From Streptomyces sp. WZ-12 (GTDB lineage: Bacteria > Actinomycetota > Actinomycetes > Streptomycetales > Streptomycetaceae): 64,000 nucleotides of DNA. The translations under genes were made by a program, and so were the position numbers. Below the pieces are notes generated by a model. The model was not told where the DNA came from. It saw only the letters and a program-made list of their open reading frames with translations, and did no database searches. Location of the stretch: contig NZ_CP118574.1 in NCBI RefSeq assembly GCF_028898845.1, positions 9,101,001 to 9,165,000 of the forward strand. The letters are read 5' to 3'. Shown here piece by piece: positions 1 to 64,000 of the stretch. Numbering within the stretch: the first letter of the stretch is position 1; every line of letters begins with the position of its first letter.

Positions 1-1
1 C

Positions 2-2590
2 GCCCCCGGACGGCTGGACCTGCTCGGCAGGACCTCCCACCCGCCCGCCGACCAGGTCGCCGGCGCCCTACGGACCCGGCTCGGCGACGCCGATGTGCAA
101 CGGCTCAGGCACCTGGCCGGCCAACGACGGACCACCCTGTTCCCGGTGCTGCTCACCGGTTTCGCGCTGGCGGTCGCCGGCCTGTCCGGGCAGCGCGACC
201 TGGTGATCGGCAGCCCGGTCGCCGGCCGCACCCGGGCGGAACTCGCCGGGCTGGTCGGCTGCTTCGTCAACCTGCTGCCGCTGCGCCTCGACCTGTCGGG
301 CAACGCCGGCTTCGGCACGCTCCTCGGCCGGGTGCGTGAGGTCGTCCGACAGGGCCTCGACGACCAGGAGGTCCCGTTCGAGCGGATCGTCGAGGCCGTG
401 CGCCCCGGGCGTTCGCTCGCCGAAACCCCGCTCGTCCAGGCCGCGTTCGCCTACCAGAACACCCCGGCGCCACGGGTGGAACTCCCCGGCCTGACCGCGA
501 CCGCGCTGCGCTCGCCCCCGGTGGCCGCGAAGTTCCCGCTCACCATGACCGTGTCCCCGCTGCCCAACGGACTGGAGCTGGAGCTGGAGTTCGACCGGTC
601 CCGGCTGCACGACGCCACGGCGGCCGAGATCCTGGCCAGGACGGTCGCCGTACTGCGCTCCGCGGCCGAGGCCCCGGACCCGCCCAGCGCGTCGACCCGG
701 CCACTCGCACCCGCGCCGACCGCGACCGCTGCCCCGGCGGAGGGTACCGGCTGTCTGCACCACGAGGTCGAGCGGATCGCCGCCGGGCAGCCGGACGCCG
801 TAGCGCTCAGCCACGGCCGTGACCAGCTCAGCTACCGGGAGCTCAACGCGCGGGCCGACCGGCTCGCCGCAGTGCTACGGGCCGGCGGCTGCGGACCGGA
901 AGACCTGGTCGGGCTGTGCGCCGAACCCTCGATCGACCTGGTGGTCGGGATGCTCGGCATCCTCAAAGCGGGCGCGGCCTACGTGCCCATGGACCCGACC
1001 GATCCGCCCCGGCGCCGCGCGGAGCTGGCCTGTACCGCGGGTATCCGGCTGCTGCTCACCCGGTCCACCGTGCCGCACCCACCGGAACCCGGCGCGGACA
1101 CCCTGCTGTTGGACCGGCCCGGGAGCTGGCCCGCACCGGCGGCACCCGCCCGGGTGCGGGTGCACCCGGCCAACCTCGCCTACACCGTGTTCACTTCGGG
1201 ATCCACCGGCGGCCCCAAGGGCGTGCTGGTCAGCCATGCGCAGGTGACCGCGGTGCTGGCCGCGTGCCGGACCGCGCTCCCCGTGACACGCGAACGCCAG
1301 ACCTGGGCGCTGACCCACTCCCCGGCGTTCGACTTCTCCGTGTGGGAGATCTGGGGCGCGCTGACCAGCGGGGCGAGGCTGGTGCTCGTTCCCCCGGACG
1401 CGGTCCGCGCACCGGACGAGCTGTGGGCGACGCTGCTGGCCGAACGCGTCGGCGTGCTCGGCCAGACCCCGAGCGCCTTCCGGGCCCTGTTGACCACCGC
1501 GCTGCGGACCGGGCCGGGCGGCCCACCGCTCTCCCTCGTGGTCCTCGGCGGCGAGTCCTGCGAAGTGGCCAGGCTCGCCCCCTGGTTCGACCGGTTCGGT
1601 GAGCGCGGGCCGGAGTTGGTCAACATGTTCGGCGTCACCGAGACCACGGTGCACGTCACCAGCCGCCGGCTGCGGCCGGCCGACCGGCACGGCCCGGTGG
1701 CCAGCCCGCTGGGGCGGGCGATTCCCGGACAGCACGTCGAGGTGCTCGACGACGAGGGACGTCCGCTGCCGATCGGCGGCCGGGGCGAACTGGCCGTCAG
1801 CGGGGCCGGGGTGGCCCGGGGCTACCTCGGCCGCCCCGGACTGACCGCCGACCGCTTCCGACCCGCCCCCGGCAGCCCGGGCGGCCGGCGCTACCACACC
1901 GGTGACCTCGTCCGGCGGCTCCCCGACGAACTGGACTACCTCGGCCGGACCGACAAGCAACTCTCCCTGCGCGGCTACCGCATCGAACCCGGCGAGATCG
2001 AAGCCGCCCTGCTGACGCACCCCGCCGTACGCGACTGCCTGGTGGTCGCCCACGGCGCGGGGGAGCGCCGCCGGCTCGTGGCCTACCTGGTCGCCGAGAG
2101 CGCCGGGCAGGCCCGGGACCTGACCACCGGCCCGCTCCGGAGCTTCCTGTCCGACCAGCTCCCGCACCATCTGATCCCGCGCCAGACGGTGCTGTTGCCC
2201 GCGCTCCCGCTGACCAGGAACGGCAAACTCGACGAGTCGGCCCTGCCCGCCCCGCCCCTGGAGCCCGACCGGCCGCGGAGCCGCCCGCCGGCCACCTTGA
2301 CCGAATCGACGCTCGCCGGGCTGGCCGCCGGGGTACTGGGCTGGCCGAGCCCGGACGGCATCGGCCGGCACGACAACTTCTTCGACCTGGGCGGGGATTC
2401 GCTGCAACTCACCCAGTTCCACTTCCGGATCGTCACCGCCTTCGCCATCGACCTCCCGATCCGCCGGGTGTACCAGGCACCCGACATCGCCGCGCTGGCC
2501 GAGGCGGTCGACCGGGCGCGCGCCGGGCAGCGGAGCGCGCTGATCCGGGAGGCACTGCGGCTGGCCGAGGCGGGGGAGGAGCCGACATGA
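2..2590 (+). CDS. blmVII: NRPS C-A-PCP module, 5'-truncated (Thr-like pocket)
   Basis: The reading frame is open from base 2, so the start lies left of the window. It encodes the C-terminal half of a condensation domain (visible residues 1-225), an adenylation domain (about 245-750; TSGSTG from residue 398, a YHTGD core and an NGK lysine near the end) and a PCP with LGGDS and the pantetheine Ser at residue 800. Pocket residues read by alignment to the GrsA positions are D-F-W-G-V-G-M-V-H-K. This is the threonine signature except for Gly where Asn is usual at position 278, so Thr is likely but not certain. A C-A-PCP Thr module directly before a ligase-ACP-C-A-PCP-C-A gene matches BlmVII of the bleomycin line. 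The stop overlaps the next ATG (ATGA), implying translational coupling. Confidence 0.9.
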   Translation, partial: APGRLDLLGRTSHPPADQVAGALRTRLGDADVQRLRHLAGQRRTTLFPVLLTGFALAVAGLSGQRDLVIGSPVAGRTRAELAGLVGCFVNLLPLRLDLSGNAGFGTLLGRVREVVRQGLDDQEVPFERIVEAVRPGRSLAETPLVQAAFAYQNTPAPRVELPGLTATALRSPPVAAKFPLTMTVSPLPNGLELELEFDRSRLHDATAAEILARTVAVLRSAAEAPDPPSASTRPLAPAPTATAAPAEGTGCLHHEVERIAAGQPDAVALSHGRDQLSYRELNARADRLAAVLRAGGCGPEDLVGLCAEPSIDLVVGMLGILKAGAAYVPMDPTDPPRRRAELACTAGIRLLLTRSTVPHPPEPGADTLLLDRPGSWPAPAAPARVRVHPANLAYTVFTSGSTGGPKGVLVSHAQVTAVLAACRTALPVTRERQTWALTHSPAFDFSVWEIWGALTSGARLVLVPPDAVRAPDELWATLLAERVGVLGQTPSAFRALLTTALRTGPGGPPLSLVVLGGESCEVARLAPWFDRFGERGPELVNMFGVTETTVHVTSRRLRPADRHGPVASPLGRAIPGQHVEVLDDEGRPLPIGGRGELAVSGAGVARGYLGRPGLTADRFRPAPGSPGGRRYHTGDLVRRLPDELDYLGRTDKQLSLRGYRIEPGEIEAALLTHPAVRDCLVVAHGAGERRRLVAYLVAESAGQARDLTTGPLRSFLSDQLPHHLIPRQTVLLPALPLTRNGKLDESALPAPPLEPDRPRSRPPATLTESTLAGLAAGVLGWPSPDGIGRHDNFFDLGGDSLQLTQFHFRIVTAFAIDLPIRRVYQAPDIAALAEAVDRARAGQRSALIREALRLAEAGEEPT

Positions 2591-5500
2591 CCACCCAGGC
2601 GGCCACCATCGTCGAGGTCGCGCGGCAGCACGCCGCGCGCACACCGCACCGCCCCGCCTACCTGTTCCTCGCCGACGGGGTCACGGAGACGGCCAGCCGG
2701 GACTTCGCCGCCGTCGACCTGCGGGCCCGGGCGATCGCCGCGGAACTGGTGGCGCGCGGATGCCGGGGCGAGCGGGTGCTCATCGCCCACCCCTCCGGCA
2801 TCGAGTACGTCGAATCCTTCCTGGGCTGTCTGTACGCGGGAAGCGTCGCGGTCCCCTGCGACTCCGGGCGGGGCGGGGCCGGGGCGGAACGGCTCGCCGC
2901 CCTCCGCGCGGACGCCCGGCCCGCGTTGGTGCTCTGCCGGGCCGAGGACGCTCCCGCGGCGCTGGTCGGACTGCCCAGGGCCGACGTCAGCGCCGTCCCC
3001 GACGCGGCCGCCGACGACTGGACCCCGCCCCCGACCGACCCCGCCGCGACCGCGTTCCTGCAGTACACCTCGGGCTCGACCCGAACACCGCGGGGCGTGC
3101 GGGTCAGCCACGCCAACGTGCTGAGCAACGAGCGCGCGATCCAACTCGCCTGCGGCAACGACCGGGACGCGACCTTCGTCGGCTGGCTCCCGCTCTTCCA
3201 CGACATGGGCCTGATCGCCAACGTGCTGCAACCGCTGTACCTGGGTTCCCGGTCGGTGCTGATGCCACCGGGCGCCTTCCTGCGGGCGCCGCTGAACTGG
3301 CTGCGGGCCATCGAGCGGTACCGGGCCAGGGTCAGCGGCGGCCCCAACTTCGCCTACGAGCTGTGCCTGCAACGCATCGACGAGGCCACCAGGGCCACCC
3401 TCGACCTGTCGGGCTGGGCGGTGGCCTACAACGGCGCGGAGCCGGTCCGGGACACCACGATGCGCCGCTTCAGTGCGGGATTTCGCACCGCCGGATTCGC
3501 GCCGGCCGCCCACTTCCCCTGCTACGGCCTCGCCGAGGCGACCCTGATCGTGACGGCGACGCCGTTCGACCGGCCGCCGACCTCGGTGCGCGCCGAACCC
3601 GCCGCCCTCAGGGCGGGCCGGGTCACCCCCGTGCGGGCGGACGAGCACGGCAGCACGCTCGTCTCCAGCGGCCTTCCGGTCGCGGGGACCGAGGTGCGGA
3701 TCGTCGACCCGGAGACCCGAACGACGCTGCCGGCCGGGCGGATCGGCGAGGTCTGGCTGCGCGGCGAGGGCATCGCGGGCGGCTACCACAACCGGCCCGA
3801 GGAGACCGAGGAGACCTTCGGCGCCCGCCTCGCCGACCCCCACCAGGGCCCCTACCTCCGCACCGGCGACCTCGGATTCCTCCTGGACGGCGGGCTCCAC
3901 CTCACCGGGCGGCGCAAGGACCTCCTCGTCATCCGGGGCGAGAACCACCACCCGCACGATCTGGAGCACACTGCGGAACGCGCGGATCCGGCGCTACGGC
4001 CCTCCTGCGGGGCCGCCTTCCCCGTGGACGTCGACGGCGTCGAACGGCTGGTGCTCTGCTACGAACTCGCCACGAGCCGAGGGGAGTTGGACCTGGTCGG
4101 GATCGCCGCCAGAGTACGGCAGGCGATCGCCACCCGGCACGGCATCGAGACCCACCGCCTGGTCTTCCTGCCCAAGGGAGCGGTGCCGAAGACGACGAGC
4201 GGCAAGGTCCGCAGGCAGCACTGCCGACAGTCCTATGTGGACGGCGAGTTGCCCGTCCTCGGCATCGTGGGCACCGGCCGGATCGAGATCCCCGACCTCC
4301 CGGGCCGCGACGCGCTCGACGCGACGGCACCGGGCGACCGGGCCGCGGTCCTGGCGACCGCGCTGGCCACCACCGCCTCGGCGCTCGCCGGTATCGGCGG
4401 GACACCGCCCAGGCCGGACGAGCCGTTGGTCCGGCTCGGACTGGATTCGTTGCGGGCCACGGAACTGCGGCACCGCGTGCAGCGACGGTACGGGGTGGAC
4501 ATCGGCGCCGAGGCCCTTGTCGACGGAGACAGCCCCCACGACCTCGCCCGGCGCATCCTGGCGGCCGACGCGACCCCGGCGGCCGCGCGGACGTCCGCGG
4601 GCGCGGCCGACGGCGACGGCCGGCTCGCGCTGACCGCGAACCAGGAAGCGCTGTGGTTCGAGCACGAGTTGGACCCCCGGGGCGCCGCGTACAACCTCTC
4701 CCGGGTGCTCAGGCTGGACGGACCGCTGGACGCACCGGCGCTGGACCGGGCACTGCGGACGCTCACCGCGCGGCATCCGGCACTGCGCACCACCTTCCCG
4801 GTCCAGGACGGGCGACCGTGGTGCCGGGTGGAACCGGAAGGCCCGCGGCTGCGCGTCATCGATGTGCCGGGGGAGTCGGCGGAGCACCTCGGGGCGCGGT
4901 TGCTGGAGATGGTGGAGCGGCCCTTCGACCTGGCCGGGGCCGTGCCGTTCACGGCGACGCTGCTGCGCCGCGACGCGCACACGCATCTGCTGGTGCTGGT
5001 CGCGCACCACCTCGTGCTGGACCTGTGGTCCTTCCTGGTGATGCTCGACGAACTGCACACCTGCTACCTCGCGGAGACCACCGGCATCCCGGAGGCGCTC
5101 GCCCCGGCGGGCGATCCGCAGGCCACCGCGCTGGCCGACGCCGAGGACTATGCCAACTCCCCGGCGTACGCACGGGACCTCGCGTACTGGCGCGAGACGC
5201 TGGCCGGCGCACCGACGGGCCTCGCCCTGCCCACCGTCCGCCCGCACCCGCGCCAACGCGATTTCCACGGCGCCACCGCCGCATTCCGACTGCCGTCGGA
5301 GCTGGCCAACGAGGTGCGCGCGCTGGCGAAGCGACGCGACTGCACGCTGTTCACCGTGCTGCTCGCGGCATACCGGGCGCTGCTGCACCGCTGCACCGGC
5401 CGGCCGGACCTCGTGCTGGGCACGCTGCTGGCCGGCCGGGACTCCGCCGAACTCGCCGATGCCGTCGGTTACTTCGTCAACCCGGTACCGCTCCGCTCCC

Positions 5501-8500
5501 GCTGCCCCCGCGGAACCCCGTTCGCGACCCTGCTCACGGACACCGCGGCGCTGCTGAGGCAGGTGCTCACCCACGGCAGGTACCCCTTCCGCCGCCTGGT
5601 CACCGACCTCGCCCCGGCCAGGGACACCGGTCGGGCGACGCTGGTGCAGAGCCAGTTCGTCCTCCAGCAGGACAACGGCGCACTGCGGGACGGCACCTTC
5701 GCCCTGGCACAGGAGACCGCCGGGCGCGCGGCGTTCGGCGCGGCGACCGCCTCCGCGGTCGAGGTGCCCCGCCGCTGGTCACAGCTCGACCTCAGCCTCA
5801 GCATGGCGCTGGTGGGCGGCGAGCTGACCGGCCGCTGGGAGTACCGGACCGGCCTGTTCGACGCGGACGCGGTGGCCGCGTTGTCGAAGCACCTCACCGA
5901 GGTGCTGAGGGCCGCCGTGGCGACGCCCGAACGCGCGGTGGACGACATCCCGTTGAGCGAGGACCTCACGGGGGACGCCGGGGCCGGACCGGTGCGACGC
6001 CGGCCCGACCCCGGCGGCCTGCACCACCTGGTGGCCGCCGCCGCGGCCGCCCGCCCGGACGCCACCGCCGTCCTCGCAGTCGCGGCGGACGGCACCACCG
6101 CGGGGCTGAGCTACGCGGCGCTGCAACGGGCGGCGACCACGGTCGCGGCCGGGCTGCGGGCGGCCGGCGCGGCGCCCGGCGAACCCGTCGCCGTACTGCA
6201 TCGGCGCGGCCGCGAACTGCCGATCGGCTACCTCGCCGTGCTGAACGCCGGGTGCGCCGTACTGCCGTTGGACCCGGCGGACCCACCGCCCCGGCACGCC
6301 GCGATGCTGGCCGACAGCGGTGCCAGGTTCCTGCTGACCGAGGAGCCCTTGTGGCACCGCACCGCGACCCTGCCCGCCCGGGTACTGCTCACCACGGCGC
6401 TGCTCGCCGCACGGCCGGAGTGCCCGTATGCGGCGCGCGTCCACCCCGAGCAGCCCGCCTACCTGCTCTACACCTCGGGTTCCACCGGAGCGCCGAAGGG
6501 GGTGCTGGTGCCGCACCGCGGCATCGTCAACCGGCTGGCGTGGATGCAGGAGGAGTACCAACTCGGCGTCGGGGAGCGGGTGCTGCACAAGACGTCCGTG
6601 GGTTTCGACGTCTCCTGGTGGGAGCTGTGCTGGCCGCTGATCGCCGGCGGCACCGTGGTGCTCGCCGCGCCCGGTGCGCACCGGGACCCGCTGGAACTGG
6701 TGCGGCTCATCGAACGGGCCCGGATCACCGCCGTCCATTTCGTGCCGAGCATGTTCGCCCCGTTCCTGTCCGAGGCGGCGCGCACCGCCACCGGGCGCTC
6801 GCCGCTGCGCCGGGTGCTGTGCAGCGGCGAGGCGCTGCCGGCCACCGCCAGGGAGCGGTTCTTCGAGCTGTTCGCCGCGCAGTTGCACAACCTCTACGGC
6901 CCGACCGAGGCTTCCGTCGACGTCACGGCCTGGCAGTGCGCACCGTCCGACACGGGACCGGTCCCGATCGGGCGGCCGATCAGCAACACCTCGGTCCGGG
7001 TGCTCGACGACCGGCTCCGCCCGGTGCCGGTGCCGGCGACCGGCGAGCTGTTCATCGGCGGGGACGGGCTGGCCACCGGCTACCTCCGACGGCCGGAGCA
7101 GACCGCGGCGGCGTTCCTGCCCGCTCCTCACGGGGGTCCGGGGAGCCGGATCTACCGCACCGGTGACCGGGCCCGGCGCCGTCCCGACGGCGCGCTCGTC
7201 TTCCTCGGCCGGACCGACCAGCAGGTGAAGATCGCCGGAATGCGGGTCGAACTCGGCGAGGTCGCCGAACTGTTGAGGGCGTTGCCCGGCGTGACCGACG
7301 CCGTCGCCCTCGTGCGCGACGGCAGACTGACCGGCTATGTCACCGGACCGGACGCCCCGCCCCCCGCCGTGCTGCGCGACCGGCTGCGCCGTTCGGTGCC
7401 CGGCCACCTGGTGCCGACGGATCTCGTGGCGGTCGAGGCATTGCCGGTCACCGCGAGCGGCAAGCTGGACCGACGGACCCTACCCGCACCGGAGGAGGAC
7501 CCCGACCGGGAACGGTCGACCACCCCGGTGCCCACCGTCGAACTCACCCCGACCGAACGGGCCTTGGCGGCCCTGTGGGAGGGGCACCTCGGCGGGACGG
7601 GGATCGACGTGCACACCGATTTCTTCACCCTCGGCGGCGACTCGATCCTGGCGATCCGGATCGTCGCTTCGGCGAGGGCGGCGGGATACGGCTTCACCGT
7701 CACCGAGCTGCTGGCCCACCCCAGCGTCGCGGAGCTGGCGGCGTATCTCGACTCCCGGCGGGAGACTGCCCCGCAGGAGCCCGAGTCGAGCGGGAAGACG
7801 GTGCCACCGTTCGGCCTGTGCCCGGCGCTGGCCGGCCGGCCGGGACTGGCCGACGCCTACCCGGTCTCGATGGCCCAGCAGGCCCTGCTGGTCCACCGGA
7901 GCGACGACCCCGGCTACGAGGTGTACGTGACCAGCATCGCGGTGGCGGCCCCCCTCGACCCGGCCGCACTGGAACAGGCCGTCGCCCACACCCTGGCCCA
8001 ACACCCCTACCTGCGCTCCTACTTCGACCTCACCGGCCGTGCCGAGCCGGTACAACTCGTGCCGCAGACCGTCCCGCGGCCGCCCGTCGAGGTGCTCGAC
8101 CAGCGCTGCGATCCCGCCCGCGACAAGAGCTTCGGGGCGTGGCTGCTCAGCGAGCGCAAGCGGCACTTCGACCTCGACCGCGGGCCGCTGGTGCGGTTCA
8201 CCGCGCACGACCACGGCACCGGCTTCCGGCTGACCGTCAGCAGCTTCGCGCTCGACGGCTGGTGCACCGCACTGGTGCTCACCGGGCTGCTCGCCGCGTA
8301 CCGGGCCGCACTGCGGGGCCGCCCGCCCGCCCCGGCCGTACTCCGCACCGGGTACGCGGACTTCGTCGCACTGGAACGCGCCGCCATCCGCTCACCGGAG
8401 CACCGCGCCTTCTGGGCGGCGGAGCTGCGCGGCGCCGCACCCTGCACGCTGCCCCGAGGAACACACCAACGACCGCCGGCACAGGGGCCGGTGTACCAGC

Positions 8501-10794
8501 AGCGCACCATCGTGGAGCTCGACGACGCGGTGCGGGACGCTCTCATCGGGCTCGCCGCCGAGCTCGGGGTCGGGCTCAAGCACGTCCTGCTCGGCGTGCA
8601 CCTGCGGATCGTCCGGTTGCTGACCGGCCGCACCGACCTGGTCACCGGCCTGGAGACCAACGGCAGACCCGAACGCCCGGACGGCGACCGGGTGGTCGGC
8701 GTGTTCAACAACATCCTGCCGCTGCGCGCCGCGGTCCCGGCCGGGGCGAGCTGGGCGCAGCTGGCGCTCGCGGCCTACGCGGCCGAGACGAGGGTCTCGC
8801 CCTATCGGCGCTACCCACTGGTCGCGTTGAACCGGGAGTTCGGCGCGAGCCGGCTGTTCGACACGCTGTTCGTCTTCACCCACTTCCACCTCTACGGCCA
8901 ACTGTCCGCGCCGGACGACCTCGTGGTATCCGACCTCCAGGCGCCCGACCAGACGTACGTGCCGCTGACCGCCCACTTCAACGTCGACGCGGCGTCCGGC
9001 CGGTTGCGCCTGCTGTTGGAGGTCGACCCGGTCGGGGGCGCCGCCGAGCGGGCCGCGGAGATCGCGGACTGGTTTCGTACCGCGCTGGAGGCCGCCGCGC
9101 GGGCGCCGCACCGTTCCGCGGCCGGGGACGGCGCGCCGCCCCCCGCGCCCCCGGCCGAACTCCCGCCCCCGCCGGTGACTTCGGTGCTCGCCCTGATCGA
9201 GGACGCGGCAGGTCGGTGCGCGGACCGGATCGCGCTGCTCGAAGGCGGCCGGCAGATCAGCTACCGCTCGCTGTGGCAGCGGGCCGGTCGGCTCGCCGGA
9301 ATGCTCCAGGCACGCTCGGCCGGACCGGAGGCCGTCGTCGGGCTGTGGGCGGACCGCAGCATCGACAGCATCGTCGGCCTGCTGGCCGTCCTCCGCGCCG
9401 GAGCGGCCTATCTGCCCCTCGATCCCGAAACCCCACCGCACCAGATCCCCGCACTGCTCGCCGGTGCGGGCGCGGCGCTCCTGGTGCTGCCGCCCGCGAC
9501 GGCCGCCCCCGCCGGCGTCGACCCGAGCGCGTTGCTGTGCACCGACGCCGTCGGCCGCGGCGCGCCGGCCCGGCTGCGCCGCCCCGACCTGCGCCCGGAA
9601 CACCTGGTCTGCGTGCTGGCCACCTCGGGCTCCACCGGGCCGCCGAAGCTGGTCGGCGTCCCGCACCAGGGCCTGGCCAACTACCTGCGCTGGTGCCTGC
9701 CCGCGTACGGGATCACCGAGCGCACCTGTTCGCCCGTGCACTCCTCCCTGGCCTTCGACCTGAGCGTGACCGCGCTGCTCGCGCCGCTGGCGGCCGGGGG
9801 GACGGCGCACCTGGTGCCCGGTACGGACCCGACCCGGCTGGGCGCGGCGCTGGCCGTCGGACGCCACACCCTGCTGAAGGTCACCCCCTCCCACCTGTCC
9901 GCGCTGACGGCACAACTGGCCGCGCAGCGGCGCGCACTCAGCGGCATCACCGCGGTGGTCGGCGGCGAGCAGTTGGACGCCGCGCAGGTCGCCGCGGTGC
10001 GCGAAGTCGCCCCGGACGCCGTGGTGTTCAACGAGTACGGGCCGACCGAGACCGTCGTCGGCTGCTGCGTCCAGCCGGTGGCGGAGCCCGGTGCCGGACC
10101 GGTGCCGATCGGCGGCCCGATCACGGGCACTTCGGCCGTGGTGCTGGTGGACGGCGTGCCCGCCCCGACCGGCGCGCCGGGGGAGCTGGCGATCGGCGGC
10201 TTCGGCGTCACCAGGGGCTATCTCGGCCGGCCCGCGGAGACCGCCGGGGTCTTCGTCCCGGACCCGGAGCGCCGCGGCGCACGTCGCTACCGCACCGGAG
10301 ACGTGGTGCGCCGGCTGGCCGACGGCGCGTTGCTGTTCCACGGGCGCACCGACCGGCAGGTCAAGATCCGCGGCTTCCGGGTGGAGCTCGGCGAGATCGA
10401 GCAGGCGCTCGCCGCGCACCCGGCCGTCGCCCGGGCCGCGGTCCTGTTGCGCGCGACGCCGGCCGGCGGCTCGCGGCTGGTCGCCTACTGGTCCCCGGCG
10501 CAACGACCGGGTCGCCGCGAACTGCCGTCCGAGGCCCGGCAGTTGCAGGGCTGGCTCGCCGCCCGACTGCCCGGCCGCCTGGTCCCCGTCGAGATCCTGC
10601 GCCGTGCCGACCTGCCGCTGACCCGGAACGGCAAGATCGACTACGCGGCGCTGGCCGCGCCACGCGACCGACGCGACCAACTCGTCGAACGGCTGGAGTC
10701 ACTGACCGAGCAGGAGGCGGCCCTGCTGCTGCGGAAGGCCGGTCGCCCGCCGGGCACCCGGGACGAAGCCGGAGGTAGCGATGTCCGAACCTGA
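2587..10794 (+). CDS. blmVI: NRPS: acyl-AMP ligase-ACP-C-A(Ser)-PCP-C-A(Asn)
   Basis: This 2735-residue megasynthase has seven domains. They are a fatty-acyl-AMP-ligase-like domain (1-560, TSGST at 161), an ACP (LDS, Ser621), C1 (HHLVLDL at 807), A1 (TSGSTG at 1296), a PCP (GGDS, Ser1686), C2 (about 1740-2180) and A2 (TSGSTG at 2346). The A1 pocket reads D-V-W-H-L-S-L-V-D-K, the serine signature. A2 reads D-L-T-K-V-G-E-V-G-K, the asparagine signature. The protein ends right after A2, and its missing carrier domain is the first domain of the next gene. This split is the BlmVI/BlmV arrangement, and Ser plus Asn fit pyrimidoblamic acid formation. C2 carries SSFALDG where HHxxxDG is expected, so it should not catalyse normal amide formation. 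The role of the ligase-ACP is unknown; a lipopeptide starter is the alternative reading. Confidence 0.95.
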   Translation: MTTQAATIVEVARQHAARTPHRPAYLFLADGVTETASRDFAAVDLRARAIAAELVARGCRGERVLIAHPSGIEYVESFLGCLYAGSVAVPCDSGRGGAGAERLAALRADARPALVLCRAEDAPAALVGLPRADVSAVPDAAADDWTPPPTDPAATAFLQYTSGSTRTPRGVRVSHANVLSNERAIQLACGNDRDATFVGWLPLFHDMGLIANVLQPLYLGSRSVLMPPGAFLRAPLNWLRAIERYRARVSGGPNFAYELCLQRIDEATRATLDLSGWAVAYNGAEPVRDTTMRRFSAGFRTAGFAPAAHFPCYGLAEATLIVTATPFDRPPTSVRAEPAALRAGRVTPVRADEHGSTLVSSGLPVAGTEVRIVDPETRTTLPAGRIGEVWLRGEGIAGGYHNRPEETEETFGARLADPHQGPYLRTGDLGFLLDGGLHLTGRRKDLLVIRGENHHPHDLEHTAERADPALRPSCGAAFPVDVDGVERLVLCYELATSRGELDLVGIAARVRQAIATRHGIETHRLVFLPKGAVPKTTSGKVRRQHCRQSYVDGELPVLGIVGTGRIEIPDLPGRDALDATAPGDRAAVLATALATTASALAGIGGTPPRPDEPLVRLGLDSLRATELRHRVQRRYGVDIGAEALVDGDSPHDLARRILAADATPAAARTSAGAADGDGRLALTANQEALWFEHELDPRGAAYNLSRVLRLDGPLDAPALDRALRTLTARHPALRTTFPVQDGRPWCRVEPEGPRLRVIDVPGESAEHLGARLLEMVERPFDLAGAVPFTATLLRRDAHTHLLVLVAHHLVLDLWSFLVMLDELHTCYLAETTGIPEALAPAGDPQATALADAEDYANSPAYARDLAYWRETLAGAPTGLALPTVRPHPRQRDFHGATAAFRLPSELANEVRALAKRRDCTLFTVLLAAYRALLHRCTGRPDLVLGTLLAGRDSAELADAVGYFVNPVPLRSRCPRGTPFATLLTDTAALLRQVLTHGRYPFRRLVTDLAPARDTGRATLVQSQFVLQQDNGALRDGTFALAQETAGRAAFGAATASAVEVPRRWSQLDLSLSMALVGGELTGRWEYRTGLFDADAVAALSKHLTEVLRAAVATPERAVDDIPLSEDLTGDAGAGPVRRRPDPGGLHHLVAAAAAARPDATAVLAVAADGTTAGLSYAALQRAATTVAAGLRAAGAAPGEPVAVLHRRGRELPIGYLAVLNAGCAVLPLDPADPPPRHAAMLADSGARFLLTEEPLWHRTATLPARVLLTTALLAARPECPYAARVHPEQPAYLLYTSGSTGAPKGVLVPHRGIVNRLAWMQEEYQLGVGERVLHKTSVGFDVSWWELCWPLIAGGTVVLAAPGAHRDPLELVRLIERARITAVHFVPSMFAPFLSEAARTATGRSPLRRVLCSGEALPATARERFFELFAAQLHNLYGPTEASVDVTAWQCAPSDTGPVPIGRPISNTSVRVLDDRLRPVPVPATGELFIGGDGLATGYLRRPEQTAAAFLPAPHGGPGSRIYRTGDRARRRPDGALVFLGRTDQQVKIAGMRVELGEVAELLRALPGVTDAVALVRDGRLTGYVTGPDAPPPAVLRDRLRRSVPGHLVPTDLVAVEALPVTASGKLDRRTLPAPEEDPDRERSTTPVPTVELTPTERALAALWEGHLGGTGIDVHTDFFTLGGDSILAIRIVASARAAGYGFTVTELLAHPSVAELAAYLDSRRETAPQEPESSGKTVPPFGLCPALAGRPGLADAYPVSMAQQALLVHRSDDPGYEVYVTSIAVAAPLDPAALEQAVAHTLAQHPYLRSYFDLTGRAEPVQLVPQTVPRPPVEVLDQRCDPARDKSFGAWLLSERKRHFDLDRGPLVRFTAHDHGTGFRLTVSSFALDGWCTALVLTGLLAAYRAALRGRPPAPAVLRTGYADFVALERAAIRSPEHRAFWAAELRGAAPCTLPRGTHQRPPAQGPVYQQRTIVELDDAVRDALIGLAAELGVGLKHVLLGVHLRIVRLLTGRTDLVTGLETNGRPERPDGDRVVGVFNNILPLRAAVPAGASWAQLALAAYAAETRVSPYRRYPLVALNREFGASRLFDTLFVFTHFHLYGQLSAPDDLVVSDLQAPDQTYVPLTAHFNVDAASGRLRLLLEVDPVGGAAERAAEIADWFRTALEAAARAPHRSAAGDGAPPPAPPAELPPPPVTSVLALIEDAAGRCADRIALLEGGRQISYRSLWQRAGRLAGMLQARSAGPEAVVGLWADRSIDSIVGLLAVLRAGAAYLPLDPETPPHQIPALLAGAGAALLVLPPATAAPAGVDPSALLCTDAVGRGAPARLRRPDLRPEHLVCVLATSGSTGPPKLVGVPHQGLANYLRWCLPAYGITERTCSPVHSSLAFDLSVTALLAPLAAGGTAHLVPGTDPTRLGAALAVGRHTLLKVTPSHLSALTAQLAAQRRALSGITAVVGGEQLDAAQVAAVREVAPDAVVFNEYGPTETVVGCCVQPVAEPGAGPVPIGGPITGTSAVVLVDGVPAPTGAPGELAIGGFGVTRGYLGRPAETAGVFVPDPERRGARRYRTGDVVRRLADGALLFHGRTDRQVKIRGFRVELGEIEQALAAHPAVARAAVLLRATPAGGSRLVAYWSPAQRPGRRELPSEARQLQGWLAARLPGRLVPVEILRRADLPLTRNGKIDYAALAAPRDRRDQLVERLESLTEQEAALLLRKAGRPPGTRDEAGGSDVRT

Positions 10795-12565
10795 TGCGCG
10801 CGTGGCACGGCTGTCCGCGACCAAACGGGAGCTGCTGGCCCGGTGGTTGGCCGAGGACGCCGACGACGGCCACGACCCCGCACGGTCGACCGGGCCCCGG
10901 ACCGAGGCCGAGCGGACCGTCGCCGCGATCTGGCAGGAGGTGCTGGAACTGGACCGCATCGGGATCGACGACGACTACTTCGCCCTGGGCGGGGACTCGG
11001 TGCACGCCATCGTGATCGTGGCCAAGCTGGAGCTGGCCGGACTGCGGATCACCGCCCAGGACCTGTTCGACCTGACGACCGTACGGGCCGTCGCGCAGCG
11101 GGCGACGCGGGAGGCGCCCGACCCCACACGGCCGCGGCCGCCCGCCCCCGACGCGTACCCGCTCAGCCCGATGCAGGAGGGCATGCTGTACCACTCGGTC
11201 GGCGGCAGCAGCCCGGGCGCGTACCTGGTGCAGGTCTGCTGCCTGCTGACCGGACCGCTCGACCCGGCCGCGTTCCGGGCGGCCTGGCAGGCGGTGGTGT
11301 CCGCGAACCCGGCACTGCGGGTGTCCTTCGACTGGCGCGAACGGACGCAGGCCCGCCAAGTGGTCGCCCCCGAAGTGGAGTTGACCATCGACCACCTCGA
11401 CTGGCGGGACCGCGACGAGGCGGACCGGGCCGCCGCCCTGACCGCGCTCCTCGACCGGGACCGCGCGCGCGGCTTCGACCTGGGCAGCGCACCGCTGCTC
11501 CGGCTGACCCTGCTCCGCGAGTCCGACACCACGCACCGCTGCGTGTGGACCCACCACCACCTGATCCTCGACGGCTGGTCCCAACAACTGGTCTTCGCCG
11601 ACTTCCTCGACTGCTACCGGGCCCTGACGGCGGGCGAACGGCCCCAACTGCCGCAGCGGCCGGCCATGTCCGACTACGTGGACTGGACCCGGAGCCGGGA
11701 CCACGCCGCCGACGAGGGGTTCTGGGCCGAACAGCTCGCCGGGCTGGCGACCGCGACCCGGATCGCGGGACCGGGCTGCGTCAACGGCCAAGTGGTCGCC
11801 GCCCGGCGCGGCGAGGTCACGCTGACCGCGTCCCGCACCCTCGCCGCCGAGCTCGACGCGTTCTGCCGCCGCAACGGGCTCACCCCGAGCACCGTGCTCT
11901 ACGGGGGGTGGGCGCTGCTGCTCGCCGAGTGGTGCGCACGCACGGACGTCGTCTTCGGCGTCACCGTCTCCGGCCGCCCGCCCGGTCTGCCCGGCGCGAC
12001 CGAGCTGGTCGGCCTGCTCATCAACACGGTGCCGCTCCGGGTGGACTGCGCGCCGGACGGCGAGGTCCTGCCCTGGCTACACGAGTTGCAGCACCGGCTG
12101 GCCGGAATGCGGGAGCGCGGCCACGTCCCGCTGAGTCGCATCGCCCGTGGCATCGGGCTGGGTTGGGGCGCCAGCCTGTTCGACACGATCGTGGTGATCG
12201 AGAACTTCCCCACCGCCGTGGGCCGGAGCGCCGCGGGCGGACTGCGCGTCGGGGAAGTGCACACCGTGGTCGACGAGGGCTATCCGCTGGTGCTGGAAAT
12301 CGCGCCGGGCGAAGAACTGCGGCTGCTCGCCCGGCACGATCCGGCCCGGCTCCCCGCCTCCCACGTGCGGGCCATGCTCGCCGCGCTGACGGCCTGCCTC
12401 GCCGCCTGCGTCGCGGACCCAACCCAACCGCTGTCCGGTCCGCGCACGGCGCTCACCCGGCAGCGCGAACAGCACCTCGAACGGGAACGCCGGGCCGACC
12501 GGGACAGAGCGGGCCGCGACCTGAGGGCGGCACGACGCCGAGCGATCGACGAGGAGCGAGCGTGA
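10781..12565 (+). CDS. blmV: NRPS PCP-C didomain protein
   Basis: This 594-residue protein has an N-terminal PCP (LGGDS, Ser73) and a condensation domain with an intact HHLILDG motif at residues 259-265. It has no adenylation domain. It overlaps the upstream megasynthase by 14 bases, and GGAGG lies just ahead of the ATG. The upstream protein ends with a bare Asn A domain, so this PCP is the expected acceptor of activated Asn, supplied in trans. That is the BlmV role in the bleomycin line. The C-terminal 45 residues are Arg/Glu-rich and may be a docking or coiled segment; this is inference. Confidence 0.9.
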   Translation: MSEPDARVARLSATKRELLARWLAEDADDGHDPARSTGPRTEAERTVAAIWQEVLELDRIGIDDDYFALGGDSVHAIVIVAKLELAGLRITAQDLFDLTTVRAVAQRATREAPDPTRPRPPAPDAYPLSPMQEGMLYHSVGGSSPGAYLVQVCCLLTGPLDPAAFRAAWQAVVSANPALRVSFDWRERTQARQVVAPEVELTIDHLDWRDRDEADRAAALTALLDRDRARGFDLGSAPLLRLTLLRESDTTHRCVWTHHHLILDGWSQQLVFADFLDCYRALTAGERPQLPQRPAMSDYVDWTRSRDHAADEGFWAEQLAGLATATRIAGPGCVNGQVVAARRGEVTLTASRTLAAELDAFCRRNGLTPSTVLYGGWALLLAEWCARTDVVFGVTVSGRPPGLPGATELVGLLINTVPLRVDCAPDGEVLPWLHELQHRLAGMRERGHVPLSRIARGIGLGWGASLFDTIVVIENFPTAVGRSAAGGLRVGEVHTVVDEGYPLVLEIAPGEELRLLARHDPARLPASHVRAMLAALTACLAACVADPTQPLSGPRTALTRQREQHLERERRADRDRAGRDLRAARRRAIDEERA

Positions 12566-13551
12566 CACTGGTCGTGGTGACCGGAGCCGGAGGCTTCGTG
12601 GGGACGCACCTGGTCCACGCGCTGAAGACCCGCCAACCGTCGGTGCGGGTACGCGGGGTGGACGTGCGGGTGCCCGAGTACGAGCCCAGCAGGGCCGACG
12701 AGTTCGTGCTCGCCGATCTTCGCGAGCCCGCCCAGTGCGCGGCGGCGGTGGCCGGTGCGGACCAGGTGTTCGCGCTGGCCGCCAACATGGGCGGTATCGG
12801 GTGGACGCACGCGGCCCCGGCCGAGATCCTGCGGGACAACCTGCTGATCTCGGTCAACACCATCGAGGCGTGCCGCAAGGCGGCGGTCGGAACCGTCGTC
12901 TACACGTCCTCCGCCTGCGTCTACCCCAACTCCCTCCAGCGCAGGCCCGACAGCGCGCCCCTCCGGGAGAGCCGGGTGTTCCCGGCCGACCCGGACATGG
13001 AGTACGGCTGGGAGAAGCTCACCACCGAGATCCTGTGCGACACCTTCCGCCGGACCTACGCCATGGACATCAAGGTCGCCCGGCTGCACGCCATCTACGG
13101 CCCGCTGGGCGCCTACTCCGGGCTGCGGGCCAAATCCCTGTCCATGCTGTGCGGCAAGGTGGCCGCCGTGCCGGGCGGTTCCGGCGAGATCGAGGTGTGG
13201 GGCGACGGTACCCAGACCAGGTCCTACTGCTACATCGACGACTGCGTCACGGGCCTGCTCCGGCTCGCCGGGTCGACCGTCGACCAACCGGTGAACATCG
13301 GCTCCGAGGAGCGGATCAGCATCGCGGAACTGGTCGGCCGGATCTCCGCCCTCGCGGGAAAGGAGATCGTTCCGTGTTACCGGCCCGACAAACCCGTCGG
13401 ACCGCTGGGCCGCGTCTCCGACAACACCCTGTGCCGGCACCTGCTCGGCTGGCAGCCGCCCACCCCCCTCGACGACGGACTGCGCCGCACCTACCGCTGG
13501 ATCGAGGAGCAGGTCGCCGCGGCCCGCACCGGAGAGGAGGCCCAGCGGTGA
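12562..13551 (+). CDS. blmG: NDP-sugar epimerase, GDP-mannose 3,5-epimerase-like (SDR)
   Basis: Translation from GTG at 12562 gives 329 residues, with GAGGAG five bases upstream and an overlap with the previous stop. The N-terminus has the Rossmann motif GAGGFVG. Further on are AANMGGIGW, which resembles the AADMGGMGF stretch of GDP-mannose 3,5-epimerases, then SSACVYP and the catalytic YxxEK as YGWEK. This subfamily inverts C3 and/or C5 of GDP-mannose. In bleomycin biosynthesis the BlmG enzyme is assigned to L-gulose formation. It sits beside the BlmF-type glycosyltransferase and shares the cluster with BlmC, BlmD and BlmE types, so NDP-L-gulose supply is the likely job. No 4,6-dehydratase is visible, which argues against a 6-deoxy-gulose as in zorbamycin. 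Confidence 0.88.
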   Translation: MTLVVVTGAGGFVGTHLVHALKTRQPSVRVRGVDVRVPEYEPSRADEFVLADLREPAQCAAAVAGADQVFALAANMGGIGWTHAAPAEILRDNLLISVNTIEACRKAAVGTVVYTSSACVYPNSLQRRPDSAPLRESRVFPADPDMEYGWEKLTTEILCDTFRRTYAMDIKVARLHAIYGPLGAYSGLRAKSLSMLCGKVAAVPGGSGEIEVWGDGTQTRSYCYIDDCVTGLLRLAGSTVDQPVNIGSEERISIAELVGRISALAGKEIVPCYRPDKPVGPLGRVSDNTLCRHLLGWQPPTPLDDGLRRTYRWIEEQVAAARTGEEAQR

Positions 13552-15254
13552 CGGCGGACCGGAAGGCGCTCGACGTCGCCCACGACCTCGGCAGGCTGCT
13601 CCTGGGACACCACAGCCGCTACCGGGACGGCAGGCTCCAGGACCTGGTCACCGACCTGCTGCGGGACCAACACCACCGGCGCGGCTGGATCGTCGACGCG
13701 GTCAACGGCAGCCTGCTGTTCCGGCAGAAGCTGGCCTACGCCCTGCGGCTGGAACCACGCCGGCTGTGGAGCAAGGCGGCGTTCCCCCTGCGTGCCGCGG
13801 CGGTCACCACCACACCGCGCCCGCTCTCCCTGCTCTGCCCGACCAGGAACCGCGTGGACAACCTGAACGCGTTCCTGCGCAGCGTCCAGCGGACCGCCGC
13901 CGCACCGGGACGGATCGAGGTGCTCTGCTACGTCGACGAGGACGATCCCGCGCTGTCCCAGTACCGCGAGCTGTTCGACCGGGCGCGCTGGCGCTACGGG
14001 GCGATCGGCCGGTGCGCCCTGCACGTCGGGCCGCCGATCGGGGTCGCGGCGGCCTGGAACCAACTGGCCGAACACGCCGGCGGCGACTTCCTGTTGATGG
14101 CCAACGACGACCAGCTCTACGTGGACTACGGCTGGGACGTCGCGCTGGACCGCCGGGCCGGGGAACTCGCCGAACTGCACGGGGACGACGTGCTGTGCCT
14201 CTACTTCGACGCCGCCCAGTACCCGGAGGGCGGCTGCGACTTCCCGATCGTCAGCAGGTCCTGGTACGAGACCCTCGGCTATTTCGTGCCGACGATCTTC
14301 CAACAGTGGGAGGTCGAGAAGTGGGTCTTCGACCTCGCCCAACGGCTCGGCAGGCTCTACCCGGTGCCCAAGGTCTTCGTCGAGCACCGGCACTACCAGG
14401 ACTACAAGGCGCCGTTCGACGACACCTACCAGCGGCACCGCATGACCCGGGGCAAGTCGATCGCCGACCACGCCCTGTTCCTCCGCACCGAGCACCGGCG
14501 GGTGGCGGAGGTGGACAAGCTCGCCGCCCGCACAGCGCGCGGCGGGCACGGCGACCGGCGCGCTAAGGAGCCGCCCGAACCACTGGCCGAACCGCTGGCC
14601 GGCCGCGCCCGGCGGCACTACCGGGCGCTCATCGACGCGCTGCACGCGGGCGGGCAGCCCCGCGCCGCGGCCGACTGCGCCGAGCTCGCGGTCCGTCAGG
14701 GCCTGTGGGCCACGGCACTGCACCGCCCGGCGGAGTTCCACCGGGAGCTGCCGGTGCACACGGACTACGACCCGGCCGACTTCTGGTTCACCGCCCAACT
14801 CACGGCCCAACACGAGGCGATCGTAAGGGAGTTGCGCGCCGCACCGGACGGTGGTCGACTGCGCCCGGAAGGCGGCCAGGGGGCCGGGACCGCCCGCATC
14901 GAGCTGTACCGCGACGGCACCTGGACCCCGCCGGCCGAGGCGCTGCCGGTCCTGCGCGGCGTCCTGGACAAGATCCCCGAAGCGCTGCTGTTCCCCGGGG
15001 CGACCGTCGAGCTGCTGCTCCACCACCCCCCGACCCGCGAACCGGCGAGCTGCGGACCGAGCAACGCGTATCTACGGGTCGAGTTCGGCCTGATCGTCGC
15101 GGCCGGCAGCGGGATCAGAGTCGGGGAGCGGACCGGGACCTGGCCGAGCGGCGGCTGCCTGATCTTCGACGACGGCCTCGAACGGCAGCGCTGGCACCAA
15201 GGCCACGGCCCGAACGCCGTGCTCGCCTTCCGCGTCCCGCACCCGGACCGGTGA
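13548..15254 (+). CDS. blmF: Glycosyltransferase fused to degenerate Asp/Asn hydroxylase-like domain
   Basis: The gene starts at GTG 13548, overlapping the previous stop, and encodes 568 residues. About 90-300 is a GT-A fold glycosyltransferase (LLCPTRNRVDN near residue 95, an ANDD acidic motif near 185). About 355-565 resembles the two separate aspartyl/asparaginyl beta-hydroxylase-like proteins of this cluster, sharing RRHYRALIDAL and a PADFWFT segment. At the two histidine iron-ligand positions, seen as PHCG and FEHEVWH in those paralogues, this copy has Ser501 and Arg546. The second domain is therefore probably not a working iron oxygenase and may be structural or substrate-binding. A glycosyltransferase/hydroxylase-like fusion is the known BlmF organisation. 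The gene likely attaches one of the two sugars. Confidence 0.85.
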   Translation: MTADRKALDVAHDLGRLLLGHHSRYRDGRLQDLVTDLLRDQHHRRGWIVDAVNGSLLFRQKLAYALRLEPRRLWSKAAFPLRAAAVTTTPRPLSLLCPTRNRVDNLNAFLRSVQRTAAAPGRIEVLCYVDEDDPALSQYRELFDRARWRYGAIGRCALHVGPPIGVAAAWNQLAEHAGGDFLLMANDDQLYVDYGWDVALDRRAGELAELHGDDVLCLYFDAAQYPEGGCDFPIVSRSWYETLGYFVPTIFQQWEVEKWVFDLAQRLGRLYPVPKVFVEHRHYQDYKAPFDDTYQRHRMTRGKSIADHALFLRTEHRRVAEVDKLAARTARGGHGDRRAKEPPEPLAEPLAGRARRHYRALIDALHAGGQPRAAADCAELAVRQGLWATALHRPAEFHRELPVHTDYDPADFWFTAQLTAQHEAIVRELRAAPDGGRLRPEGGQGAGTARIELYRDGTWTPPAEALPVLRGVLDKIPEALLFPGATVELLLHHPPTREPASCGPSNAYLRVEFGLIVAAGSGIRVGERTGTWPSGGCLIFDDGLERQRWHQGHGPNAVLAFRVPHPDR

Positions 15255-15259
15255 GCGGC

Positions 15260-17161
15260 ATGTGCGGCATCATCGGGATCTTCGCCCGCGACGCGGGACT
15301 GTCGACGGACGCGGCGACCGCGGCGATGACGGTGCTGCGCCCGAGGGGCCCCGACGGCTCCGGGGTCTGGTGCTCGTCGGACGGGCGGGCGGTGCTGGGG
15401 CACACCCGGCTCGCCGTGGTCGACCCGGAGGGCAGCGCCCAGCCGCTCGGCGACGAGCCGAGCCGGACCCGGCTCGTCGCCAACGGTGAGTTCTACGACT
15501 ACCAGCGCATCCGCACCGAGTTGGCCGGCACCGGACACCCCTGCCGCACCCGGGGCGACAGCGAGATCGCGCTGCGGCTCTACCTCAGGGACGGCCACCG
15601 GGCCCTGCGGACACTGCGGGGCGAGTTCGCCTTCGCGCTGTGGGACGGCCGCCGGAAGGAACTGTTCGCGGCGCGCGACCGGTTCGGCGTCAAGCCGCTC
15701 TACTACGCCGAACACGGCGGCAGGCTCTACCTCGCCTCCGAGATCAAGGCCCTCCTCGCCTGCGGCCTCGCGGCCCGTTGGGACCTGACGGCCTATGCCG
15801 CCCACCTCCAGATGGCCCTCCCACCGGACCGGACGCTGTTCGCCGGCATCCGCCAAGTACCGCCCGGCTGCTATCTGTTGGCCGGCGAGGACGGGGTCAC
15901 CCTCCACCGGTACTGGGACCTCGACTATCCGACGGCCGAAGAGCTGACCGCGGCCGAGCACGACGCGCCGACCGCGCTCACCGGGCATCTGGCGCAGGTG
16001 CGGTCCGGGCTGGACGAGGCCGTGCGGCTGCGGACGATCGCCGACGTCCCGTTGGCCTGCCACCTCAGCGGGGGTGTGGACTCCTCGGCGGTGGTCGCCA
16101 GCGCCGCCGACCACCGCGCGCTCACCACGTTCACCGTCGCCTTCGCCGACACCGCGCTCGACGAGAGCCCGGTCGCGGCACGGACCGCCGCCCGGCTCGG
16201 CGTGCCCAACCACCGGATCGAGCTCACCCCCGCGGACTTCGCCGAGAACCTGGCCGCCACGCTCCGGGCCGGCGAAATGGTGCAGGAGAACGCGCACGGC
16301 GTCGCCAGATACCTGCACAGCGCGGCGATCAGCGCCCACGGCTTCAAGGCCGCGCTGGCGGGGGAGGGCGGGGACGAACTGTTCGCCGGGTACCCGCAGT
16401 TCCAACAGGACCTCGCGCTGAGCCGGTCCCCGGAGGCCGGGGACCGAGCCCGCGCCGGGTACCGCAAGCTGGTCGAGTTCGGCGCTCCGCCGCACCTGCG
16501 CAGCGCGCTCGACCGGCTCGGCTTCCTGCCGAGCTGGCTCACCCAACGGCACTTCGCCGTACTGGCACCGTCGCGCGCCCTGCTGCGCCCGGAGTTCGCC
16601 GAGGTGCTGGCCGGCACGGACGCCTGCACACCCCTGCTGGACCAGTCCCGCCACCAACTGGCCGGGCGCGCTCCGCTGCACCAGTCGCTGTACCTGTTCG
16701 CCAAGAGCTGGCTGCCCAACTACATCCTGGGCGCCGAACGGCTGGACGCCGCGCACGGCGTCGAGGTCAGGCTGCCGTTCTTCGACCACCACCTGTTCGC
16801 CACCGCCCGGACCGCGCCGCTGTCCTGGTACACCCGCGCGGACACCACCAAGTACGTCCTGCGCGCCGCGGTCCACGACCGGTTGCCCGAGGAGGTGCGT
16901 GCGGGCGGAAAACGCGGCTTCTTCGCCCCGCCGCTCGTCCGCGACGACGGGCTACTGGCGACGGTACGGGAGCTGTGCGCGGGGCCGGCCCTGCGGGACA
17001 ACCCCTTCTACCACCCGGCGGCGGTGCGCCGGCTGCTCGACGCACTCCTGGCCCGCCCGGTCGACCAACGGGCCGGCAGCGAACGCCTGGTGCAGCTCGT
17101 GGTGGCGACGAGCGTGCTCACCGCCGAGTTCGGCATGACCGCCGGCGAGGTGACCGGATGA
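15260..17161 (+). CDS. Asparagine synthetase-like glutamine amidotransferase
   Basis: ATG at 15260 was chosen over an in-frame GTG at 15251 because the Ntn-type glutaminase needs Cys directly after the initiator Met, and here the protein begins MCGIIGIF. It has 633 residues: a class II glutamine amidotransferase domain (1-200) and an ATP-pyrophosphatase synthetase domain with SGGVDSS near residue 270. The enzyme hydrolyses glutamine and amidates a carboxylate with ATP. A copy within the bleomycin cluster has been suggested to supply Asn or an amide/amine nitrogen for the pyrimidine and beta-aminoalanine amide part. Its place between the BlmF and BlmIV homologues supports cluster use. A housekeeping AsnB role is less likely but not excluded. 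Confidence 0.88.
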   Translation: MCGIIGIFARDAGLSTDAATAAMTVLRPRGPDGSGVWCSSDGRAVLGHTRLAVVDPEGSAQPLGDEPSRTRLVANGEFYDYQRIRTELAGTGHPCRTRGDSEIALRLYLRDGHRALRTLRGEFAFALWDGRRKELFAARDRFGVKPLYYAEHGGRLYLASEIKALLACGLAARWDLTAYAAHLQMALPPDRTLFAGIRQVPPGCYLLAGEDGVTLHRYWDLDYPTAEELTAAEHDAPTALTGHLAQVRSGLDEAVRLRTIADVPLACHLSGGVDSSAVVASAADHRALTTFTVAFADTALDESPVAARTAARLGVPNHRIELTPADFAENLAATLRAGEMVQENAHGVARYLHSAAISAHGFKAALAGEGGDELFAGYPQFQQDLALSRSPEAGDRARAGYRKLVEFGAPPHLRSALDRLGFLPSWLTQRHFAVLAPSRALLRPEFAEVLAGTDACTPLLDQSRHQLAGRAPLHQSLYLFAKSWLPNYILGAERLDAAHGVEVRLPFFDHHLFATARTAPLSWYTRADTTKYVLRAAVHDRLPEEVRAGGKRGFFAPPLVRDDGLLATVRELCAGPALRDNPFYHPAAVRRLLDALLARPVDQRAGSERLVQLVVATSVLTAEFGMTAGEVTG

Positions 17162-17177
17162 CGAAGGGGGGACGGCC

Positions 17178-20100
17178 ATGACGGAACCGGCACTGGAGTC
17201 GATCCTCGCCGGGCTGGCGGAGACGGAGGCGGCGGAGCTGCGACGGCGGATCGCCGCGCTGTCCCCCCAAGCCCGGGCAGTGTTCGAGCGGACCCTCTCC
17301 GAGGGTCCGGCCACGGCCGCCCCGGCGCCCGCGGCCGAGACGGTCCGGCCCTCCTTCGGCCAGGAACGGATGTGGCTGCTCAACGAACTGGCGCCGGCCG
17401 CCTACACCTACGCCACCGCGGTCCGGCTGCGCGGCCCGCTCAACCCGGTCGCCCTGCGGTCGGCACTCAACGCCGTCGTCCGACGCCAGGAGGCCCTGCG
17501 CACCAGCCTGTACCAGGCCGAGGACGGGACCCTGGTGTGCTCGGTCGCCACCAGGGCCACGGTGCCGCTCCTGCTGGTCGACCTCTCCCACCCGGCCGGA
17601 ACCGACGACCGGGACGCGCGACTCGACGCACTGCTGCGGACACAGGTCCGCCGCCCCTTCGACCTGCGCCACGGACCGCTGCTGCGCACGGTGCTGTTCC
17701 GGCTGGGCCCCGCAGACCACCTCGTCCTGCTCACCCTCCACCACGCGGTCACCGACGGCTGGTCCAACGGCGTGCTGGCCCAGGCCCTTTCGGACTGCTA
17801 CCAGGACCTCACCGCAGGGCAGCCGGTCCGCCTGCCGTTCCCCGCGCTCGGCTACCACGACTACGCCGCCTGGCAACGCACCCGGCTCACCGGACCGGAA
17901 GCCGCCGAGCTGACCGGCTTCTGGCGCGACCGGCTCGCCGACCTGCCCTACACCGAGCTGCCGTTGGACCATCCGCGACCGGCCACCGGGCGCGGCACCG
18001 GCGCCAACCACAGCCTCCTGATCGGTCCGGAGCTGGCCGACCGCCTGGACGCACTGCGACGGGAAACCGGCGGCTCCCTGTTCCTGCTGGTGCTGACCGC
18101 CCTGTCGGTGGTGCTGCACGGGTGGACAGGGCAGCGCGACCTCGTCGTCGGCACCCTCGTCTCCGGCCGCACCAGGCCGGAGTTCGACCGGCTCATCGGC
18201 TACTTCGTCAATGTCGTGCCGCTGCGGCTGCGGATCGAGGACGGGCAGGGCTTCCACGAACTCTGGGCGGCGACGCGCACATCCACCCTGGAGAGCCTCG
18301 CCCACCAGGAAATGCCCTACGAGCACCTGCTGGAGCTACACCGGGCCGACGGCGGGGGCGACACCCCGATCAGGGTGCTGTGCGTCGCCCAACAGGCCCA
18401 TCCGACCCTGGAGTTGCCGGGTCTGGCGGCCGAACAGCCGGACATCGAGCTGGGGTCGGCGCAGTTCGACCTGCTGGTCGAGATCTGGGAACAGGCCAAC
18501 GGGATCAGGATCTCCTGCCAGTACGACCTGGACCTGTTCACCGCACCCACCATCGCGCTCCTCGCCGAGCAACTGCACGCCGTGCTGGCCGGCTGCGCAC
18601 ACCACCCCGACCGGACCGCCGCCCAACTGCTGGCCCCACCGGTCGCCGTCCAGCCCGCACCTCCGCCGGCCGCCGGGCGGACCGACAGCGTGCCCGCGGC
18701 CTTCGAACGCCGGGTCGACCACGCCCCGGACGCGGTCGCGGTGGTCGACGGCGGGCGCGCGGTCACCTACCGCGCACTGGACCACAGGGCCAACCAACTG
18801 GCCAGCAAGCTGCGGGCACGGGGAGTGGCGGACGGCGACCGGGTCGCCTGCTGCCTGCCCCGCTCCCTGGACTCGGTGCTCGCCGTGCTCGGGGTGCTCA
18901 AGGCCGGGGCCGCCTATGTGGCGTTGGACCCGGACCAGCCCGCCCAACGGCTCGCCGAGATCGCCGCCGACGCCCGGCCCCGGTGCGTACTCACCACCAC
19001 CGCACTGCTGCCCCGCTGCGCCACGATGGACAGTCCCCTGATCGCGGTCGACGACCCCGGCGACCCGGTCGACGGGTTCCCGGCACACCGCCCGAACCGC
19101 CCCGTCCACCGGGAGTCGGTCGCCTACCTGATCTACACCTCCGGTTCGACCGGCCCGCCCAAGGGCGTCCTCGGCACCCACCGCGGGGTGCTCAACCGGG
19201 TGCGGTGGATGCGGCGGACCCACCCCGCCACCGGCGCGGAAGCCTGGGCGGCCAGGACGTCCCCCGGCTTCGTCGACGCGGTGGCGGAGACCTTCGGCCC
19301 GCTGCTGTCCGGCGTGCCGCTGGTATTGCTCGGAGCCCAGGACACCGCCGACCCCGAGCGGTTGGTCGGCAGGCTCCGCACGCACCGGGTGACCCGGCTC
19401 GTGGTGGTGCCGACCCTGCTGCGCATCCTGCTCGACGACCAACCGGACCTGTACCTACCGGACCTGCACACCTGGGTCAGCAGCGGCGAAGCGCTCGGCG
19501 CCGACCTGGCCGAACGGTTCCACCGGCGCCTGCCCGGCCGCCGGCTGCTCAACCTCTACGGTTGCGCCGAGGTCGCCGCGGACGCCACCGCGTTCGAGGT
19601 GCGCCCCGGCGGCAATCCGGCGGCGATCCCGATCGGCCGGGCCATCGACGGTGTGGCCACCCGAGAACTGACCCCGGCCGGCCTGCCCGCGCCGACGCTG
19701 GGGTTCGGCGAACTCCACGTCGGCGGGGCCGGGTTGGCCCTCGGCTACCACGGGCGCCCCCAGGAGACCGCCGACCGGTTCGGACCGGTGCCCGGCGGCA
19801 GGCCGGGGCAACGCTGGTTCCGTACGGGCGACGCGGTGCGCCGCCGCGCCGACGGGAACCTGGAGTACCTCGGCAGGCTGGACTCCCAAGTGCAGATCCG
19901 GGGCCACCGGGTCGAGCCGGCCGAGGTCGAACGCGCCCTCCTGCGGCACCCCGGAATCCGCGCCGCCGCGGTCGTCACCCGCCCCGACGGCATCGGCGAG
20001 CCCCTGCTCGCCGCGTACGCCGTCGCCGCCGACCAGGAGCGGCCGCCGCACGACGTGACCGGATTCCTGCGCAACCGGCTTCCCGCCTACGCCGTGCCGG

Positions 20101-23100
20101 CCACCGTGGAGCTGATCGCGGAACTGCCGCTGAACGCCAGCGGCAAGGTCGATCGACGACGACTGCGCGCGCTGCGGCCGCACCCGGCACCGGCGGCGGA
20201 GCGGTGGACCGGACCGGACACCGGGCCGACCGAGGCCGTCGTGCTGGACGTCTTCGCCGCGTTGCTGCCGGCCCGCCGGCCCGGCCCGGCCGACGACTTC
20301 TTCCTGCTGGGCGGCAATTCGCTGCTCGCGGCGCGGGTCGCGGCGGTACTGCGCGAGCGGCTCGGCACCCCGGTGGGGTTGCGCGACCTCGTCGCGGCGC
20401 CGACGGCCCGCGCCCTGGCCGCCCGGCTCGACGCGGCGGCCGGACAGCAGGACGCACCGGAGGTCTCGGGGCGGCCGACCCCCGACCCGGCGGCGCAGTA
20501 CGCCCCGTTCCCGCTGACCGACATCCAACGGGCCTACCTCGTCGGCCGGGACGCAGACCTGGTCCTCGGACGCGTCTCCACCCACGCCTACCTGGAACTG
20601 ACCGCGACCGGACTGGACCTCGACCGCTTCCAGGCCGCACTGCGGGCGGTGATCGACCGTCATCCGATGCTGCGCGCCGTGCTGGCGGACAACGGCACGC
20701 AGCGGGTGCTGGACCCGGTGCCCCCCTACCGCATCGCCGTCCAGGACCTGCGACGGGAGACCGCGCCGGACCGGACCGCGCGACTGGCGGCCTGGCGGAC
20801 CGAACTCTCCCACCAGTTGCTCCCCGCCGACCGGTGGCCGCTGTTCGACGTCCGGGCCTCCCTGCTGCCCGACGGGGACACCCTGGTGCACCTCAGCATC
20901 GACGCCCTCATCTGCGACGCCCACAGCTTCGGGCTGGTGATGACCGAACTGACCGACCGCTACACCGGCCGGCAGCGCGGGTACCCGCCGCTGGAACTGA
21001 CCTTCCGGGACTATGTGCTGGCCGCCGAACGCCGCCGCGCGCAGCCGGAGTACCACGATGCCCGGACGTACTGGCGCAACCGCCTCGCCGACCTGCCGGA
21101 GGGCCCCGAACTGCCCCTGGCCACCGCGCCGGAGAGCATCGGCGCACCGCACTTCGTCCGCCGTTCCGGGACGCTGGACCGGGCGGACTGGACAGCGCTC
21201 AAGGCGCGGGCCGCCGAGTTCGGCCTGACGCCGTCCGCCGTCCTCCTGGCCGCCTTCGCCGAGATCGTGACCCGATGGAGCCGGCGCCCGCACTACAGCC
21301 TGATGCTCACCGTGTTCCAGCGGGAACCGGTACACCCCGAAGTCGACCTGATCGTCGGCGACTTCACGTCGTTGTCCGTGCTCGAAGTCGACCACCGCAC
21401 CACAGCGCCCTTCGCGGACCGCGCCGGCGCGCTGCACCGGCTGCTCTGGGCCGACCTGGACCACGCCCGGTTCAGCGGGGTCCAGGTGATGCGGGAATGG
21501 GCCCGGCAACGGGGCCGCCCACCGCAACTGCTGACCCCGGTGGTGTTCACCTCGAACCTGCCGCTGGCCACCGCCTCCGACGCGGCGCAGGCCGAACCCG
21601 CCCCGCTGGGCGAACTCGGCTACGGCATCACCCAGACCCCGCAGGTGCATCTGGACCACCAGGTCGCCGAGCGCGACGGCGACCTCGTCTTCAACTGGGA
21701 CGCGGTCGACGAACTGTTCCACCCCGGCGTGCTGGACGGGATGTTCGACGCCTACCGCCGACTCCTGGCCGACCTCGTGGCCGACCCCGCCCACTGGACC
21801 GGCCGACCGGAACCCTGGCTCCCCACCGCGCAGCAGGCCGTCAGGTCGGCGCTCACGGCCGCCGACACCACCGCCCCCCGACCGCACTGTCTGCATGAAC
21901 CGGTGTTCGCCCACGCGGCGGCACGGCCCGCGGACCTCGCGCTGATCGACGGCGAGATCAGGATGACCTACCGGGAGTTGGCCGAACGGGCCCGCCGGGT
22001 CGCCAACACCCTGCTGGCCACCGGCGACCGCCCCCACGCGCTGGTCGGCATCGCCACCGACAAGGGCTGGCAACAGGTGGTCGCCGCGCTCGGCGTGCTG
22101 GCGGCCGGGATGGCCTTCCTGCCGCTGGACCCCGAACTGCCCGACGCCCGCCTGCGGCACCTGATGGCGCGTGGCGAACTGCGGACCGTGCTCACCCAAC
22201 GGGCGCTGGCGGACCGGCTGCCGCGCCCGGCCGGAGTACGGGCGCTCGCCGTCGACCGGCCGACCGACCTCGACCGCTCGGACGGTCCGCCACGAGTGCA
22301 CACCGACCCCGCCGACCTGGCCTACGTCGTCTTCACCTCCGGCTCGACCGGAACGCCCAAGGGCGTGATGATCGACCACCGCGGCGCGGCGAACACCATC
22401 GACGCGGTCAACCGGCGGTTCGAAGTCGGCCGCCACGACCGCGTCCTGGCGGTCTCCTCCCTCAGCTTCGACCTCGCCGTCTACGACCTCTTCGGCCTGC
22501 TGTCCGCCGGGGGCACGGTCGTCCTGCCCGCGCCGGACAAGCGGCGCGATCCGGCGCACTGGGCCGAGTTGGTCGCCCGGGAACGGGTCACGCTCTGGAA
22601 CTCGGTGCCCGCGCTGGCGGAGGTCCTGGCCGAGTACGCCGGAAAGCTGGCGCCGACCGCGCTCGGCACGCTGCGCCTGGTACTGCTCAGCGGCGACTGG
22701 ATCCCGGTCGCCCTGCCCGACCGGCTCCGCGAACTGGCCCCCGGAGCCCGGCTGATGAGCCTCGGCGGTGCGACGGAGGGGTCCATCTGGTCGGTCTGGT
22801 ACCCCATCGGCGAGGTCGACCCGTCCTGGCGCAGCATCCCTTACGGCGTGCCCATGGCCCACCAGTCGATCCGGGTGCTCGACGACCGGTTGCGACCGCG
22901 CCCCGACTGGGTGGCCGGCGAGCTGTACATCGGCGGTGCCGGCGTCGCGCTGGGGTACTGGCGCGACGAGGAACAGACCCGGTACCGGTTCCCGCACGAC
23001 CCGGTGACCGGCGAGCGCCTGTACCGGACCGGTGACCTGGCCCGCCATCTGCCCGACGGGAACCTGGAGTTCCTCGGCCGGGAGGACGGCCAGGTGAAGA

Positions 23101-25037
23101 TCAACGGCTTCCGGGTCGAGCTCGGCGAGGTCGAGTCGGCGCTGCAACGGCTTCCGGGGGTGCGGGCGGCCGCCGTGATCGCGGTCGGGGAACCGGGGAC
23201 GGAACGGCGACTGGTCGCCTTCTTCGTCGCCGAGCCCGACTCCCACCAGGAACCCGCCGCGCTGCGGACCCGGCTCGGTGCGGTGCTGCCCGGGTACCTG
23301 GTTCCCACCGCGTTCCACCCACTCGACCGGATCCCGCTGACCGGCAACGGCAAGGTCGACCGCGCCGCGCTGCACGCACAACTGCCGGCCAGGGAAGGGC
23401 GGATGAGGCGGATGCGGGCCGCGGTGGACCCCCGGCGTCACGACCGGCTGCTGACCGAACTGGCCGACATCTGGACGGAACTCCTCGCCGTGCCGAGAGT
23501 GCGGCCGCAGGACAGCTTCTTCGCGCTCGGCGGCACCTCACTGGAGGCCATCCGGCTGATCGCCGCACTCCAGCAGGAATGGGGCGTGCGCATCCAGCTC
23601 GCCAGGCTGTTCACCAACCCGACGCTCGCGGCGCTGGCCGAGGCCGTGGCGGAGGCGCGGGCGGACAGCGGCCCCGAGCCGGGCCCGCCGGCCGCGCTGA
23701 CGGCCCAACCGGAAGCGCGGAGCGAGCCGTTCCCCCTCACCGACATCCAGCAGGCGTACTGGCTCGGCCGCCGGGCCGGCTTCGGGCTCGGCGGTGTCGC
23801 CACTCACAGCTACCTGGAACTCGACGTCGACGACCTCGACGTCCCCCGGCTCGAACGCGCCCTCCGCCTGCTGATCCAGCGGCACGACGCACTGCGGACC
23901 GTCGTCCGGCGCGACGGCCGTCAGCAGGTCCTGGCCACCGTCCCCACCTACCGGCTCGACGCACCGGATCTGCGCGACCTGTCACCCGACGCCGCGGCAC
24001 ACCGGCTCGCCGAGCTCCGCAGCACCCTGTCCCACCAGGTCAGGCCGCCCGAGGAGTGGCCGCTGTTCGAGCTGCGCGCCAGCCGTCTCGACGCCACCAC
24101 CACCCGACTGCACATCAGCGTCGACCTGCTGATCGCCGACGCGCACAGCACCCGCATCCTCACCGGTGAGCTGCTCACCCTCTACCACGACCCGGCGGCC
24201 GAACTGCCCCCGCTCGGCTGCACTTTCCGCGACTACGTGCTGGCGGTCGAGGGGCTCAAGAGCGGTCCCCGCCACCGCCGGGCGCAGCGCTACTGGGCCG
24301 ACCGGCTCGCCGAACTGCCGCCCGCCCCCGGCCTGCCACTGCTGCGGCGGCCGACCGAGCTGACCGGCGCCACGTTCCACCGCCTGCACACCGAACTCGC
24401 CCCGGCGGCCTGGCAGGCGGTGCGCACCTGGTCGGCCGCGGCCGACCTCACCCCGTCCGCGACGCTGTGCGCCGCGTTCTGCGAGGTGCTCGCGGCCTGG
24501 AGCGACAGCCCGCGGTTCACCCTCAACGTCACCACCTTCAACCGGCTGCCGCTCCATCCGGACGTGGACGCCCTGGTCGGCGACTTCACGGCCACGACAC
24601 TGCTGGCCGTCGACGGCTCCGGCGAATCCTCGTTCCCGGCGAGGGCGAAACGCCTCCAGGACCAGCTCTGGCGGGACCTGGACCACCGCACCGTCACCGG
24701 GGTGGAGGTGCTGCGCATGCTGCGCGGCAAGGACCCGCGCCGGCGCGACGACTCGGCGATGCCCGTGGTGTTCACCAGCACCCTCCTCTCGGACGGCGCG
24801 CTGCCGGCCGCGCAGGTGCCCGCCTGGCGGGCCCGGACGGTGTACGCGGTGAGCCAGACCCCCCAGGTGCTGCTCGACCACCAGGTCGGCGAGCAGGCCG
24901 GAAGGCTCGTCTGCACCTGGGACTTCGTCGCCGCGGCGTTCCCGCCCGGCCTGGTGCAGAGCATGTTCAACGCGTTCGAGACGGTACTCGCGAACCTCGC
25001 GGCGGCAGCCGTGGAATCTGGAGGCGACCCAGCATGA
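17178..25037 (+). CDS. blmIV: NRPS C-A(beta-Ala)-PCP-Cy-A(Cys)-PCP-Cy
   Basis: The protein has 2619 residues. In order they are C (HHAVTDG at 188), A1 (TSGSTG at 654), PCP1 (GGNS, Ser1048), heterocyclization domain Cy1 (DALICD, 1242-1247), A2 (TSGSTG at 1720), PCP2 (GGTS, Ser2121) and Cy2 (DLLIAD, 2316-2321). The A1 pocket reads V-D-A-V-V-S-L-A-D-K, the unusual beta-alanine type lacking the normal Asp235. A2 reads D-L-Y-N-L-S-L-I-W-K, the cysteine signature. Beta-Ala followed by Cys with two Cy domains is diagnostic for BlmIV, which builds the first thiazoline and starts the second. The second Cys carrier is on the next protein, whose own A domain is dead, so this A2 must load both. ATG lies 16 bases after the previous stop and the 3' end overlaps the next gene. 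Confidence 0.96.
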   Translation: MTEPALESILAGLAETEAAELRRRIAALSPQARAVFERTLSEGPATAAPAPAAETVRPSFGQERMWLLNELAPAAYTYATAVRLRGPLNPVALRSALNAVVRRQEALRTSLYQAEDGTLVCSVATRATVPLLLVDLSHPAGTDDRDARLDALLRTQVRRPFDLRHGPLLRTVLFRLGPADHLVLLTLHHAVTDGWSNGVLAQALSDCYQDLTAGQPVRLPFPALGYHDYAAWQRTRLTGPEAAELTGFWRDRLADLPYTELPLDHPRPATGRGTGANHSLLIGPELADRLDALRRETGGSLFLLVLTALSVVLHGWTGQRDLVVGTLVSGRTRPEFDRLIGYFVNVVPLRLRIEDGQGFHELWAATRTSTLESLAHQEMPYEHLLELHRADGGGDTPIRVLCVAQQAHPTLELPGLAAEQPDIELGSAQFDLLVEIWEQANGIRISCQYDLDLFTAPTIALLAEQLHAVLAGCAHHPDRTAAQLLAPPVAVQPAPPPAAGRTDSVPAAFERRVDHAPDAVAVVDGGRAVTYRALDHRANQLASKLRARGVADGDRVACCLPRSLDSVLAVLGVLKAGAAYVALDPDQPAQRLAEIAADARPRCVLTTTALLPRCATMDSPLIAVDDPGDPVDGFPAHRPNRPVHRESVAYLIYTSGSTGPPKGVLGTHRGVLNRVRWMRRTHPATGAEAWAARTSPGFVDAVAETFGPLLSGVPLVLLGAQDTADPERLVGRLRTHRVTRLVVVPTLLRILLDDQPDLYLPDLHTWVSSGEALGADLAERFHRRLPGRRLLNLYGCAEVAADATAFEVRPGGNPAAIPIGRAIDGVATRELTPAGLPAPTLGFGELHVGGAGLALGYHGRPQETADRFGPVPGGRPGQRWFRTGDAVRRRADGNLEYLGRLDSQVQIRGHRVEPAEVERALLRHPGIRAAAVVTRPDGIGEPLLAAYAVAADQERPPHDVTGFLRNRLPAYAVPATVELIAELPLNASGKVDRRRLRALRPHPAPAAERWTGPDTGPTEAVVLDVFAALLPARRPGPADDFFLLGGNSLLAARVAAVLRERLGTPVGLRDLVAAPTARALAARLDAAAGQQDAPEVSGRPTPDPAAQYAPFPLTDIQRAYLVGRDADLVLGRVSTHAYLELTATGLDLDRFQAALRAVIDRHPMLRAVLADNGTQRVLDPVPPYRIAVQDLRRETAPDRTARLAAWRTELSHQLLPADRWPLFDVRASLLPDGDTLVHLSIDALICDAHSFGLVMTELTDRYTGRQRGYPPLELTFRDYVLAAERRRAQPEYHDARTYWRNRLADLPEGPELPLATAPESIGAPHFVRRSGTLDRADWTALKARAAEFGLTPSAVLLAAFAEIVTRWSRRPHYSLMLTVFQREPVHPEVDLIVGDFTSLSVLEVDHRTTAPFADRAGALHRLLWADLDHARFSGVQVMREWARQRGRPPQLLTPVVFTSNLPLATASDAAQAEPAPLGELGYGITQTPQVHLDHQVAERDGDLVFNWDAVDELFHPGVLDGMFDAYRRLLADLVADPAHWTGRPEPWLPTAQQAVRSALTAADTTAPRPHCLHEPVFAHAAARPADLALIDGEIRMTYRELAERARRVANTLLATGDRPHALVGIATDKGWQQVVAALGVLAAGMAFLPLDPELPDARLRHLMARGELRTVLTQRALADRLPRPAGVRALAVDRPTDLDRSDGPPRVHTDPADLAYVVFTSGSTGTPKGVMIDHRGAANTIDAVNRRFEVGRHDRVLAVSSLSFDLAVYDLFGLLSAGGTVVLPAPDKRRDPAHWAELVARERVTLWNSVPALAEVLAEYAGKLAPTALGTLRLVLLSGDWIPVALPDRLRELAPGARLMSLGGATEGSIWSVWYPIGEVDPSWRSIPYGVPMAHQSIRVLDDRLRPRPDWVAGELYIGGAGVALGYWRDEEQTRYRFPHDPVTGERLYRTGDLARHLPDGNLEFLGREDGQVKINGFRVELGEVESALQRLPGVRAAAVIAVGEPGTERRLVAFFVAEPDSHQEPAALRTRLGAVLPGYLVPTAFHPLDRIPLTGNGKVDRAALHAQLPAREGRMRRMRAAVDPRRHDRLLTELADIWTELLAVPRVRPQDSFFALGGTSLEAIRLIAALQQEWGVRIQLARLFTNPTLAALAEAVAEARADSGPEPGPPAALTAQPEARSEPFPLTDIQQAYWLGRRAGFGLGGVATHSYLELDVDDLDVPRLERALRLLIQRHDALRTVVRRDGRQQVLATVPTYRLDAPDLRDLSPDAAAHRLAELRSTLSHQVRPPEEWPLFELRASRLDATTTRLHISVDLLIADAHSTRILTGELLTLYHDPAAELPPLGCTFRDYVLAVEGLKSGPRHRRAQRYWADRLAELPPAPGLPLLRRPTELTGATFHRLHTELAPAAWQAVRTWSAAADLTPSATLCAAFCEVLAAWSDSPRFTLNVTTFNRLPLHPDVDALVGDFTATTLLAVDGSGESSFPARAKRLQDQLWRDLDHRTVTGVEVLRMLRGKDPRRRDDSAMPVVFTSTLLSDGALPAAQVPAWRARTVYAVSQTPQVLLDHQVGEQAGRLVCTWDFVAAAFPPGLVQSMFNAFETVLANLAAAAVESGGDPA

Positions 25038-27670
25038 GCATGGTCGGGGAAGGCTTCTCGGTGCTTCCCGCCGAGCAGCGGACACTGCTGCTGCGCATGA
25101 ACGAGGTGACCGGGCCGATCCCGCCGGGCACCGTGGACCAGGCGGTCGCGGCACTGGCGGCCGAACGGGGCGACGCGCTCGCCGCGCTCGGCCCCGGCCA
25201 CCGGCGGACCAGGGCCGCGCTGCTCGCCGCCGCCGACGGCGTCGCCGCGGCACTGGGCCGGCAGGCGGTGCGGGCGGGGGACCGGGTGGCCCTGTGCGTC
25301 GAGCCGGGCGCCGACCAACTGACCGGCCTGCTCGGCATCCTGCGCGCGGGCGCGGTACCGGTGCCCGTGGACCCCGGCCGACCACAGCTCTCCCGCTGGC
25401 GGCAGCTCGACCGCGGCGGGATCTCGGCGTGCGTCTCGCAGTCCTGGTTGCTGGACCGGCTGAGCTGGCCGGAGGGGACCGCCACGACGGCGCTCGACCG
25501 GGTGCCGGCGGCGGCTCCCGCCGACCCGCCGCCCCGCGACCAGCGGGACCCCGCGGTGGTACTCCCCGACGGCGACGCCGGGGCGGCGATGAGCCACCGG
25601 GAACTGCTCAACATGACGGCCGATCTTGGCGACCGGTTCGGGCTCGGACCGGACGACCGGATCCTGGCCCTCACCCCGATCGCCTCCGGGCCGGGAATCA
25701 GGGAGAGTTGCCTCGGTCTGCTCACCGGCGCCGCGCTGGTCTTCGGCGAGGACATCGACCTGCGGGAGCCCACCGCCTGGCTCGATCTGCTGGCCCGGGA
25801 GCGGATCACCGTGTGGAACTCCACGCCGACCCTGCTGGAACTGCTGCTCACCCAGGTGGAGCGCCGGGGCGAGCGGCTGCCCGAGCCGCTGCGGCTGGTA
25901 CTGCTGGGCGGGGAGCTGCTGACCGGTGCCCTGCTCGGGCGCCTGCGCCAACTCTCCGGCCCGGAGCTCGTCGTCGCCAACCTCTCCGCCGCCGAGGAGC
26001 ACGGCGCCTGGGTCGCCTGCTGCCAACTCTCCGACGCGGAAGCGGAGATGGCCGCGGCGCCGATCGGCGGTCCGCTGCGCAACCAACGCCTCCACGTGCT
26101 GGCCGACAACGGCGGGATCTGCCCGCTCTGGGTCACCGGGCAGGTGCACTACGGCGGCCTGGCCGCGGACTGCGCGCGGCACCGGTCCGCCACCGCCACC
26201 GACAGGTGGCCCGCCCATCCGGAGTCCGGCGAACGCCTGCTGCCCACCGCCTCGTTCGGCCGGGTGCTCCCGACGGGCACGGTGGAGACCGTCGGACACG
26301 CCTCGGCACAGCTCCTCGTGCACGGCAGGCGACTCCATCTGCACGACACGGAAGTGGCGCTGGCCTCGACGGACGGGGTGCGGGCCGCCGCGGTGGTCAC
26401 GGTGGCCGGCGAGAGCGCGCTCGGCTTCGTCCGGCTCGCGCCCGGGACGAGCCGCACCGGACAGGACCTGCTCGACCACCTGCGCCGCAAGGTCTCTCCG
26501 TACCTGCTGCCCAGCAGGATCGAGATCCTGGACGCCTTCCCCCTCACCCCCGACGGCAGGGTGGACCGCGACCGGCTCGCCACGATCGGAGAGACGACGC
26601 CCGCACCCGTCGCCGACCGGCCACCGGTGGCGGCGGACGACCGGGCACTGCTGGCCTCGGCCACCGAAATCGCCTGCCGGGTCCTCGCGTTGGACGAGAT
26701 CGACCCGGAGACGAACCTGATCGACCTGGGCGCCACGTCGGTGGAGCTGGTGCGGCTGGCCACCGTGATCGAGGAGGAGCTGGGGATCGACGTCGCGGTC
26801 GAGGAACTGCTGCGGTTCCCCTCGATCGCGGTGCTGGTCGGCCCGCATCTCACCACGGACGCCGCACCGTCCGCGCGCGAGCCGGACGCCGAACCATCCG
26901 CCGACGAAGCCGACGAAGGGGAATTGCTCGTCGACCTGGTGGCGCGCCAGGCGTTCAAGGACACCCACCGCGGCATCCGACAGGAGTACGACGAGGTCGC
27001 CGGGACCGCCCTCGGCGGCGCGGCGGATCCACGGATCACCGGGCGCCGCAGCCACCGGCGGTTCGCGCCCGCCCCCGTCGCCTTCGCCGCACTCGCGGCC
27101 CTGCTCGGCGCCGTGCGCCGGAGCCAGTACGAGGGAGAGGCCAAGTACTGGTACCCCTCGGCCGGCAGCGCCTACCCACTGGGCGTCTACGTCGACGTCG
27201 CACCGGGCCGGGTGACGGACCTGGACGCGGGAACCTACTACCTCCACCCCGCCCGCGCCGAACTCGTTCCCGTCCACACCGGCCACCGCGTGCCGGCCAC
27301 CGCACACGCCGAGATCAATCAGCCGGCGCTGCACCAGTCGGCGTTCGTCCTCTACCTGATTGCCAGAATGGACGCCATCACCCCGCTCTACGGCGAACTG
27401 GCCTGGGACTTCTCGGTGTTCGAGGCGGGAGCGATGACCCAGCTCCTGATGATGGTCGCGGCGGACACCGGCCTCGGCCTCTGCCCGATCGGCACGCTGG
27501 ACCCCGACGCGCTGCGCGCACCGCTACGGCTCCGTCCCCACGACCGGTTCGTGCACGCCCTGCTCGGCGGCACCCCGGACGTCAGCGCCGACCGGCCGGG
27601 CCGCCGTCGGACCCCCGACCCCGTCGACCGGCCGGGCCGCACCGCGCGGCAGGAAGGCCCACGGACATGA
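25034..27670 (+). CDS. blmIII: NRPS degenerate A-PCP-oxidase (bithiazole maturation)
   Basis: This 878-residue protein has an adenylation-like domain (about 1-520), a PCP (LGATS, Ser569) and a flavin oxidase domain (about 660-855) of the nitroreductase-like McbC/Ox type, with RRSHRRF and YPSAGSAYP. The A domain lacks the TSGSTG loop; LPDGDAGA stands there instead. It also lacks the YRTGD core and most pocket motifs, so it cannot activate an amino acid. The same holds for BlmIII, whose PCP is charged in trans by the Cys A domain of BlmIV. The Ox domain oxidises thiazolines to thiazoles. Two ATGs (25034 and 25040) are in frame; the first overlaps the previous stop. Confidence 0.93.
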   Translation: MSMVGEGFSVLPAEQRTLLLRMNEVTGPIPPGTVDQAVAALAAERGDALAALGPGHRRTRAALLAAADGVAAALGRQAVRAGDRVALCVEPGADQLTGLLGILRAGAVPVPVDPGRPQLSRWRQLDRGGISACVSQSWLLDRLSWPEGTATTALDRVPAAAPADPPPRDQRDPAVVLPDGDAGAAMSHRELLNMTADLGDRFGLGPDDRILALTPIASGPGIRESCLGLLTGAALVFGEDIDLREPTAWLDLLARERITVWNSTPTLLELLLTQVERRGERLPEPLRLVLLGGELLTGALLGRLRQLSGPELVVANLSAAEEHGAWVACCQLSDAEAEMAAAPIGGPLRNQRLHVLADNGGICPLWVTGQVHYGGLAADCARHRSATATDRWPAHPESGERLLPTASFGRVLPTGTVETVGHASAQLLVHGRRLHLHDTEVALASTDGVRAAAVVTVAGESALGFVRLAPGTSRTGQDLLDHLRRKVSPYLLPSRIEILDAFPLTPDGRVDRDRLATIGETTPAPVADRPPVAADDRALLASATEIACRVLALDEIDPETNLIDLGATSVELVRLATVIEEELGIDVAVEELLRFPSIAVLVGPHLTTDAAPSAREPDAEPSADEADEGELLVDLVARQAFKDTHRGIRQEYDEVAGTALGGAADPRITGRRSHRRFAPAPVAFAALAALLGAVRRSQYEGEAKYWYPSAGSAYPLGVYVDVAPGRVTDLDAGTYYLHPARAELVPVHTGHRVPATAHAEINQPALHQSAFVLYLIARMDAITPLYGELAWDFSVFEAGAMTQLLMMVAADTGLGLCPIGTLDPDALRAPLRLRPHDRFVHALLGGTPDVSADRPGRRRTPDPVDRPGRTARQEGPRT

Positions 27671-28713
27671 CGGCGGGCACCGGCGGTCCCCGACCCGGTC
27701 AGCGGCGCCGGGTGTCCTCCCACCCTAAGGACTGGGTGCGGGCGGTCGGACCACCGGCCGGTGCGACCCTGCCGCTGCGGGTGCTCGCCGGGGAACCGGG
27801 CGTCGACCTGGCACATTGGGCCGCCCACTCGACGCAGCGGGTGCGCACCTGGCTGGACGAGCACGGCGCGGTGCTCTTCCGGGGCTTCGGTGTCGACCTG
27901 GAGCGCTTCGGCACGGCGCTGCGCGCACTGGCCGGCGACCCGAGCCCCTACCTGGAACGGTCCTCGCCGCGGACCGAACTCGGCGACCGGGTCTACACCG
28001 CCACCGACCACCCCGCCGACCAGCCGATCGCGATGCACCACGAGAACTCCTACCAACGGGAGTTCCCGCAGTGCCTGGTGTTCTGCTGCCTGCGCCCGGC
28101 GGCGACCGGCGGCGCAACCCCGCTGGCGGACGCCAGAAGGGTGCTCGGCCGGATCCGGCCCGACGTGCGCGCCGAATTCGCCGAGCGCGGGGTGCGCTAC
28201 GTCCGCAACTTCGGGACCGGTCTGGGAGTGGGCTGGCGCGAGGCGTTCCAGACCGACCAGCGCGCACGGGTCGAACGGCACTGCCGGGAACGGGACATCG
28301 AGGTCGAATGGGTCGGCGGCGACCGCCTGCGGACCGTCCAGGTGCGGCCCGCCCTCGCCGTGCACCCCGGCACCGGTGCCCGGGTGTGGTTCAACCACGC
28401 GGTCTTCTTCCACGTCAGCAGCCTGCCGGCGGAGGTCCGCGCGGCGGTCCGGGCCCAGTTCGCCGAGGCGGACCTGCCGGTCAACTCCTACTACGGAGAC
28501 GGCGAACCGATCCCGGACGGGGTGCTCGATCACCTCCGGGCGGCCTATGCGGCCGAGCGGACCGCGGTGCCGTGGCAGGCCGGCGACCTGCTCCTGGTGG
28601 ACAACCTGCTGGCCGCGCACGGCCGGGAACCCTACACCGGCGACCGCCTGGTAGCGGTCGCCATGACCGGTCCACTGTCCTGGGACGCGGCGCGGGCCGA
28701 GGTGGTCCGATGA
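27667..28713 (+). CDS. SyrP-like non-heme iron/2-oxoglutarate oxygenase
   Basis: This is a 348-residue TauD/TfdA-superfamily protein. MHHEN at 123-127 supplies the HxE iron ligands, and AAHGREPY contributes the distal His318 and, a few residues later, the 2-oxoglutarate Arg. The HxE rather than HxD form is typical of SyrP-like enzymes that beta-hydroxylate carrier-bound amino acids. The bleomycin cluster also contains a SyrP-like gene. Candidate substrates are the His-derived residue (beta-hydroxyhistidine in bleomycin) or an Asn unit; the sequence alone does not decide. The start ATG overlaps the upstream stop and the 3' end overlaps the next ATG. Confidence 0.85.
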   Translation: MTAGTGGPRPGQRRRVSSHPKDWVRAVGPPAGATLPLRVLAGEPGVDLAHWAAHSTQRVRTWLDEHGAVLFRGFGVDLERFGTALRALAGDPSPYLERSSPRTELGDRVYTATDHPADQPIAMHHENSYQREFPQCLVFCCLRPAATGGATPLADARRVLGRIRPDVRAEFAERGVRYVRNFGTGLGVGWREAFQTDQRARVERHCRERDIEVEWVGGDRLRTVQVRPALAVHPGTGARVWFNHAVFFHVSSLPAEVRAAVRAQFAEADLPVNSYYGDGEPIPDGVLDHLRAAYAAERTAVPWQAGDLLLVDNLLAAHGREPYTGDRLVAVAMTGPLSWDAARAEVVR

Positions 28714-29993
28714 GGGCACGACGGCCCGAGCGCATCCCCCCGTCCCTCGGCGCGCTCCTGGAAACCGGGACGGGACGGCACGTCCGGGCACTCCAGACGG
28801 ACGGCGAGCTGGACACCGACCGACTGGCCGCCGCGGTGCGCACGGTGGCCGCCGCGCCGCCGTTCGCCGGCTTCGCCCCCGACCTGCGCCGGCACGCCGC
28901 GGACGCTCTCGGGCCGGGCGATCCCGCGACCTGCTGCGTGGCGCTGCTCAGGGCCGAGCGCGACCGTCCGGTGGACCGCGACGGCGGACCGCCGAACCGG
29001 TTCCACTGGGTGCCCCTCGCCGAACGCCGGCACGTACTCGGCCTGGTCGCGCCGCGGGACGCGCTCGACGCGCGCTCCCTGTACATGGCGCTCGGGGCGG
29101 TGCTCCAGGCGTACTTCGGCCGGTTCCGGGCCGCGGCCTACCGTGACCCCACCGAGCTGGCCGGCTTCGACCCGGTCGGCAGACCCACCGCGGACGAGGC
29201 CCGACGGCGCTGGTGGAGCAGGGAGTTCCCGCGCTACGCGACCCCCGTGCACGACCCCCGGTCGACCCACCGCCGGGTACTCCACACCGCGCGCCTGCGC
29301 ATCGACGCGCAGCGCTGGGCGACGCTGACCGGCGGCAGCGGCCCCCTGGGCGCCAGCGGCTCGCTCGCGGTCGTCGCCCTGCTGGCCTGGTGCCTGCGCG
29401 CACAGGGCAGGCCGAGCACCGGCTTCTGCTGCGAGTTCGACCTGCGGGACCGCTACGAACTCGGCCAGGTCCTCGGCCCGTTCACCGACCGACTGGCCTT
29501 CCGCGTCGACCTCGACGGCCTGCACAGCCCGGCCTTCTCCGAGGTCATGCGGCGGACCCAAGCGGGCTTCCTGGACTCGGTGGTGCACTACCTGCCCTAC
29601 CCGCGCCTACTGGACCACGGCGTGCGCACCGGTGCGCTGCGCACGCCGCACACCGCCGCGCTCTGGGACGTCACCGTGCACTTCTGCCGGAACCCGCCGC
29701 GCAGCGCCCGCACCAAGAACGAGCGGGCACCGGCCGGCGGCCCCTCGGTCGAGCTCTTCAGGGAGGCCGAACTGCTCAGCCACGCGGGCCAATCGGGCGC
29801 CGCGCCGACCGACGGCGCGTTGCTCGACGTCCACATCGGCGAACTCGACGACGACATGGTGCTCGTCCTCGACTACGTCCAGCCCGACTTCACCGCAGCC
29901 GCCGCGGTCCAACTGCTCGACCAGCTCGGATGGTTGATCGACCGGGTCAGCACCGACCCGGCGGCACCACTGCCGGTCCCCAGCCAACGATGA
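28710..29993 (+). CDS. blmII: Discrete condensation-domain-like protein lacking HHxxxDG
   Basis: This 427-residue stand-alone protein has a condensation-domain-like second half (EFDLRDRYELG, LGPFTDRLAFRVDL, the acceptor-side latch region). At the position of the catalytic HHxxxDG there is APRDALD near residue 118, so both histidines are missing. The cluster for bleomycin also encodes discrete C proteins (BlmII, BlmXI) of unproven function, and size and position favour BlmII. A scaffolding role or non-amide chemistry in pyrimidoblamic acid assembly or in amine release is possible. The gene overlaps both neighbours' coupling signals (ATGA at the start; an MbtH gene 13 bases downstream). Confidence 0.72.
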   Translation: MRARRPERIPPSLGALLETGTGRHVRALQTDGELDTDRLAAAVRTVAAAPPFAGFAPDLRRHAADALGPGDPATCCVALLRAERDRPVDRDGGPPNRFHWVPLAERRHVLGLVAPRDALDARSLYMALGAVLQAYFGRFRAAAYRDPTELAGFDPVGRPTADEARRRWWSREFPRYATPVHDPRSTHRRVLHTARLRIDAQRWATLTGGSGPLGASGSLAVVALLAWCLRAQGRPSTGFCCEFDLRDRYELGQVLGPFTDRLAFRVDLDGLHSPAFSEVMRRTQAGFLDSVVHYLPYPRLLDHGVRTGALRTPHTAALWDVTVHFCRNPPRSARTKNERAPAGGPSVELFREAELLSHAGQSGAAPTDGALLDVHIGELDDDMVLVLDYVQPDFTAAAAVQLLDQLGWLIDRVSTDPAAPLPVPSQR

Positions 29994-30006
29994 GGAGCAC
30001 CGCCCC

Positions 30007-30582
30007 ATGACCGAGACCGTGGACGAGCGCACCTACCACGTGGTGCGCAACGCCGAGGAACAGTATTCGATCTGGCCCACCGATCAGGACGTGCCCGACG
30101 GCTGGACCACGGTCGGCAAGACCGGGGGACGCGAGGAGTGCCTGTCCTACATCGGTGAGGTCTGGACCGACATGCGCCCGTTGAGCCTGCGCACCTTCAT
30201 GGCGGAGCACCCCGACGGGCTGTCCGAAGACGTGCCCGAGGACCCGTTCGAGGGCACGCCGACCCTGGTGGAGCGGCTGACCACCGGTACCCACCCGATC
30301 GAGGTCTCGCTCCGCCCCGACCGCACCGCCGCCGCGTTCAAGGAGTCGATCGACCGCGGCTATGTCTTCCTCCGGTTCGCGGGCACCGACGGCGGCACCG
30401 AACTCGGGATCGAGCTGGCCGAGGGGGACTACGAGCAGGCCGGGGCGGACTTCGCCGCCGGCACCGGAACGGTCCGGATCGGCGGACAACTGGAGCTGGA
30501 CTTCGTGCCGTTGACCTGCGCCGCCACCGTTGACCTCGGCACCCTCACCGGTCAGGCGAGCCTGGCACGCCGCCCGGAGTGA
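30007..30582 (+). CDS. MbtH-like protein with C-terminal beta-rich extension
   Basis: Residues 1-62 of 191 are a full MbtH-like domain: a VVRNAEEQYSIWP start, PDGW, the conserved ECLSYI and WTDMRPLSLR. MbtH proteins bind adenylation domains and are needed for their folding or activity. Normal family members are about 65-75 residues; this one carries about 125 more. The tail (from about residue 90) is predicted beta-rich from its alternating pattern and loosely recalls the DUF5990-like protein encoded at 40231. GAGGAG precedes the ATG. It probably serves the Ser, Asn, Thr, beta-Ala or Cys A domains in this operon. The tail function is unknown. Confidence 0.85.
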   Translation: MTETVDERTYHVVRNAEEQYSIWPTDQDVPDGWTTVGKTGGREECLSYIGEVWTDMRPLSLRTFMAEHPDGLSEDVPEDPFEGTPTLVERLTTGTHPIEVSLRPDRTAAAFKESIDRGYVFLRFAGTDGGTELGIELAEGDYEQAGADFAAGTGTVRIGGQLELDFVPLTCAATVDLGTLTGQASLARRPE

Positions 30583-31733
30583 TGGCGGTGGACGGCGTGT
30601 GTGTCCTCGCCCGCCTCGTGGAGCCGGGGCTCGGCGACCTGGTGCAGCGCAACATCGCGTTGGCCCTGCTCCGCCGGGCCTTCCCGACGGCCCGGCTCAC
30701 CATGGTCACCGGCAGCACGGTGGCGGGACGGTTCGCGGAGTTCTTCGCGCGGCACAGCTATGCGACGGACGTGCTGGAGTGCCCGGACCCGGGCGACCCG
30801 GACCCGGATCGGTGGGCACGGTTCCACGCTCAACTGGCCGCGCTCGGCGCACGGGTGTGCTTCGTCGATCCGGACAGCCGCGGTCTGGGCGCACCGGAGG
30901 CACGGCGGGCCGGCATCCCGGTCCGCCTGGGACTGAGTGGCCCCGGTACCGCTCCCGGCGACCTCACCGACCCGCTCCGGCTGCCCCCGCCCCTGCTGGG
31001 CCGGGCCGACCTGTTCGACCACGCGTCGGCGCTGGCCGCGACGCTCGGCCTGACCGGCGGGCTCCGGCCGGGCGCCGTGGTACCGCCACTGCCGAGAACC
31101 GGCCAGCCGCCGCCGGACCTGCCCGTCGGCGTACCGCGGCTCGCCGTGCACCCCGGCGGCGCTCCGCACTGGAACCGCCGATGGCCGCCCGACCGCTACG
31201 CCGAACTGTGCCGCCGCGCGATCGGTCAACACGGCGCCGTCTGCTACCTGCTGGGCACCGGCGAGGAGCGCGCGGACCTGCTCGCCCTGGCCGGCGCCAT
31301 CACGGCCGGACGACCGACGGCGGCCGTCGAGGTGGTCACCGGCCGCAGCCTCGACCGGACGGCGAACCTGCTGGCCGAGATGGACCTGTTGGTCGGCAAC
31401 GACTCCGCGCTCGCCCACATCGCCGCCGCGGTGCGCCTGCCGACCGTGGTCCTGTACGGCCCCACCGGCACCCAGTTCCTCTGGGCCAGGATCTACCCGC
31501 ACCACCACGGGGTGTCGCTGCGTTACCCGTGCCAGTCGGCCACCCATCGGCCCGACGAACTGGCCGGCCGGCGCTGTGCGCACGACTGCCCGATCCCCTA
31601 CTCCTCGGCCGCGGGGCGCTATCCGAGGTGTCTGTCCGACATCGGGGTCGACCAGGTGTGGGCCGTGGCGTCACGGCTGCTCGGGACGGCGACGTCCGAG
31701 CCGGGGAAAGCGGAGGTCTCGGGTGCGCACTGA
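30582..31733 (+). CDS. blmE: GT9 heptosyltransferase-like glycosyltransferase
   Basis: This 383-residue protein resembles ADP-heptose:LPS heptosyltransferases. It has LGDLVQRNIALALLRR at the N-terminus, HPGGAPHWNRRWPPDRYAEL in the middle and GNDSALAHIAAA with LYGPT in the nucleotide-sugar half. Actinomycetes lack LPS, so a secondary-metabolite role is expected. BlmE of the bleomycin cluster belongs to this family and acts in assembling the gulose-mannose disaccharide. An in-frame GTG at 30579 is an alternative start; ATG 30582 overlaps the upstream TGA. It precedes the carbamoyltransferase and is followed by the discrete PCP and the sugar-nucleotide gene. Confidence 0.86.
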   Translation: MAVDGVCVLARLVEPGLGDLVQRNIALALLRRAFPTARLTMVTGSTVAGRFAEFFARHSYATDVLECPDPGDPDPDRWARFHAQLAALGARVCFVDPDSRGLGAPEARRAGIPVRLGLSGPGTAPGDLTDPLRLPPPLLGRADLFDHASALAATLGLTGGLRPGAVVPPLPRTGQPPPDLPVGVPRLAVHPGGAPHWNRRWPPDRYAELCRRAIGQHGAVCYLLGTGEERADLLALAGAITAGRPTAAVEVVTGRSLDRTANLLAEMDLLVGNDSALAHIAAAVRLPTVVLYGPTGTQFLWARIYPHHHGVSLRYPCQSATHRPDELAGRRCAHDCPIPYSSAAGRYPRCLSDIGVDQVWAVASRLLGTATSEPGKAEVSGAH

Positions 31734-33351
31734 ACCCCCGGCGGCATCGGTCCGGAACATCCTGTCGATCAACTTCAACCACGACGGCGCCGCGGTCCTG
31801 CTGTCCGAGGGAAGGATGGCGGGCTTCGTCAGCACCGAACGCTTCTCCCGGCGCAAGAAACACCCGGGGCTGCGCGCCGCCGACCTGGCCGAACTGCTCG
31901 ACCAGGCCGGCCTCGCGCTGTCCGACGTGGACCATGTGCTGCTCTGCAATCTGCACACCATGGATTCGCCGGACATCGTCCTGCTGCACGGCTCGGACCT
32001 CAAGGAGACCTGGCCGGAGTTCTGGGTGGACCAGCGCCATGCCCGGGTCGCCATCGACGGCACGCGCCTGCCGTGCACCGTCAACCCCGAACACCACCTG
32101 CTGCACGCCGCGGCCAGCTTCTACACCTCGCCGTTCGACTCCGCGGTCTCGGTGGCCATCGATCCCATCGGCTGCCGCGCCTACCTGGGCCGGGGCACCA
32201 AGCTGTATCCGCTGCGGCGCGATTTCGACGCGTGGTTCAACGCCAACGTCGGCTACTGCTACGTCGCCGAGCGGCTGTTCGGGACCAGCATCGTCGGCGC
32301 GGGCAAGGTGATGGGGCTGGCTCCCTACGGCGCCACCGACGCACCCGAAATGCCGGCCTCGGCCGGGATCAAGAGCTTCGAGGAGTTGGTCGCCCTCGCC
32401 GACCGGGACCCGGTCCCGATCACGGTGGGGGACCGGCAGCTCAACGCGCGGTTGGCGTACTACGTGCAGCGCGGACTGGACGAACAGATGCGGACGCTGT
32501 TCGCCGAGCTCGGCCCGATCGCCGTCCGCAACCGGATCGGGCGCAACCTGTGCCTGTCCGGCGGCACCTCGCTGAACGTGGTCGCCACCGAACCGGCCTT
32601 CGCCGCCTCGGAGTTCGAGCGGATCCACTTCCACCCGGCCTGCGGCGACGACGGCACCGCCATCGGCGCCGCCCTGTGGTACTGGCACCACGTCCTGGGA
32701 AATCCGAGGCGCCAGCACCACAACACCGAGCTGATGTACTCGGTCCGGACCTACTCCGCCGAGGCCGAGCGGCGTGCCCTGCACGAGTACGCGAGCGAAC
32801 TGCACGTGGACACCGTCGACGACTACCTCGGCAGGACCGCCGACCTGCTCGCCGACGGCGCGGTCGTCGGCTGGTTCGACGGCGCCAGCGAGATCGGCCC
32901 CCGGGCACTGGGGCACCGCAGCATCCTCGCCGACCCGAGGAGCCCGACCATGCGCCACCGGCTCAACGCGCAGATCAAACTCCGGGAGCACTTCCGGCCG
33001 TTCGCGCCGGCGGTCCTCAACGAACGGGCGACCGACTGGTTCGGATTCGCCGACAGCCCGTTCATGCTGCGCGCCTCACCGGTGCGCAGGCCGACGGTGC
33101 CCGCGGTCACCCATGTCGACGGCACCGCACGGCTCCAGACCGTCCGCCGCGAGGACAACCCGGCCTACTACGACGTGATCCGCGCCTTCGAAGCGCGCAC
33201 CGGGGTGCCCCTGCTGCTCAACACGAGCCTCAACACCAAGGGGGAGCCGATCGCGGAGACCCCCAAAGACGCGGTGCGCACCCTGTTGGAGGCCGGCCTG
33301 GACTACCTGGTGCTGCCGCACACCCTCGTCAGCCGGCGGAGGCGGCCATGA
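31723..33351 (+). CDS. blmD: O-carbamoyltransferase (NodU/TobZ family)
   Basis: GTG at 31723 is preceded by GGAGG at the right distance and gives 542 residues. Motifs include INFNHDGA and the metal-site stretch NPEHHLLHAA near residue 122, both of the Kae1-like domain, then LCLSGGTSLN, EIGPRALGHRSI and LLLNTSLNTKGEP of the YrdC-like C-terminal half. The family transfers carbamoyl from carbamoyl phosphate, through carbamoyl-AMP, to a sugar hydroxyl. In bleomycins the mannose carries a 3-O-carbamoyl group attributed to BlmD. It overlaps the upstream glycosyltransferase gene by 11 bases. Confidence 0.92.
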   Translation: MRTEPPAASVRNILSINFNHDGAAVLLSEGRMAGFVSTERFSRRKKHPGLRAADLAELLDQAGLALSDVDHVLLCNLHTMDSPDIVLLHGSDLKETWPEFWVDQRHARVAIDGTRLPCTVNPEHHLLHAAASFYTSPFDSAVSVAIDPIGCRAYLGRGTKLYPLRRDFDAWFNANVGYCYVAERLFGTSIVGAGKVMGLAPYGATDAPEMPASAGIKSFEELVALADRDPVPITVGDRQLNARLAYYVQRGLDEQMRTLFAELGPIAVRNRIGRNLCLSGGTSLNVVATEPAFAASEFERIHFHPACGDDGTAIGAALWYWHHVLGNPRRQHHNTELMYSVRTYSAEAERRALHEYASELHVDTVDDYLGRTADLLADGAVVGWFDGASEIGPRALGHRSILADPRSPTMRHRLNAQIKLREHFRPFAPAVLNERATDWFGFADSPFMLRASPVRRPTVPAVTHVDGTARLQTVRREDNPAYYDVIRAFEARTGVPLLLNTSLNTKGEPIAETPKDAVRTLLEAGLDYLVLPHTLVSRRRRP

Positions 33352-33632
33352 GTTCCGGCATCAGGGGGTGGTACCAACGGCGCCGACTCGAACGCGAGTT
33401 GACCGGACCGTGGTGTGCGGCACTACGGCTGGAACGGATCGGCCGCACCCAGCGGTTCCTGGACCTCGGCGGCGATTCGGTCGCCGCCGTCCGGCTCATC
33501 AGCGCGGTCGAGGAGCGGCTCGGGGTGAGCCTGTCCGTCCGCGTCCTGATGGAGACCCAGTCCATCGCCGGGATGGCCGACCACATCCAACGGCGGTCCG
33601 GTGCCGAACGGGGGCCGGGCCGTGACGAGTGA
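33348..33632 (+). CDS. blmI: Discrete (type II) peptidyl carrier protein
   Basis: This 94-residue protein consists essentially of one PCP. DLGGDSVAAVRL carries the pantetheine serine, followed by the usual helix II/III region (VRVLMETQSIAGM). It is free-standing with no fused domain, like BlmI, a type II PCP from the bleomycin cluster. Which A domain charges it is not visible. It may carry an intermediate for a stand-alone tailoring enzyme, such as one of the hydroxylases encoded nearby. The ATG overlaps the upstream stop and the 3' end overlaps the next gene. Confidence 0.88.
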   Translation: MSSGIRGWYQRRRLERELTGPWCAALRLERIGRTQRFLDLGGDSVAAVRLISAVEERLGVSLSVRVLMETQSIAGMADHIQRRSGAERGPGRDE

Positions 33633-35115
33633 CCTGCTGGCCCTGCTGACCGCCATGGCCGGCGTCCGCACCGTCGTCGTCGGAGACGCCATCGTGGACG
33701 GCTATGTCACCGGCGACCCGGTGGGGTTGGGGCGGGAAGCCCCCGTTCCGGTGGTCGAGGTCACCGGCGCGCGCGACCAGTGCGGCGGCGCCGCCAACGT
33801 GGCCGCCAACCTCACCGCGCTGGGCGCACGGACCCGGCTGCTGGCCGTCGTCGGCGCGGATCCCGCCGGGCGGCGGCTGCGACGGGCCCTGGCGTCGGCC
33901 GCGGTCGGCACCGAACACCTGCTGACCGACCGGACCCGATCGACGGTGGTCAAGACCCGGGTGCTGGCCCCGCGGCAGATGCTGCTGCGGATGGACGAGG
34001 GCAGCCGGAGGCCGCTCGGCCCCAGCGCCTCCGCCGCGCTCGCCGCCCGCTTGACCGAACAACTCCACTGGTGCGACGCGGTGATCGCCTGCGACTACGA
34101 CTACGGCACCTTCACCCCCGAGGTGCGTGCCGCGCTGGCCGCCTCGCCCCGGCGCCCGCTGCTCGTGGTCGACTCCAGGGCGCCGTCGGCGTTCCGCGCG
34201 ATCCGGCCCGACGCGGTCACGCCGAACCACGCGGAAACCCTGGACCTGCTCGGCCTCCCCGCCCCCGCGCGCGGCCGCGGTCGGGTGCGGCAGATGATGG
34301 ACCACGCCGAGCAGGTGCTGGAACGCAGCGGCGCCAACCTGGCGGCGATCACCCTGGACCGCGACGGCGCGGTGATCGTGCAGGCCGGACGCCCGAGCCT
34401 GCGCACCTACGCCGACGGCGAGTTCGGGATGACGATCGGGGCCGGGGACACCTTCACCGCGGCGCTGGCCATGGCACTGGCCACCGGCGCCGACCCCGGC
34501 ACCGCCGCCGAACTCGCCTCGTCGGCCGCCGACATCGCCGTGCGCAAGCCGGGCACGGCACACTGCACCGCCGAGGAGCTGCGCCGCCGGCTGTCGGAGA
34601 CCGGAAAGCTCCTCGCGGACGGCGAACTGCCCCGCTGGCTCACCGACGTGCCCCACCGCGCCCAGCGAGTCGTCTTCACCAACGGCTGCTTCGACATCCT
34701 GCACGGCGGCCATGTGTCCCTGCTCAGCCGGGCCAAGGCACTCGGCGGGCTGCTCGTGGTCGGGGTGAACTCCGACGCGAGCGTGCGCAGGCTCAAGGGG
34801 CCGGCCCGGCCGGTGATTCCGCTCTCCGAGCGGATGCGGGTGCTGGCCGCTCTGGGCTGCGTCGACCTCGTCGTGCCGTTCGAGGCGGACAGCCCCACCG
34901 AACTGATCGCACGGCTGCGACCGGACCACTACGTCAAGGGCAGCGACTACACCCGCCGGACCCTGCCGGAGGCCCCGCTGGTCGAGCGGCTGGGCGGCTC
35001 GGTCGAACTGCTCAGCACCGTTGACGACTTGTCCACCAGCAAGATCATCCGCGATATCCACGCACTGCCGAGCGCGGACGAACACCGCGCCGGCCAGGAC
35101 CAGAAGGGGGCGTGA
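33622..35115 (+). CDS. blmC: Bifunctional sugar kinase/nucleotidyltransferase (HldE/RfaE-like)
   Basis: This 497-residue fusion has a PfkB-family kinase domain (about 1-325; CGGAANVA, catalytic GAGDTFTAA near 273) and a cytidylyltransferase-like domain (about 345-485; TNGCFDILHGGH at 353, VKGSDY, STSKIIRDI). The architecture is that of heptose 7-phosphate kinase/heptose 1-phosphate adenylyltransferase. In the bleomycin cluster the same type (BlmC) is assigned to making the NDP-mannose used for both sugars. GTG 33622 was chosen to fit family length and the overlap with the PCP gene; an in-frame GTG at 33601 is possible. Confidence 0.87.
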   Translation: MTSDLLALLTAMAGVRTVVVGDAIVDGYVTGDPVGLGREAPVPVVEVTGARDQCGGAANVAANLTALGARTRLLAVVGADPAGRRLRRALASAAVGTEHLLTDRTRSTVVKTRVLAPRQMLLRMDEGSRRPLGPSASAALAARLTEQLHWCDAVIACDYDYGTFTPEVRAALAASPRRPLLVVDSRAPSAFRAIRPDAVTPNHAETLDLLGLPAPARGRGRVRQMMDHAEQVLERSGANLAAITLDRDGAVIVQAGRPSLRTYADGEFGMTIGAGDTFTAALAMALATGADPGTAAELASSAADIAVRKPGTAHCTAEELRRRLSETGKLLADGELPRWLTDVPHRAQRVVFTNGCFDILHGGHVSLLSRAKALGGLLVVGVNSDASVRRLKGPARPVIPLSERMRVLAALGCVDLVVPFEADSPTELIARLRPDHYVKGSDYTRRTLPEAPLVERLGGSVELLSTVDDLSTSKIIRDIHALPSADEHRAGQDQKGA

Positions 35116-35198
35116 GGCGACATGACGTCCTCCCCACGCGAGCGCCGGTGTCCGACCCCTCCCCGGCCCGAAGGCCCGGGCTCCCCCGGAGGCATGCG

Positions 35199-36128
35199 AT
35201 GAACACGGCCCCGAGCACCGGCATCCGGCGCACGACCGACGCCCGGCGGCACTACCGCGCCCTCATCGACGCCCTGCTCGCCGAGGGCGACCGGCACGCC
35301 GCGCGGGCCTGCGCGGAACTCGCCGTGGCCCAGGGCATCTGGCGCCATCCCGAACAGCGCCCGGAACACTACGTGCCCTCGTTGGAGCCGTGCCCGGTCT
35401 TCGACCCGGCACAGTTCTGGTTCACCGGTTACCTGGCCGACAGCTACCCCAGGATCCGCGCCGAACTCGACACGGTCACCGTGGCCTCCCCGGGCGGCTT
35501 CCTCCCGGTCGAGGAGCCGCTGCTGGACCGCGGCCGCTGGGAGCAGGTGACGTTCTATGAGGCCGGACACCGCTTCGCCGACGTCTGCGAACGGTTCCCC
35601 GTCACCGCGAGCGTCATCGAGGGCATCCCGGAGGCCAGCAGCGGAGGCCCGGGCGTGGTCACCCTGTCGTGGCTGTACCCCGGCACGCACATCCGACCGC
35701 ACTGCGGCGGCTCCAACGCACGCCACCGGGTCCACCTCGGCCTACGGGCCCCCGAAGGCCCCCGGATCAGGGTCGGTGACCAGACGCTGAGCTGGCAGGA
35801 AGGCCAATGCCTGGTCTTCGACGACTCCTTCGAGCACGAGGTCTGGCACGACGGCACCCAGCCCCGGGTCGTGCTGCTGCTCGACGTCTCCCACCACGCC
35901 CTCGACCCCAGCGTCCGCGACTGGATCCTGTCCGCCCGCACCGAATTCGACCAACGCATCAGCTCCTACATGAGCGCGCGCGGCATCCAACGGGCCGAAC
36001 TCACCGAGGACGCCCTGCGACTCACCGCCGACCGCGGTGTCACCAGCCTGGTCACCCGGTACCTGCGAGAGAGCAACGCGACGGCCATCGAACTCCGGGA
36101 CGGAAAGGCCAGGTACGAGTACCGGTGA
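35199..36128 (+). CDS. Aspartyl/asparaginyl beta-hydroxylase-like oxygenase
   Basis: This 309-residue protein starts at ATG 35199, six bases after GGAGG (35188-35192). Residues 18-50 form a helical N-terminal piece shared with the BlmF fusion and with the protein at 40650. The catalytic cupin part has PHCGG (iron ligand His168), FEHEVWH (His213) and RVHLGL upstream, as in Asp/Asn beta-hydroxylases that use Fe(II) and 2-oxoglutarate. All ligands appear intact. It probably hydroxylates a carrier-bound or free amino acid, with His and Asn as candidates in this pathway. An 83-base gap from blmC is one of the largest inside the operon. Its stop overlaps the GTG of the ABC transporter. Confidence 0.84.
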   Translation: MNTAPSTGIRRTTDARRHYRALIDALLAEGDRHAARACAELAVAQGIWRHPEQRPEHYVPSLEPCPVFDPAQFWFTGYLADSYPRIRAELDTVTVASPGGFLPVEEPLLDRGRWEQVTFYEAGHRFADVCERFPVTASVIEGIPEASSGGPGVVTLSWLYPGTHIRPHCGGSNARHRVHLGLRAPEGPRIRVGDQTLSWQEGQCLVFDDSFEHEVWHDGTQPRVVLLLDVSHHALDPSVRDWILSARTEFDQRISSYMSARGIQRAELTEDALRLTADRGVTSLVTRYLRESNATAIELRDGKARYEYR

Positions 36129-37885
36129 CTGAGTCAACGCCGTCCGCCCGGCCGTCCACCTGGTCGCAGTTGCCGCTGCTGTGGAGACTCGGCCGGGGCA
36201 TGGGCGCGGCGATGGCCGGGCTGCTCGTCCTCGACCTGCTCTCCTACGGCATCGTGCTGGCTCAACCGCGCGTGGTGAAGTGGCTGTTGGACTCCGTCAC
36301 CACCGGCGCCAGCTTCGTGCCCGGCCTGGTGGCACTCAGCGCGGTGGCCGTGCTGTCCGGCGTGCTGCTGTTCACCAGCAACTACCTCCTGGGCCGGTTC
36401 GGGCAGCGGATCGTGCTCGGCGCGCGCTCCGACATGATCGGCGCGCTGCTGCGGGCCCGGGTCGTGACGGTGCAGCGGGAGCCCGTCGGCGAGGTGCTCT
36501 CCAGAGTCGGCAGCGACACCACGCTGCTGGAACGCGCCGTGGCCGAGGCGTTGGTCCGGGGCGCCGGCGCCCCGCTGGTACTGCTGGCCACCGTGCTGCT
36601 GATGGCGCTGACCGACCTGACGATGGTGCTGGTGCTGCTGGCGATCGTCCTCCTCGGAGCCGGCATCGAATGGCTGGTCCTGCGCCGGCTCTACCAGGCC
36701 ACCAAGGCGACACAGTCCAGCGTCGGCGAGATGCTCGCCGGGCTGCAACGGGTGCTCGTGGCGTTCCGCACGGTCAAGGCGTTCGGCACCGAGGCACACG
36801 AGACCCGCGGTGTCGTCGGCCGGGCCGAAGTCGCCTACCGGCAGGGCGTACGGGCGGCCGGCTGGTCCGCGCTGATCGGCGCCTGCAGCGGAGTGATCAT
36901 GGACGTGATGTTCCTGACCGCGCTGGGCATGGGCGCGGCGAAGATCGCCGCCGGCACACTGTCCTTCAGCGACCTGGTCGCCTTCCTGCTCTACGTCATG
37001 TACCTACGGGCCCCGGTCGGGGCGATGACCCAGGCGGCGAGCGCGGTCTCGGAGGGACTTGCCGCACTGGGCCGGATCCAGCGGGTCCTGGACGTCCCGG
37101 CCGAACCCGAGGCGGCGGACGCCGACGCGACACCGGCACCGGACCCGACCGCTGACCGGCCGTCCACCGGCATCGTGCTGGAGAAGGTGTCCGCGGGCTA
37201 CGACGGCAGCGCGGTCCTCAACGGGGTCTCGCTGCACGTGCCGCGTGGACTCACGGTCATCACCGGACCGTCCGGCATCGGCAAGACCACACTGCTCAAC
37301 CTCGTCGAACGGTTCCTGGACGCCGATCGGGGACGCGTGTTCCTCGACGGCGTCGACATCCGCGCCCTCCGCCGCTCCGAACTGCGCCGCCGGCTGGCCT
37401 ACGTGGAACAGGACGCCCCGCTGCTCGGCGCGACGATCCGACAGGCGGTGTGCTACGGGACCGACTGCACCGACGACGGGGAAGTGCTCGACACCCTGCG
37501 CGCCGTCGGGCTCGCCGAGTGGCTCGCCAGCCTGCCGCGCGGCCTGGACACCACGGTCGACGAGCGCGCCGTCTCGGTCTCCGGCGGGCAGCGCCAACGC
37601 CTGGCGGTGGCCCGCGCCCTGCTGCGCCGCGCCGACGTGCTCCTGTTGGACGAGGTGACCTCACAACTGGACGCCGACAGCGAGGAGATCCTGCTGCGCA
37701 CCATCGTCGACCAGTCCAGGGCCCGCACCGTGCTGGCGGTCACCCACCGCATCTCGGTGGCCCGCCAGGCAGACCTTGTGGTCGTACTCGACGAGGGACG
37801 GGTCCGGGGCGCCGGGCGGCACACCGAACTCCTGCGCTCGGACCCGCTGTACCGCCGGCTCGCCACCACCGAGGTCCCGCGATGA
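36125..37885 (+). CDS. ABC exporter half-transporter (TMD-NBD)
   Basis: This 586-residue type IV ABC exporter has six predicted membrane segments (about residues 28-320). The nucleotide-binding domain carries Walker A GPSGIGKTT, the signature VSGGQRQR, Walker B LLLDEVTS with the catalytic Glu, and an H-loop in AVTHRIS. All catalytic residues are present, so it can work as a homodimer. Its place inside the operon, translationally coupled to a hydroxylase gene, points to export of the finished glycopeptide or its acetylated form. The GTG start overlaps the previous TGA. Confidence 0.9.
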   Translation: MTESTPSARPSTWSQLPLLWRLGRGMGAAMAGLLVLDLLSYGIVLAQPRVVKWLLDSVTTGASFVPGLVALSAVAVLSGVLLFTSNYLLGRFGQRIVLGARSDMIGALLRARVVTVQREPVGEVLSRVGSDTTLLERAVAEALVRGAGAPLVLLATVLLMALTDLTMVLVLLAIVLLGAGIEWLVLRRLYQATKATQSSVGEMLAGLQRVLVAFRTVKAFGTEAHETRGVVGRAEVAYRQGVRAAGWSALIGACSGVIMDVMFLTALGMGAAKIAAGTLSFSDLVAFLLYVMYLRAPVGAMTQAASAVSEGLAALGRIQRVLDVPAEPEAADADATPAPDPTADRPSTGIVLEKVSAGYDGSAVLNGVSLHVPRGLTVITGPSGIGKTTLLNLVERFLDADRGRVFLDGVDIRALRRSELRRRLAYVEQDAPLLGATIRQAVCYGTDCTDDGEVLDTLRAVGLAEWLASLPRGLDTTVDERAVSVSGGQRQRLAVARALLRRADVLLLDEVTSQLDADSEEILLRTIVDQSRARTVLAVTHRISVARQADLVVVLDEGRVRGAGRHTELLRSDPLYRRLATTEVPR

Positions 37886-39636
37886 GGCGCGGGCCGCTGC
37901 GTCGGCTGCTCGCGGCGCGGGGCGGTCGTGATCGCACCGGGAAGGCGCCCGCCCCCAGCGGTGTTCCGCTGCTCCCGAGACATGGGCCACTCGACCTGTC
38001 CCCGAACCAGCGCCACGACTGGCTGCACTACCAGGAGTTCGGCGACACCCCGCTCTATGACGCCATGTTGCTGCGGCTGCGCGGACCACCGCGGGTACCC
38101 GCGCTGCGCACCGCACTGCGCGCGCTGCTGGCACGGCACGAATCGCTGCGCACCAGGTTCCCGGTGCTCGACGGGGCACCCCGACAGGTCATCGAGCCGA
38201 CGGACCGGATCTCCGTGCCGTTCGTCGACTTCAGCGCGCTGCCCACCGACGCGGACCGCGAGCGGGAACTCAGGGAACTGCACCGTGCCGCGCTGAGCGG
38301 GTACGCGCTCGACCGGCGCCCGCCCTGCCGGTTCGCCCTGGTCGGGTTCGCCCCCGCCGACCACCTGCTGGTGTTGTCGATCCCCCACATCGCGGCGGAC
38401 TTCTGGTCGATCCCGCTGCTCAGCCAGGAGCTGAGCGCTCTCTACCAGGCAGCATCGGCCGGCCGCCCGGCGGAGCCTCGCGCGCACGGCCATGACTACG
38501 CGGACTACGCCGCCTGGGAGGCCGCACAGTGGTCACCGCAGGCCCGGGCCGAGGAACTGTTGGGCTGGCAGCGCAGGCTCCGGGGGATCACCGCGCTGCC
38601 ACTGCCCGCCGACCACCCGAGAAGCACGGGCATACCGGCCCGCAGTTGGACGCACGCCGAGAACCTCGATCCCACCGTGAGCGATCGGCTCCGCGCGTGG
38701 AGCAGGCGGGAGAACGTCACGCTCTTCGTGACGCTGCTGGCGGCCTTCCACTGCCTGCTGGCCCGCGTCTGCGGCGTCGACACGATGGTCACCGCGTCCT
38801 CGTCGGCGAACCGTGGTAGCAACCTCGCGACGGCACTGGTGGGCCCCCTCTCGGACTACCTGGTCATACCCAACGACCTCACCGGCGACCCGGACTTCCG
38901 CGAGGTGCTGCACCGCACCAGTGACGCGGTGCTCAGGGCCCGCGACCGCAAGAACATGCCGCGCGACGACCTGGTGCAAGGTCTCGACCCGGCACGGGAG
39001 TTGAGACCGCACCCGCTCAAGCAGGTCTACTTCAACCTGCTGGCCGCCCCGCGCGCCGAGGCGCGACTGTCCTCGGGACTCTCGGCGACGCTGGTCAGCC
39101 TGGACGACGGGCCCCGCGGGCCGCACCTGGTCCCGGAGCACGCGGACCTCAGCGTCAACTGTTTCGACTACGGAGCCGGCCCGCTCGTGTGCCAACTCCG
39201 GTGTACCGCCGAGCTGTACACTGCCGGCGCCGGGCCGAGGTGGCTCCGCTGGTACGGCACGGTGGTGCGGCAGATCCTGGAACGCCCCGACATCCGGCTC
39301 TCCCGAATCCGTCCGCAGGCCGCGGGGGAGGCGATCACCCGGGCTGCCGTCCCGCGGCCGCGCACCCGATGCGCGGCCGACTGGATGGCGAAGAACGCCG
39401 GACGGATCGACGCCCGGCTGCTCGACATCTGGGCGCAGGCCGTCGGTCCGGGACACCGTTCGGGCGAATTCTTCCAGAACGGCAGGACCGACGTGGACGC
39501 CGCGGTGCTGCTGAAGCGGATCGAGGAAGAGCATGGTGTCCGGATTGCGTTGACGGACTTTCTGCGCGCGCCGACCCTCACCACCCTGGTGACCGCGTGG
39601 ACAGCCGACACACCACCGTCGAAGGAGCACGGATGA
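37882..39636 (+). CDS. blmXI: Discrete condensation protein with inactive carrier-like tail
   Basis: This is a 584-residue protein. Residues 30-480 form a condensation domain with PHIAADF at 168-174 in place of HHxxxDG, so the second His (169) and the Asp (173) are kept while the first His and the Gly are changed. About 500-575 aligns with a PCP (FFQNGRTDVDAAVLL), but the serine position holds Asp537, so pantetheine cannot be attached. Discrete C proteins BlmII and BlmXI are known from the bleomycin cluster; this is the longer of the two here. Possible roles are condensation with the terminal amine, which would explain the absence of a thioesterase, or assembly of the pyrimidine unit. The ATG overlaps the upstream stop. 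Confidence 0.78.
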   Translation: MRRGPLRRLLAARGGRDRTGKAPAPSGVPLLPRHGPLDLSPNQRHDWLHYQEFGDTPLYDAMLLRLRGPPRVPALRTALRALLARHESLRTRFPVLDGAPRQVIEPTDRISVPFVDFSALPTDADRERELRELHRAALSGYALDRRPPCRFALVGFAPADHLLVLSIPHIAADFWSIPLLSQELSALYQAASAGRPAEPRAHGHDYADYAAWEAAQWSPQARAEELLGWQRRLRGITALPLPADHPRSTGIPARSWTHAENLDPTVSDRLRAWSRRENVTLFVTLLAAFHCLLARVCGVDTMVTASSSANRGSNLATALVGPLSDYLVIPNDLTGDPDFREVLHRTSDAVLRARDRKNMPRDDLVQGLDPARELRPHPLKQVYFNLLAAPRAEARLSSGLSATLVSLDDGPRGPHLVPEHADLSVNCFDYGAGPLVCQLRCTAELYTAGAGPRWLRWYGTVVRQILERPDIRLSRIRPQAAGEAITRAAVPRPRTRCAADWMAKNAGRIDARLLDIWAQAVGPGHRSGEFFQNGRTDVDAAVLLKRIEEEHGVRIALTDFLRAPTLTTLVTAWTADTPPSKEHG

Positions 39637-40238
39637 CTGCTGGGAGCCGACGCGAGACCGCGTTGTGGACAGCGAGCAAGACCGGTGACAGCAAGGCGAT
39701 CGGCGATCTGGCGCCGACGGGAGAGGAGTTGGCGGCCAGGGACGCGGCGGGATGGACCGCACTGGACTGGGCGGCGGGCCACGGTGACGCGGCGACGGTC
39801 AGGGCCCTGCTGGCCGCGGGGGCGGACCCGCTGGCCACCGGCGAGGACGAACGGCCGCCGTACGAGATCGCGTTGGCGGCCGGCCACCGGGAAGCGGCCC
39901 GCATCCTGCGGGAGAGGGTGCGGCAGTCCACCGGCGAGGACCCGGCCTCCTCCTGGATGCCCTACTGCCGGGCCTATCCGCTCGATGCGCTGCGGGCCTA
40001 CCCCGACTGGCCCGCCGGGGCCGCGCAGCGCCCGGACGGCGCCCCCCTGCCGGGCGACACGCTCGTCTACCTGCACCACGACCTCACCGTCACCTCGGGG
40101 ATCTGGCCCGGCGAGGACATCGTGTTCGACGCCCGCACTCCGCGATGGGAGCGCTTCTGCCGGCAGGAACTGGGCTTCGCGGTGCCCGACGACCTCGACC
40201 TCATCACCGAAACGACCACCGGGAGCAACCATGGCTGA
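39633..40238 (+). CDS. Ankyrin-repeat protein
   Basis: This 201-residue protein has two to three ankyrin repeats in residues 8-95 (AGWTALDWAAGHGDAATVRALLAAGADP is cut here to its signature GHGDAATVRALLAAGAD). A C-terminal part of about 90 residues is rich in aromatic and acidic residues (PYCRAYPLDALRAYPDW, LHHDLTVTSGIW). I do not recognise the second half. AAGGAG lies five bases before the ATG, and the ATG overlaps the upstream stop. The 3' end overlaps the DUF5990-like gene by eight bases, so the two are probably made together and may interact. Ankyrin repeats mediate protein-protein contact, and a scaffolding or chaperone role for the assembly line is a guess. Confidence 0.75.
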   Translation: MTAGSRRETALWTASKTGDSKAIGDLAPTGEELAARDAAGWTALDWAAGHGDAATVRALLAAGADPLATGEDERPPYEIALAAGHREAARILRERVRQSTGEDPASSWMPYCRAYPLDALRAYPDWPAGAAQRPDGAPLPGDTLVYLHHDLTVTSGIWPGEDIVFDARTPRWERFCRQELGFAVPDDLDLITETTTGSNHG

Positions 40239-40626
40239 CCAGACCCTGCACGCGGTGGTGACCTGGGCCGACCCGACCGAGCACGCGGCGGGCGTCGGGC
40301 TGCAGGACACGTCGGGAGAACTGGTCGAGGGCGTCAGCGCCCCCGACGGTTCGGTCCGCTACGAGGTGGACCTCACCGTGCGCGAGAGCAGGGCGGCCGG
40401 ACCCCAACGCAACGACTTCGGCGGCCCGTTCGTCCACGGCACCCCCAAGGAACGCTTCCTCTACCTGAGCTTCAGGGGGCAGGGGGAGGAGCCGTGGCAG
40501 CGCCGCACCAAGATCATCCTGCCCGCGGCGGATGCGGTGGCGGGACAGGCGGAGATCCACGCGACGGTGGTCGACGCCGACCGGAGCCGGGCGCTTCTCG
40601 ACGGGGACGGCTGGTCCGCCGTGTAA
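40231..40626 (+). CDS. Small DUF5990-like protein
   Basis: This 131-residue protein has the features I associate with DUF5990: a VGLQ near the start, then GGPFVHG followed by RFLYLSF and a basic RRTKI strand. No catalytic motif, membrane segment or signal peptide is seen. It is coupled to the ankyrin gene upstream (eight-base overlap) and lies 23 bases ahead of a beta-hydroxylase-like gene. Its fold may be related to the extra tail on the MbtH-like protein at 30007. The function is unknown. Confidence 0.7.
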   Translation: MADQTLHAVVTWADPTEHAAGVGLQDTSGELVEGVSAPDGSVRYEVDLTVRESRAAGPQRNDFGGPFVHGTPKERFLYLSFRGQGEEPWQRRTKIILPAADAVAGQAEIHATVVDADRSRALLDGDGWSAV

Positions 40627-40649
40627 CAGGAAAGGACAGGAGGGGGAAC

Positions 40650-41633
40650 ATGACCGAGAACGAGAGTGCGGGCGCCCCCGGCACCGTCGGCACGCGCGCC
40701 TACCTGACGCAGATGATCCGGCGCTACTACGCGAGCCTGATCGACGCCTGGCACTACGCGGGCGAGACGGCGAAGGCCATGGAGTGCGCCAACGAGGCGG
40801 TCCGGCAAGGGGTTTGGGACCAGCCCCTGCAACGGGCCCGAGAGCACATCCCCGGGCTGCAAGCGCAACCGGTGCACGATCCCGGCGAGTTCTGGTTCAT
40901 CGGCTACCTGGAGGAGAACTACCCCCGGATCAGGGCGGAGGTCGAGCGGGTCCTCGACACCCCGCTCGATCCGGTGGTCTCGACCACCGACGACGCCGGA
41001 CTGATCCGCAAGGGCTCCTGGAAGCAGGCGCACCTCTACCGGGACGGCCGATGGCTCAGTCACGTCCGGGTACGGTTCCCGGTCACGGCGAGCATCGTGG
41101 AGAAGATCCCCGACGTCACCGAGCTCAGCCCGGGGGTGATCACGATGTCCAGGGTTTCCCCCGGCACCCACATCATGCCGCACTGCGGGCCGACGAACGG
41201 GCTGCTGCGGATCCACCTCCCGCTCATCGTGCCGGACGGCGTGAGCATCCGCGTCGCGGACCGGAAAATGCAGTGGCAGGAAGGGAAATGCCTGGTCTTC
41301 GACGACTCCTTCGAGCACGAGGTGTGGCACCGCGGCACCGAGGACCGGGTGGTGCTGATCCTCGACGTGCTCCACCCGGACCTGCACGGCGACCACCGGC
41401 AGCGCGTGCTCGGACGACGGCGGAACTTCGAGGAGCAGATCATCGAGTTCATGAGGGAACGCGGTGTGGAACGGGTGGCCATCCGCGACGGGGAGATCAC
41501 CCTCACCCCGGACGCCGGGGTGCGTGAACTGGTCGCGACCTACATGGCGGGCACCGGACTGACCGGCGTGCACCTCGACGGCGACCAGGTCCGTTGGGAA
41601 CGCCCGGACGACATACCGGGGCCACTGAAGTGA
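40650..41633 (+). CDS. Aspartyl/asparaginyl beta-hydroxylase-like oxygenase (second intact copy)
   Basis: ATG at 40650 follows AGGAGGGGG and gives 327 residues. The organisation is as in the 35199 paralogue. A helical N-terminal piece (RRYYASLIDAWHYAG) is followed by the oxygenase core with PHCGPTN (iron ligand His178), LRIHLPL and FEHEVWH (His223). The ligands for Fe(II) and 2-oxoglutarate look complete. Two intact copies plus the dead one in BlmF suggest duplication inside the cluster and different substrates. The stop overlaps the GTG of the aminotransferase gene, which may mean the two act on the same intermediate. Confidence 0.84.
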   Translation: MTENESAGAPGTVGTRAYLTQMIRRYYASLIDAWHYAGETAKAMECANEAVRQGVWDQPLQRAREHIPGLQAQPVHDPGEFWFIGYLEENYPRIRAEVERVLDTPLDPVVSTTDDAGLIRKGSWKQAHLYRDGRWLSHVRVRFPVTASIVEKIPDVTELSPGVITMSRVSPGTHIMPHCGPTNGLLRIHLPLIVPDGVSIRVADRKMQWQEGKCLVFDDSFEHEVWHRGTEDRVVLILDVLHPDLHGDHRQRVLGRRRNFEEQIIEFMRERGVERVAIRDGEITLTPDAGVRELVATYMAGTGLTGVHLDGDQVRWERPDDIPGPLK

Positions 41634-42787
41634 TCAACTTGTTCGAACCCGCCCTGGGCGAGGAGGAGTTGGCGGAAGTCCGTGCGGTGTTCGCCAGCGG
41701 ATGGCTGGGAAAGGGGACCAGGACCGGCGAGTTCGAAGCGGCGTTCGCCGCCCACCTCGGCGTGCCGGCCGACCGGCTCGTCTCGCTGAACTCCTGCACC
41801 GAGGGGCTGTTCCTGGCCGCGGAGCTGCTGGAGATCGGGCCGGGTGACGAGGTGGTGCTGCCCTCGGTGAGCTTCGTCGGCGCGGCGAACGCGGTGGCGG
41901 CGCGGGGCGGCACCCCCGTGTTCTGCGACGTCGATCCGCACACGCTCAACCCGAGCGTGGCCCATATCGCACCGCGGCTGACCGCGGCCACCCGCGCCGT
42001 CCTGGTGCTGCACTACGGCGGCTACCCAGGCGACATCGAGAACATCGCCGCGCTGTGCCGGGACCGCGGGATCCCGCTGATCGAGGACGCCGCCTGCGCG
42101 GTGGCTTCACGGGTATCAGCCACCGCCTGCGGCACGTTCGGCGACATCGGCCTGTGGAGCTTCGACCCGATGAAGATCCTTGTGACGGGCGACGGCGGCA
42201 TGCTCTACGCCAGGGACCCCGCGCTGGCCCAACGAGCCGCCGAACTATCCTACTTGGGGCTGCGACAGGTCAGCGGATACGCGCAGGCCAGCACCGGGGG
42301 ACGCTGGTGGGAGTTCCAGGTCGGGCCGTTCGGCCGCCGGTCGATCACCAACGACATCTCCTCGGCGATCGGGACGGTACAGCTCGCGAAGCTGCCGTCG
42401 TTCGTCCGCCGGCGACAGGAGATCACCCACTGGTACGACGACCGACTCGCGGGCGCGGCCGGACTGCGTCGCCCGGCGCCGCCACCACCGGGACACGAAT
42501 CCTCGTACTACTTCTACTGGGTACAGATGGACCGGCGCATCCGCGACGAGGTCGCCACCCGGCTGTACCGGCGCGGGATCTACACCAGCTTCCGCTACGC
42601 GCCGCTGCATCTGGTCAGCGCCTACGGAACGCAGCCGGCACTGCCCGGCGCGGAGCGCGCGGCGGCGGAGACCCTGTGCATCCCGCTGCACCAGGGACTC
42701 GACGACACCCAGCTCGACACGGTCGCCACCGAACTCCGCGCCGCCGTGGCCGAGGTGAGCGAACTGGCGGGGATCACGGCACCCTGA
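41630..42787 (+). CDS. DegT/DnrJ/EryC1-family aminotransferase
   Basis: This 385-residue PLP enzyme has a GWLGKGT start region, NSCTEGLFLAAELL for cofactor phosphate binding, IEDAACAVAS and the Schiff-base lysine Lys182 in DPMKILVTGDGG. The family usually transfers an amino group to 3- or 4-keto nucleotide sugars. No partner 4,6-dehydratase is in the window, though an RmlA-type gene lies 3 kb downstream. One option is an aminosugar such as the 4-amino-4,6-dideoxy-talose of tallysomycins. Another is transamination of a non-sugar intermediate. Coupling to the upstream hydroxylase (overlap) is a hint for the second option. Confidence 0.85.
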   Translation: MINLFEPALGEEELAEVRAVFASGWLGKGTRTGEFEAAFAAHLGVPADRLVSLNSCTEGLFLAAELLEIGPGDEVVLPSVSFVGAANAVAARGGTPVFCDVDPHTLNPSVAHIAPRLTAATRAVLVLHYGGYPGDIENIAALCRDRGIPLIEDAACAVASRVSATACGTFGDIGLWSFDPMKILVTGDGGMLYARDPALAQRAAELSYLGLRQVSGYAQASTGGRWWEFQVGPFGRRSITNDISSAIGTVQLAKLPSFVRRRQEITHWYDDRLAGAAGLRRPAPPPPGHESSYYFYWVQMDRRIRDEVATRLYRRGIYTSFRYAPLHLVSAYGTQPALPGAERAAAETLCIPLHQGLDDTQLDTVATELRAAVAEVSELAGITAP

Positions 42788-42813
42788 CACCCGTACGGTA
42801 AGGAGACGCTGCG

Positions 42814-44394
42814 GTGAGCGTGACACGGAAACTCGCGAGACTGGCACTCGGCAGCGGGCAGGGGGTGCCCTGCCTGCGGGTGGGCGACCTGGACCGGGCC
42901 GTCCGCTTCTACCGTGACCAGTTGGGGTTCGACCAGGTCAGACTGCTCGGTGGCGCACACCCCCATGCGGCACTGTGCGCCGCCCAACACCGCGGCGGCA
43001 CCGTGCTGTTGACGCGGAGCGAGGAGGGTGCGGAAGCAACAGGCGGACCGGCCCGCCGCCAATCGGACCAGGCGTACTGGGACGCCGCCTTCTTCGTCGA
43101 CGACATCGATCGAGTGGCCGACGAACTGCGGACCCGCGGCGTCCGCATAGACGTGGGCATCGGCATCTCCACCCTCTCCGACCGCATGCTGGAGATCCGC
43201 GACGACTGGGGCAACAGACTGGCCTTCGCCGAGGCCGACGACGGATGGCGTCCGGCACTGCGGCAGCTCACCGAACGGGCAGTCCCCGCACGGGTTCGCA
43301 ACGCCGCACGCGACCGCCGGTTCGCACGGCAGGAACGCGCGGAGTACGCCGGGTTCGAGCGGTTCTACGCAAGCCTGCCGAGCCATCGCGACCCGGTGTA
43401 CATGTTCTTCACCAGCGGCCTGCTGCACTGGGTCATCGCCGCGGAAAAGCACATTCCGGCGGCGGTGAACCTGGTGCTGTTCGGCTCCGGGCTCACCGGC
43501 GAGGAGCAGCGGTGGCTGAACGAGAACCTCGACCGCCCGATGTACAACTCCACGCTGGAAATCGACGACAACACGGCGTGGGAATTCCTGTTCGACGCCA
43601 ACAAGACGAACTTCGGATACGTCGACATCGACTGTTTCGTGCTGGAGCCGACGGTCTTCTCCGACCTCGCCTCGTTCGACGAGGGCGTGGCGGTCAACGC
43701 GATCTGGACCTACCAGGCGGCCCCCGGCGTGCCGCTCGGCTGCACTCACCTGGTGTTCCTCAACGCCGCGGTGATCGCCGAACTACGCGCCAGGAAAAGG
43801 TATCTCTCCCCGGCAAACTACGACTGGCACGGCCGCACGGTGCCCCTGCTGCACCACCGGACCTACTGCCGCGTGCCCACTGCCGCCCAACGTCGGCTGC
43901 TGCTGGAAGTGTTGCCACCCGACGAGCGTGGACGCCCACAGGCCCCGGTCGAGGCCCCGTTCTTCGACACGCTGGTCGGGTACCAGATCGCCGCCGCGGC
44001 CACGGGCTACCGCACACACGCGGTGCGGCCCCTGGCGCACCGGACGCAGAACATGTTCACCGCGGCCACCAACGCGGGCAAACCGGTCTGGCAGCAGGAC
44101 CTTTCCGATGAACTGGTCCATGTCGGCGGCATCAGCTACTACGGCCGGTATTTTCACGCCTCCACATTCCGCAAGCTCTACCTGGCCGCCGAGTACGCTG
44201 TGCTGTGCGCATCGGTGGAAAGACTGCCGGCCGGCTACCGGGAACGGCAGGCCACCATCGAGCAGCAGCAACGCGACATCGGATTGGACCCCGCCGCGGC
44301 AGGAGAGTTGGTTCGTCAGCATCTGGTCACCGATCGGGGGCTCGACCCGAGCACTGCCGACCGGATCGTCGGCACGGCGAACCACACGCCCTGA
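42814..44394 (+). CDS. VOC (bleomycin-resistance fold) domain fused to GT-A-like domain
   Basis: GTG at 42814 has AAGGAG eight bases upstream and gives 526 residues. About 12-150 is a vicinal-oxygen-chelate/bleomycin-binding-type domain (PCLRVGDLDRAVRFYRDQLGF, LEIRDDWGN). The remainder (about 165-430) resembles a GT-A nucleotide-sugar transferase, with the DxD-like YVDIDCF near 268 and conserved aromatic stretches, followed by a helical tail. I know no standard protein of this composition. The VOC part could bind the glycopeptide and the second part could glycosylate it, or the gene could provide drug binding for resistance. Next to it lies the bleomycin acetyltransferase gene, which supports drug recognition. 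Confidence 0.72.
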   Translation: MSVTRKLARLALGSGQGVPCLRVGDLDRAVRFYRDQLGFDQVRLLGGAHPHAALCAAQHRGGTVLLTRSEEGAEATGGPARRQSDQAYWDAAFFVDDIDRVADELRTRGVRIDVGIGISTLSDRMLEIRDDWGNRLAFAEADDGWRPALRQLTERAVPARVRNAARDRRFARQERAEYAGFERFYASLPSHRDPVYMFFTSGLLHWVIAAEKHIPAAVNLVLFGSGLTGEEQRWLNENLDRPMYNSTLEIDDNTAWEFLFDANKTNFGYVDIDCFVLEPTVFSDLASFDEGVAVNAIWTYQAAPGVPLGCTHLVFLNAAVIAELRARKRYLSPANYDWHGRTVPLLHHRTYCRVPTAAQRRLLLEVLPPDERGRPQAPVEAPFFDTLVGYQIAAAATGYRTHAVRPLAHRTQNMFTAATNAGKPVWQQDLSDELVHVGGISYYGRYFHASTFRKLYLAAEYAVLCASVERLPAGYRERQATIEQQQRDIGLDPAAAGELVRQHLVTDRGLDPSTADRIVGTANHTP

Positions 44395-44456
44395 CCCCGG
44401 GGTCGAAAAGCTCAACGCACGTTCCTGACAAGCCTGTCGAGAAAGGGCTCACATCG

Positions 44457-45341
44457 GTGAAACTGGCAACCCCCCGCCTCAGTCTGGCGCCGCTGGACCC
44501 CGCAGCAGACGCCGAAGGGCTGCACGCGGCGTACGGCGATCCGGAGGTCATGACCTGGTGGACCCGTCCGGCGACCGCCACCGCGGCCGAAACGCAGCGC
44601 CTGCTGGCCGAGGAGAACGCGCGCAGCGGCGCCATGCTGTGGACGGTCCGGGACGAGGGCGGGACGGTCGTGGGGCTGGTCGGCCTGCTGGGCGCGGTGG
44701 AGATTCCCGGACTGACCTGGATCCTGGCCAGGCACGCCTGGGGGCGGGGCTTCGCCACCGAAGCCGCGGCGGCGGCCATCGAGTACGCCTTCACGCACGC
44801 CGGACTCGACAGGGTGGAGGCATGGGTCGAGGCGAGCAACGCGCGGTCGCTCGCCGTCTGCCAACGCCTGGGCCTGGTCCGCCAGGGCACCCTGGCCCAG
44901 CGCTACGCTCACCGCACGCACCCCCACGAGGTGGCCGTGTTGGGCCTGACGAACCCGCAGCACAAACAGGAACCGACCCCCGTACTGCGCGTTGAACCGG
45001 TGCTCCCGGTGACCGACGTAGCGGCCACCCTCAGTCTGCTGCGAGCGGTGCTGTCCGGCCGGGTGTCCTTCTCGGTGGGCGAACCCGTCGAGGTCGCCGG
45101 GCTCGTACTGGGGCCGTGGAGCGTCGGGCCCAGCATCCGACTCGTCACCGCGTCGGGGGCGCAGAGCGCGCCGGTGACCCTGGCCCTCGACGCCGCCACC
45201 GAACTGGACGAGCTCCACCGACGAGCCGTCGCATCGGGGGCCGGACGGGTCGAGCCACCCACCGAACAGCCGTGGGGCGTACGCGAGTTCACGTTCGAGC
45301 TGCCCGAGGGCCACCGACTCGTCTTCAGCGCGCCGGCTTGA
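44457..45341 (+). CDS. blmB: Bleomycin N-acetyltransferase (self-resistance)
   Basis: GTG at 44457 follows GAAAGGG and gives 294 residues. Residues 1-165 are a GNAT acetyltransferase (RLSLAPLDP, GLTWILARHAWGRGFATEAAAA as the acetyl-CoA loop, SNARSLAVCQRLGL). About 175-294 is a second domain with the bleomycin-binding-protein fold (VEPVLPVTDVAATLSLLRAVL, FTFELPEGHRLVF). This two-domain layout and length match BlmB/BAT, which acetylates the beta-aminoalanine amine of metal-free bleomycin and blocks metal binding and DNA cleavage. It closes the operon and a hairpin covers its stop codon. No separate BlmA-type binding protein is visible in the window. Confidence 0.92.
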   Translation: MKLATPRLSLAPLDPAADAEGLHAAYGDPEVMTWWTRPATATAAETQRLLAEENARSGAMLWTVRDEGGTVVGLVGLLGAVEIPGLTWILARHAWGRGFATEAAAAAIEYAFTHAGLDRVEAWVEASNARSLAVCQRLGLVRQGTLAQRYAHRTHPHEVAVLGLTNPQHKQEPTPVLRVEPVLPVTDVAATLSLLRAVLSGRVSFSVGEPVEVAGLVLGPWSVGPSIRLVTASGAQSAPVTLALDAATELDELHRRAVASGAGRVEPPTEQPWGVREFTFELPEGHRLVFSAPA

Positions 45342-45361
45342 ATAGCCCGGCTTCGGCGCGC
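45328..45361 (+). terminator. Hairpin at the end of the cluster operon
   Basis: A perfect 8-base inverted repeat (GCGCGCCG at 45328-45335, CGGCGCGC at 45354-45361) spans the stop codon of the acetyltransferase gene, with an 18-base loop. No U-run follows, as is common for actinomycete terminators. The next gene is convergent, so termination here makes sense. Confidence 0.45.
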
Positions 45362-45508
45362 GCCTTGTCGTCACGGATCGAGCAGTGCCCGTCGCGGCCC
45401 CTGCGGCCGTCGCCCCCCGGCGCACCTGGCCCCGGTTGCCGCCACAGGCATGGCGCGGCATGCGGGCGCATGCGGACCCGATGACGGCGCCGGTGACCGG
45501 GGGCGACG

Positions 45509-46414
45509 TCATTCCTCCGGGGAGGTGGCGGGCGTCCGGCTGAGGCGGTGCGCGCGGGCGCTCGCCATGAGGTACTGGCCGTAGGGGGAGTCGCTCATCT
45601 CGGCGCCCAACTCGTAGCAGGCGTCCGCATTGATGAACCCCATGCGCAGGGCGACTTCCTCGACACAGCCAAGGCGGGTGCCCTGGTGGTGCTGTACGTC
45701 CCGGACGAACCGGCCCGCGGCGAGCAGGGACTCGTGGGTCCCGGCGTCCAGCCAGGTCACGCCGCTGCCGAGCCGCACCAGATGGGCACGCCCCGCCATC
45801 AGGTACGCGCGCAGCACGTCGGTGATCTCCAACTCGCCGCGTGCGGAGGGGTGCAGACCTCGCGCGATGTCCGTCACGGTGTCGTCGAAGAAATACAGGC
45901 CCGGGATCGCGAGGTGGGAACGCGGGTGCTCAGGCTTTTCCTCAACGGAGAGCAGACGGCCCCTGGCGTCGACCTCGGCGACCCCGAAACGCCGGGGGTC
46001 GGCGACCTGGTGGCCGAAGAGGACACAGCCACGCAACCCCTGCGTCGTGCTGCGCAGCAGGGCGGGCAGTTCGGCGCCGTGGAAGAGGTTGTCGCCCAAC
46101 ACCAGGGCGCAGTCCTCGCCCCGGATGTGGTCCGCACCCACACGAAAGGCGTCGGCGATGCCCCGCGGCTCCGCCTGGGCCGCGTAGCCGATGCGCATGC
46201 CGAGCCTGCTGCCGCTTCCGAACAACCTGCGGAACAGCTCGATCTCCGCGGGGCGGGTGACGATGAGGACGTCGTTGATGCCCGCGAGCATGAGCACCGA
46301 CAGCGGGTAATAGACCATCGGCTTGTCGTAGACCGGGGCCAGATGTTTGGAGCCCACCAGGGTGAGGGGCAGCAGTCGTGTCCCGTTCCCACCCGCCAGG
46401 ACTATGCCCTTCAC
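45509..46414 (-). CDS. rmlA: Glucose-1-phosphate nucleotidyltransferase (RmlA-like)
   Basis: This 301-residue protein starts at GTG (46414 on the minus strand). It has the LAGGNGTR signature loop, SKHLAPVYDKPMVYYP, LGDNLFHG and VEEKPEHP, as in dTDP-glucose synthases. These convert glucose 1-phosphate and dTTP to dTDP-glucose, the entry point to 6-deoxy and amino sugars. No rmlB-type dehydratase is in the window. It is convergent with the glycopeptide operon, so it is not part of that transcript. It could feed an aminosugar branch together with the DegT aminotransferase at 41630, or be an unrelated sugar gene. The short C-terminal Ser/Arg-rich tail is unremarkable. Confidence 0.88.
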   Translation of the reverse strand: MKGIVLAGGNGTRLLPLTLVGSKHLAPVYDKPMVYYPLSVLMLAGINDVLIVTRPAEIELFRRLFGSGSRLGMRIGYAAQAEPRGIADAFRVGADHIRGEDCALVLGDNLFHGAELPALLRSTTQGLRGCVLFGHQVADPRRFGVAEVDARGRLLSVEEKPEHPRSHLAIPGLYFFDDTVTDIARGLHPSARGELEITDVLRAYLMAGRAHLVRLGSGVTWLDAGTHESLLAAGRFVRDVQHHQGTRLGCVEEVALRMGFINADACYELGAEMSDSPYGQYLMASARAHRLSRTPATSPEE

Positions 46415-46576
46415 CGGATCGAGACCGTACGACAGGGGCAGACGACCCTGCGGCGCGCAGCCCGGAACATGGGATGGGTCACGTCTCCTCCGAAAGCCCC
46501 TTGTGTTGCCTCAAGTCGTAGACGAGAGCGGTGCGATGACCGGGAACTGGCCCGGTTGATGGAGCCTGTGCGCCGC

Positions 46577-46742
46577 TCACCTGCCACCTACTTTTGCGGC
46601 ACCGGACGACTACGTGCGCGGACCTACTCTTGACCGTGCGCCGTGCTGAGTAGGCCGTGGGCGCTTCGTTCCAGCGTATGCGGGTCATGGCGTCGAAGTA
46701 GAGGGCGGCTTCGGCCTGGTGGCTGCCGCGAGCCCGACACGC
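46577..46742 (-). pseudogene. Transposase-like remnant (IS110-family resemblance)
   Basis: On the minus strand a translated segment reads with AALYFDAMTRIRWNEAP and then an RRT-K-S-R stretch followed by RCRKSRW. Its spacing recalls the C-terminal part of IS110-type transposases, where AL--AMxxxR is followed by YxxRR and a basic end. No start, upstream catalytic region or terminal repeats were found. The resemblance is weak and rests on about 55 residues. Confidence 0.28.
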
Positions 46743-46964
46743 CAGGAACCGCCCCGGACTGTCCGTGGAACAACTCGCCCTTGCACACGTCATGGAAGCG
46801 GCCAGCACAACAGACACCTCGCCCGCACGCGCTCAGGGCGGCACTGGCCGAACACTTCGACGTTCCCCACACCGTGACCGGCGGGGACAGCGGGATGCGT
46901 CTGACCGTGCGACCGCCGCCGGGCCCCCGACCAACCCCTGGCCCGAGCCGCCGTTTCTGTTCCC

Positions 46965-47060
46965 CGTCGATCGCGGCTGATACCTTCTCGCTGTGCCTGC
47001 TCGAAGCGCTGGCCGGTGGTCTGCCGGCCGATGTCACGGCGTCCCGTTCGTCGCCCGCGC
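46965..47060 (+). pseudogene. Glycosyltransferase-like remnant
   Basis: A plus-strand segment translates to ADTFSLCLLEALAGGLP followed by VTAS. It resembles the ESFGLxLLEALACGLP motif of group 1 (GT4) glycosyltransferases. Flanking sequence in this frame is proline/arginine-rich and non-coding in character, so this is at best a fossil of a longer gene. Confidence 0.25.
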
Positions 47061-47174
47061 CGTTCACGGCTCCTGGCCGGCCGTGGCCGAAGCGAAAACC
47101 ACCGCTTACCGAAACTTTCTCGCCGTGGCGCATTCTGATGCCCATACCGAAACGGAACATCGTTAGGGTCAACC

Positions 47175-48446
47175 GTGCTTGATGTGAAGTTCATTCTGGA
47201 AAACCCCGAGGCCGTCATCGAGAACTGCGCCCACCGGGGTTACGAAGTCGACATCGAGCGGATCGCCTCGCTCGACCGTGAACGGCGCGAAACCATCACG
47301 CGACTGGACGAAACGCGGCACGGCATCACCGTGCTGGGCCGCGAATGGAAGAACACCACCGACCAGGAGGGACACCGGCGCAAGGCCAACGCACTCAAGG
47401 AGGACCGGACCCACCTGGAGGCCCAACTAGAGGGAATCGAGGAGGCGTTGCGGCAGATCCTGGAACGTCTGCCCAACATGCTCGACCCCCGGGTCCCGGT
47501 CGGCGGCGAAGAAGAGAACGAAATCGTCCGGACCGTCGGCACCCCGCCGTCCTTCGATTTCGCCCCGCGTTCCCACGAGGAACTCGGCCGGCTCACCGCC
47601 ACCATCGACATCCCGCGCGGGGTGAACGTCGCCGGCTCCCGCTTCTACCTGCTGATGAACGAAGCCGTCCAGATCCGCTACGCCCTGACGGACCTGTTCA
47701 CCAAGCGCGCCCGCGAGCAGGGCTTCGACCTGGTCTCGCCGCCCTACCTGGCCCGCCGGGAGACCCTTTACGCCTCCGGCTACCTGCCGTTCCAGGACAA
47801 GGACAACTTCACAGTCAACGACTCCGACCTGTCCCTGATCGGCACCAGCGAGCAGTCCCTGCTCGGCATGCACGTCGGGGAAATCCTGACCAGACTTCCG
47901 CTGCTCTACCTCGGCGACTCGATGTGTTTCCGCACCGAGGCCGGAAGTTATGGACGTGACACCGCCGGAATCCTGCGGGTGCACCAGTTCTACAAGCTGG
48001 AGCAGTTCGTCTACTGCCACCCGTCCGAGAGCGAGCGCTACCACCAACTCTGCCTGGAGAACGAGGAATGGCTGATGCGTGAGCTCGGCATTCCCTACCA
48101 GGTGGTGCTCACCGGCTCGCAGGACCTGGGTGCGCCCGGCCGCATGAAGTACGACACCGAAGCCTGGCTGCCCTTCCAGGAGCGGTACCGCGAGATGACC
48201 TCCAACACCAACATGGGGGACTTCCAGGCGCGGCGCGGCCGCATCCGCTACAAGATCGACGGGGAGAAGGGCTTCCCGCACACCATCTCCGCGACCGGGT
48301 TCTGTGACCGCCTGATCTTGTCGATCATGGAGAACTACCAGCAGGAAGACGGCTCGATCGAGGTGCCCGCACTCCTCAGGCCCCACCTCGGCAGCGACGT
48401 GATCCCCGTACGCCCGGCCGAACAGCAGCGCCCCAAGGTCCGATAG
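47175..48446 (+). CDS. serS: Seryl-tRNA synthetase, divergent second-type copy
   Basis: GTG at 47175 gives 423 residues with the usual MLDVKFI-type start, a coiled-coil tRNA-binding arm (about 30-105) and a class II catalytic core. The motifs are [14 protein letters not shown] for motif 2 and [20 protein letters not shown] for motif 3. The serine-site threonine/glutamate region reads GTSEQ, and the usual SNCTDFQARR is [11 protein letters not shown] here. Both deviate from housekeeping enzymes. SerRS paralogues near biosynthetic clusters either supply Ser-tRNA for biosynthesis (as VlmL in valanimycin) or give resistance (as in albomycin producers). It is flanked by a sulfotransferase and a SARP regulator, so a specialised copy is likely. 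No strong ribosome site is seen. Confidence 0.88.
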
Positions 48447-48461
48447 ACGCGATGCCGCCGG

Positions 48462-48486
48462 CCCCGTACGCCCCGGTCAGACGGGG
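48462..48486. terminator. Candidate bidirectional hairpin between convergent genes
   Basis: CCCCGT (48462-48467) and ACGGGG (48481-48486) form a 6-base stem with a 13-base loop in the 30-base gap between the serS-like gene and the convergent sulfotransferase gene. The right arm overlaps the sulfotransferase stop. The stem is short, so confidence is low. Confidence 0.3.
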
Positions 48487-49283
48487 TAGTGGAAGCGGCG
48501 CAGATTGGCGCGGAGCAGCGCGGTCGAAGCGGTCCGCTTGGCCGTGCCCATCTCCCGGCGCCACCGCGCCGTCTTCCCAGTGTTGAACGGCTGGCGGTAC
48601 AGCGACTTCGTGAAGTACGCGCCTTCCAGCGCGACACCGGTTTCCTGCTCGGTGATCTCCTCCGGGCACAACTGGCGTTCCTCAACAGTCAGGCCGAGAA
48701 AGTCGAAGAGCCGGGAAAGCTCTTCCTGCGGCGCGGCGACCAGCCTTTCGAACTCGATCAGGAATACCCGGTCCCGGAGTTCCGGTCTGTTGATGAGGGA
48801 GAAGTACGCGTCGGCACAGGCGTTCCAGTGCCGACTCACGCTCAGCAGGGTGTCCCGCTCCGGATTGCGTTCCCCGCGCTGTCGGTAGCGCCGGTTCACG
48901 TCCTCGTGGGACAGCAGCACGTCACGCCCGTCTCGCACCACGTTCACGAAGACGGCGTCCGGCCACAGCTCCAGCAGGGTTTCCGCGGCGAAGATATTGC
49001 TCGGCGTCTTCTCCGACACGAAGTCGGCACCCGCCTTCCGTTCGACGACCGGGGCGAAGAAACCCTCATAGAAATCCTTGAAGGCGCGGGCGAGTTCAGT
49101 GCCCTCGTAGTAGAACGACTGCCGTGCCAACCGCCACTCCACCGACATGGACCGGTACAGCTCGAAGATCCCGGCGGTGTGGTCGAATTCCGGCCCGCCG
49201 ACGATCCGTGAATGGCTGGCCAGTAGCTTCTGGACGAGCGAGGTTCCGGAGCGGGCACAGCCCCCGACGAAGATGAAACGCAT
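48477..49283 (-). CDS. PAPS-dependent sulfotransferase
   Basis: The start was placed at ATG 49283 (MRFIFVGG) because AAGGAG lies five bases upstream; a longer frame to 49355 has no such site. The 268-residue protein has the 5'-phosphosulfate loop GGCARSGTSLVQKLL at the N-terminus, SEKTPSN, and the 3'-phosphate motif VRDGRDVLLSHEDV. This matches the bacterial sulfotransferase family that uses PAPS. No signal peptide or membrane segment is seen, so it is cytosolic. Substrate is unknown; bleomycins are not normally sulfated. Remnants of the PAPS-forming genes (cysC, cysN) lie 5-7 kb away. Confidence 0.85.
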   Translation of the reverse strand: MRFIFVGGCARSGTSLVQKLLASHSRIVGGPEFDHTAGIFELYRSMSVEWRLARQSFYYEGTELARAFKDFYEGFFAPVVERKAGADFVSEKTPSNIFAAETLLELWPDAVFVNVVRDGRDVLLSHEDVNRRYRQRGERNPERDTLLSVSRHWNACADAYFSLINRPELRDRVFLIEFERLVAAPQEELSRLFDFLGLTVEERQLCPEEITEQETGVALEGAYFTKSLYRQPFNTGKTARWRREMGTAKRTASTALLRANLRRFHYPV

Positions 49284-49341
49284 AGGCTCTCCTTGGCTGA
49301 ATCGTTGAAATCGGGCGGGTTCGATCGGAGTTAGGGCGGGG

Positions 49342-50199
49342 TTAGGGCCGCACACTGACCGCGCGGAGGTGTTCCGGAAACGACGGGAGGTCGGCCTCGC
49401 GGTGCGGGGAGGAGACCGCTCCGCGAGGCCGACCTTCCGGCTGCTGGGGCACGGGGGGAACTGTGTCGGTCAGGATCGAGTCGTGGAGTTCCCGTAGCGC
49501 GCGACAGGGCTCTATCCCGAGGTCCTTGGCCAGGAGGTGGTAGCCGTCCCGGTAGGCGGCCAGTGCCGTCAGCCGGTCGCCCGCCCGGGCGAGGGCCAGC
49601 ATCAACTGGAACCTGAGCCGTTCGTGATGGGGATGGGCATCGACCAGACGTTGCAGGTCAGACACGACCTCCCGGTGCCGCCCCGCCTCCAAGAGCACCT
49701 CGATGTAGTTCTCGTGCAGCATCAGCCGCAGCTCCTCAAGACATCGGATCTCCGCGGCCATGGAGGCGGTGCCCATCAGCGCCGACAGGGGGCGTCCCCG
49801 CCAGAGACTCAGGGCCTCGGCGAACAGGCGTGCCGCGTCGTCCCGTTCGGACGCGCGCCAGGCCAACGTGCCGCGCTGGATGAGCCGGTGGCAGTGCTCC
49901 AGGTCGATCTCGTCGGGTCCTGCGGACAGCAGATAGCCCTTGCCCACGGTGTGCAGCCGCTGCTCGGATTCGGTCGACCGCAGCGTCCGGCGCAGTCGTC
50001 CCACGTAGAGTTGGATGTTCTTGACCGCGGATACCGGAGGGTGTACGCCCCACAGAGCCTCGATGAGCTCCGCCACCGTGACCTGCCGGTTGGCGTGCAG
50101 CAGCAAGTAGGATAAGAGAATCTGTTGCTTGGTACTTCCGCAGGGCATCCGCTTTCCGTTATGGGTCGCGGTCAGCGGCCCCAGGAGAGTAAATTTCAT
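49342..50199 (-). CDS. SARP-family transcriptional activator
   Basis: ATG at 50199 was chosen (AGGAG seven bases upstream) over an in-frame ATG at 50220. The 285-residue protein begins MKFTLLGPL and has an OmpR-type winged-helix DNA-binding domain (about 1-95, with VKNIQLYVGRLRRTL) and a bacterial transcriptional activation domain (about 100-245). No ATPase or sensor domain follows, so it is a short SARP such as those that switch on antibiotic clusters. It is divergent from the large ABC exporter gene across a 738-base region. It may control that exporter or the glycopeptide operon whose promoter lies outside the window. Confidence 0.92.
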   Translation of the reverse strand: MKFTLLGPLTATHNGKRMPCGSTKQQILLSYLLLHANRQVTVAELIEALWGVHPPVSAVKNIQLYVGRLRRTLRSTESEQRLHTVGKGYLLSAGPDEIDLEHCHRLIQRGTLAWRASERDDAARLFAEALSLWRGRPLSALMGTASMAAEIRCLEELRLMLHENYIEVLLEAGRHREVVSDLQRLVDAHPHHERLRFQLMLALARAGDRLTALAAYRDGYHLLAKDLGIEPCRALRELHDSILTDTVPPVPQQPEGRPRGAVSSPHREADLPSFPEHLRAVSVRP

Positions 50200-50937
50200 C
50201 CCCGTTCTCCTGTGCGTCATGATGAGTGACGTTGATCTTGACGAGGGCCCTCATGGTCGCACGGAGGGTGAGAATTCGCCGCGCCTCACATCATTCCCCT
50301 CCTCCTGTACCGGGGCCCGGTCATCGACCCCGAAAAACCAGCCGGCCGACAGTGACGCGCGTGGGTGGCGCGCGCCAGGTGGGCGTAGGAGGGTGATCGG
50401 GCGCTCTGTGACTAACCGTCATCTTGGTACTCTTCCGGCCATGTCTACCAGCTACCTCGGAAGCGTGAAGCAAAGGCAGTTCGTTTCACGCCAGGAAGCA
50501 CGCTGCGGCATGCATCGGGTCGCGTCAATCGATACGCGATATGTGGATATCTTTAGCGTGAATCTGCCTCTCTCGCGTCGGCCGGAACCGTGCACTTCCC
50601 TCGTCGCGGATGACCAAAACCTGGCGGGGGAAACAGATGCCCTGCCTGCGGAGCAGTAACTGGCCCGTGTGGAACGGCAAAAAACTGTCGTTATGGTGCA
50701 GTTAGCCGGAAGTCCGCTGTTATATTGCGTCTCGCCGGGCGATCATCGCGGCATTGATCAGCGGTCCCGTGATCAGGCAGGCCCCGGTTGATCGGGCGCG
50801 GCCGGGCCACCCGTCGACCTGCGCACAGCGCCGCCCCCGTGCGCCAGGAGGGGTGGCGGCCAAGGCTTCGGCGTGAATTTCCGGACCTTCGTGGGAGGCC
50901 ATGCCGTGCTGGTCACAAGAGGGGCGTGAAGGCTCAA
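50200..50937. promoter_or_regulatory. Divergent intergenic region between SARP and exporter genes
   Basis: No gene is supported in these 738 bases. The right half (about 50520-50730) is clearly more AT-rich than its surroundings, with TATATT at 50721-50726 as a possible -10 box toward the exporter. A small inverted repeat CGCGT-N8-ACGCG lies at 50521-50538. No convincing -35 element or SARP-type heptamer series was identified, so the promoter positions are guesses. Confidence 0.35.
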
Positions 50938-53900
50938 GTGGACTGCCAAGCTGACCGCATGGCCGGCGGCTGGATCCGGAAGCTGCTGCGCTACTGCCGC
51001 AGACATCCGCTCGCCCTGGCCGTCGTCGTGGCCGCCACCACCGCCGGTACGGCCGCGACCGCTGCCGTACCACTGATCATCCGCTCCGTCGTCGACGACG
51101 TGGTCGGCCGCCACCACCGCCCGCTCGGGCCGCTGCTCGGCGCGATGGCGGCCGTCATCTCGGTGGGTTTCCTCGCCTCATACGCGAGGCGCCGCGCGGC
51201 CGGCCGGCTCTCCCTCGAAGTGCTGCACGCCCTGCGGTCCGACATGTTCCACGCTCTCGTCCACCACGACGGGCGCACCCAGGACCGGATGGGCAAGGGC
51301 CAGCTCATCAGCCGCATGACGTCCGACGCCGCCACCGTGCAGCGGCTGCTGGACAACCTGCCGACCATGCTCGGCTCGACCCTGCTGTTCGTCTTCGCCC
51401 TCACCGCGATGCTGGTCCTGTCGCCGACCCTGACACTGGTGGCCGCCGCAACGGGCCTTGCCCTGTGGTGGGTTGCCCGGTGCGCCTTCGTCCGGGTGTC
51501 CGCCGCCGCCTGGCACGCGCAGGAACAGACCGGCGCCGTCACCGGAGTGGTGAGCGGGGCGGTGGACGGCGTCCGGGTCGTCAAGAGCTTCGGCCAAGAG
51601 GACCAGGAGCAGGCCAAGTTGCGGACGGCGGCCCGCGACCTCTTCGCCTCCAGAGTGCGGTCGGTACGGCTGCGCAGCCGTTACGGCCCCCTGATGGGCA
51701 TGCTGTCGGCGCTGGGCCAGGTCGGCATCCTGGCGCTCGGCGGCTGGCTGACCCTCAGCGGCCACATCTCACTGGGCACCTTCCTCGCCTTCTCCGCCTA
51801 TCTGGCGCAGTTGATGGAACCCACCATGGTCCTCTCGTCGCTGGTGACCGAGGCCCAGCAGACCAAGGCCGGCGCCCAGCGGATGTTCGAGATCATCGAC
51901 TCCGGCCCGCGCACCACCCGCCACACCCCGCACCACCCCCAGGACCTGCCGGACCGCGAGCCGCGACCCGCCGGCTTCCCACCCGTGCCGGCCGCCGTGG
52001 AACTCGACCGGGTGGCCTTCCGGTACGACGCGGACCCGCCCCTGCTCGCCGGGGTCTCGCTGACGATCAGGCCCGGCGAGACCGTCGCGCTCGTCGGCCC
52101 GGCAGGCTCGGGGAAATCCACCCTCGCCATGCTGCTCACCGGCTTCCACCCACCGGCCGACGGCACGATCCGCATCGACGGACAGGACATCGGTCAACTC
52201 CCCCTGGAATCCCTGCGATCCAAGGTCGCCATCGCCCTACAGGACAGCTTCCTCTTCCACGACACCATCCGCGCCAACCTCACCTACGGGAACCCCGGCG
52301 CCACCCCCGACCAGATCACCGCCGCCGCCCGCGCCGCCCAGGCCCACACCTTCATCGAGGCGCTGCCGCAGGGCTACGACACGGTCATCGGCGAACGCGG
52401 CCAGACACTCTCCGGCGGCCAGCGGCAACGCCTGGCGCTGGCCCGCGCCCTGCTCAGCGACGCAGACGTCCTCGTCATCGACGACCTGGCGGGCGCCGTC
52501 GACGCCAGGACCAGCGCGGCCATCCACCGCGGCCTGCGCGCCGCCCTGCGTGACAGGACGGCGCTGGTCATCGCGTACCGGGAATCCACGCTGGCCTTGG
52601 CGGACCGGGTGGCCCTGCTGGACGGGGGCAGAATCCTGGCCACCGGCACCCACAGCGCGCTCAAGAAGAACTGCCCGCCCTACCGCGCCCTGGTAGCCGC
52701 CGCGGACCCGCGCGCCGACCCACCGCGCCGCACCGCGCCCCACCCGGTCACCGGCGTCAACTCCGCACTCTGGGAACGGCACCAGGGCCAGGACCAGGAC
52801 GCGAACGGGAAGCCGGACACGGAACCGCCACCGGAACTGGCCACCGAGGCAGCGAAGTTGTCCGCCGCGACCGACACCCCGAACATCGACGAACAAGCCG
52901 CCCGCCGGGTACCACCGGGCTTCCGACTGCCCCACCTGCTGCGCCCGCTCACCGGCCCGCTGGTCCTCTCCCTCGCCCTGGTCATCGCCAGCGCGGCCGG
53001 CATCCTCACCCTCCCCGCCCTCGTACGGACCGGCATCGACCAGGGCATCAGCGGCTCCGACCCCGCCGCCTTGCTGGCCGCCTCCCTAGCGGGCCTCGGC
53101 GTCGTCCTGTTCACCTGGGGCATCAACGTGGCCAAGGACCGGGTCAGCGGGCGGACCAGCGAACGCCTCCTCTACACGCTCCGACTCAAAGCGTTCGGCC
53201 ATCTCCAACGGATAGACCTGGAGTACTACGCGCGGGAGGGCTCCGGCCGCATCATCACCCGGCTGACCGCCGACATGGAGAAACTGTCGGCCTTCCTCCA
53301 GACGGACCTGACCAACGGCCTGTTCAGCCTGCTCTCGCTCGTCACCGTCGCCGTCCTGCTGCTGATCATCAACGTGCCGCTGGCCCTGGCCGTGCTCGCC
53401 CTGCAACCGGCTCTCATCGTGGCGACCCTGCTGTACCGCCGCGTCTCCTCGCGCGCCTACCTGACGTCCCGGGAACGCGCCGGCGCGCTGGTCGCCGACC
53501 TTGAGGAGAACATCGCGGGCCTGCGCACCGTGCAGGCATACCGCCACGAGCGCCGCAGCCAACGCCATTTCGACCTGCGGAGCAGGGACTTCACGGCCGC
53601 TCAGTACCGGGCACAGTGCCAACTGGCCGCGTACTTCTCCTTCGTCCAGTTGCTGGCGGACACCAGCGTCCTGCTGGTCCTCGCCCTCGGCGCGAGCTGG
53701 GTGACCGGCGGCTCCGTCAGCGCCGGCGTGCTCGCCGCCTTCCTCCTCTACATCGAGCTGTTCTTCTCGCCCGTCCAGGAGCTCTCGCAGTCCTTCGACA
53801 GCTACCAGCAGGCCGCCGCAGGCTTCGAGCGGGTCAGCCAACTGCTGCGGACGCCACCGCCCGAGTCGGTGCCCGCGGCGCGGCGGCTGGCGCTGCCACC

Positions 53901-54669
53901 CCGGCTCGACGGACCCATCGCCCTGGACGGCGTGCGGTTCGCCTACCCGGCCACCACCCGCGAGGCACTGTCGGGCATCGACGTCGTCATCCCTCCCGAC
54001 CGCACCACGGCACTCGTCGGCCGCACCGGAGCGGGCAAGTCCACCGTGGTGCAACTGCTCTCCGGGCTCTACGCGCCGACCGCGGGCGCCATCCGGATCG
54101 GCGGCGCCGACCTGAGGGAATTCGACCCCACCGCCTACCGGCGCAGACTCGGGATCGTCCCCCAGGAGGCGTACCTGTTCGCCGGAACGGCCCGTGACAA
54201 CATCGCCTACGGACGGCCGGACGCCGCGGACATCGAGGTCGAGCGGGCGGCCCGCGCGGTCGGCGCCCACGACATGATCGCCTCGCTCGCTCACGGCTAC
54301 CACCATCAGGTCGGCGAGGGCGGTCGCGGCCTGTCCGCCGGCCAGCGCCAGCTACTGGCCCTGGCCCGCGCCCAGTTGGTCGACCCCGACATCCTGATCA
54401 TGGACGAGGCCACCGCGGCACTCGACCCCGTCAACGAGGCCGCCGTGCACCGCTCCCGCCGGCTGCTCTCCCGCCACCGCACCACCATCGTCGTGACCCA
54501 CCAGATGCACACCGCAGCCGCAGCCGACTTCGTGGTGGTCCTGGACGGCGGACGCGTCGCGCAGACCGGCACCCACGACGAACTGCTGTCCGGCGACGGC
54601 CCCTACGCGGAGCTCTGGTCGGCCTTCATCGCCTCATCCCCGCCCGAGCAGGAAGGCCGGCCCCATTGA
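50938..54669 (+). CDS. Fused tandem ABC exporter (TMD-NBD-TMD-NBD), asymmetric ATPase sites
   Basis: This protein of about 1243 residues contains two complete exporter halves. NBD1 has Walker A GPAGSGKST (near 387) and signature LSGGQRQR. After the Walker B aspartate it has Asp516 where the catalytic Glu is expected, and the H-loop position is Tyr547. NBD2 has GRTGAGKST, LIMDEATAALD and a normal H-loop (VVTHQM), but its signature is LSAGQ. So one site is degenerate and one is active, as in heterodimeric exporters. The linker (about 590-660) is hydrophilic. GTG 50938 (GAAGG five bases before) is preferred; GTG 50926 and ATG 50959 are alternatives. A drug-export role is likely. Confidence 0.88.
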   Translation: MDCQADRMAGGWIRKLLRYCRRHPLALAVVVAATTAGTAATAAVPLIIRSVVDDVVGRHHRPLGPLLGAMAAVISVGFLASYARRRAAGRLSLEVLHALRSDMFHALVHHDGRTQDRMGKGQLISRMTSDAATVQRLLDNLPTMLGSTLLFVFALTAMLVLSPTLTLVAAATGLALWWVARCAFVRVSAAAWHAQEQTGAVTGVVSGAVDGVRVVKSFGQEDQEQAKLRTAARDLFASRVRSVRLRSRYGPLMGMLSALGQVGILALGGWLTLSGHISLGTFLAFSAYLAQLMEPTMVLSSLVTEAQQTKAGAQRMFEIIDSGPRTTRHTPHHPQDLPDREPRPAGFPPVPAAVELDRVAFRYDADPPLLAGVSLTIRPGETVALVGPAGSGKSTLAMLLTGFHPPADGTIRIDGQDIGQLPLESLRSKVAIALQDSFLFHDTIRANLTYGNPGATPDQITAAARAAQAHTFIEALPQGYDTVIGERGQTLSGGQRQRLALARALLSDADVLVIDDLAGAVDARTSAAIHRGLRAALRDRTALVIAYRESTLALADRVALLDGGRILATGTHSALKKNCPPYRALVAAADPRADPPRRTAPHPVTGVNSALWERHQGQDQDANGKPDTEPPPELATEAAKLSAATDTPNIDEQAARRVPPGFRLPHLLRPLTGPLVLSLALVIASAAGILTLPALVRTGIDQGISGSDPAALLAASLAGLGVVLFTWGINVAKDRVSGRTSERLLYTLRLKAFGHLQRIDLEYYAREGSGRIITRLTADMEKLSAFLQTDLTNGLFSLLSLVTVAVLLLIINVPLALAVLALQPALIVATLLYRRVSSRAYLTSRERAGALVADLEENIAGLRTVQAYRHERRSQRHFDLRSRDFTAAQYRAQCQLAAYFSFVQLLADTSVLLVLALGASWVTGGSVSAGVLAAFLLYIELFFSPVQELSQSFDSYQQAAAGFERVSQLLRTPPPESVPAARRLALPPRLDGPIALDGVRFAYPATTREALSGIDVVIPPDRTTALVGRTGAGKSTVVQLLSGLYAPTAGAIRIGGADLREFDPTAYRRRLGIVPQEAYLFAGTARDNIAYGRPDAADIEVERAARAVGAHDMIASLAHGYHHQVGEGGRGLSAGQRQLLALARAQLVDPDILIMDEATAALDPVNEAAVHRSRRLLSRHRTTIVVTHQMHTAAAADFVVVLDGGRVAQTGTHDELLSGDGPYAELWSAFIASSPPEQEGRPH

Positions 54670-54962
54670 CCCCCCGGGTTTTCTGTACCTGCCGGCCAGG
54701 ATGCACCGTCTGGCTGACCGGCCCGCTGAGCACCGGAAAGCCAACACTCACCGAAGCGCTCGCCGGCCAACTGCGCAGACAGGCCAGCAGAGTTCAGGCA
54801 CCGGACGGTGACAACAACCGCAGGCTGCCCACCGCCGATCTCGGCCTCAGCCGCCACCACCGCCCGGCCGCCCCCGACCTGCGCATCCAGGCCGACCGGG
54901 ACAGCATCGACACCTGCACGGCGACGCTCCACACGCTGCTCAAGGAAAGGAGCCTGGCATGA
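54666..54962 (+). pseudogene. cysC: APS kinase (cysC) remnant with broken P-loop and internal deletion
   Basis: The 98-residue frame resembles APS kinase at both ends: TVWLTG, DGDNNRR and LGLSRHHR at the left, and a TLHTLLKER-type C-terminal helix at the right. The middle of the family, about 80-100 residues, is missing. The P-loop reads GPLSTGKPT, with Pro where Ser/Thr must follow the lysine. The only start is TTG overlapping the exporter stop. It cannot be an active kinase. Its 3' end still carries the AAAGGAG ribosome site used by cysD. Confidence 0.7.
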
Positions 54963-55885
54963 CCCCGCCGGGCGCGAACTCCGGCGCGTCCCCGTCCCTG
55001 TCGCACCTGGATGCGTTGGAGTCGGAGGCGGTGCACATCTTCCGTGAGGTGGCGGGGGAGTTCGAGCGGCCGGTGATCCTGTTCTCCGGTGGCAAGGACT
55101 CGATCCTGATGTTGCACCTGGCGCTCAAGGCGTTCGCGCCGGCGCCGGTGCCGTTCGCGTTGCTGCACGTCGACACCGGCCACAACTTCCCCGAGGTCAT
55201 CGACTACCGCGACCGCACCGTCGCCCACCACCACCTGCGCCTGCACGTCGCCTCCGTCCAGGACTTCATCGACCGCGGCGAGGTACGCGAACGCCCCGAC
55301 GGCACCCGCAACCCCCTGCAAACCGTCCCCCTCCTCGACGCCATCGCATCCCACCGCTTCGACGCCGTCTTCGGCGGCGGCCGCCGCGACGAGGAAAAAG
55401 CCCGCGCCAAAGAACGCGTCTTCTCCCTCCGCGACGAGTTCGGCGGCTGGGACCCCCGCCGCCAACGCCCCGAACTATGGCAGCTCTACAACGGCCGCCA
55501 CTCCCCCGGCGAACACGTCCGCGTCTTCCCCCTGTCCAACTGGACCGAACTGGACGTCTGGCAATACATCGCCCGCGAACAGATCGAACTCCCCACCATC
55601 TACTACGCCCACGAGCGCGAAGTCTTCTCACGAGGCGGCATGTGGCTGGCCCCCGGCGACTGGGGCGGCCCCAAGGACGGTGAAACCCTGCAGCGGCGCA
55701 CGGTCCGCTACCGCACGGTCGGCGACATGTCCTGCACCGGCGCAGTGGACTCCAACGCCGACACCATCAACGCCGTCATCGCCGAAATCGCCGCCTCCCG
55801 CCTCACCGAACGCGGCGCCACCCGAGCCGACGACAAACTCTCCGAAGCCGCCATGGAAGACCGCAAGCGCGAGGGGTACTTCTGA
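54959..55885 (+). CDS. cysD: Sulfate adenylyltransferase subunit 2
   Basis: This 308-residue protein has the PP-loop SGGKDS near residue 43, HVDTGHNFPEVI, GGGRRDEEKARAKER, FPLSNWTELDVW and a DRKREGYF C-terminus, all standard for CysD. With the GTPase subunit CysN it makes APS from sulfate and ATP. Length and motifs look intact. The flanking cysC is broken and cysN is reduced to a fragment, so this copy probably has no local partner. ATG 54959 is preceded by AAAGGAG. It could still supply subunit 2 to a CysN encoded elsewhere. Confidence 0.93.
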   Translation: MTPPGANSGASPSLSHLDALESEAVHIFREVAGEFERPVILFSGGKDSILMLHLALKAFAPAPVPFALLHVDTGHNFPEVIDYRDRTVAHHHLRLHVASVQDFIDRGEVRERPDGTRNPLQTVPLLDAIASHRFDAVFGGGRRDEEKARAKERVFSLRDEFGGWDPRRQRPELWQLYNGRHSPGEHVRVFPLSNWTELDVWQYIAREQIELPTIYYAHEREVFSRGGMWLAPGDWGGPKDGETLQRRTVRYRTVGDMSCTGAVDSNADTINAVIAEIAASRLTERGATRADDKLSEAAMEDRKREGYF

Positions 55886-56040
55886 CCACGAGCAACCCCC
55901 ACACGGTGGACACCGGTGCCACCTTTCTGCTGCGCTTCGCCGTCGCCTACCGCTACGCCGCCACCCCCGCCGAACCCGCCGTCGTCCTGGTCACCCACGG
56001 GTCGCTCCGCGCCGATGCGGACGCGGTGGTGCTGTGTCCT
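55882..56040 (+). pseudogene. cysN: cysN 5' remnant
   Basis: Directly overlapping the cysD stop, a frame beginning at CTG reads LTTSN and then TFLLRFAVA, like the first residues of CysN (TTS and LRFATAGSVDDGKST). The P-loop that should follow is absent. The rest (PAVVLVTHGSLRAD) does not match CysN. The expected ATGA overlap is CTGA here. This looks like a truncated gene start joined to other sequence. Confidence 0.4.
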
Positions 56041-56135
56041 GCCGCCGTGGAGGGCGGTTGTTGTGTGGGTCGGGGGAGTCGAACATGGGTATGTGTGCGA
56101 GTCCGTCCCAGCAGGATGCAGGAAGGATGTCAGCG

Positions 56136-56651
56136 ATGACGACCAACTCGAATTCGGGTGCGGACAGTCTGGCTGCGATCGAAGCGCGGATCGACCAACG
56201 CCGGGACCAATACGCGCTGCCGGAAGGCCATATCGCAGAGGCGGCCTCACCATGGCTGCCCTTCGTCCCCAACGTGATGATCAAGCATTTGACGTTCGAT
56301 ATCCGGAGCAACTCGGCCGCGAACGTCTTGTGGGTACAAGCTGGTGGGGTGTTGGGGCGCCACCGCCACCGCGGTCCGGTCTCCGGGTATGTGCTCGACG
56401 GTAGTTGGCGCTACCTGGAGTACGACTGGGTCGGCCGGCCTGGCGACTTCATCCGGGAGAGTCCGGGCCGCACCCACACCCTGGTCTCCGACGAGGGCAT
56501 GAAGACCATCTTCTGGTTGAACGGGCCGGTGGAGTTCCTCGACGAGCGGGACCGGGTGACGGAGGTGATGGACGCCTTTTGGTTCATCGATCACTACGAG
56601 CGAGGCTGTCAGGAGCAGGGCATCGAGATCAACCGGGCGCTCTACCTGTGA
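56136..56651 (+). CDS. Cupin-domain protein
   Basis: This 171-residue protein has a single cupin. GGVLGRHRHRGPVSGYVLDG holds the His-x-His metal motif, and the second cupin motif follows around PGDFIRESPGRTH. The type resembles acetylacetone/2,4'-dihydroxyacetophenone dioxygenase-like cupins, which are small non-heme metal enzymes, but substrate cannot be read from sequence. ATG 56136 is nine bases after GGAAGG; an in-frame ATG at 56127 is too close to it. It stands alone, after the sulfate-gene remnants, and no operon partner follows. Confidence 0.8.
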   Translation: MTTNSNSGADSLAAIEARIDQRRDQYALPEGHIAEAASPWLPFVPNVMIKHLTFDIRSNSAANVLWVQAGGVLGRHRHRGPVSGYVLDGSWRYLEYDWVGRPGDFIRESPGRTHTLVSDEGMKTIFWLNGPVEFLDERDRVTEVMDAFWFIDHYERGCQEQGIEINRALYL

Positions 56652-57536
56652 ACTTGTGACCCAGCCACCACGGCCAGGGTGAACATCCCGACCGCGGCTT
56701 TGGCATGTGGCCGATCAGGCGCGAGGGGCTCGATGCCAACTCTTCGGTCGTTGACCTGACTTGTCAGGGTTCCACGCCGTCGAACCCACCCGATGGGGGA
56801 GTCGGCACGCGCCCGTTTCTCCGACGGGGAGAGAGTAGACGGCGGCTGAGGGGCGGAGTGGCACGTGGCCGGTTCGAAAGTCCGGCGGGTGGCTGAGGGT
56901 GCGGATGAGGGCAACCGCCGTTCACCGGCGAGGGATCAACGCCTTGAGAGGGATGAGCGAACGCACCACGGCCCACCACTTCGACGGTGCCGTCGTCCGT
57001 CTCCCAGAAGGTCTCCAGGAGCAGGAAGCCCACCGCGTACGCCCGCCGCGTGCGGGAGCCCTCGGCCGCGCTCGCCGGGGCGATGCCGGTTCCGGCCCGC
57101 CAGAGCGGCGGTCTGGAAGTCGCCGATCATGGCGTACCGCTCGATCGGGAGGTGGACCGGTGCCATGGTGCGCCTCCTCCCTGCCGCCCTCCGACCCCGG
57201 AGCCGGACGTCGGGTGAGTATGGGGATACGGAGTGTGGTCGGCGGGTTCGGGCGGCTCGGCCAGGCTGACCATGGTGGGCCGAGCCATCCGCGGGTGCCA
57301 TCCGGGGCCTGCGACGCAGCCGTCCGGGCCGTCGTACGCCGATGTTCGGGACGCCGGGCGCGCGGACGTCCCCCTAACGGGGGATGACACACCGCCCGGG
57401 ACCGACCGACTGACCGATGGGATCCGCCGCCATCGCTTCCTACCGTCGCAACCAAGGCCCTCTCCACCCCGGACCGGGGCGGGGCCCGATCCGATCTGCC
57501 GCGCCGAGGCGTGGCCCACGAGGGAGGAAGCCAGCG
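56652..57536. other. 885-base region without an intact gene; holds a GH15 remnant
   Basis: No complete gene is supported. On the minus strand the start of a glycoside hydrolase 15-type gene is recognisable (56935-57166, listed separately). The last part (about 57400-57530) should hold the promoter and ribosome site of the next plus-strand gene. Nothing else convincing is seen. Confidence 0.5.
56935..57166 (-). pseudogene. GH15 (glucoamylase-like) gene remnant
   Basis: An ATG on the minus strand at 57166 has a very good ribosome site (GGGAGGAGG) and begins with PIERYAMIGDFQTAALAGRN. That is the conserved N-terminus of GH15 proteins, where GSIDWLCLPRFDS normally follows; here the frame changes into unrelated sequence. 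A later frame contains LLLETFWETDDGTVEVV, like the family's next beta-strands. The gene is frame-shifted and truncated, so it is not functional. Confidence 0.45.
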
Positions 57537-57827
57537 ATGGACCAGGCAGTGCGGCACGTGGTGGTGGAGGCCGCCGGGACGGATACCGACCGGAGGGTGT
57601 TGCGCCGAGCCGGGCAGGAGGCCGTGCGCCACCGCGCCAGGCTCCGTCCCGTGCTTCTGCACCCGCTGGACCCGGACGAGGTGCGGTCGCCGCTGCCGCA
57701 CGGCGAGCGCCCGGAGGATGAGGAATGCGGCGGCCTGGGAGTCGAGGCACTCATCCGGGGACCGGCGACGGCGTGCCACGGCACGGTGATGTCCCCGGTC
57801 GCCGGGGGAGGGGGGCGTCATGCCTGA
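57537..57827 (+). CDS. Short universal-stress-protein-like protein
   Basis: This 96-residue protein has a strong ribosome site (AGGGAGGAAG). It resembles the first half of a universal stress protein (HVVVEAAGTDTDRRVLRRAGQEAVRHRARLRPVLL compares with VIVGVDGSEGSLAALRQAA-type starts such as the gene at 60063). The nucleotide-binding GxxGxG(S/T) C-terminal motif is missing, and normal family length is 140-160. It may be a truncated USP kept as a leader. Its end overlaps the next gene by eight bases, so it is probably translated and coupled to the phosphatase. Confidence 0.5.
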   Translation: MDQAVRHVVVEAAGTDTDRRVLRRAGQEAVRHRARLRPVLLHPLDPDEVRSPLPHGERPEDEECGGLGVEALIRGPATACHGTVMSPVAGGGGRHA

Positions 57828-59922
57828 GCCTTACCTCGGGATGCCCGAGGCGACAGCCCACCACTGCGCCGGCTCCGGCCCCGGCCCCTTGCCCGGGTCG
57901 GAAACCGGTGCGGGGCCCGAGCCCGCGCCCACACTCGCTCGGATCGCCTTCGCCCACGCGCCCGGCGGCATCGCGCTGCTCGACACCTGCGGCTACGAAC
58001 TGATCACCAACCCCCGCTGGGAAACCGTGCTGTGCCCGTCGCCGGCCGCCGGAGTCCACCCCTGGACCGCGCGGCTGCCGGCCGAGCTGCGCCGCACCGG
58101 CCGCGGCCTGTTGGACCGCGCCCTCGTCCACGACGAAGGGCAACCGGTCGAACGTCTCTTCGCGCTCCCCGGAGCCGGCGGCCAGGACCGCTCCGTGGTC
58201 ATCAAGATCCGGCGCACCCCGGCACTCGGGCACTGCGTCGCCACGGCGTTCGACGTGACCGACGAACTCGCCGAACGCCAGCAGCAGTTGAGCCTCGCAC
58301 TGCACACCGCGTCCCTCGCCGCGTGGAGCGTGGACCTGGACAGCGGCGAGGAACGCTGGTTCGACGATTCCGAGGAGCTGTACGGAATGCGACCGGCGGC
58401 ACACCGACTGGTCCCGCGGATCCGGGAAGCCATCGCCCCCGAACACCGCGAGGCCGTCCACGAGGCGTTCGCCGGCCTGGAGAGCGAGGGCGACCAGGTG
58501 GAGACCACGTTCGCCATGCTCGACGACGAGGGCCGGCGCCGCTGGATGCGCGTCGACGCCCGGGTCCACCCGCTGAGCACCCCGCCGCACCGCTGGTTGG
58601 TCGGCGTCACCCGGGACGTCACCGACGAGGTGCACCGCCGCGGAGCCCTGGAGGAAACGGCGCGGAGGGAGGCCGACCGGGCGGACCGGATCGAGGAGAT
58701 CGCCGCGGCCCTCGTCTCCGCCTCCACCGCCGACGCGGTCGGCGCGGCGATCACCGAGAGCTTCCCACCGGCGATGGGCGCCATCGGTGCACTGGTGTTG
58801 GTGGCCGAACACGGGCACTTCAGGTCGCTGGCCTCGTCCGGGGCCGGCACGTCCATGGCGCGGATCCTCGACGGGATGCCCCTGGACGCCCAGGTGCCCG
58901 CCGCGCGCGTCATCCAGGACAACCGCGCCTGCTACATCGGCAGCCCGCAGGAACACCGCGCCCTCACCGACGGCGATCCGCACGACCTGCTCTCCCGCAC
59001 ACAGGCACGCTCCTGGGCCATGCTCCCGCTGAGTTGCGCGGGGCGGCCGTCGGGCGTGCTCGCGCTGGGCTTCGCGCGCTGGCACGACTTCCCACCGGGC
59101 GAACGTGCACTGCTGTCGACCGTCGCGGGGCTGACCGGCCAGGCCCTGGCCCGGACCGCCCTGGTCCAGGACCGGGTCGAACTCGCCCAGGCGGTACAGC
59201 ACCTGCTGATGCCGTCCCGGCTCTCCCAACTGGCCGGACTGCGGATGGCCGGACGGTACGTGCCGGCCTGCGACGGAGTCCGGATCGGCGGTGACTGGTA
59301 CGACGCGTTCCCCCTCGCCGACGGGCGCTACGCCCTGTGCGTCGGGGACGTCGAAGGCCACGACGTGCGGGCGGCCGCCGTCATGGGACAGATCCGCACC
59401 GCGGTACGTGCCTACTCCCAGACGGAGTCCGGACCGGGCGCGGTGCTGGCCAAGGCGAACGACCTGCTCTCCTCCCTCGGCGGCGGACACTTCGCGACCT
59501 GCTCCTTCCTGGTCCTCGACGCACGCCGCGGCCGCCTGGAAGCGGCCACCGCCGGCCATGTCCCCGGGGTCGTCGGACGCGCCGACGGCACCACCGAACT
59601 CCTGGCCCCGCCACCCGGCCCGCCGTTGGGCGTGCAGCCGGGCACCGCATACGTCACCGTGAGTCGTCCGCTGACCGCGGTGCGCACCCTGGTACTGCTC
59701 AGCGACGGCCTGGTCGAGGGGCCGGAGTTGGACCTGGACGAGGGAATGGACCGGGTGCGCGGGATCGTGGCGCACCACCGCGACTCGTCGCCCGAAGACC
59801 TGGCGGACGCGCTGCTGAGCGCGAGCGCACGCACCGGCCACCTCGACGACGCCGCGCTCCTCGTCGTCCGCCGCGGCGGCGACGAGGACGGGGCCGACCG
59901 CCCCACGGAACCGATCGGCTGA
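57820..59922 (+). CDS. PAS-GAF-PP2C (SpoIIE-type) serine phosphatase
   Basis: This 700-residue cytosolic protein has a PAS-like N-terminus (about 40-150), a second PAS (about 165-280), a GAF domain (about 300-445) and a C-terminal PP2C/SpoIIE phosphatase (about 465-685) with GGDWYDAF, GDVEGHD, ATAGH, LLSDGLVEG and DDAALL. The metal-binding aspartates are present. Such proteins dephosphorylate anti-sigma factor antagonists in Streptomyces stress and development circuits, with PAS/GAF sensing an input. No HATPase or membrane segment is seen. It is coupled to the short USP-like gene upstream, and another USP gene follows. Confidence 0.9.
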   Translation: MPEPYLGMPEATAHHCAGSGPGPLPGSETGAGPEPAPTLARIAFAHAPGGIALLDTCGYELITNPRWETVLCPSPAAGVHPWTARLPAELRRTGRGLLDRALVHDEGQPVERLFALPGAGGQDRSVVIKIRRTPALGHCVATAFDVTDELAERQQQLSLALHTASLAAWSVDLDSGEERWFDDSEELYGMRPAAHRLVPRIREAIAPEHREAVHEAFAGLESEGDQVETTFAMLDDEGRRRWMRVDARVHPLSTPPHRWLVGVTRDVTDEVHRRGALEETARREADRADRIEEIAAALVSASTADAVGAAITESFPPAMGAIGALVLVAEHGHFRSLASSGAGTSMARILDGMPLDAQVPAARVIQDNRACYIGSPQEHRALTDGDPHDLLSRTQARSWAMLPLSCAGRPSGVLALGFARWHDFPPGERALLSTVAGLTGQALARTALVQDRVELAQAVQHLLMPSRLSQLAGLRMAGRYVPACDGVRIGGDWYDAFPLADGRYALCVGDVEGHDVRAAAVMGQIRTAVRAYSQTESGPGAVLAKANDLLSSLGGGHFATCSFLVLDARRGRLEAATAGHVPGVVGRADGTTELLAPPPGPPLGVQPGTAYVTVSRPLTAVRTLVLLSDGLVEGPELDLDEGMDRVRGIVAHHRDSSPEDLADALLSASARTGHLDDAALLVVRRGGDEDGADRPTEPIG

Positions 59923-60016
59923 GGGGCCGGTCCACCGGCACGACCTCCCTCCAGGGGACGCCGAGGGGACATCCGCCTTTCCTAGCCTGGCGAGAGACCT
60001 TCCAGGACACGCGAAG

Positions 60017-60051
60017 CCTTCGAGAAACAGGAACGGAAAACCTTCGAGAAA
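60017..60051 (+). repeat. 11-base direct repeat before the USP gene
   Basis: CCTTCGAGAAA occurs at 60017-60027 and again at 60041-60051, 24 bases apart (start to start), immediately upstream of the universal stress protein gene. Two copies on nearly the same helix face could be a regulator site, but the second copy runs into the ribosome site, so it may be chance or a small duplication. Confidence 0.4.
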
Positions 60052-60062
60052 GGGGAAAGACC

Positions 60063-60590
60063 ATGCCCAGCACCGAGGACGTCGAGCGGGTCATCGTGGG
60101 TGTCGACGGTTCGGAGGGGAGCCTGGCGGCACTCCGACAAGCCGCACACGAGGCCCGGTGCCACGGGGCCGAGCTGTGCCCCGTCATCGCCTGGACCCCG
60201 CCGGGCGGCGAAGCCCTCACGGCGCAGTGCCCCGTCCCCGAGCCCGAGGACCTGCGGCGGGAGTGGATACGCCTGGCCCGAACCCGCCTGGATGCCGCCT
60301 GCGCCGAGGCCCTGGGCGACGACAGCACCGATCTGACGGTCTCGTCGAGGGTGCTGCGCGGGCGGCCGGAGGACGTGTTGACCCGCTCCGCCCGCAGGCC
60401 GACCGACCTCCTCGTCTTGGGCGCGGGAAGCCACGGCCACCTCCACCACCTGCTGTTCGGCTCGGTCAGCCGGCTCGCACTCAAGCGGGCCCAGTGCCCC
60501 GTCCTCGTCGTCCACCCCGACCGGGGGCGCCCGACGGCCGATCCCGCGCAACGCACCGCGGCGGACCGGGCGATGCCCGCCGATCGCTGA
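60063..60590 (+). CDS. Universal stress protein
   Basis: This 175-residue protein has VIVGVDGSEGSLAAL at the N-terminus and GAGSHGHLHHLLFGSVS at the C-terminus, the ATP-binding G-x2-G-x9-G-S motif of the UspA family. A single USP domain is present. AGGGG lies upstream of ATG 60063. It follows the PP2C phosphatase gene by 140 bases, a gap that holds an 11-base direct repeat. Members bind ATP and act in stress or dormancy responses; the precise role is unknown. Confidence 0.92.
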   Translation: MPSTEDVERVIVGVDGSEGSLAALRQAAHEARCHGAELCPVIAWTPPGGEALTAQCPVPEPEDLRREWIRLARTRLDAACAEALGDDSTDLTVSSRVLRGRPEDVLTRSARRPTDLLVLGAGSHGHLHHLLFGSVSRLALKRAQCPVLVVHPDRGRPTADPAQRTAADRAMPADR

Positions 60591-60721
60591 GGGACCGCCC
60601 CCGGCGCACGGAAGCCATGCAGATCCCGGTGGGCCATGACCACCCATGCCGAGATCGACGTCGCGGACCACCACCGGCCCAACAGCCTTATAGGGATGGC
60701 GATTTGCCGTGAAGTCGGACC

Positions 60722-61369
60722 CTACTCCAGCAGGCCGCGCCGCATGGCTTCGGCCACCGCCGCCGCGCGATCGGAGACGCCGAGCTTCTCGTAGAGCCGC
60801 TGGGTGTGCGTCTTGACGGTGCTGGCGCCCAGGAACAGTTCCTCGGCGAGCTGCGGAATGCTCTTGCCGTCGGCGAACCCGCGCAGTACCTGGCGTTCGC
60901 GCTCGGAGAGCACCGCCGGATCGCGGTCGGCACGGAGCCGGATCTGGTCCACCAGACCGCCGGCGAGCTCTTCCGGAACGACCCGCTTGCCGTTGGCCAC
61001 CTTCAACACCGCATGCACGATCTCGCTGCGCTTGGCGTCCTTGGCGAGATAGCCGAAGGCCCCCTCCTGCACGGCCCGGAAGACGACGGCACTGTCGGTC
61101 GTCGTCGACAACAGCAGCGTGCGGGTGGGAAGTTGGTCCCGCACGACGGCGTGCACGACGGCAATGCCGTCCAGCTTGGGGATGCGGTAGTCGAGCAGGG
61201 CCACGTCCGGCTTCAGCTCACGGATGGCGGCGAGCGCCTGTTCGCCGTCCTCCGCCTCGGCCAGCACCTCGATCTTGCCGCTGATCTGGAGGCCCCTGGT
61301 GACGCCCTCGCGGAACACCGGATGGTCGTCGGCGACGATAACCGTGACCCGCCGGCTCGCACTGGCCAT
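60722..61369 (-). CDS. NarL/LuxR-family response regulator
   Basis: This 215-residue protein has a receiver domain (VIVADDHPVFREGV; phosphoacceptor Asp60 in LLDYRIPKLDG; conserved Lys in LAKDAK) and a C-terminal LuxR-type helix-turn-helix (LSERERQVLRGFADGKS, TVKTHTQRLYEKLGV). It is divergent from the histidine kinase gene at 61601, 231 bases apart, and the two surely form a two-component pair. The shared region likely carries both promoters, possibly with autoregulation. Targets are unknown. Confidence 0.94.
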   Translation of the reverse strand: MASASRRVTVIVADDHPVFREGVTRGLQISGKIEVLAEAEDGEQALAAIRELKPDVALLDYRIPKLDGIAVVHAVVRDQLPTRTLLLSTTTDSAVVFRAVQEGAFGYLAKDAKRSEIVHAVLKVANGKRVVPEELAGGLVDQIRLRADRDPAVLSERERQVLRGFADGKSIPQLAEELFLGASTVKTHTQRLYEKLGVSDRAAAVAEAMRRGLLE

Positions 61370-61600
61370 CCGTCTGTCACCTTCCGTCTCGCCACACCGG
61401 GAAAACGCCGGGAACGGTCATCAGAATAATGTGGGGCGGCGGCGCACACCTCTCGGACCGGACCCGGAGACCAGCGCCCCGAGCGGGAATCCCGCTGCTG
61501 ACCGGGCCGGATGCGAACGGGCCGGATCCGTCGTACGGTCAGCCGGTCAAGCAGCCCTCCCTCGACCGGCCTCCGGGCGGTGGACGCGTTCGGACGGTGC

Positions 61601-62803
61601 ATGATGACCACACGGTGGCGTGAGCAGCAGTTCACGGCGATGTCCGACCTGACCGGCCGCTACGTCGCGCGCCTGCGACTGCCGGCACTGCTGCCGATCC
61701 TCTTCGCCGGACTCGCCGCCGAGCAGCGCCTGATCACCCCGTGGTTCTTCGTCTGCTTCGGCCTGTACGCCGCCTGGGCACTGGTGCGCCTCGCCCTCGT
61801 CCACCGTCAGCGTCTCGCCGGGGCGCGCGGCGCGGTGACCGCGGCCGCCATCGACGTGGTGGCCGTGACGGTGCTGGGAGGACTGTCCGGAGGCTCGGAA
61901 TCAGCGGTCCGCTACGCCTACTTCGTGCTGCCGATGGCGAGCGTGATGTGGCAGCGCCCCGGGCTCACCGGCTGGCTCAGCGCGGCCTGCGTGAGCGGAT
62001 ACCTGGCGATGACCCTGCCGAACCTGTTCCTCGGGCTCCACGCGGACTACTGGCCGGTGCTGGTGGACGAGGCGTACCTGCTCTGGAGCGTCGGGGTGTG
62101 TGTGCTCGTCGCGGCACTGTTGCGACGACGCAGCGACCGCGTGGCCCAGTTGCTGGACAACCGCGAGACACTGCTGCGCGACGCCCTCGACGCCGAGGAA
62201 CGCGAACGGGCCCGGCTCGCCGACGCCTTGCACGACGGCGCGGTGCAGAACCTCTTCGCCTCCCTCCACGATCTGGAGGAGGCGGAGTCCAAGGCCCCCT
62301 CCGACGAACTGGACCGGGCCTCGCGGGAGATCCGCGGCTCGGTCCGCGAGATCCGTGAAGTGATCTACGTGCTCCACCCACAGGTCCTGGCGGCCGCCGG
62401 ACTGGCCGCCGCGCTGGAGTCCCTGGGGGAGCGACTGTCCCGGCGCGGCGGCTTCGTCGTCCACTACGACCTGCACATGCCGGACCGGGACCCCGCCGAG
62501 GCGCTGCTGTTCTCCGTCGCCAGGGAACTCCTCACCAACGTCGTCAAGCACGCCGAAGCCGACAACGTCTGGCTGACCCTCGTACGCGACACCGACGAGG
62601 TCGTGCTGCGGGTGCGCGACGACGGCAAGGGGTTCGACACCAACGTCGTCCAGGAGCGCCTGAAAGCCGGACACATCGGCCTGGCCAGTCACTACGTCCG
62701 TGTGGAGAGCGCGGGCGGAACCTTCTCGTTGGACAGCTCGCCCCAGGGCTCCACCACGGTCGAGGTGCGACTTCCCTCCCGCCCGTACAGCGACCACCAC
62801 TGA
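61601..62803 (+). CDS. NarL-type sensor histidine kinase
   Basis: Translation from ATG 61601 gives 400 residues; ATGs at 61604 and 61640 are alternatives and the ribosome site is weak. Five or six membrane segments (about 25-165) are followed by a HisKA_3 domain (RARLADALHDGAVQNL, phospho-His211) and an HATPase domain (ELLTNVVKHAEA, VRDDGKGFD, GLASHYVRVESAGG). This is the usual partner of the adjacent NarL-type regulator, similar in layout to the actinomycete MacS group. No periplasmic sensor domain is visible, so the signal is probably sensed in the membrane. Confidence 0.93.
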   Translation: MMTTRWREQQFTAMSDLTGRYVARLRLPALLPILFAGLAAEQRLITPWFFVCFGLYAAWALVRLALVHRQRLAGARGAVTAAAIDVVAVTVLGGLSGGSESAVRYAYFVLPMASVMWQRPGLTGWLSAACVSGYLAMTLPNLFLGLHADYWPVLVDEAYLLWSVGVCVLVAALLRRRSDRVAQLLDNRETLLRDALDAEERERARLADALHDGAVQNLFASLHDLEEAESKAPSDELDRASREIRGSVREIREVIYVLHPQVLAAAGLAAALESLGERLSRRGGFVVHYDLHMPDRDPAEALLFSVARELLTNVVKHAEADNVWLTLVRDTDEVVLRVRDDGKGFDTNVVQERLKAGHIGLASHYVRVESAGGTFSLDSSPQGSTTVEVRLPSRPYSDHH

Positions 62804-62992
62804 GCAACCACGGCCCCGCACCGGCCCGATCGGTGGAGCGCACCATCAGAGGGGACGAGCCACCGGTAGGACCTCGGCCAAGGCCGCCGCCACGCCGACG
62901 ATTGCGGGTCACTGTCCGCGGCGCGCAGCCTGGCACACACTCGCTCGTGCGGCGAGCACCGCCAAGACCCCGCCACCCCGAGGAAGGGGACC

Positions 62993-64000
62993 ATGGCAGA
63001 CACCGAACCCGTCGACGGCAATACGATGCCAAGACCCTCCGGGGGCCGATGGCGGTCCCGCGGACCGTTGCTCGCGGTGTGCGCCGGGTACTTCATGGTG
63101 ATCCTGGACGTGACGATCATCAATGTGGCCGTGCCTGTGGTGGGCCGCGATCTGGGCACCTCCCTCACCGGCATCCAGTGGATCACCGACGGGTACACCC
63201 TGGTCTTCGCCGGTCTGCTGATGACCGGCGGCGCGCTGGGCGACCGGCTGGGCAGCCGGCGGGTCTTCTGCTGGGGCGTAACGGTGTTCACCCTGGCCTC
63301 GGTCGGGTGTGCACTCGCCCGGGACCCGGCCTCCCTGGTCGTCGCCCGGTTGGTTGAGGGGAGTGGCGCGGCACTGATCGTGCCTGGCTCGCTGGCCCTG
63401 CTCCAACAGGCATATCCCGAACCGGACGCGCGCTCGCGGGCGTTCGGGCTGTGGGGATCCATGGCCGGGATCGCCGCCTCCGCGGGGCCCCTGCTCGGCG
63501 GGCTGTTGGTCACGACGGTTGGTTGGTGTTGGGTGTTCCTCATCAACGTGCCGGTGGGTGTCGGATGCCTGGCGTTGACCCTGCGGTGCGTCGCGGCTTC
63601 GCCCCGGCATGCGACCCGGAGCGTGGACTGGCCCGCCCAATGTGCGGTCGCGGCGATGGTCGCGCTGTTGACCGCGGCCCTCAACGAGGCCGGCCGGCGC
63701 GGCTGGTCCGACCCAACGGTCCTGGTCATGGCGGGACTTGTGGTCGGGTGCGCAGGCGCCTTCATCGTGCGCGAGCACCTGGCGCGTGCTCCCGTACTCC
63801 CGCCTGGCCTGCTGCGGTCGCGCGCCCTGGGTGGGGGAGCGGCCATCGGGCTGCTGTTCAACTTCGCCTTCTACGGCATGGTGTTCACCGCCAGTCTCGA
63901 CTTTCAGCGGCAGCGGGGCTACAGCGCCCTCGTCACGGGGGTGGCCCTGCTGCCGGCCGTGTCGATGACGATGTTCGCCTCCGCCCTGTCCGGCCGGCTG
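62993..64000 (+). CDS. MFS drug exporter, DHA2 (14-TMS) type, 3'-truncated
   Basis: ATG at 62993 follows AGGAAGGGG and the frame stays open to the window end (336 residues seen). It has the DHA2 hallmarks: FMVILDVTIINVAVP in TM1, WITDGYTLVFAGLLM, the loop GDRLGSRR (motif A), ARLVEGSGAALIVPGSLALL and motif C-like GPLLGGLL. About ten membrane segments are visible. Proton-driven export of drugs or metabolites is expected. It is separated by 189 bases from the histidine kinase gene and need not be co-transcribed. Confidence 0.9.
   Translation, partial: MADTEPVDGNTMPRPSGGRWRSRGPLLAVCAGYFMVILDVTIINVAVPVVGRDLGTSLTGIQWITDGYTLVFAGLLMTGGALGDRLGSRRVFCWGVTVFTLASVGCALARDPASLVVARLVEGSGAALIVPGSLALLQQAYPEPDARSRAFGLWGSMAGIAASAGPLLGGLLVTTVGWCWVFLINVPVGVGCLALTLRCVAASPRHATRSVDWPAQCAVAAMVALLTAALNEAGRRGWSDPTVLVMAGLVVGCAGAFIVREHLARAPVLPPGLLRSRALGGGAAIGLLFNFAFYGMVFTASLDFQRQRGYSALVTGVALLPAVSMTMFASALSGRL

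What the first reader, a model, noticed from the sequence alone, without database searches (positions are those of the whole stretch)
2..45341. Bleomycin-family cluster recognised from domain order and sugar genes
The run C-A(Thr-like)-PCP / ligase-ACP-C-A(Ser)-PCP-C-A(Asn) / PCP-C / C-A(beta-Ala)-PCP-Cy-A(Cys)-PCP-Cy / dead A-PCP-Ox, together with HldE-like, GDP-mannose-epimerase-like, GT9, GT fusion, carbamoyltransferase, discrete PCP and a bleomycin acetyltransferase, is the bleomycin/tallysomycin signature. Pocket residues were read by eye and agree with the order of amino acids in bleomycin. This fixes the likely product class: a glycosylated, carbamoylated, bithiazole metal-binding peptide.
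Basis: partly seen in the sequence, partly recalled or inferred. Interest (0 to 1): 0.8.

Follow-up and report, generated by a model that had tools for sequence, protein, structure and literature searches.

The report
Tallysomycin-type drug cluster, acylase gene broken
This is a complete set of genes for a tallysomycin-like relative of the anticancer drug bleomycin; its relatives pair a fatty-acid starter with a fat-clipping enzyme, which suggests the drug is made in a masked form, and in this strain the unmasking gene has been split by a jumping gene.

Summary
The genes left of the window supply the further Asn, the His and the Ala-plus-polyketide modules. Compared protein by protein with the tallysomycin producer's genome and a genome carrying the bleomycin cluster, the locus is tallysomycin-type: its polyketide module lacks the C-methyltransferase, and it has the aminotransferase, glycosyltransferase and extra hydroxylase that fit a third, amino-sugar. 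It sits in a five-member clade next to tallysomycin. Adenylation pockets match tallysomycin and bleomycin closely except one residue at the beta-alanine module. New here: assembly starts with a fatty-acyl-AMP-ligase-like domain, and all five clade members carry a linked acylase resembling PvdQ, the enzyme that removes the fatty-acyl cap in pyoverdine biosynthesis. The likely scheme is an N-acylated inactive precursor unmasked after export. Here the acylase gene is split by a 902-bp insertion sequence present in eight copies, and no second such acylase was found, so mature product may not be made. The chemistry is inferred, not shown. The bleomycin and tallysomycin clusters themselves have no linked acylase. 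New member and mild variant of a known kind.

The parts
1..2590 (+). BlmVII/TlmVII-like NRPS, TubC-C-A(Thr)-PCP; gene starts at about -796 outside the window
2587..10794 (+). BlmVI-like NRPS: FAAL-like ligase-ACP-C-A(Ser)-PCP-C(degenerate)-A(Asn)
10781..12565 (+). BlmV-like PCP-C
12562..13551 (+). NDP-sugar epimerase (BlmG-like; gene letter recalled)
13548..15254 (+). BlmF-like fusion (letter recalled): sub-threshold GT2 match plus Asp/Arg beta-hydroxylase domain
15251..17161 (+). asparagine-synthetase-like protein
17178..25037 (+). BlmIV-like NRPS: C-A(beta-Ala-like, code VDAVVSLADK)-PCP-Cy-A(Cys)-PCP-Cy
25034..27670 (+). BlmIII-like: degenerate A-PCP-thiazoline oxidase (nitroreductase fold)
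27667..28713 (+). TauD-type dioxygenase, present in all 8 clusters compared
28710..29993 (+). TlmII/BlmII-like free-standing degenerate condensation domain; no match in Lentzea, NA02950 or M. haikouensis regions
   Evidence: (TlmII 4hvm, 641 bits)
30007..30582 (+). MbtH-like protein with C-terminal extension
30579..31733 (+). GT9 glycosyltransferase (BlmE-like; letter recalled)
31726..33351 (+). carbamoyltransferase (BlmD-like; letter recalled)
33348..33632 (+). free-standing PCP (BlmI-like)
33622..35115 (+). HldE-like sugar kinase/nucleotidyltransferase (BlmC-like; letter recalled)
35112..36128 (+). Asp/Arg beta-hydroxylase family protein 1, in all 8 clusters
36125..37885 (+). half-size ABC exporter, 68-85% in the other four clade members, no match in the tlm region, 37% in the blm region
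37882..39636 (+). free-standing C domain plus PCP-like domain without the carrier Ser; narrow distribution
39633..40238 (+). ankyrin-repeat protein, conserved in all 8 clusters
40264..40626 (+). DUF5990 protein (start approximate)
40650..41633 (+). Asp/Arg beta-hydroxylase family protein 2; ortholog in the 6 clusters with the amino-sugar genes, only hits on the place of hydroxylase 1 in the other 2
41630..42787 (+). DegT-type sugar aminotransferase (talosamine-type, inferred)
42814..44394 (+). VOC domain fused to a GT-A-like glycosyltransferase fold; candidate amino-sugar transferase
44457..45341 (+). bleomycin-family N-acetyltransferase (self-resistance)
45509..46414 (-). sugar nucleotidyltransferase family gene, 83% and adjacent in S. 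pinistramenti only; taken as right edge of the cluster

Best explanation
The locus encodes a tallysomycin-type bleomycin-family glycopeptide. BlmVI, V, X, IX-VIII, VII, IV and III equivalents build Ser-Asn-Asn-His-Ala-malonate-Thr-betaAla-Cys-Cys without the C-methyl group of bleomycin; Cy domains and the oxidase make the bithiazole; sugar genes add a gulose-carbamoylmannose-type disaccharide and a third amino-sugar. Assembly most likely starts with a fatty acyl group: the FAAL-like domain loads the ACP and the first C domain, whose catalytic HHxxxD is intact, acylates the Ser amine. That amine becomes the primary amine of beta-aminoalanine, a metal ligand, so the capped precursor would be inactive. 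After export, perhaps by the conserved ABC half-transporter, a secreted PvdQ-like acylase removes the cap. In this strain the acylase gene is split by an insertion sequence, so the last step is predicted to fail. Shown: gene content, order, domain classes, pockets, tree, insertion. Inferred: acyl cap, its position, deacylation, product structure.
For: Family: colinear counterparts in tlm and blm; pockets match. blm reference checked on one protein: its BlmB equals PDB 2zw4 at 288 of 289 aligned residues. Tallysomycin type: no methyltransferase hit in own, tlm, Lentzea, none by alignment length in S. pinistramenti; PF08242 in blm and A. rubida. Tallysomycin has an extra 4-amino-4,6-dideoxy-L-talose and lacks a methyl in the V moiety (PMC6270211 passages). 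Aminotransferase and GT-fusion genes in 6 of 8 clusters, no match in the blm and M. haikouensis regions. Tree: own in a five-member clade next to tlm, support 1.0, unrooted. Cap: VI N-terminus hits 7r7f (470 bits, a FAAL by recall), 3kxw (388), FadD23 and FadD32 AMP ligases (340, 315), against NRPS A domains at up to 170 and the first CoA ligase at 88 (43). VI-C1 HHxxxD intact in 4 of 4 clusters viewed. Acylase: the S. pinistramenti copy hits PvdQ at 379 bits and 5c9i at 365, penicillin G acylase at under 50 (54); copies of 67-80% linked in the 4 other clade members, own as two pieces; of 121 genus genomes only own and NA02950 exceed 41% (72). Precedent: PvdL acylates, PvdE most likely exports, PvdQ deacylates (PMC6206403 passages). 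Insertion: 16-bp perfect inverted repeats, 3-bp duplication, 8 copies.
Against: No metabolite data. The clusters of the known producers, blm and tlm, carry the FAAL domain but no linked acylase; their genomes have only unlinked 37-38% copies, and such copies are common, 53 of 121 genus genomes including own. In Lentzea and NA02950 the acylase is 7.5-8.3 kb from X and oppositely oriented. PDB similarity of VI-C1 does not single out starter-type C domains: CDA-C1 scores 88 bits against 165 for Txo1. The TauD dioxygenase that I first took as a tallysomycin marker is in blm too.
Confidence: 0.55

Rival explanations
1. Tallysomycin-type cluster, but the linked acylase is not a maturation enzyme: it is a signal-quenching or general amidase gene carried along, and the FAAL-ACP start is vestigial or makes a short-lived priming group removed on the assembly line.
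For: blm and tlm have no linked acylase although both have the FAAL domain. PvdQ itself also cleaves an acyl-homoserine lactone (PMC6206403 passages). Background copies of the family are common.
Against: Linked copies of 67% identity or more to the S. pinistramenti query in the other 4 of 4 clade members, over three genera (Streptomyces, Amycolatopsis, Lentzea), within 31-470 bp of X in own, S. pinistramenti and A. rubida (from match ends); none at that identity in the other 119 of 121 genus genomes.
Confidence: 0.35
2. The strain makes bleomycin itself or a bleomycin-type product; the extra sugar genes serve something else.
For: Pockets are close to bleomycin; identity to blm proteins is about as high as to tlm.
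Against: No methyltransferase domain found in the PKS; amino-sugar genes with tlm counterparts lie between hydroxylase 2 and the acetyltransferase; the tree puts it with tlm.
Confidence: 0.05
3. The cluster is a decaying, silent locus: the acylase insertion and the IX-VIII fusion are early signs of loss.
For: Insertion in the acylase; IX and VIII are one frame here and separate frames in the 7 relatives; W to A change in the beta-Ala pocket that the sister S. pinistramenti lacks.
Against: The other reading frames of the cluster translated without internal stops, and both acylase pieces still read open and remain 71-80% identical to the relative, so the insertion looks recent.
Confidence: 0.15

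Closest known systems
Tallysomycin cluster (tlm), Streptoalloteichus hindustanus
   Same: Gene order and nearly all genes at 46-75% identity, no PKS methyltransferase, aminotransferase plus GT fusion in the same place, second hydroxylase
   Different: Own has a linked acylase, the ABC half-transporter and the C-PCP gene, none with a counterpart in the tlm region; pocket residue 239 of the beta-Ala module is A, not W; IX and VIII are fused
   Same: Same assembly line, sugar, carbamoyl and resistance genes at 40-71%
   Different: blm has the C-methyltransferase and lacks the amino-sugar genes and second hydroxylase
Streptomyces pinistramenti and S. luteireticuli clusters
   Same: S. pinistramenti is the sister cluster, 71-90% with the same gene set and an uninterrupted acylase. 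S. luteireticuli BlmIII 82%, GT fusion 85% and C-PCP 82%; in strain ASG80 a published antiSMASH table calls one region tallysomycin 55% (PMC11596116, one passage)
   Different: S. pinistramenti: acylase not interrupted, beta-Ala code with W, IX and VIII in two frames. The S. luteireticuli cluster was not read here
Pyoverdine maturation (PvdL, PvdE, PvdQ)
   Same: Acyl-loading start, ABC exporter, PvdQ-like acylase
   Different: Different product, Gram-positive host; nothing tested biochemically here

Membership tests
Bleomycin family | Colinear NRPS-PKS-NRPS line with AL-ACP start and A-PCP-Ox end | tested here: met
Bleomycin family | Pocket order Ser, Asn, Asn, His, Ala, Thr, beta-Ala, Cys | tested here: met
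   beta-Ala code deviates at one position
Bleomycin family | Gulose/carbamoylmannose genes and BlmB-type acetyltransferase | tested here: met
   TlmB and BlmB models hit but under their cut-offs
Bleomycin family | Metal-binding glycopeptide product | not testable with these tools
   no metabolite data
Tallysomycin type | PKS module without C-methyltransferase | tested here: met
Tallysomycin type | Genes for a third amino-sugar, shared with tlm and absent from blm | tested here: met
   GT-A-like fold of the fusion; sugar identity inferred
Bleomycin type in the strict sense | C-methyltransferase in the PKS | tested here: not met
Zorbamycin type | Similarity to zbm genes | not tested
   no zbm cluster in hand; only the note that zbm has an acylase (PMC3777966 passages)
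PvdQ-type acyl-cap maturation | FAAL-type start domain in the assembly line | tested here: met
PvdQ-type acyl-cap maturation | Linked PvdQ-like acylase with Ntn Ser | tested here: met
   met by relatives, own copy is split
PvdQ-type acyl-cap maturation | Starter-type first C domain | tested here: inconclusive
PvdQ-type acyl-cap maturation | Acylated precursor and its deacylation | not testable with these tools
   needs chemistry

The most novel reading that the evidence does not exclude
Bleomycin-family drugs, at least in this clade, are built as N-acylated prodrugs that cannot form the metal site, giving protection during assembly, and are unmasked outside the cell by a dedicated PvdQ-like acylase; this strain is a natural insertion mutant of that step.
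Probability: 0.45. Interest if true: 0.8.

Novelty: new variant of a known kind. Interest (0 to 1): 0.5.

Why it matters
It would give a role to the FAAL-ACP start of the bleomycin assembly line and explain how producers protect themselves while making a DNA-cutting drug, by the same logic as pyoverdine. It also shows that the C-methyl and amino-sugar modules are mixed in nature: A. rubida has both the methyltransferase and the amino-sugar genes, a combination found here in neither the bleomycin nor the tallysomycin cluster, and NA02950 appears to have both as well.

Tried and rejected
Rejected: the TauD dioxygenase as a tallysomycin marker; it is in all 8 clusters. Hydroxylase 2 (40650-41633) tracks the amino-sugar genes instead (6 of 6 with, 0 of 2 without). 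I recall a tlmH hydroxylase in print but saw no text that says which gene it is.

Rejected: the genes right of 46414 (SerRS-like, sulfotransferase, SARP, double ABC, PAPS reductase) as cluster genes; no counterpart in the 7 other cluster regions apart from 30-32% ABC hits.

Led nowhere: the Alteromonas pAMDE1 cluster. Four Alteromonas plasmid records matched the acylase but were not among the 12 of 91 rows listed, and no Alteromonas row was listed, so its acylase was not read. AlphaFold of the TlmII-like protein was poor (pLDDT 59) and not used. One PDB search used a wrong frame and was repeated. Two review or cluster papers (Galm 2011; zorbamycin 2009) are not held, so earlier discussion of the AL-ACP domains or the acylase there could not be checked. 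Searches that listed no report of an acylase-prodrug route for bleomycin; this covers that library only. A relatives search got no answer and was replaced by a genus search with HldE (matches in 3 of 199 genomes, own included). A search for Ble-type binding-protein domains in the genome gave 10 weak hits and no answer on a drug-binding protein. Passages of PMC8787198, PMC9120177 and PMC11775670 were seen and not used.

Left out before counts: 12 of 28 BlmIII hits went into alignment A1; 54 of 63 GT-fusion hits were aligned; the Anaerolineae locus L012 was not used.

Full report
Setting. The window is C1:9101001-9165000 of a 9.55-Mb, two-contig genome; C1 is 9,169,400 bases, so the cluster lies near its right end. 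I fetched 60 kb left of the window. Negative numbers below are left of position 1 (L005 position = number + 20000).

The assembly line. Left of the window lie C-A-PCP-C-A-PCP (-14945 to -8526) and one long frame with C-A-PCP-KS-AT-KR-ACP (-8529 to -793); then TubC-C-A-PCP (-796 to 2590). In the window follow the BlmVI, V, IV and III equivalents. Pocket codes read Asn, His, Ala, Thr, Ser, Asn, beta-Ala-like, Cys, and a degenerate last A domain; they equal those of the tallysomycin and bleomycin clusters or differ by conservative single changes, with one larger change: A for W at position 239 of the first A domain of IV, shared by M. haikouensis and not by the other six clusters (names of codes recalled).

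References. The tallysomycin producer S. hindustanus was fetched by name. G056, unnamed, carries the bleomycin cluster: its acetyltransferase equals PDB 2zw4, the bleomycin acetyltransferase, at 288 of 289 aligned residues; only this protein was checked. Own proteins are 46-75% identical to tlm counterparts and 40-71% to blm ones; the ABC and C-PCP genes have no counterpart in the tlm region.

Type. In the PKS, PF08242 methyltransferase is found in blm and A. rubida and not in own, tlm or Lentzea; an inserted stretch of about that size is seen in NA02950 and M. haikouensis and not in S. pinistramenti. BlmVIII is listed as carrying a C-methyltransferase (PMC2613160 passages), and tallysomycin lacks a methyl in the V moiety and has an extra 4-amino-4,6-dideoxy-L-talose (PMC6270211 passages). 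The DegT aminotransferase and the fusion at 42814-44394 are in 6 of 8 clusters (own, tlm, S. pinistramenti, A. rubida in place; Lentzea and NA02950 elsewhere) with no match in the blm and M. haikouensis regions. The fusion models confidently (pLDDT 90) as a VOC domain plus a GT-like domain; Foldseek matches FosB, TioX and TnmS1 for the first and B3GalT6, glycogenin and GlyE for the second, the latter over part of the chain and with modest TM-scores. Sugar identity is inferred. An unrooted tree of 11 proteins (11,470 columns) puts own with S. pinistramenti, next to A. rubida, Lentzea and NA02950, and this clade next to tlm, all with support 1.0. Lentzea and NA02950 are sisters yet differ in the methyltransferase, so that domain has come or gone more than once.

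The acylase. Forty bases before the X gene ends a penicillin-amidase-family gene. The uninterrupted S. pinistramenti relative is PvdQ-like: 379 bits to PvdQ, 365 to 5c9i ('protein related to penicillin acylase'), under 50 to penicillin G acylase; its Ser263 aligns with the first residue of the PvdQ beta chain. In own the gene is in two pieces: the part equivalent to residues 1-114, 71% identical, from -18358, and the part equivalent to 111-822, 80% identical, from -17123. Between them is a 902-bp element with a DDE transposase, perfect 16-bp inverted repeats and a 3-bp target duplication, present in eight full-length copies at about 100% identity in the genome. The apparent signal sequence (by eye) lies on the first piece and the catalytic Ser on the second, so an export-ready enzyme should not be made. 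No other acylase of this type reached the thresholds in the genome.

Distribution. Relative to the S. pinistramenti query, copies at 67-80% identity are linked to the cluster in the four other clade members, own counted as pieces. By match ends they lie 31-40 bp before X in own and S. pinistramenti and 470 bp in A. rubida; in Lentzea and NA02950 they are 7.5-8.3 kb away and reversed. The tlm and blm strains have only unlinked 37-38% copies, and such copies occur in 53 of 121 genus genomes (own included), so they say little. M. haikouensis has a 34-38% copy about 16 kb upstream of X, next to an ABC gene; whether it belongs is not shown. Zorbamycin's cluster also has an acylase per PMC3777966 (passage); its family was not checked.

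Mechanism. The first domain of VI is FAAL-like: 470 bits to 7r7f (a FAAL by recall), 340 and 315 to the AMP ligases FadD23 and FadD32, up to 170 to NRPS A domains, 88 to the first CoA ligase. The next C domain keeps HHxxxD in the four clusters viewed. In pyoverdine synthesis PvdL puts a myristoyl-type group on the first amino acid, PvdE most likely exports, and PvdQ removes the cap (PMC6206403 passages). The ABC half-transporter at 36125-37885 is kept in the five clade members (68-85%) and has no match in the tlm region. The primary amine of beta-aminoalanine is a proposed metal ligand (PMC6270211 passages), and BlmB/TlmB protect by acetylating the metal-free drug (PMC6283892 passage). That this amine is the Ser amine rests on recalled precursor studies. 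An acyl cap there would keep the product harmless to the producer until export. This is an inference from parts and precedent; the C-domain class is undecided.

Verdict. Real, correctly read, ordinary in its main lines: a new tallysomycin-type cluster. The added value is the acyl-cap hypothesis, the natural acylase break, and the mixing of methyl and amino-sugar modules across relatives.

Noticed in passing
L005:1984-2885 (window -18016 to -17115): 902-bp insertion sequence, eight full-length copies in the genome, three of them on contig C2
   Followed up: yes
window -8529 to -793: IX and VIII equivalents form one frame here; separate frames in the 7 relatives
   Followed up: partly
window 47175-55885: Seryl-tRNA-synthetase-like gene, sulfotransferase, SARP-type regulator, double ABC exporter and PAPS-reductase-like gene side by side; not conserved with the cluster, perhaps a separate small pathway
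   Followed up: partly
window 37882-39636: Free-standing C domain with a PCP-like tail lacking the carrier Ser; three close database relatives besides itself, all Streptomyces, plus S. pinistramenti
   Followed up: partly
window -59997 to -38334: Another set of very large NRPS-sized frames about 40 kb to the left
   Followed up: no
A. rubida L017; NA02950 L035-L036: PKS with methyltransferase (NA02950 judged from an MT-sized insertion only) together with amino-sugar genes: a combination in neither the blm nor the tlm cluster
   Followed up: partly
window 19269-19289: A instead of W at pocket position 239 of the beta-Ala A domain, not in the sister cluster
   Followed up: partly
M. haikouensis L021-L024: Divergent family member: different pocket codes in VII and IX, no match for HldE, the epimerase or the TlmII-like gene
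   Followed up: no
L006 (window 66911-68293): Reading frame that looks by eye like an IS110-type transposase near the contig end
   Followed up: no
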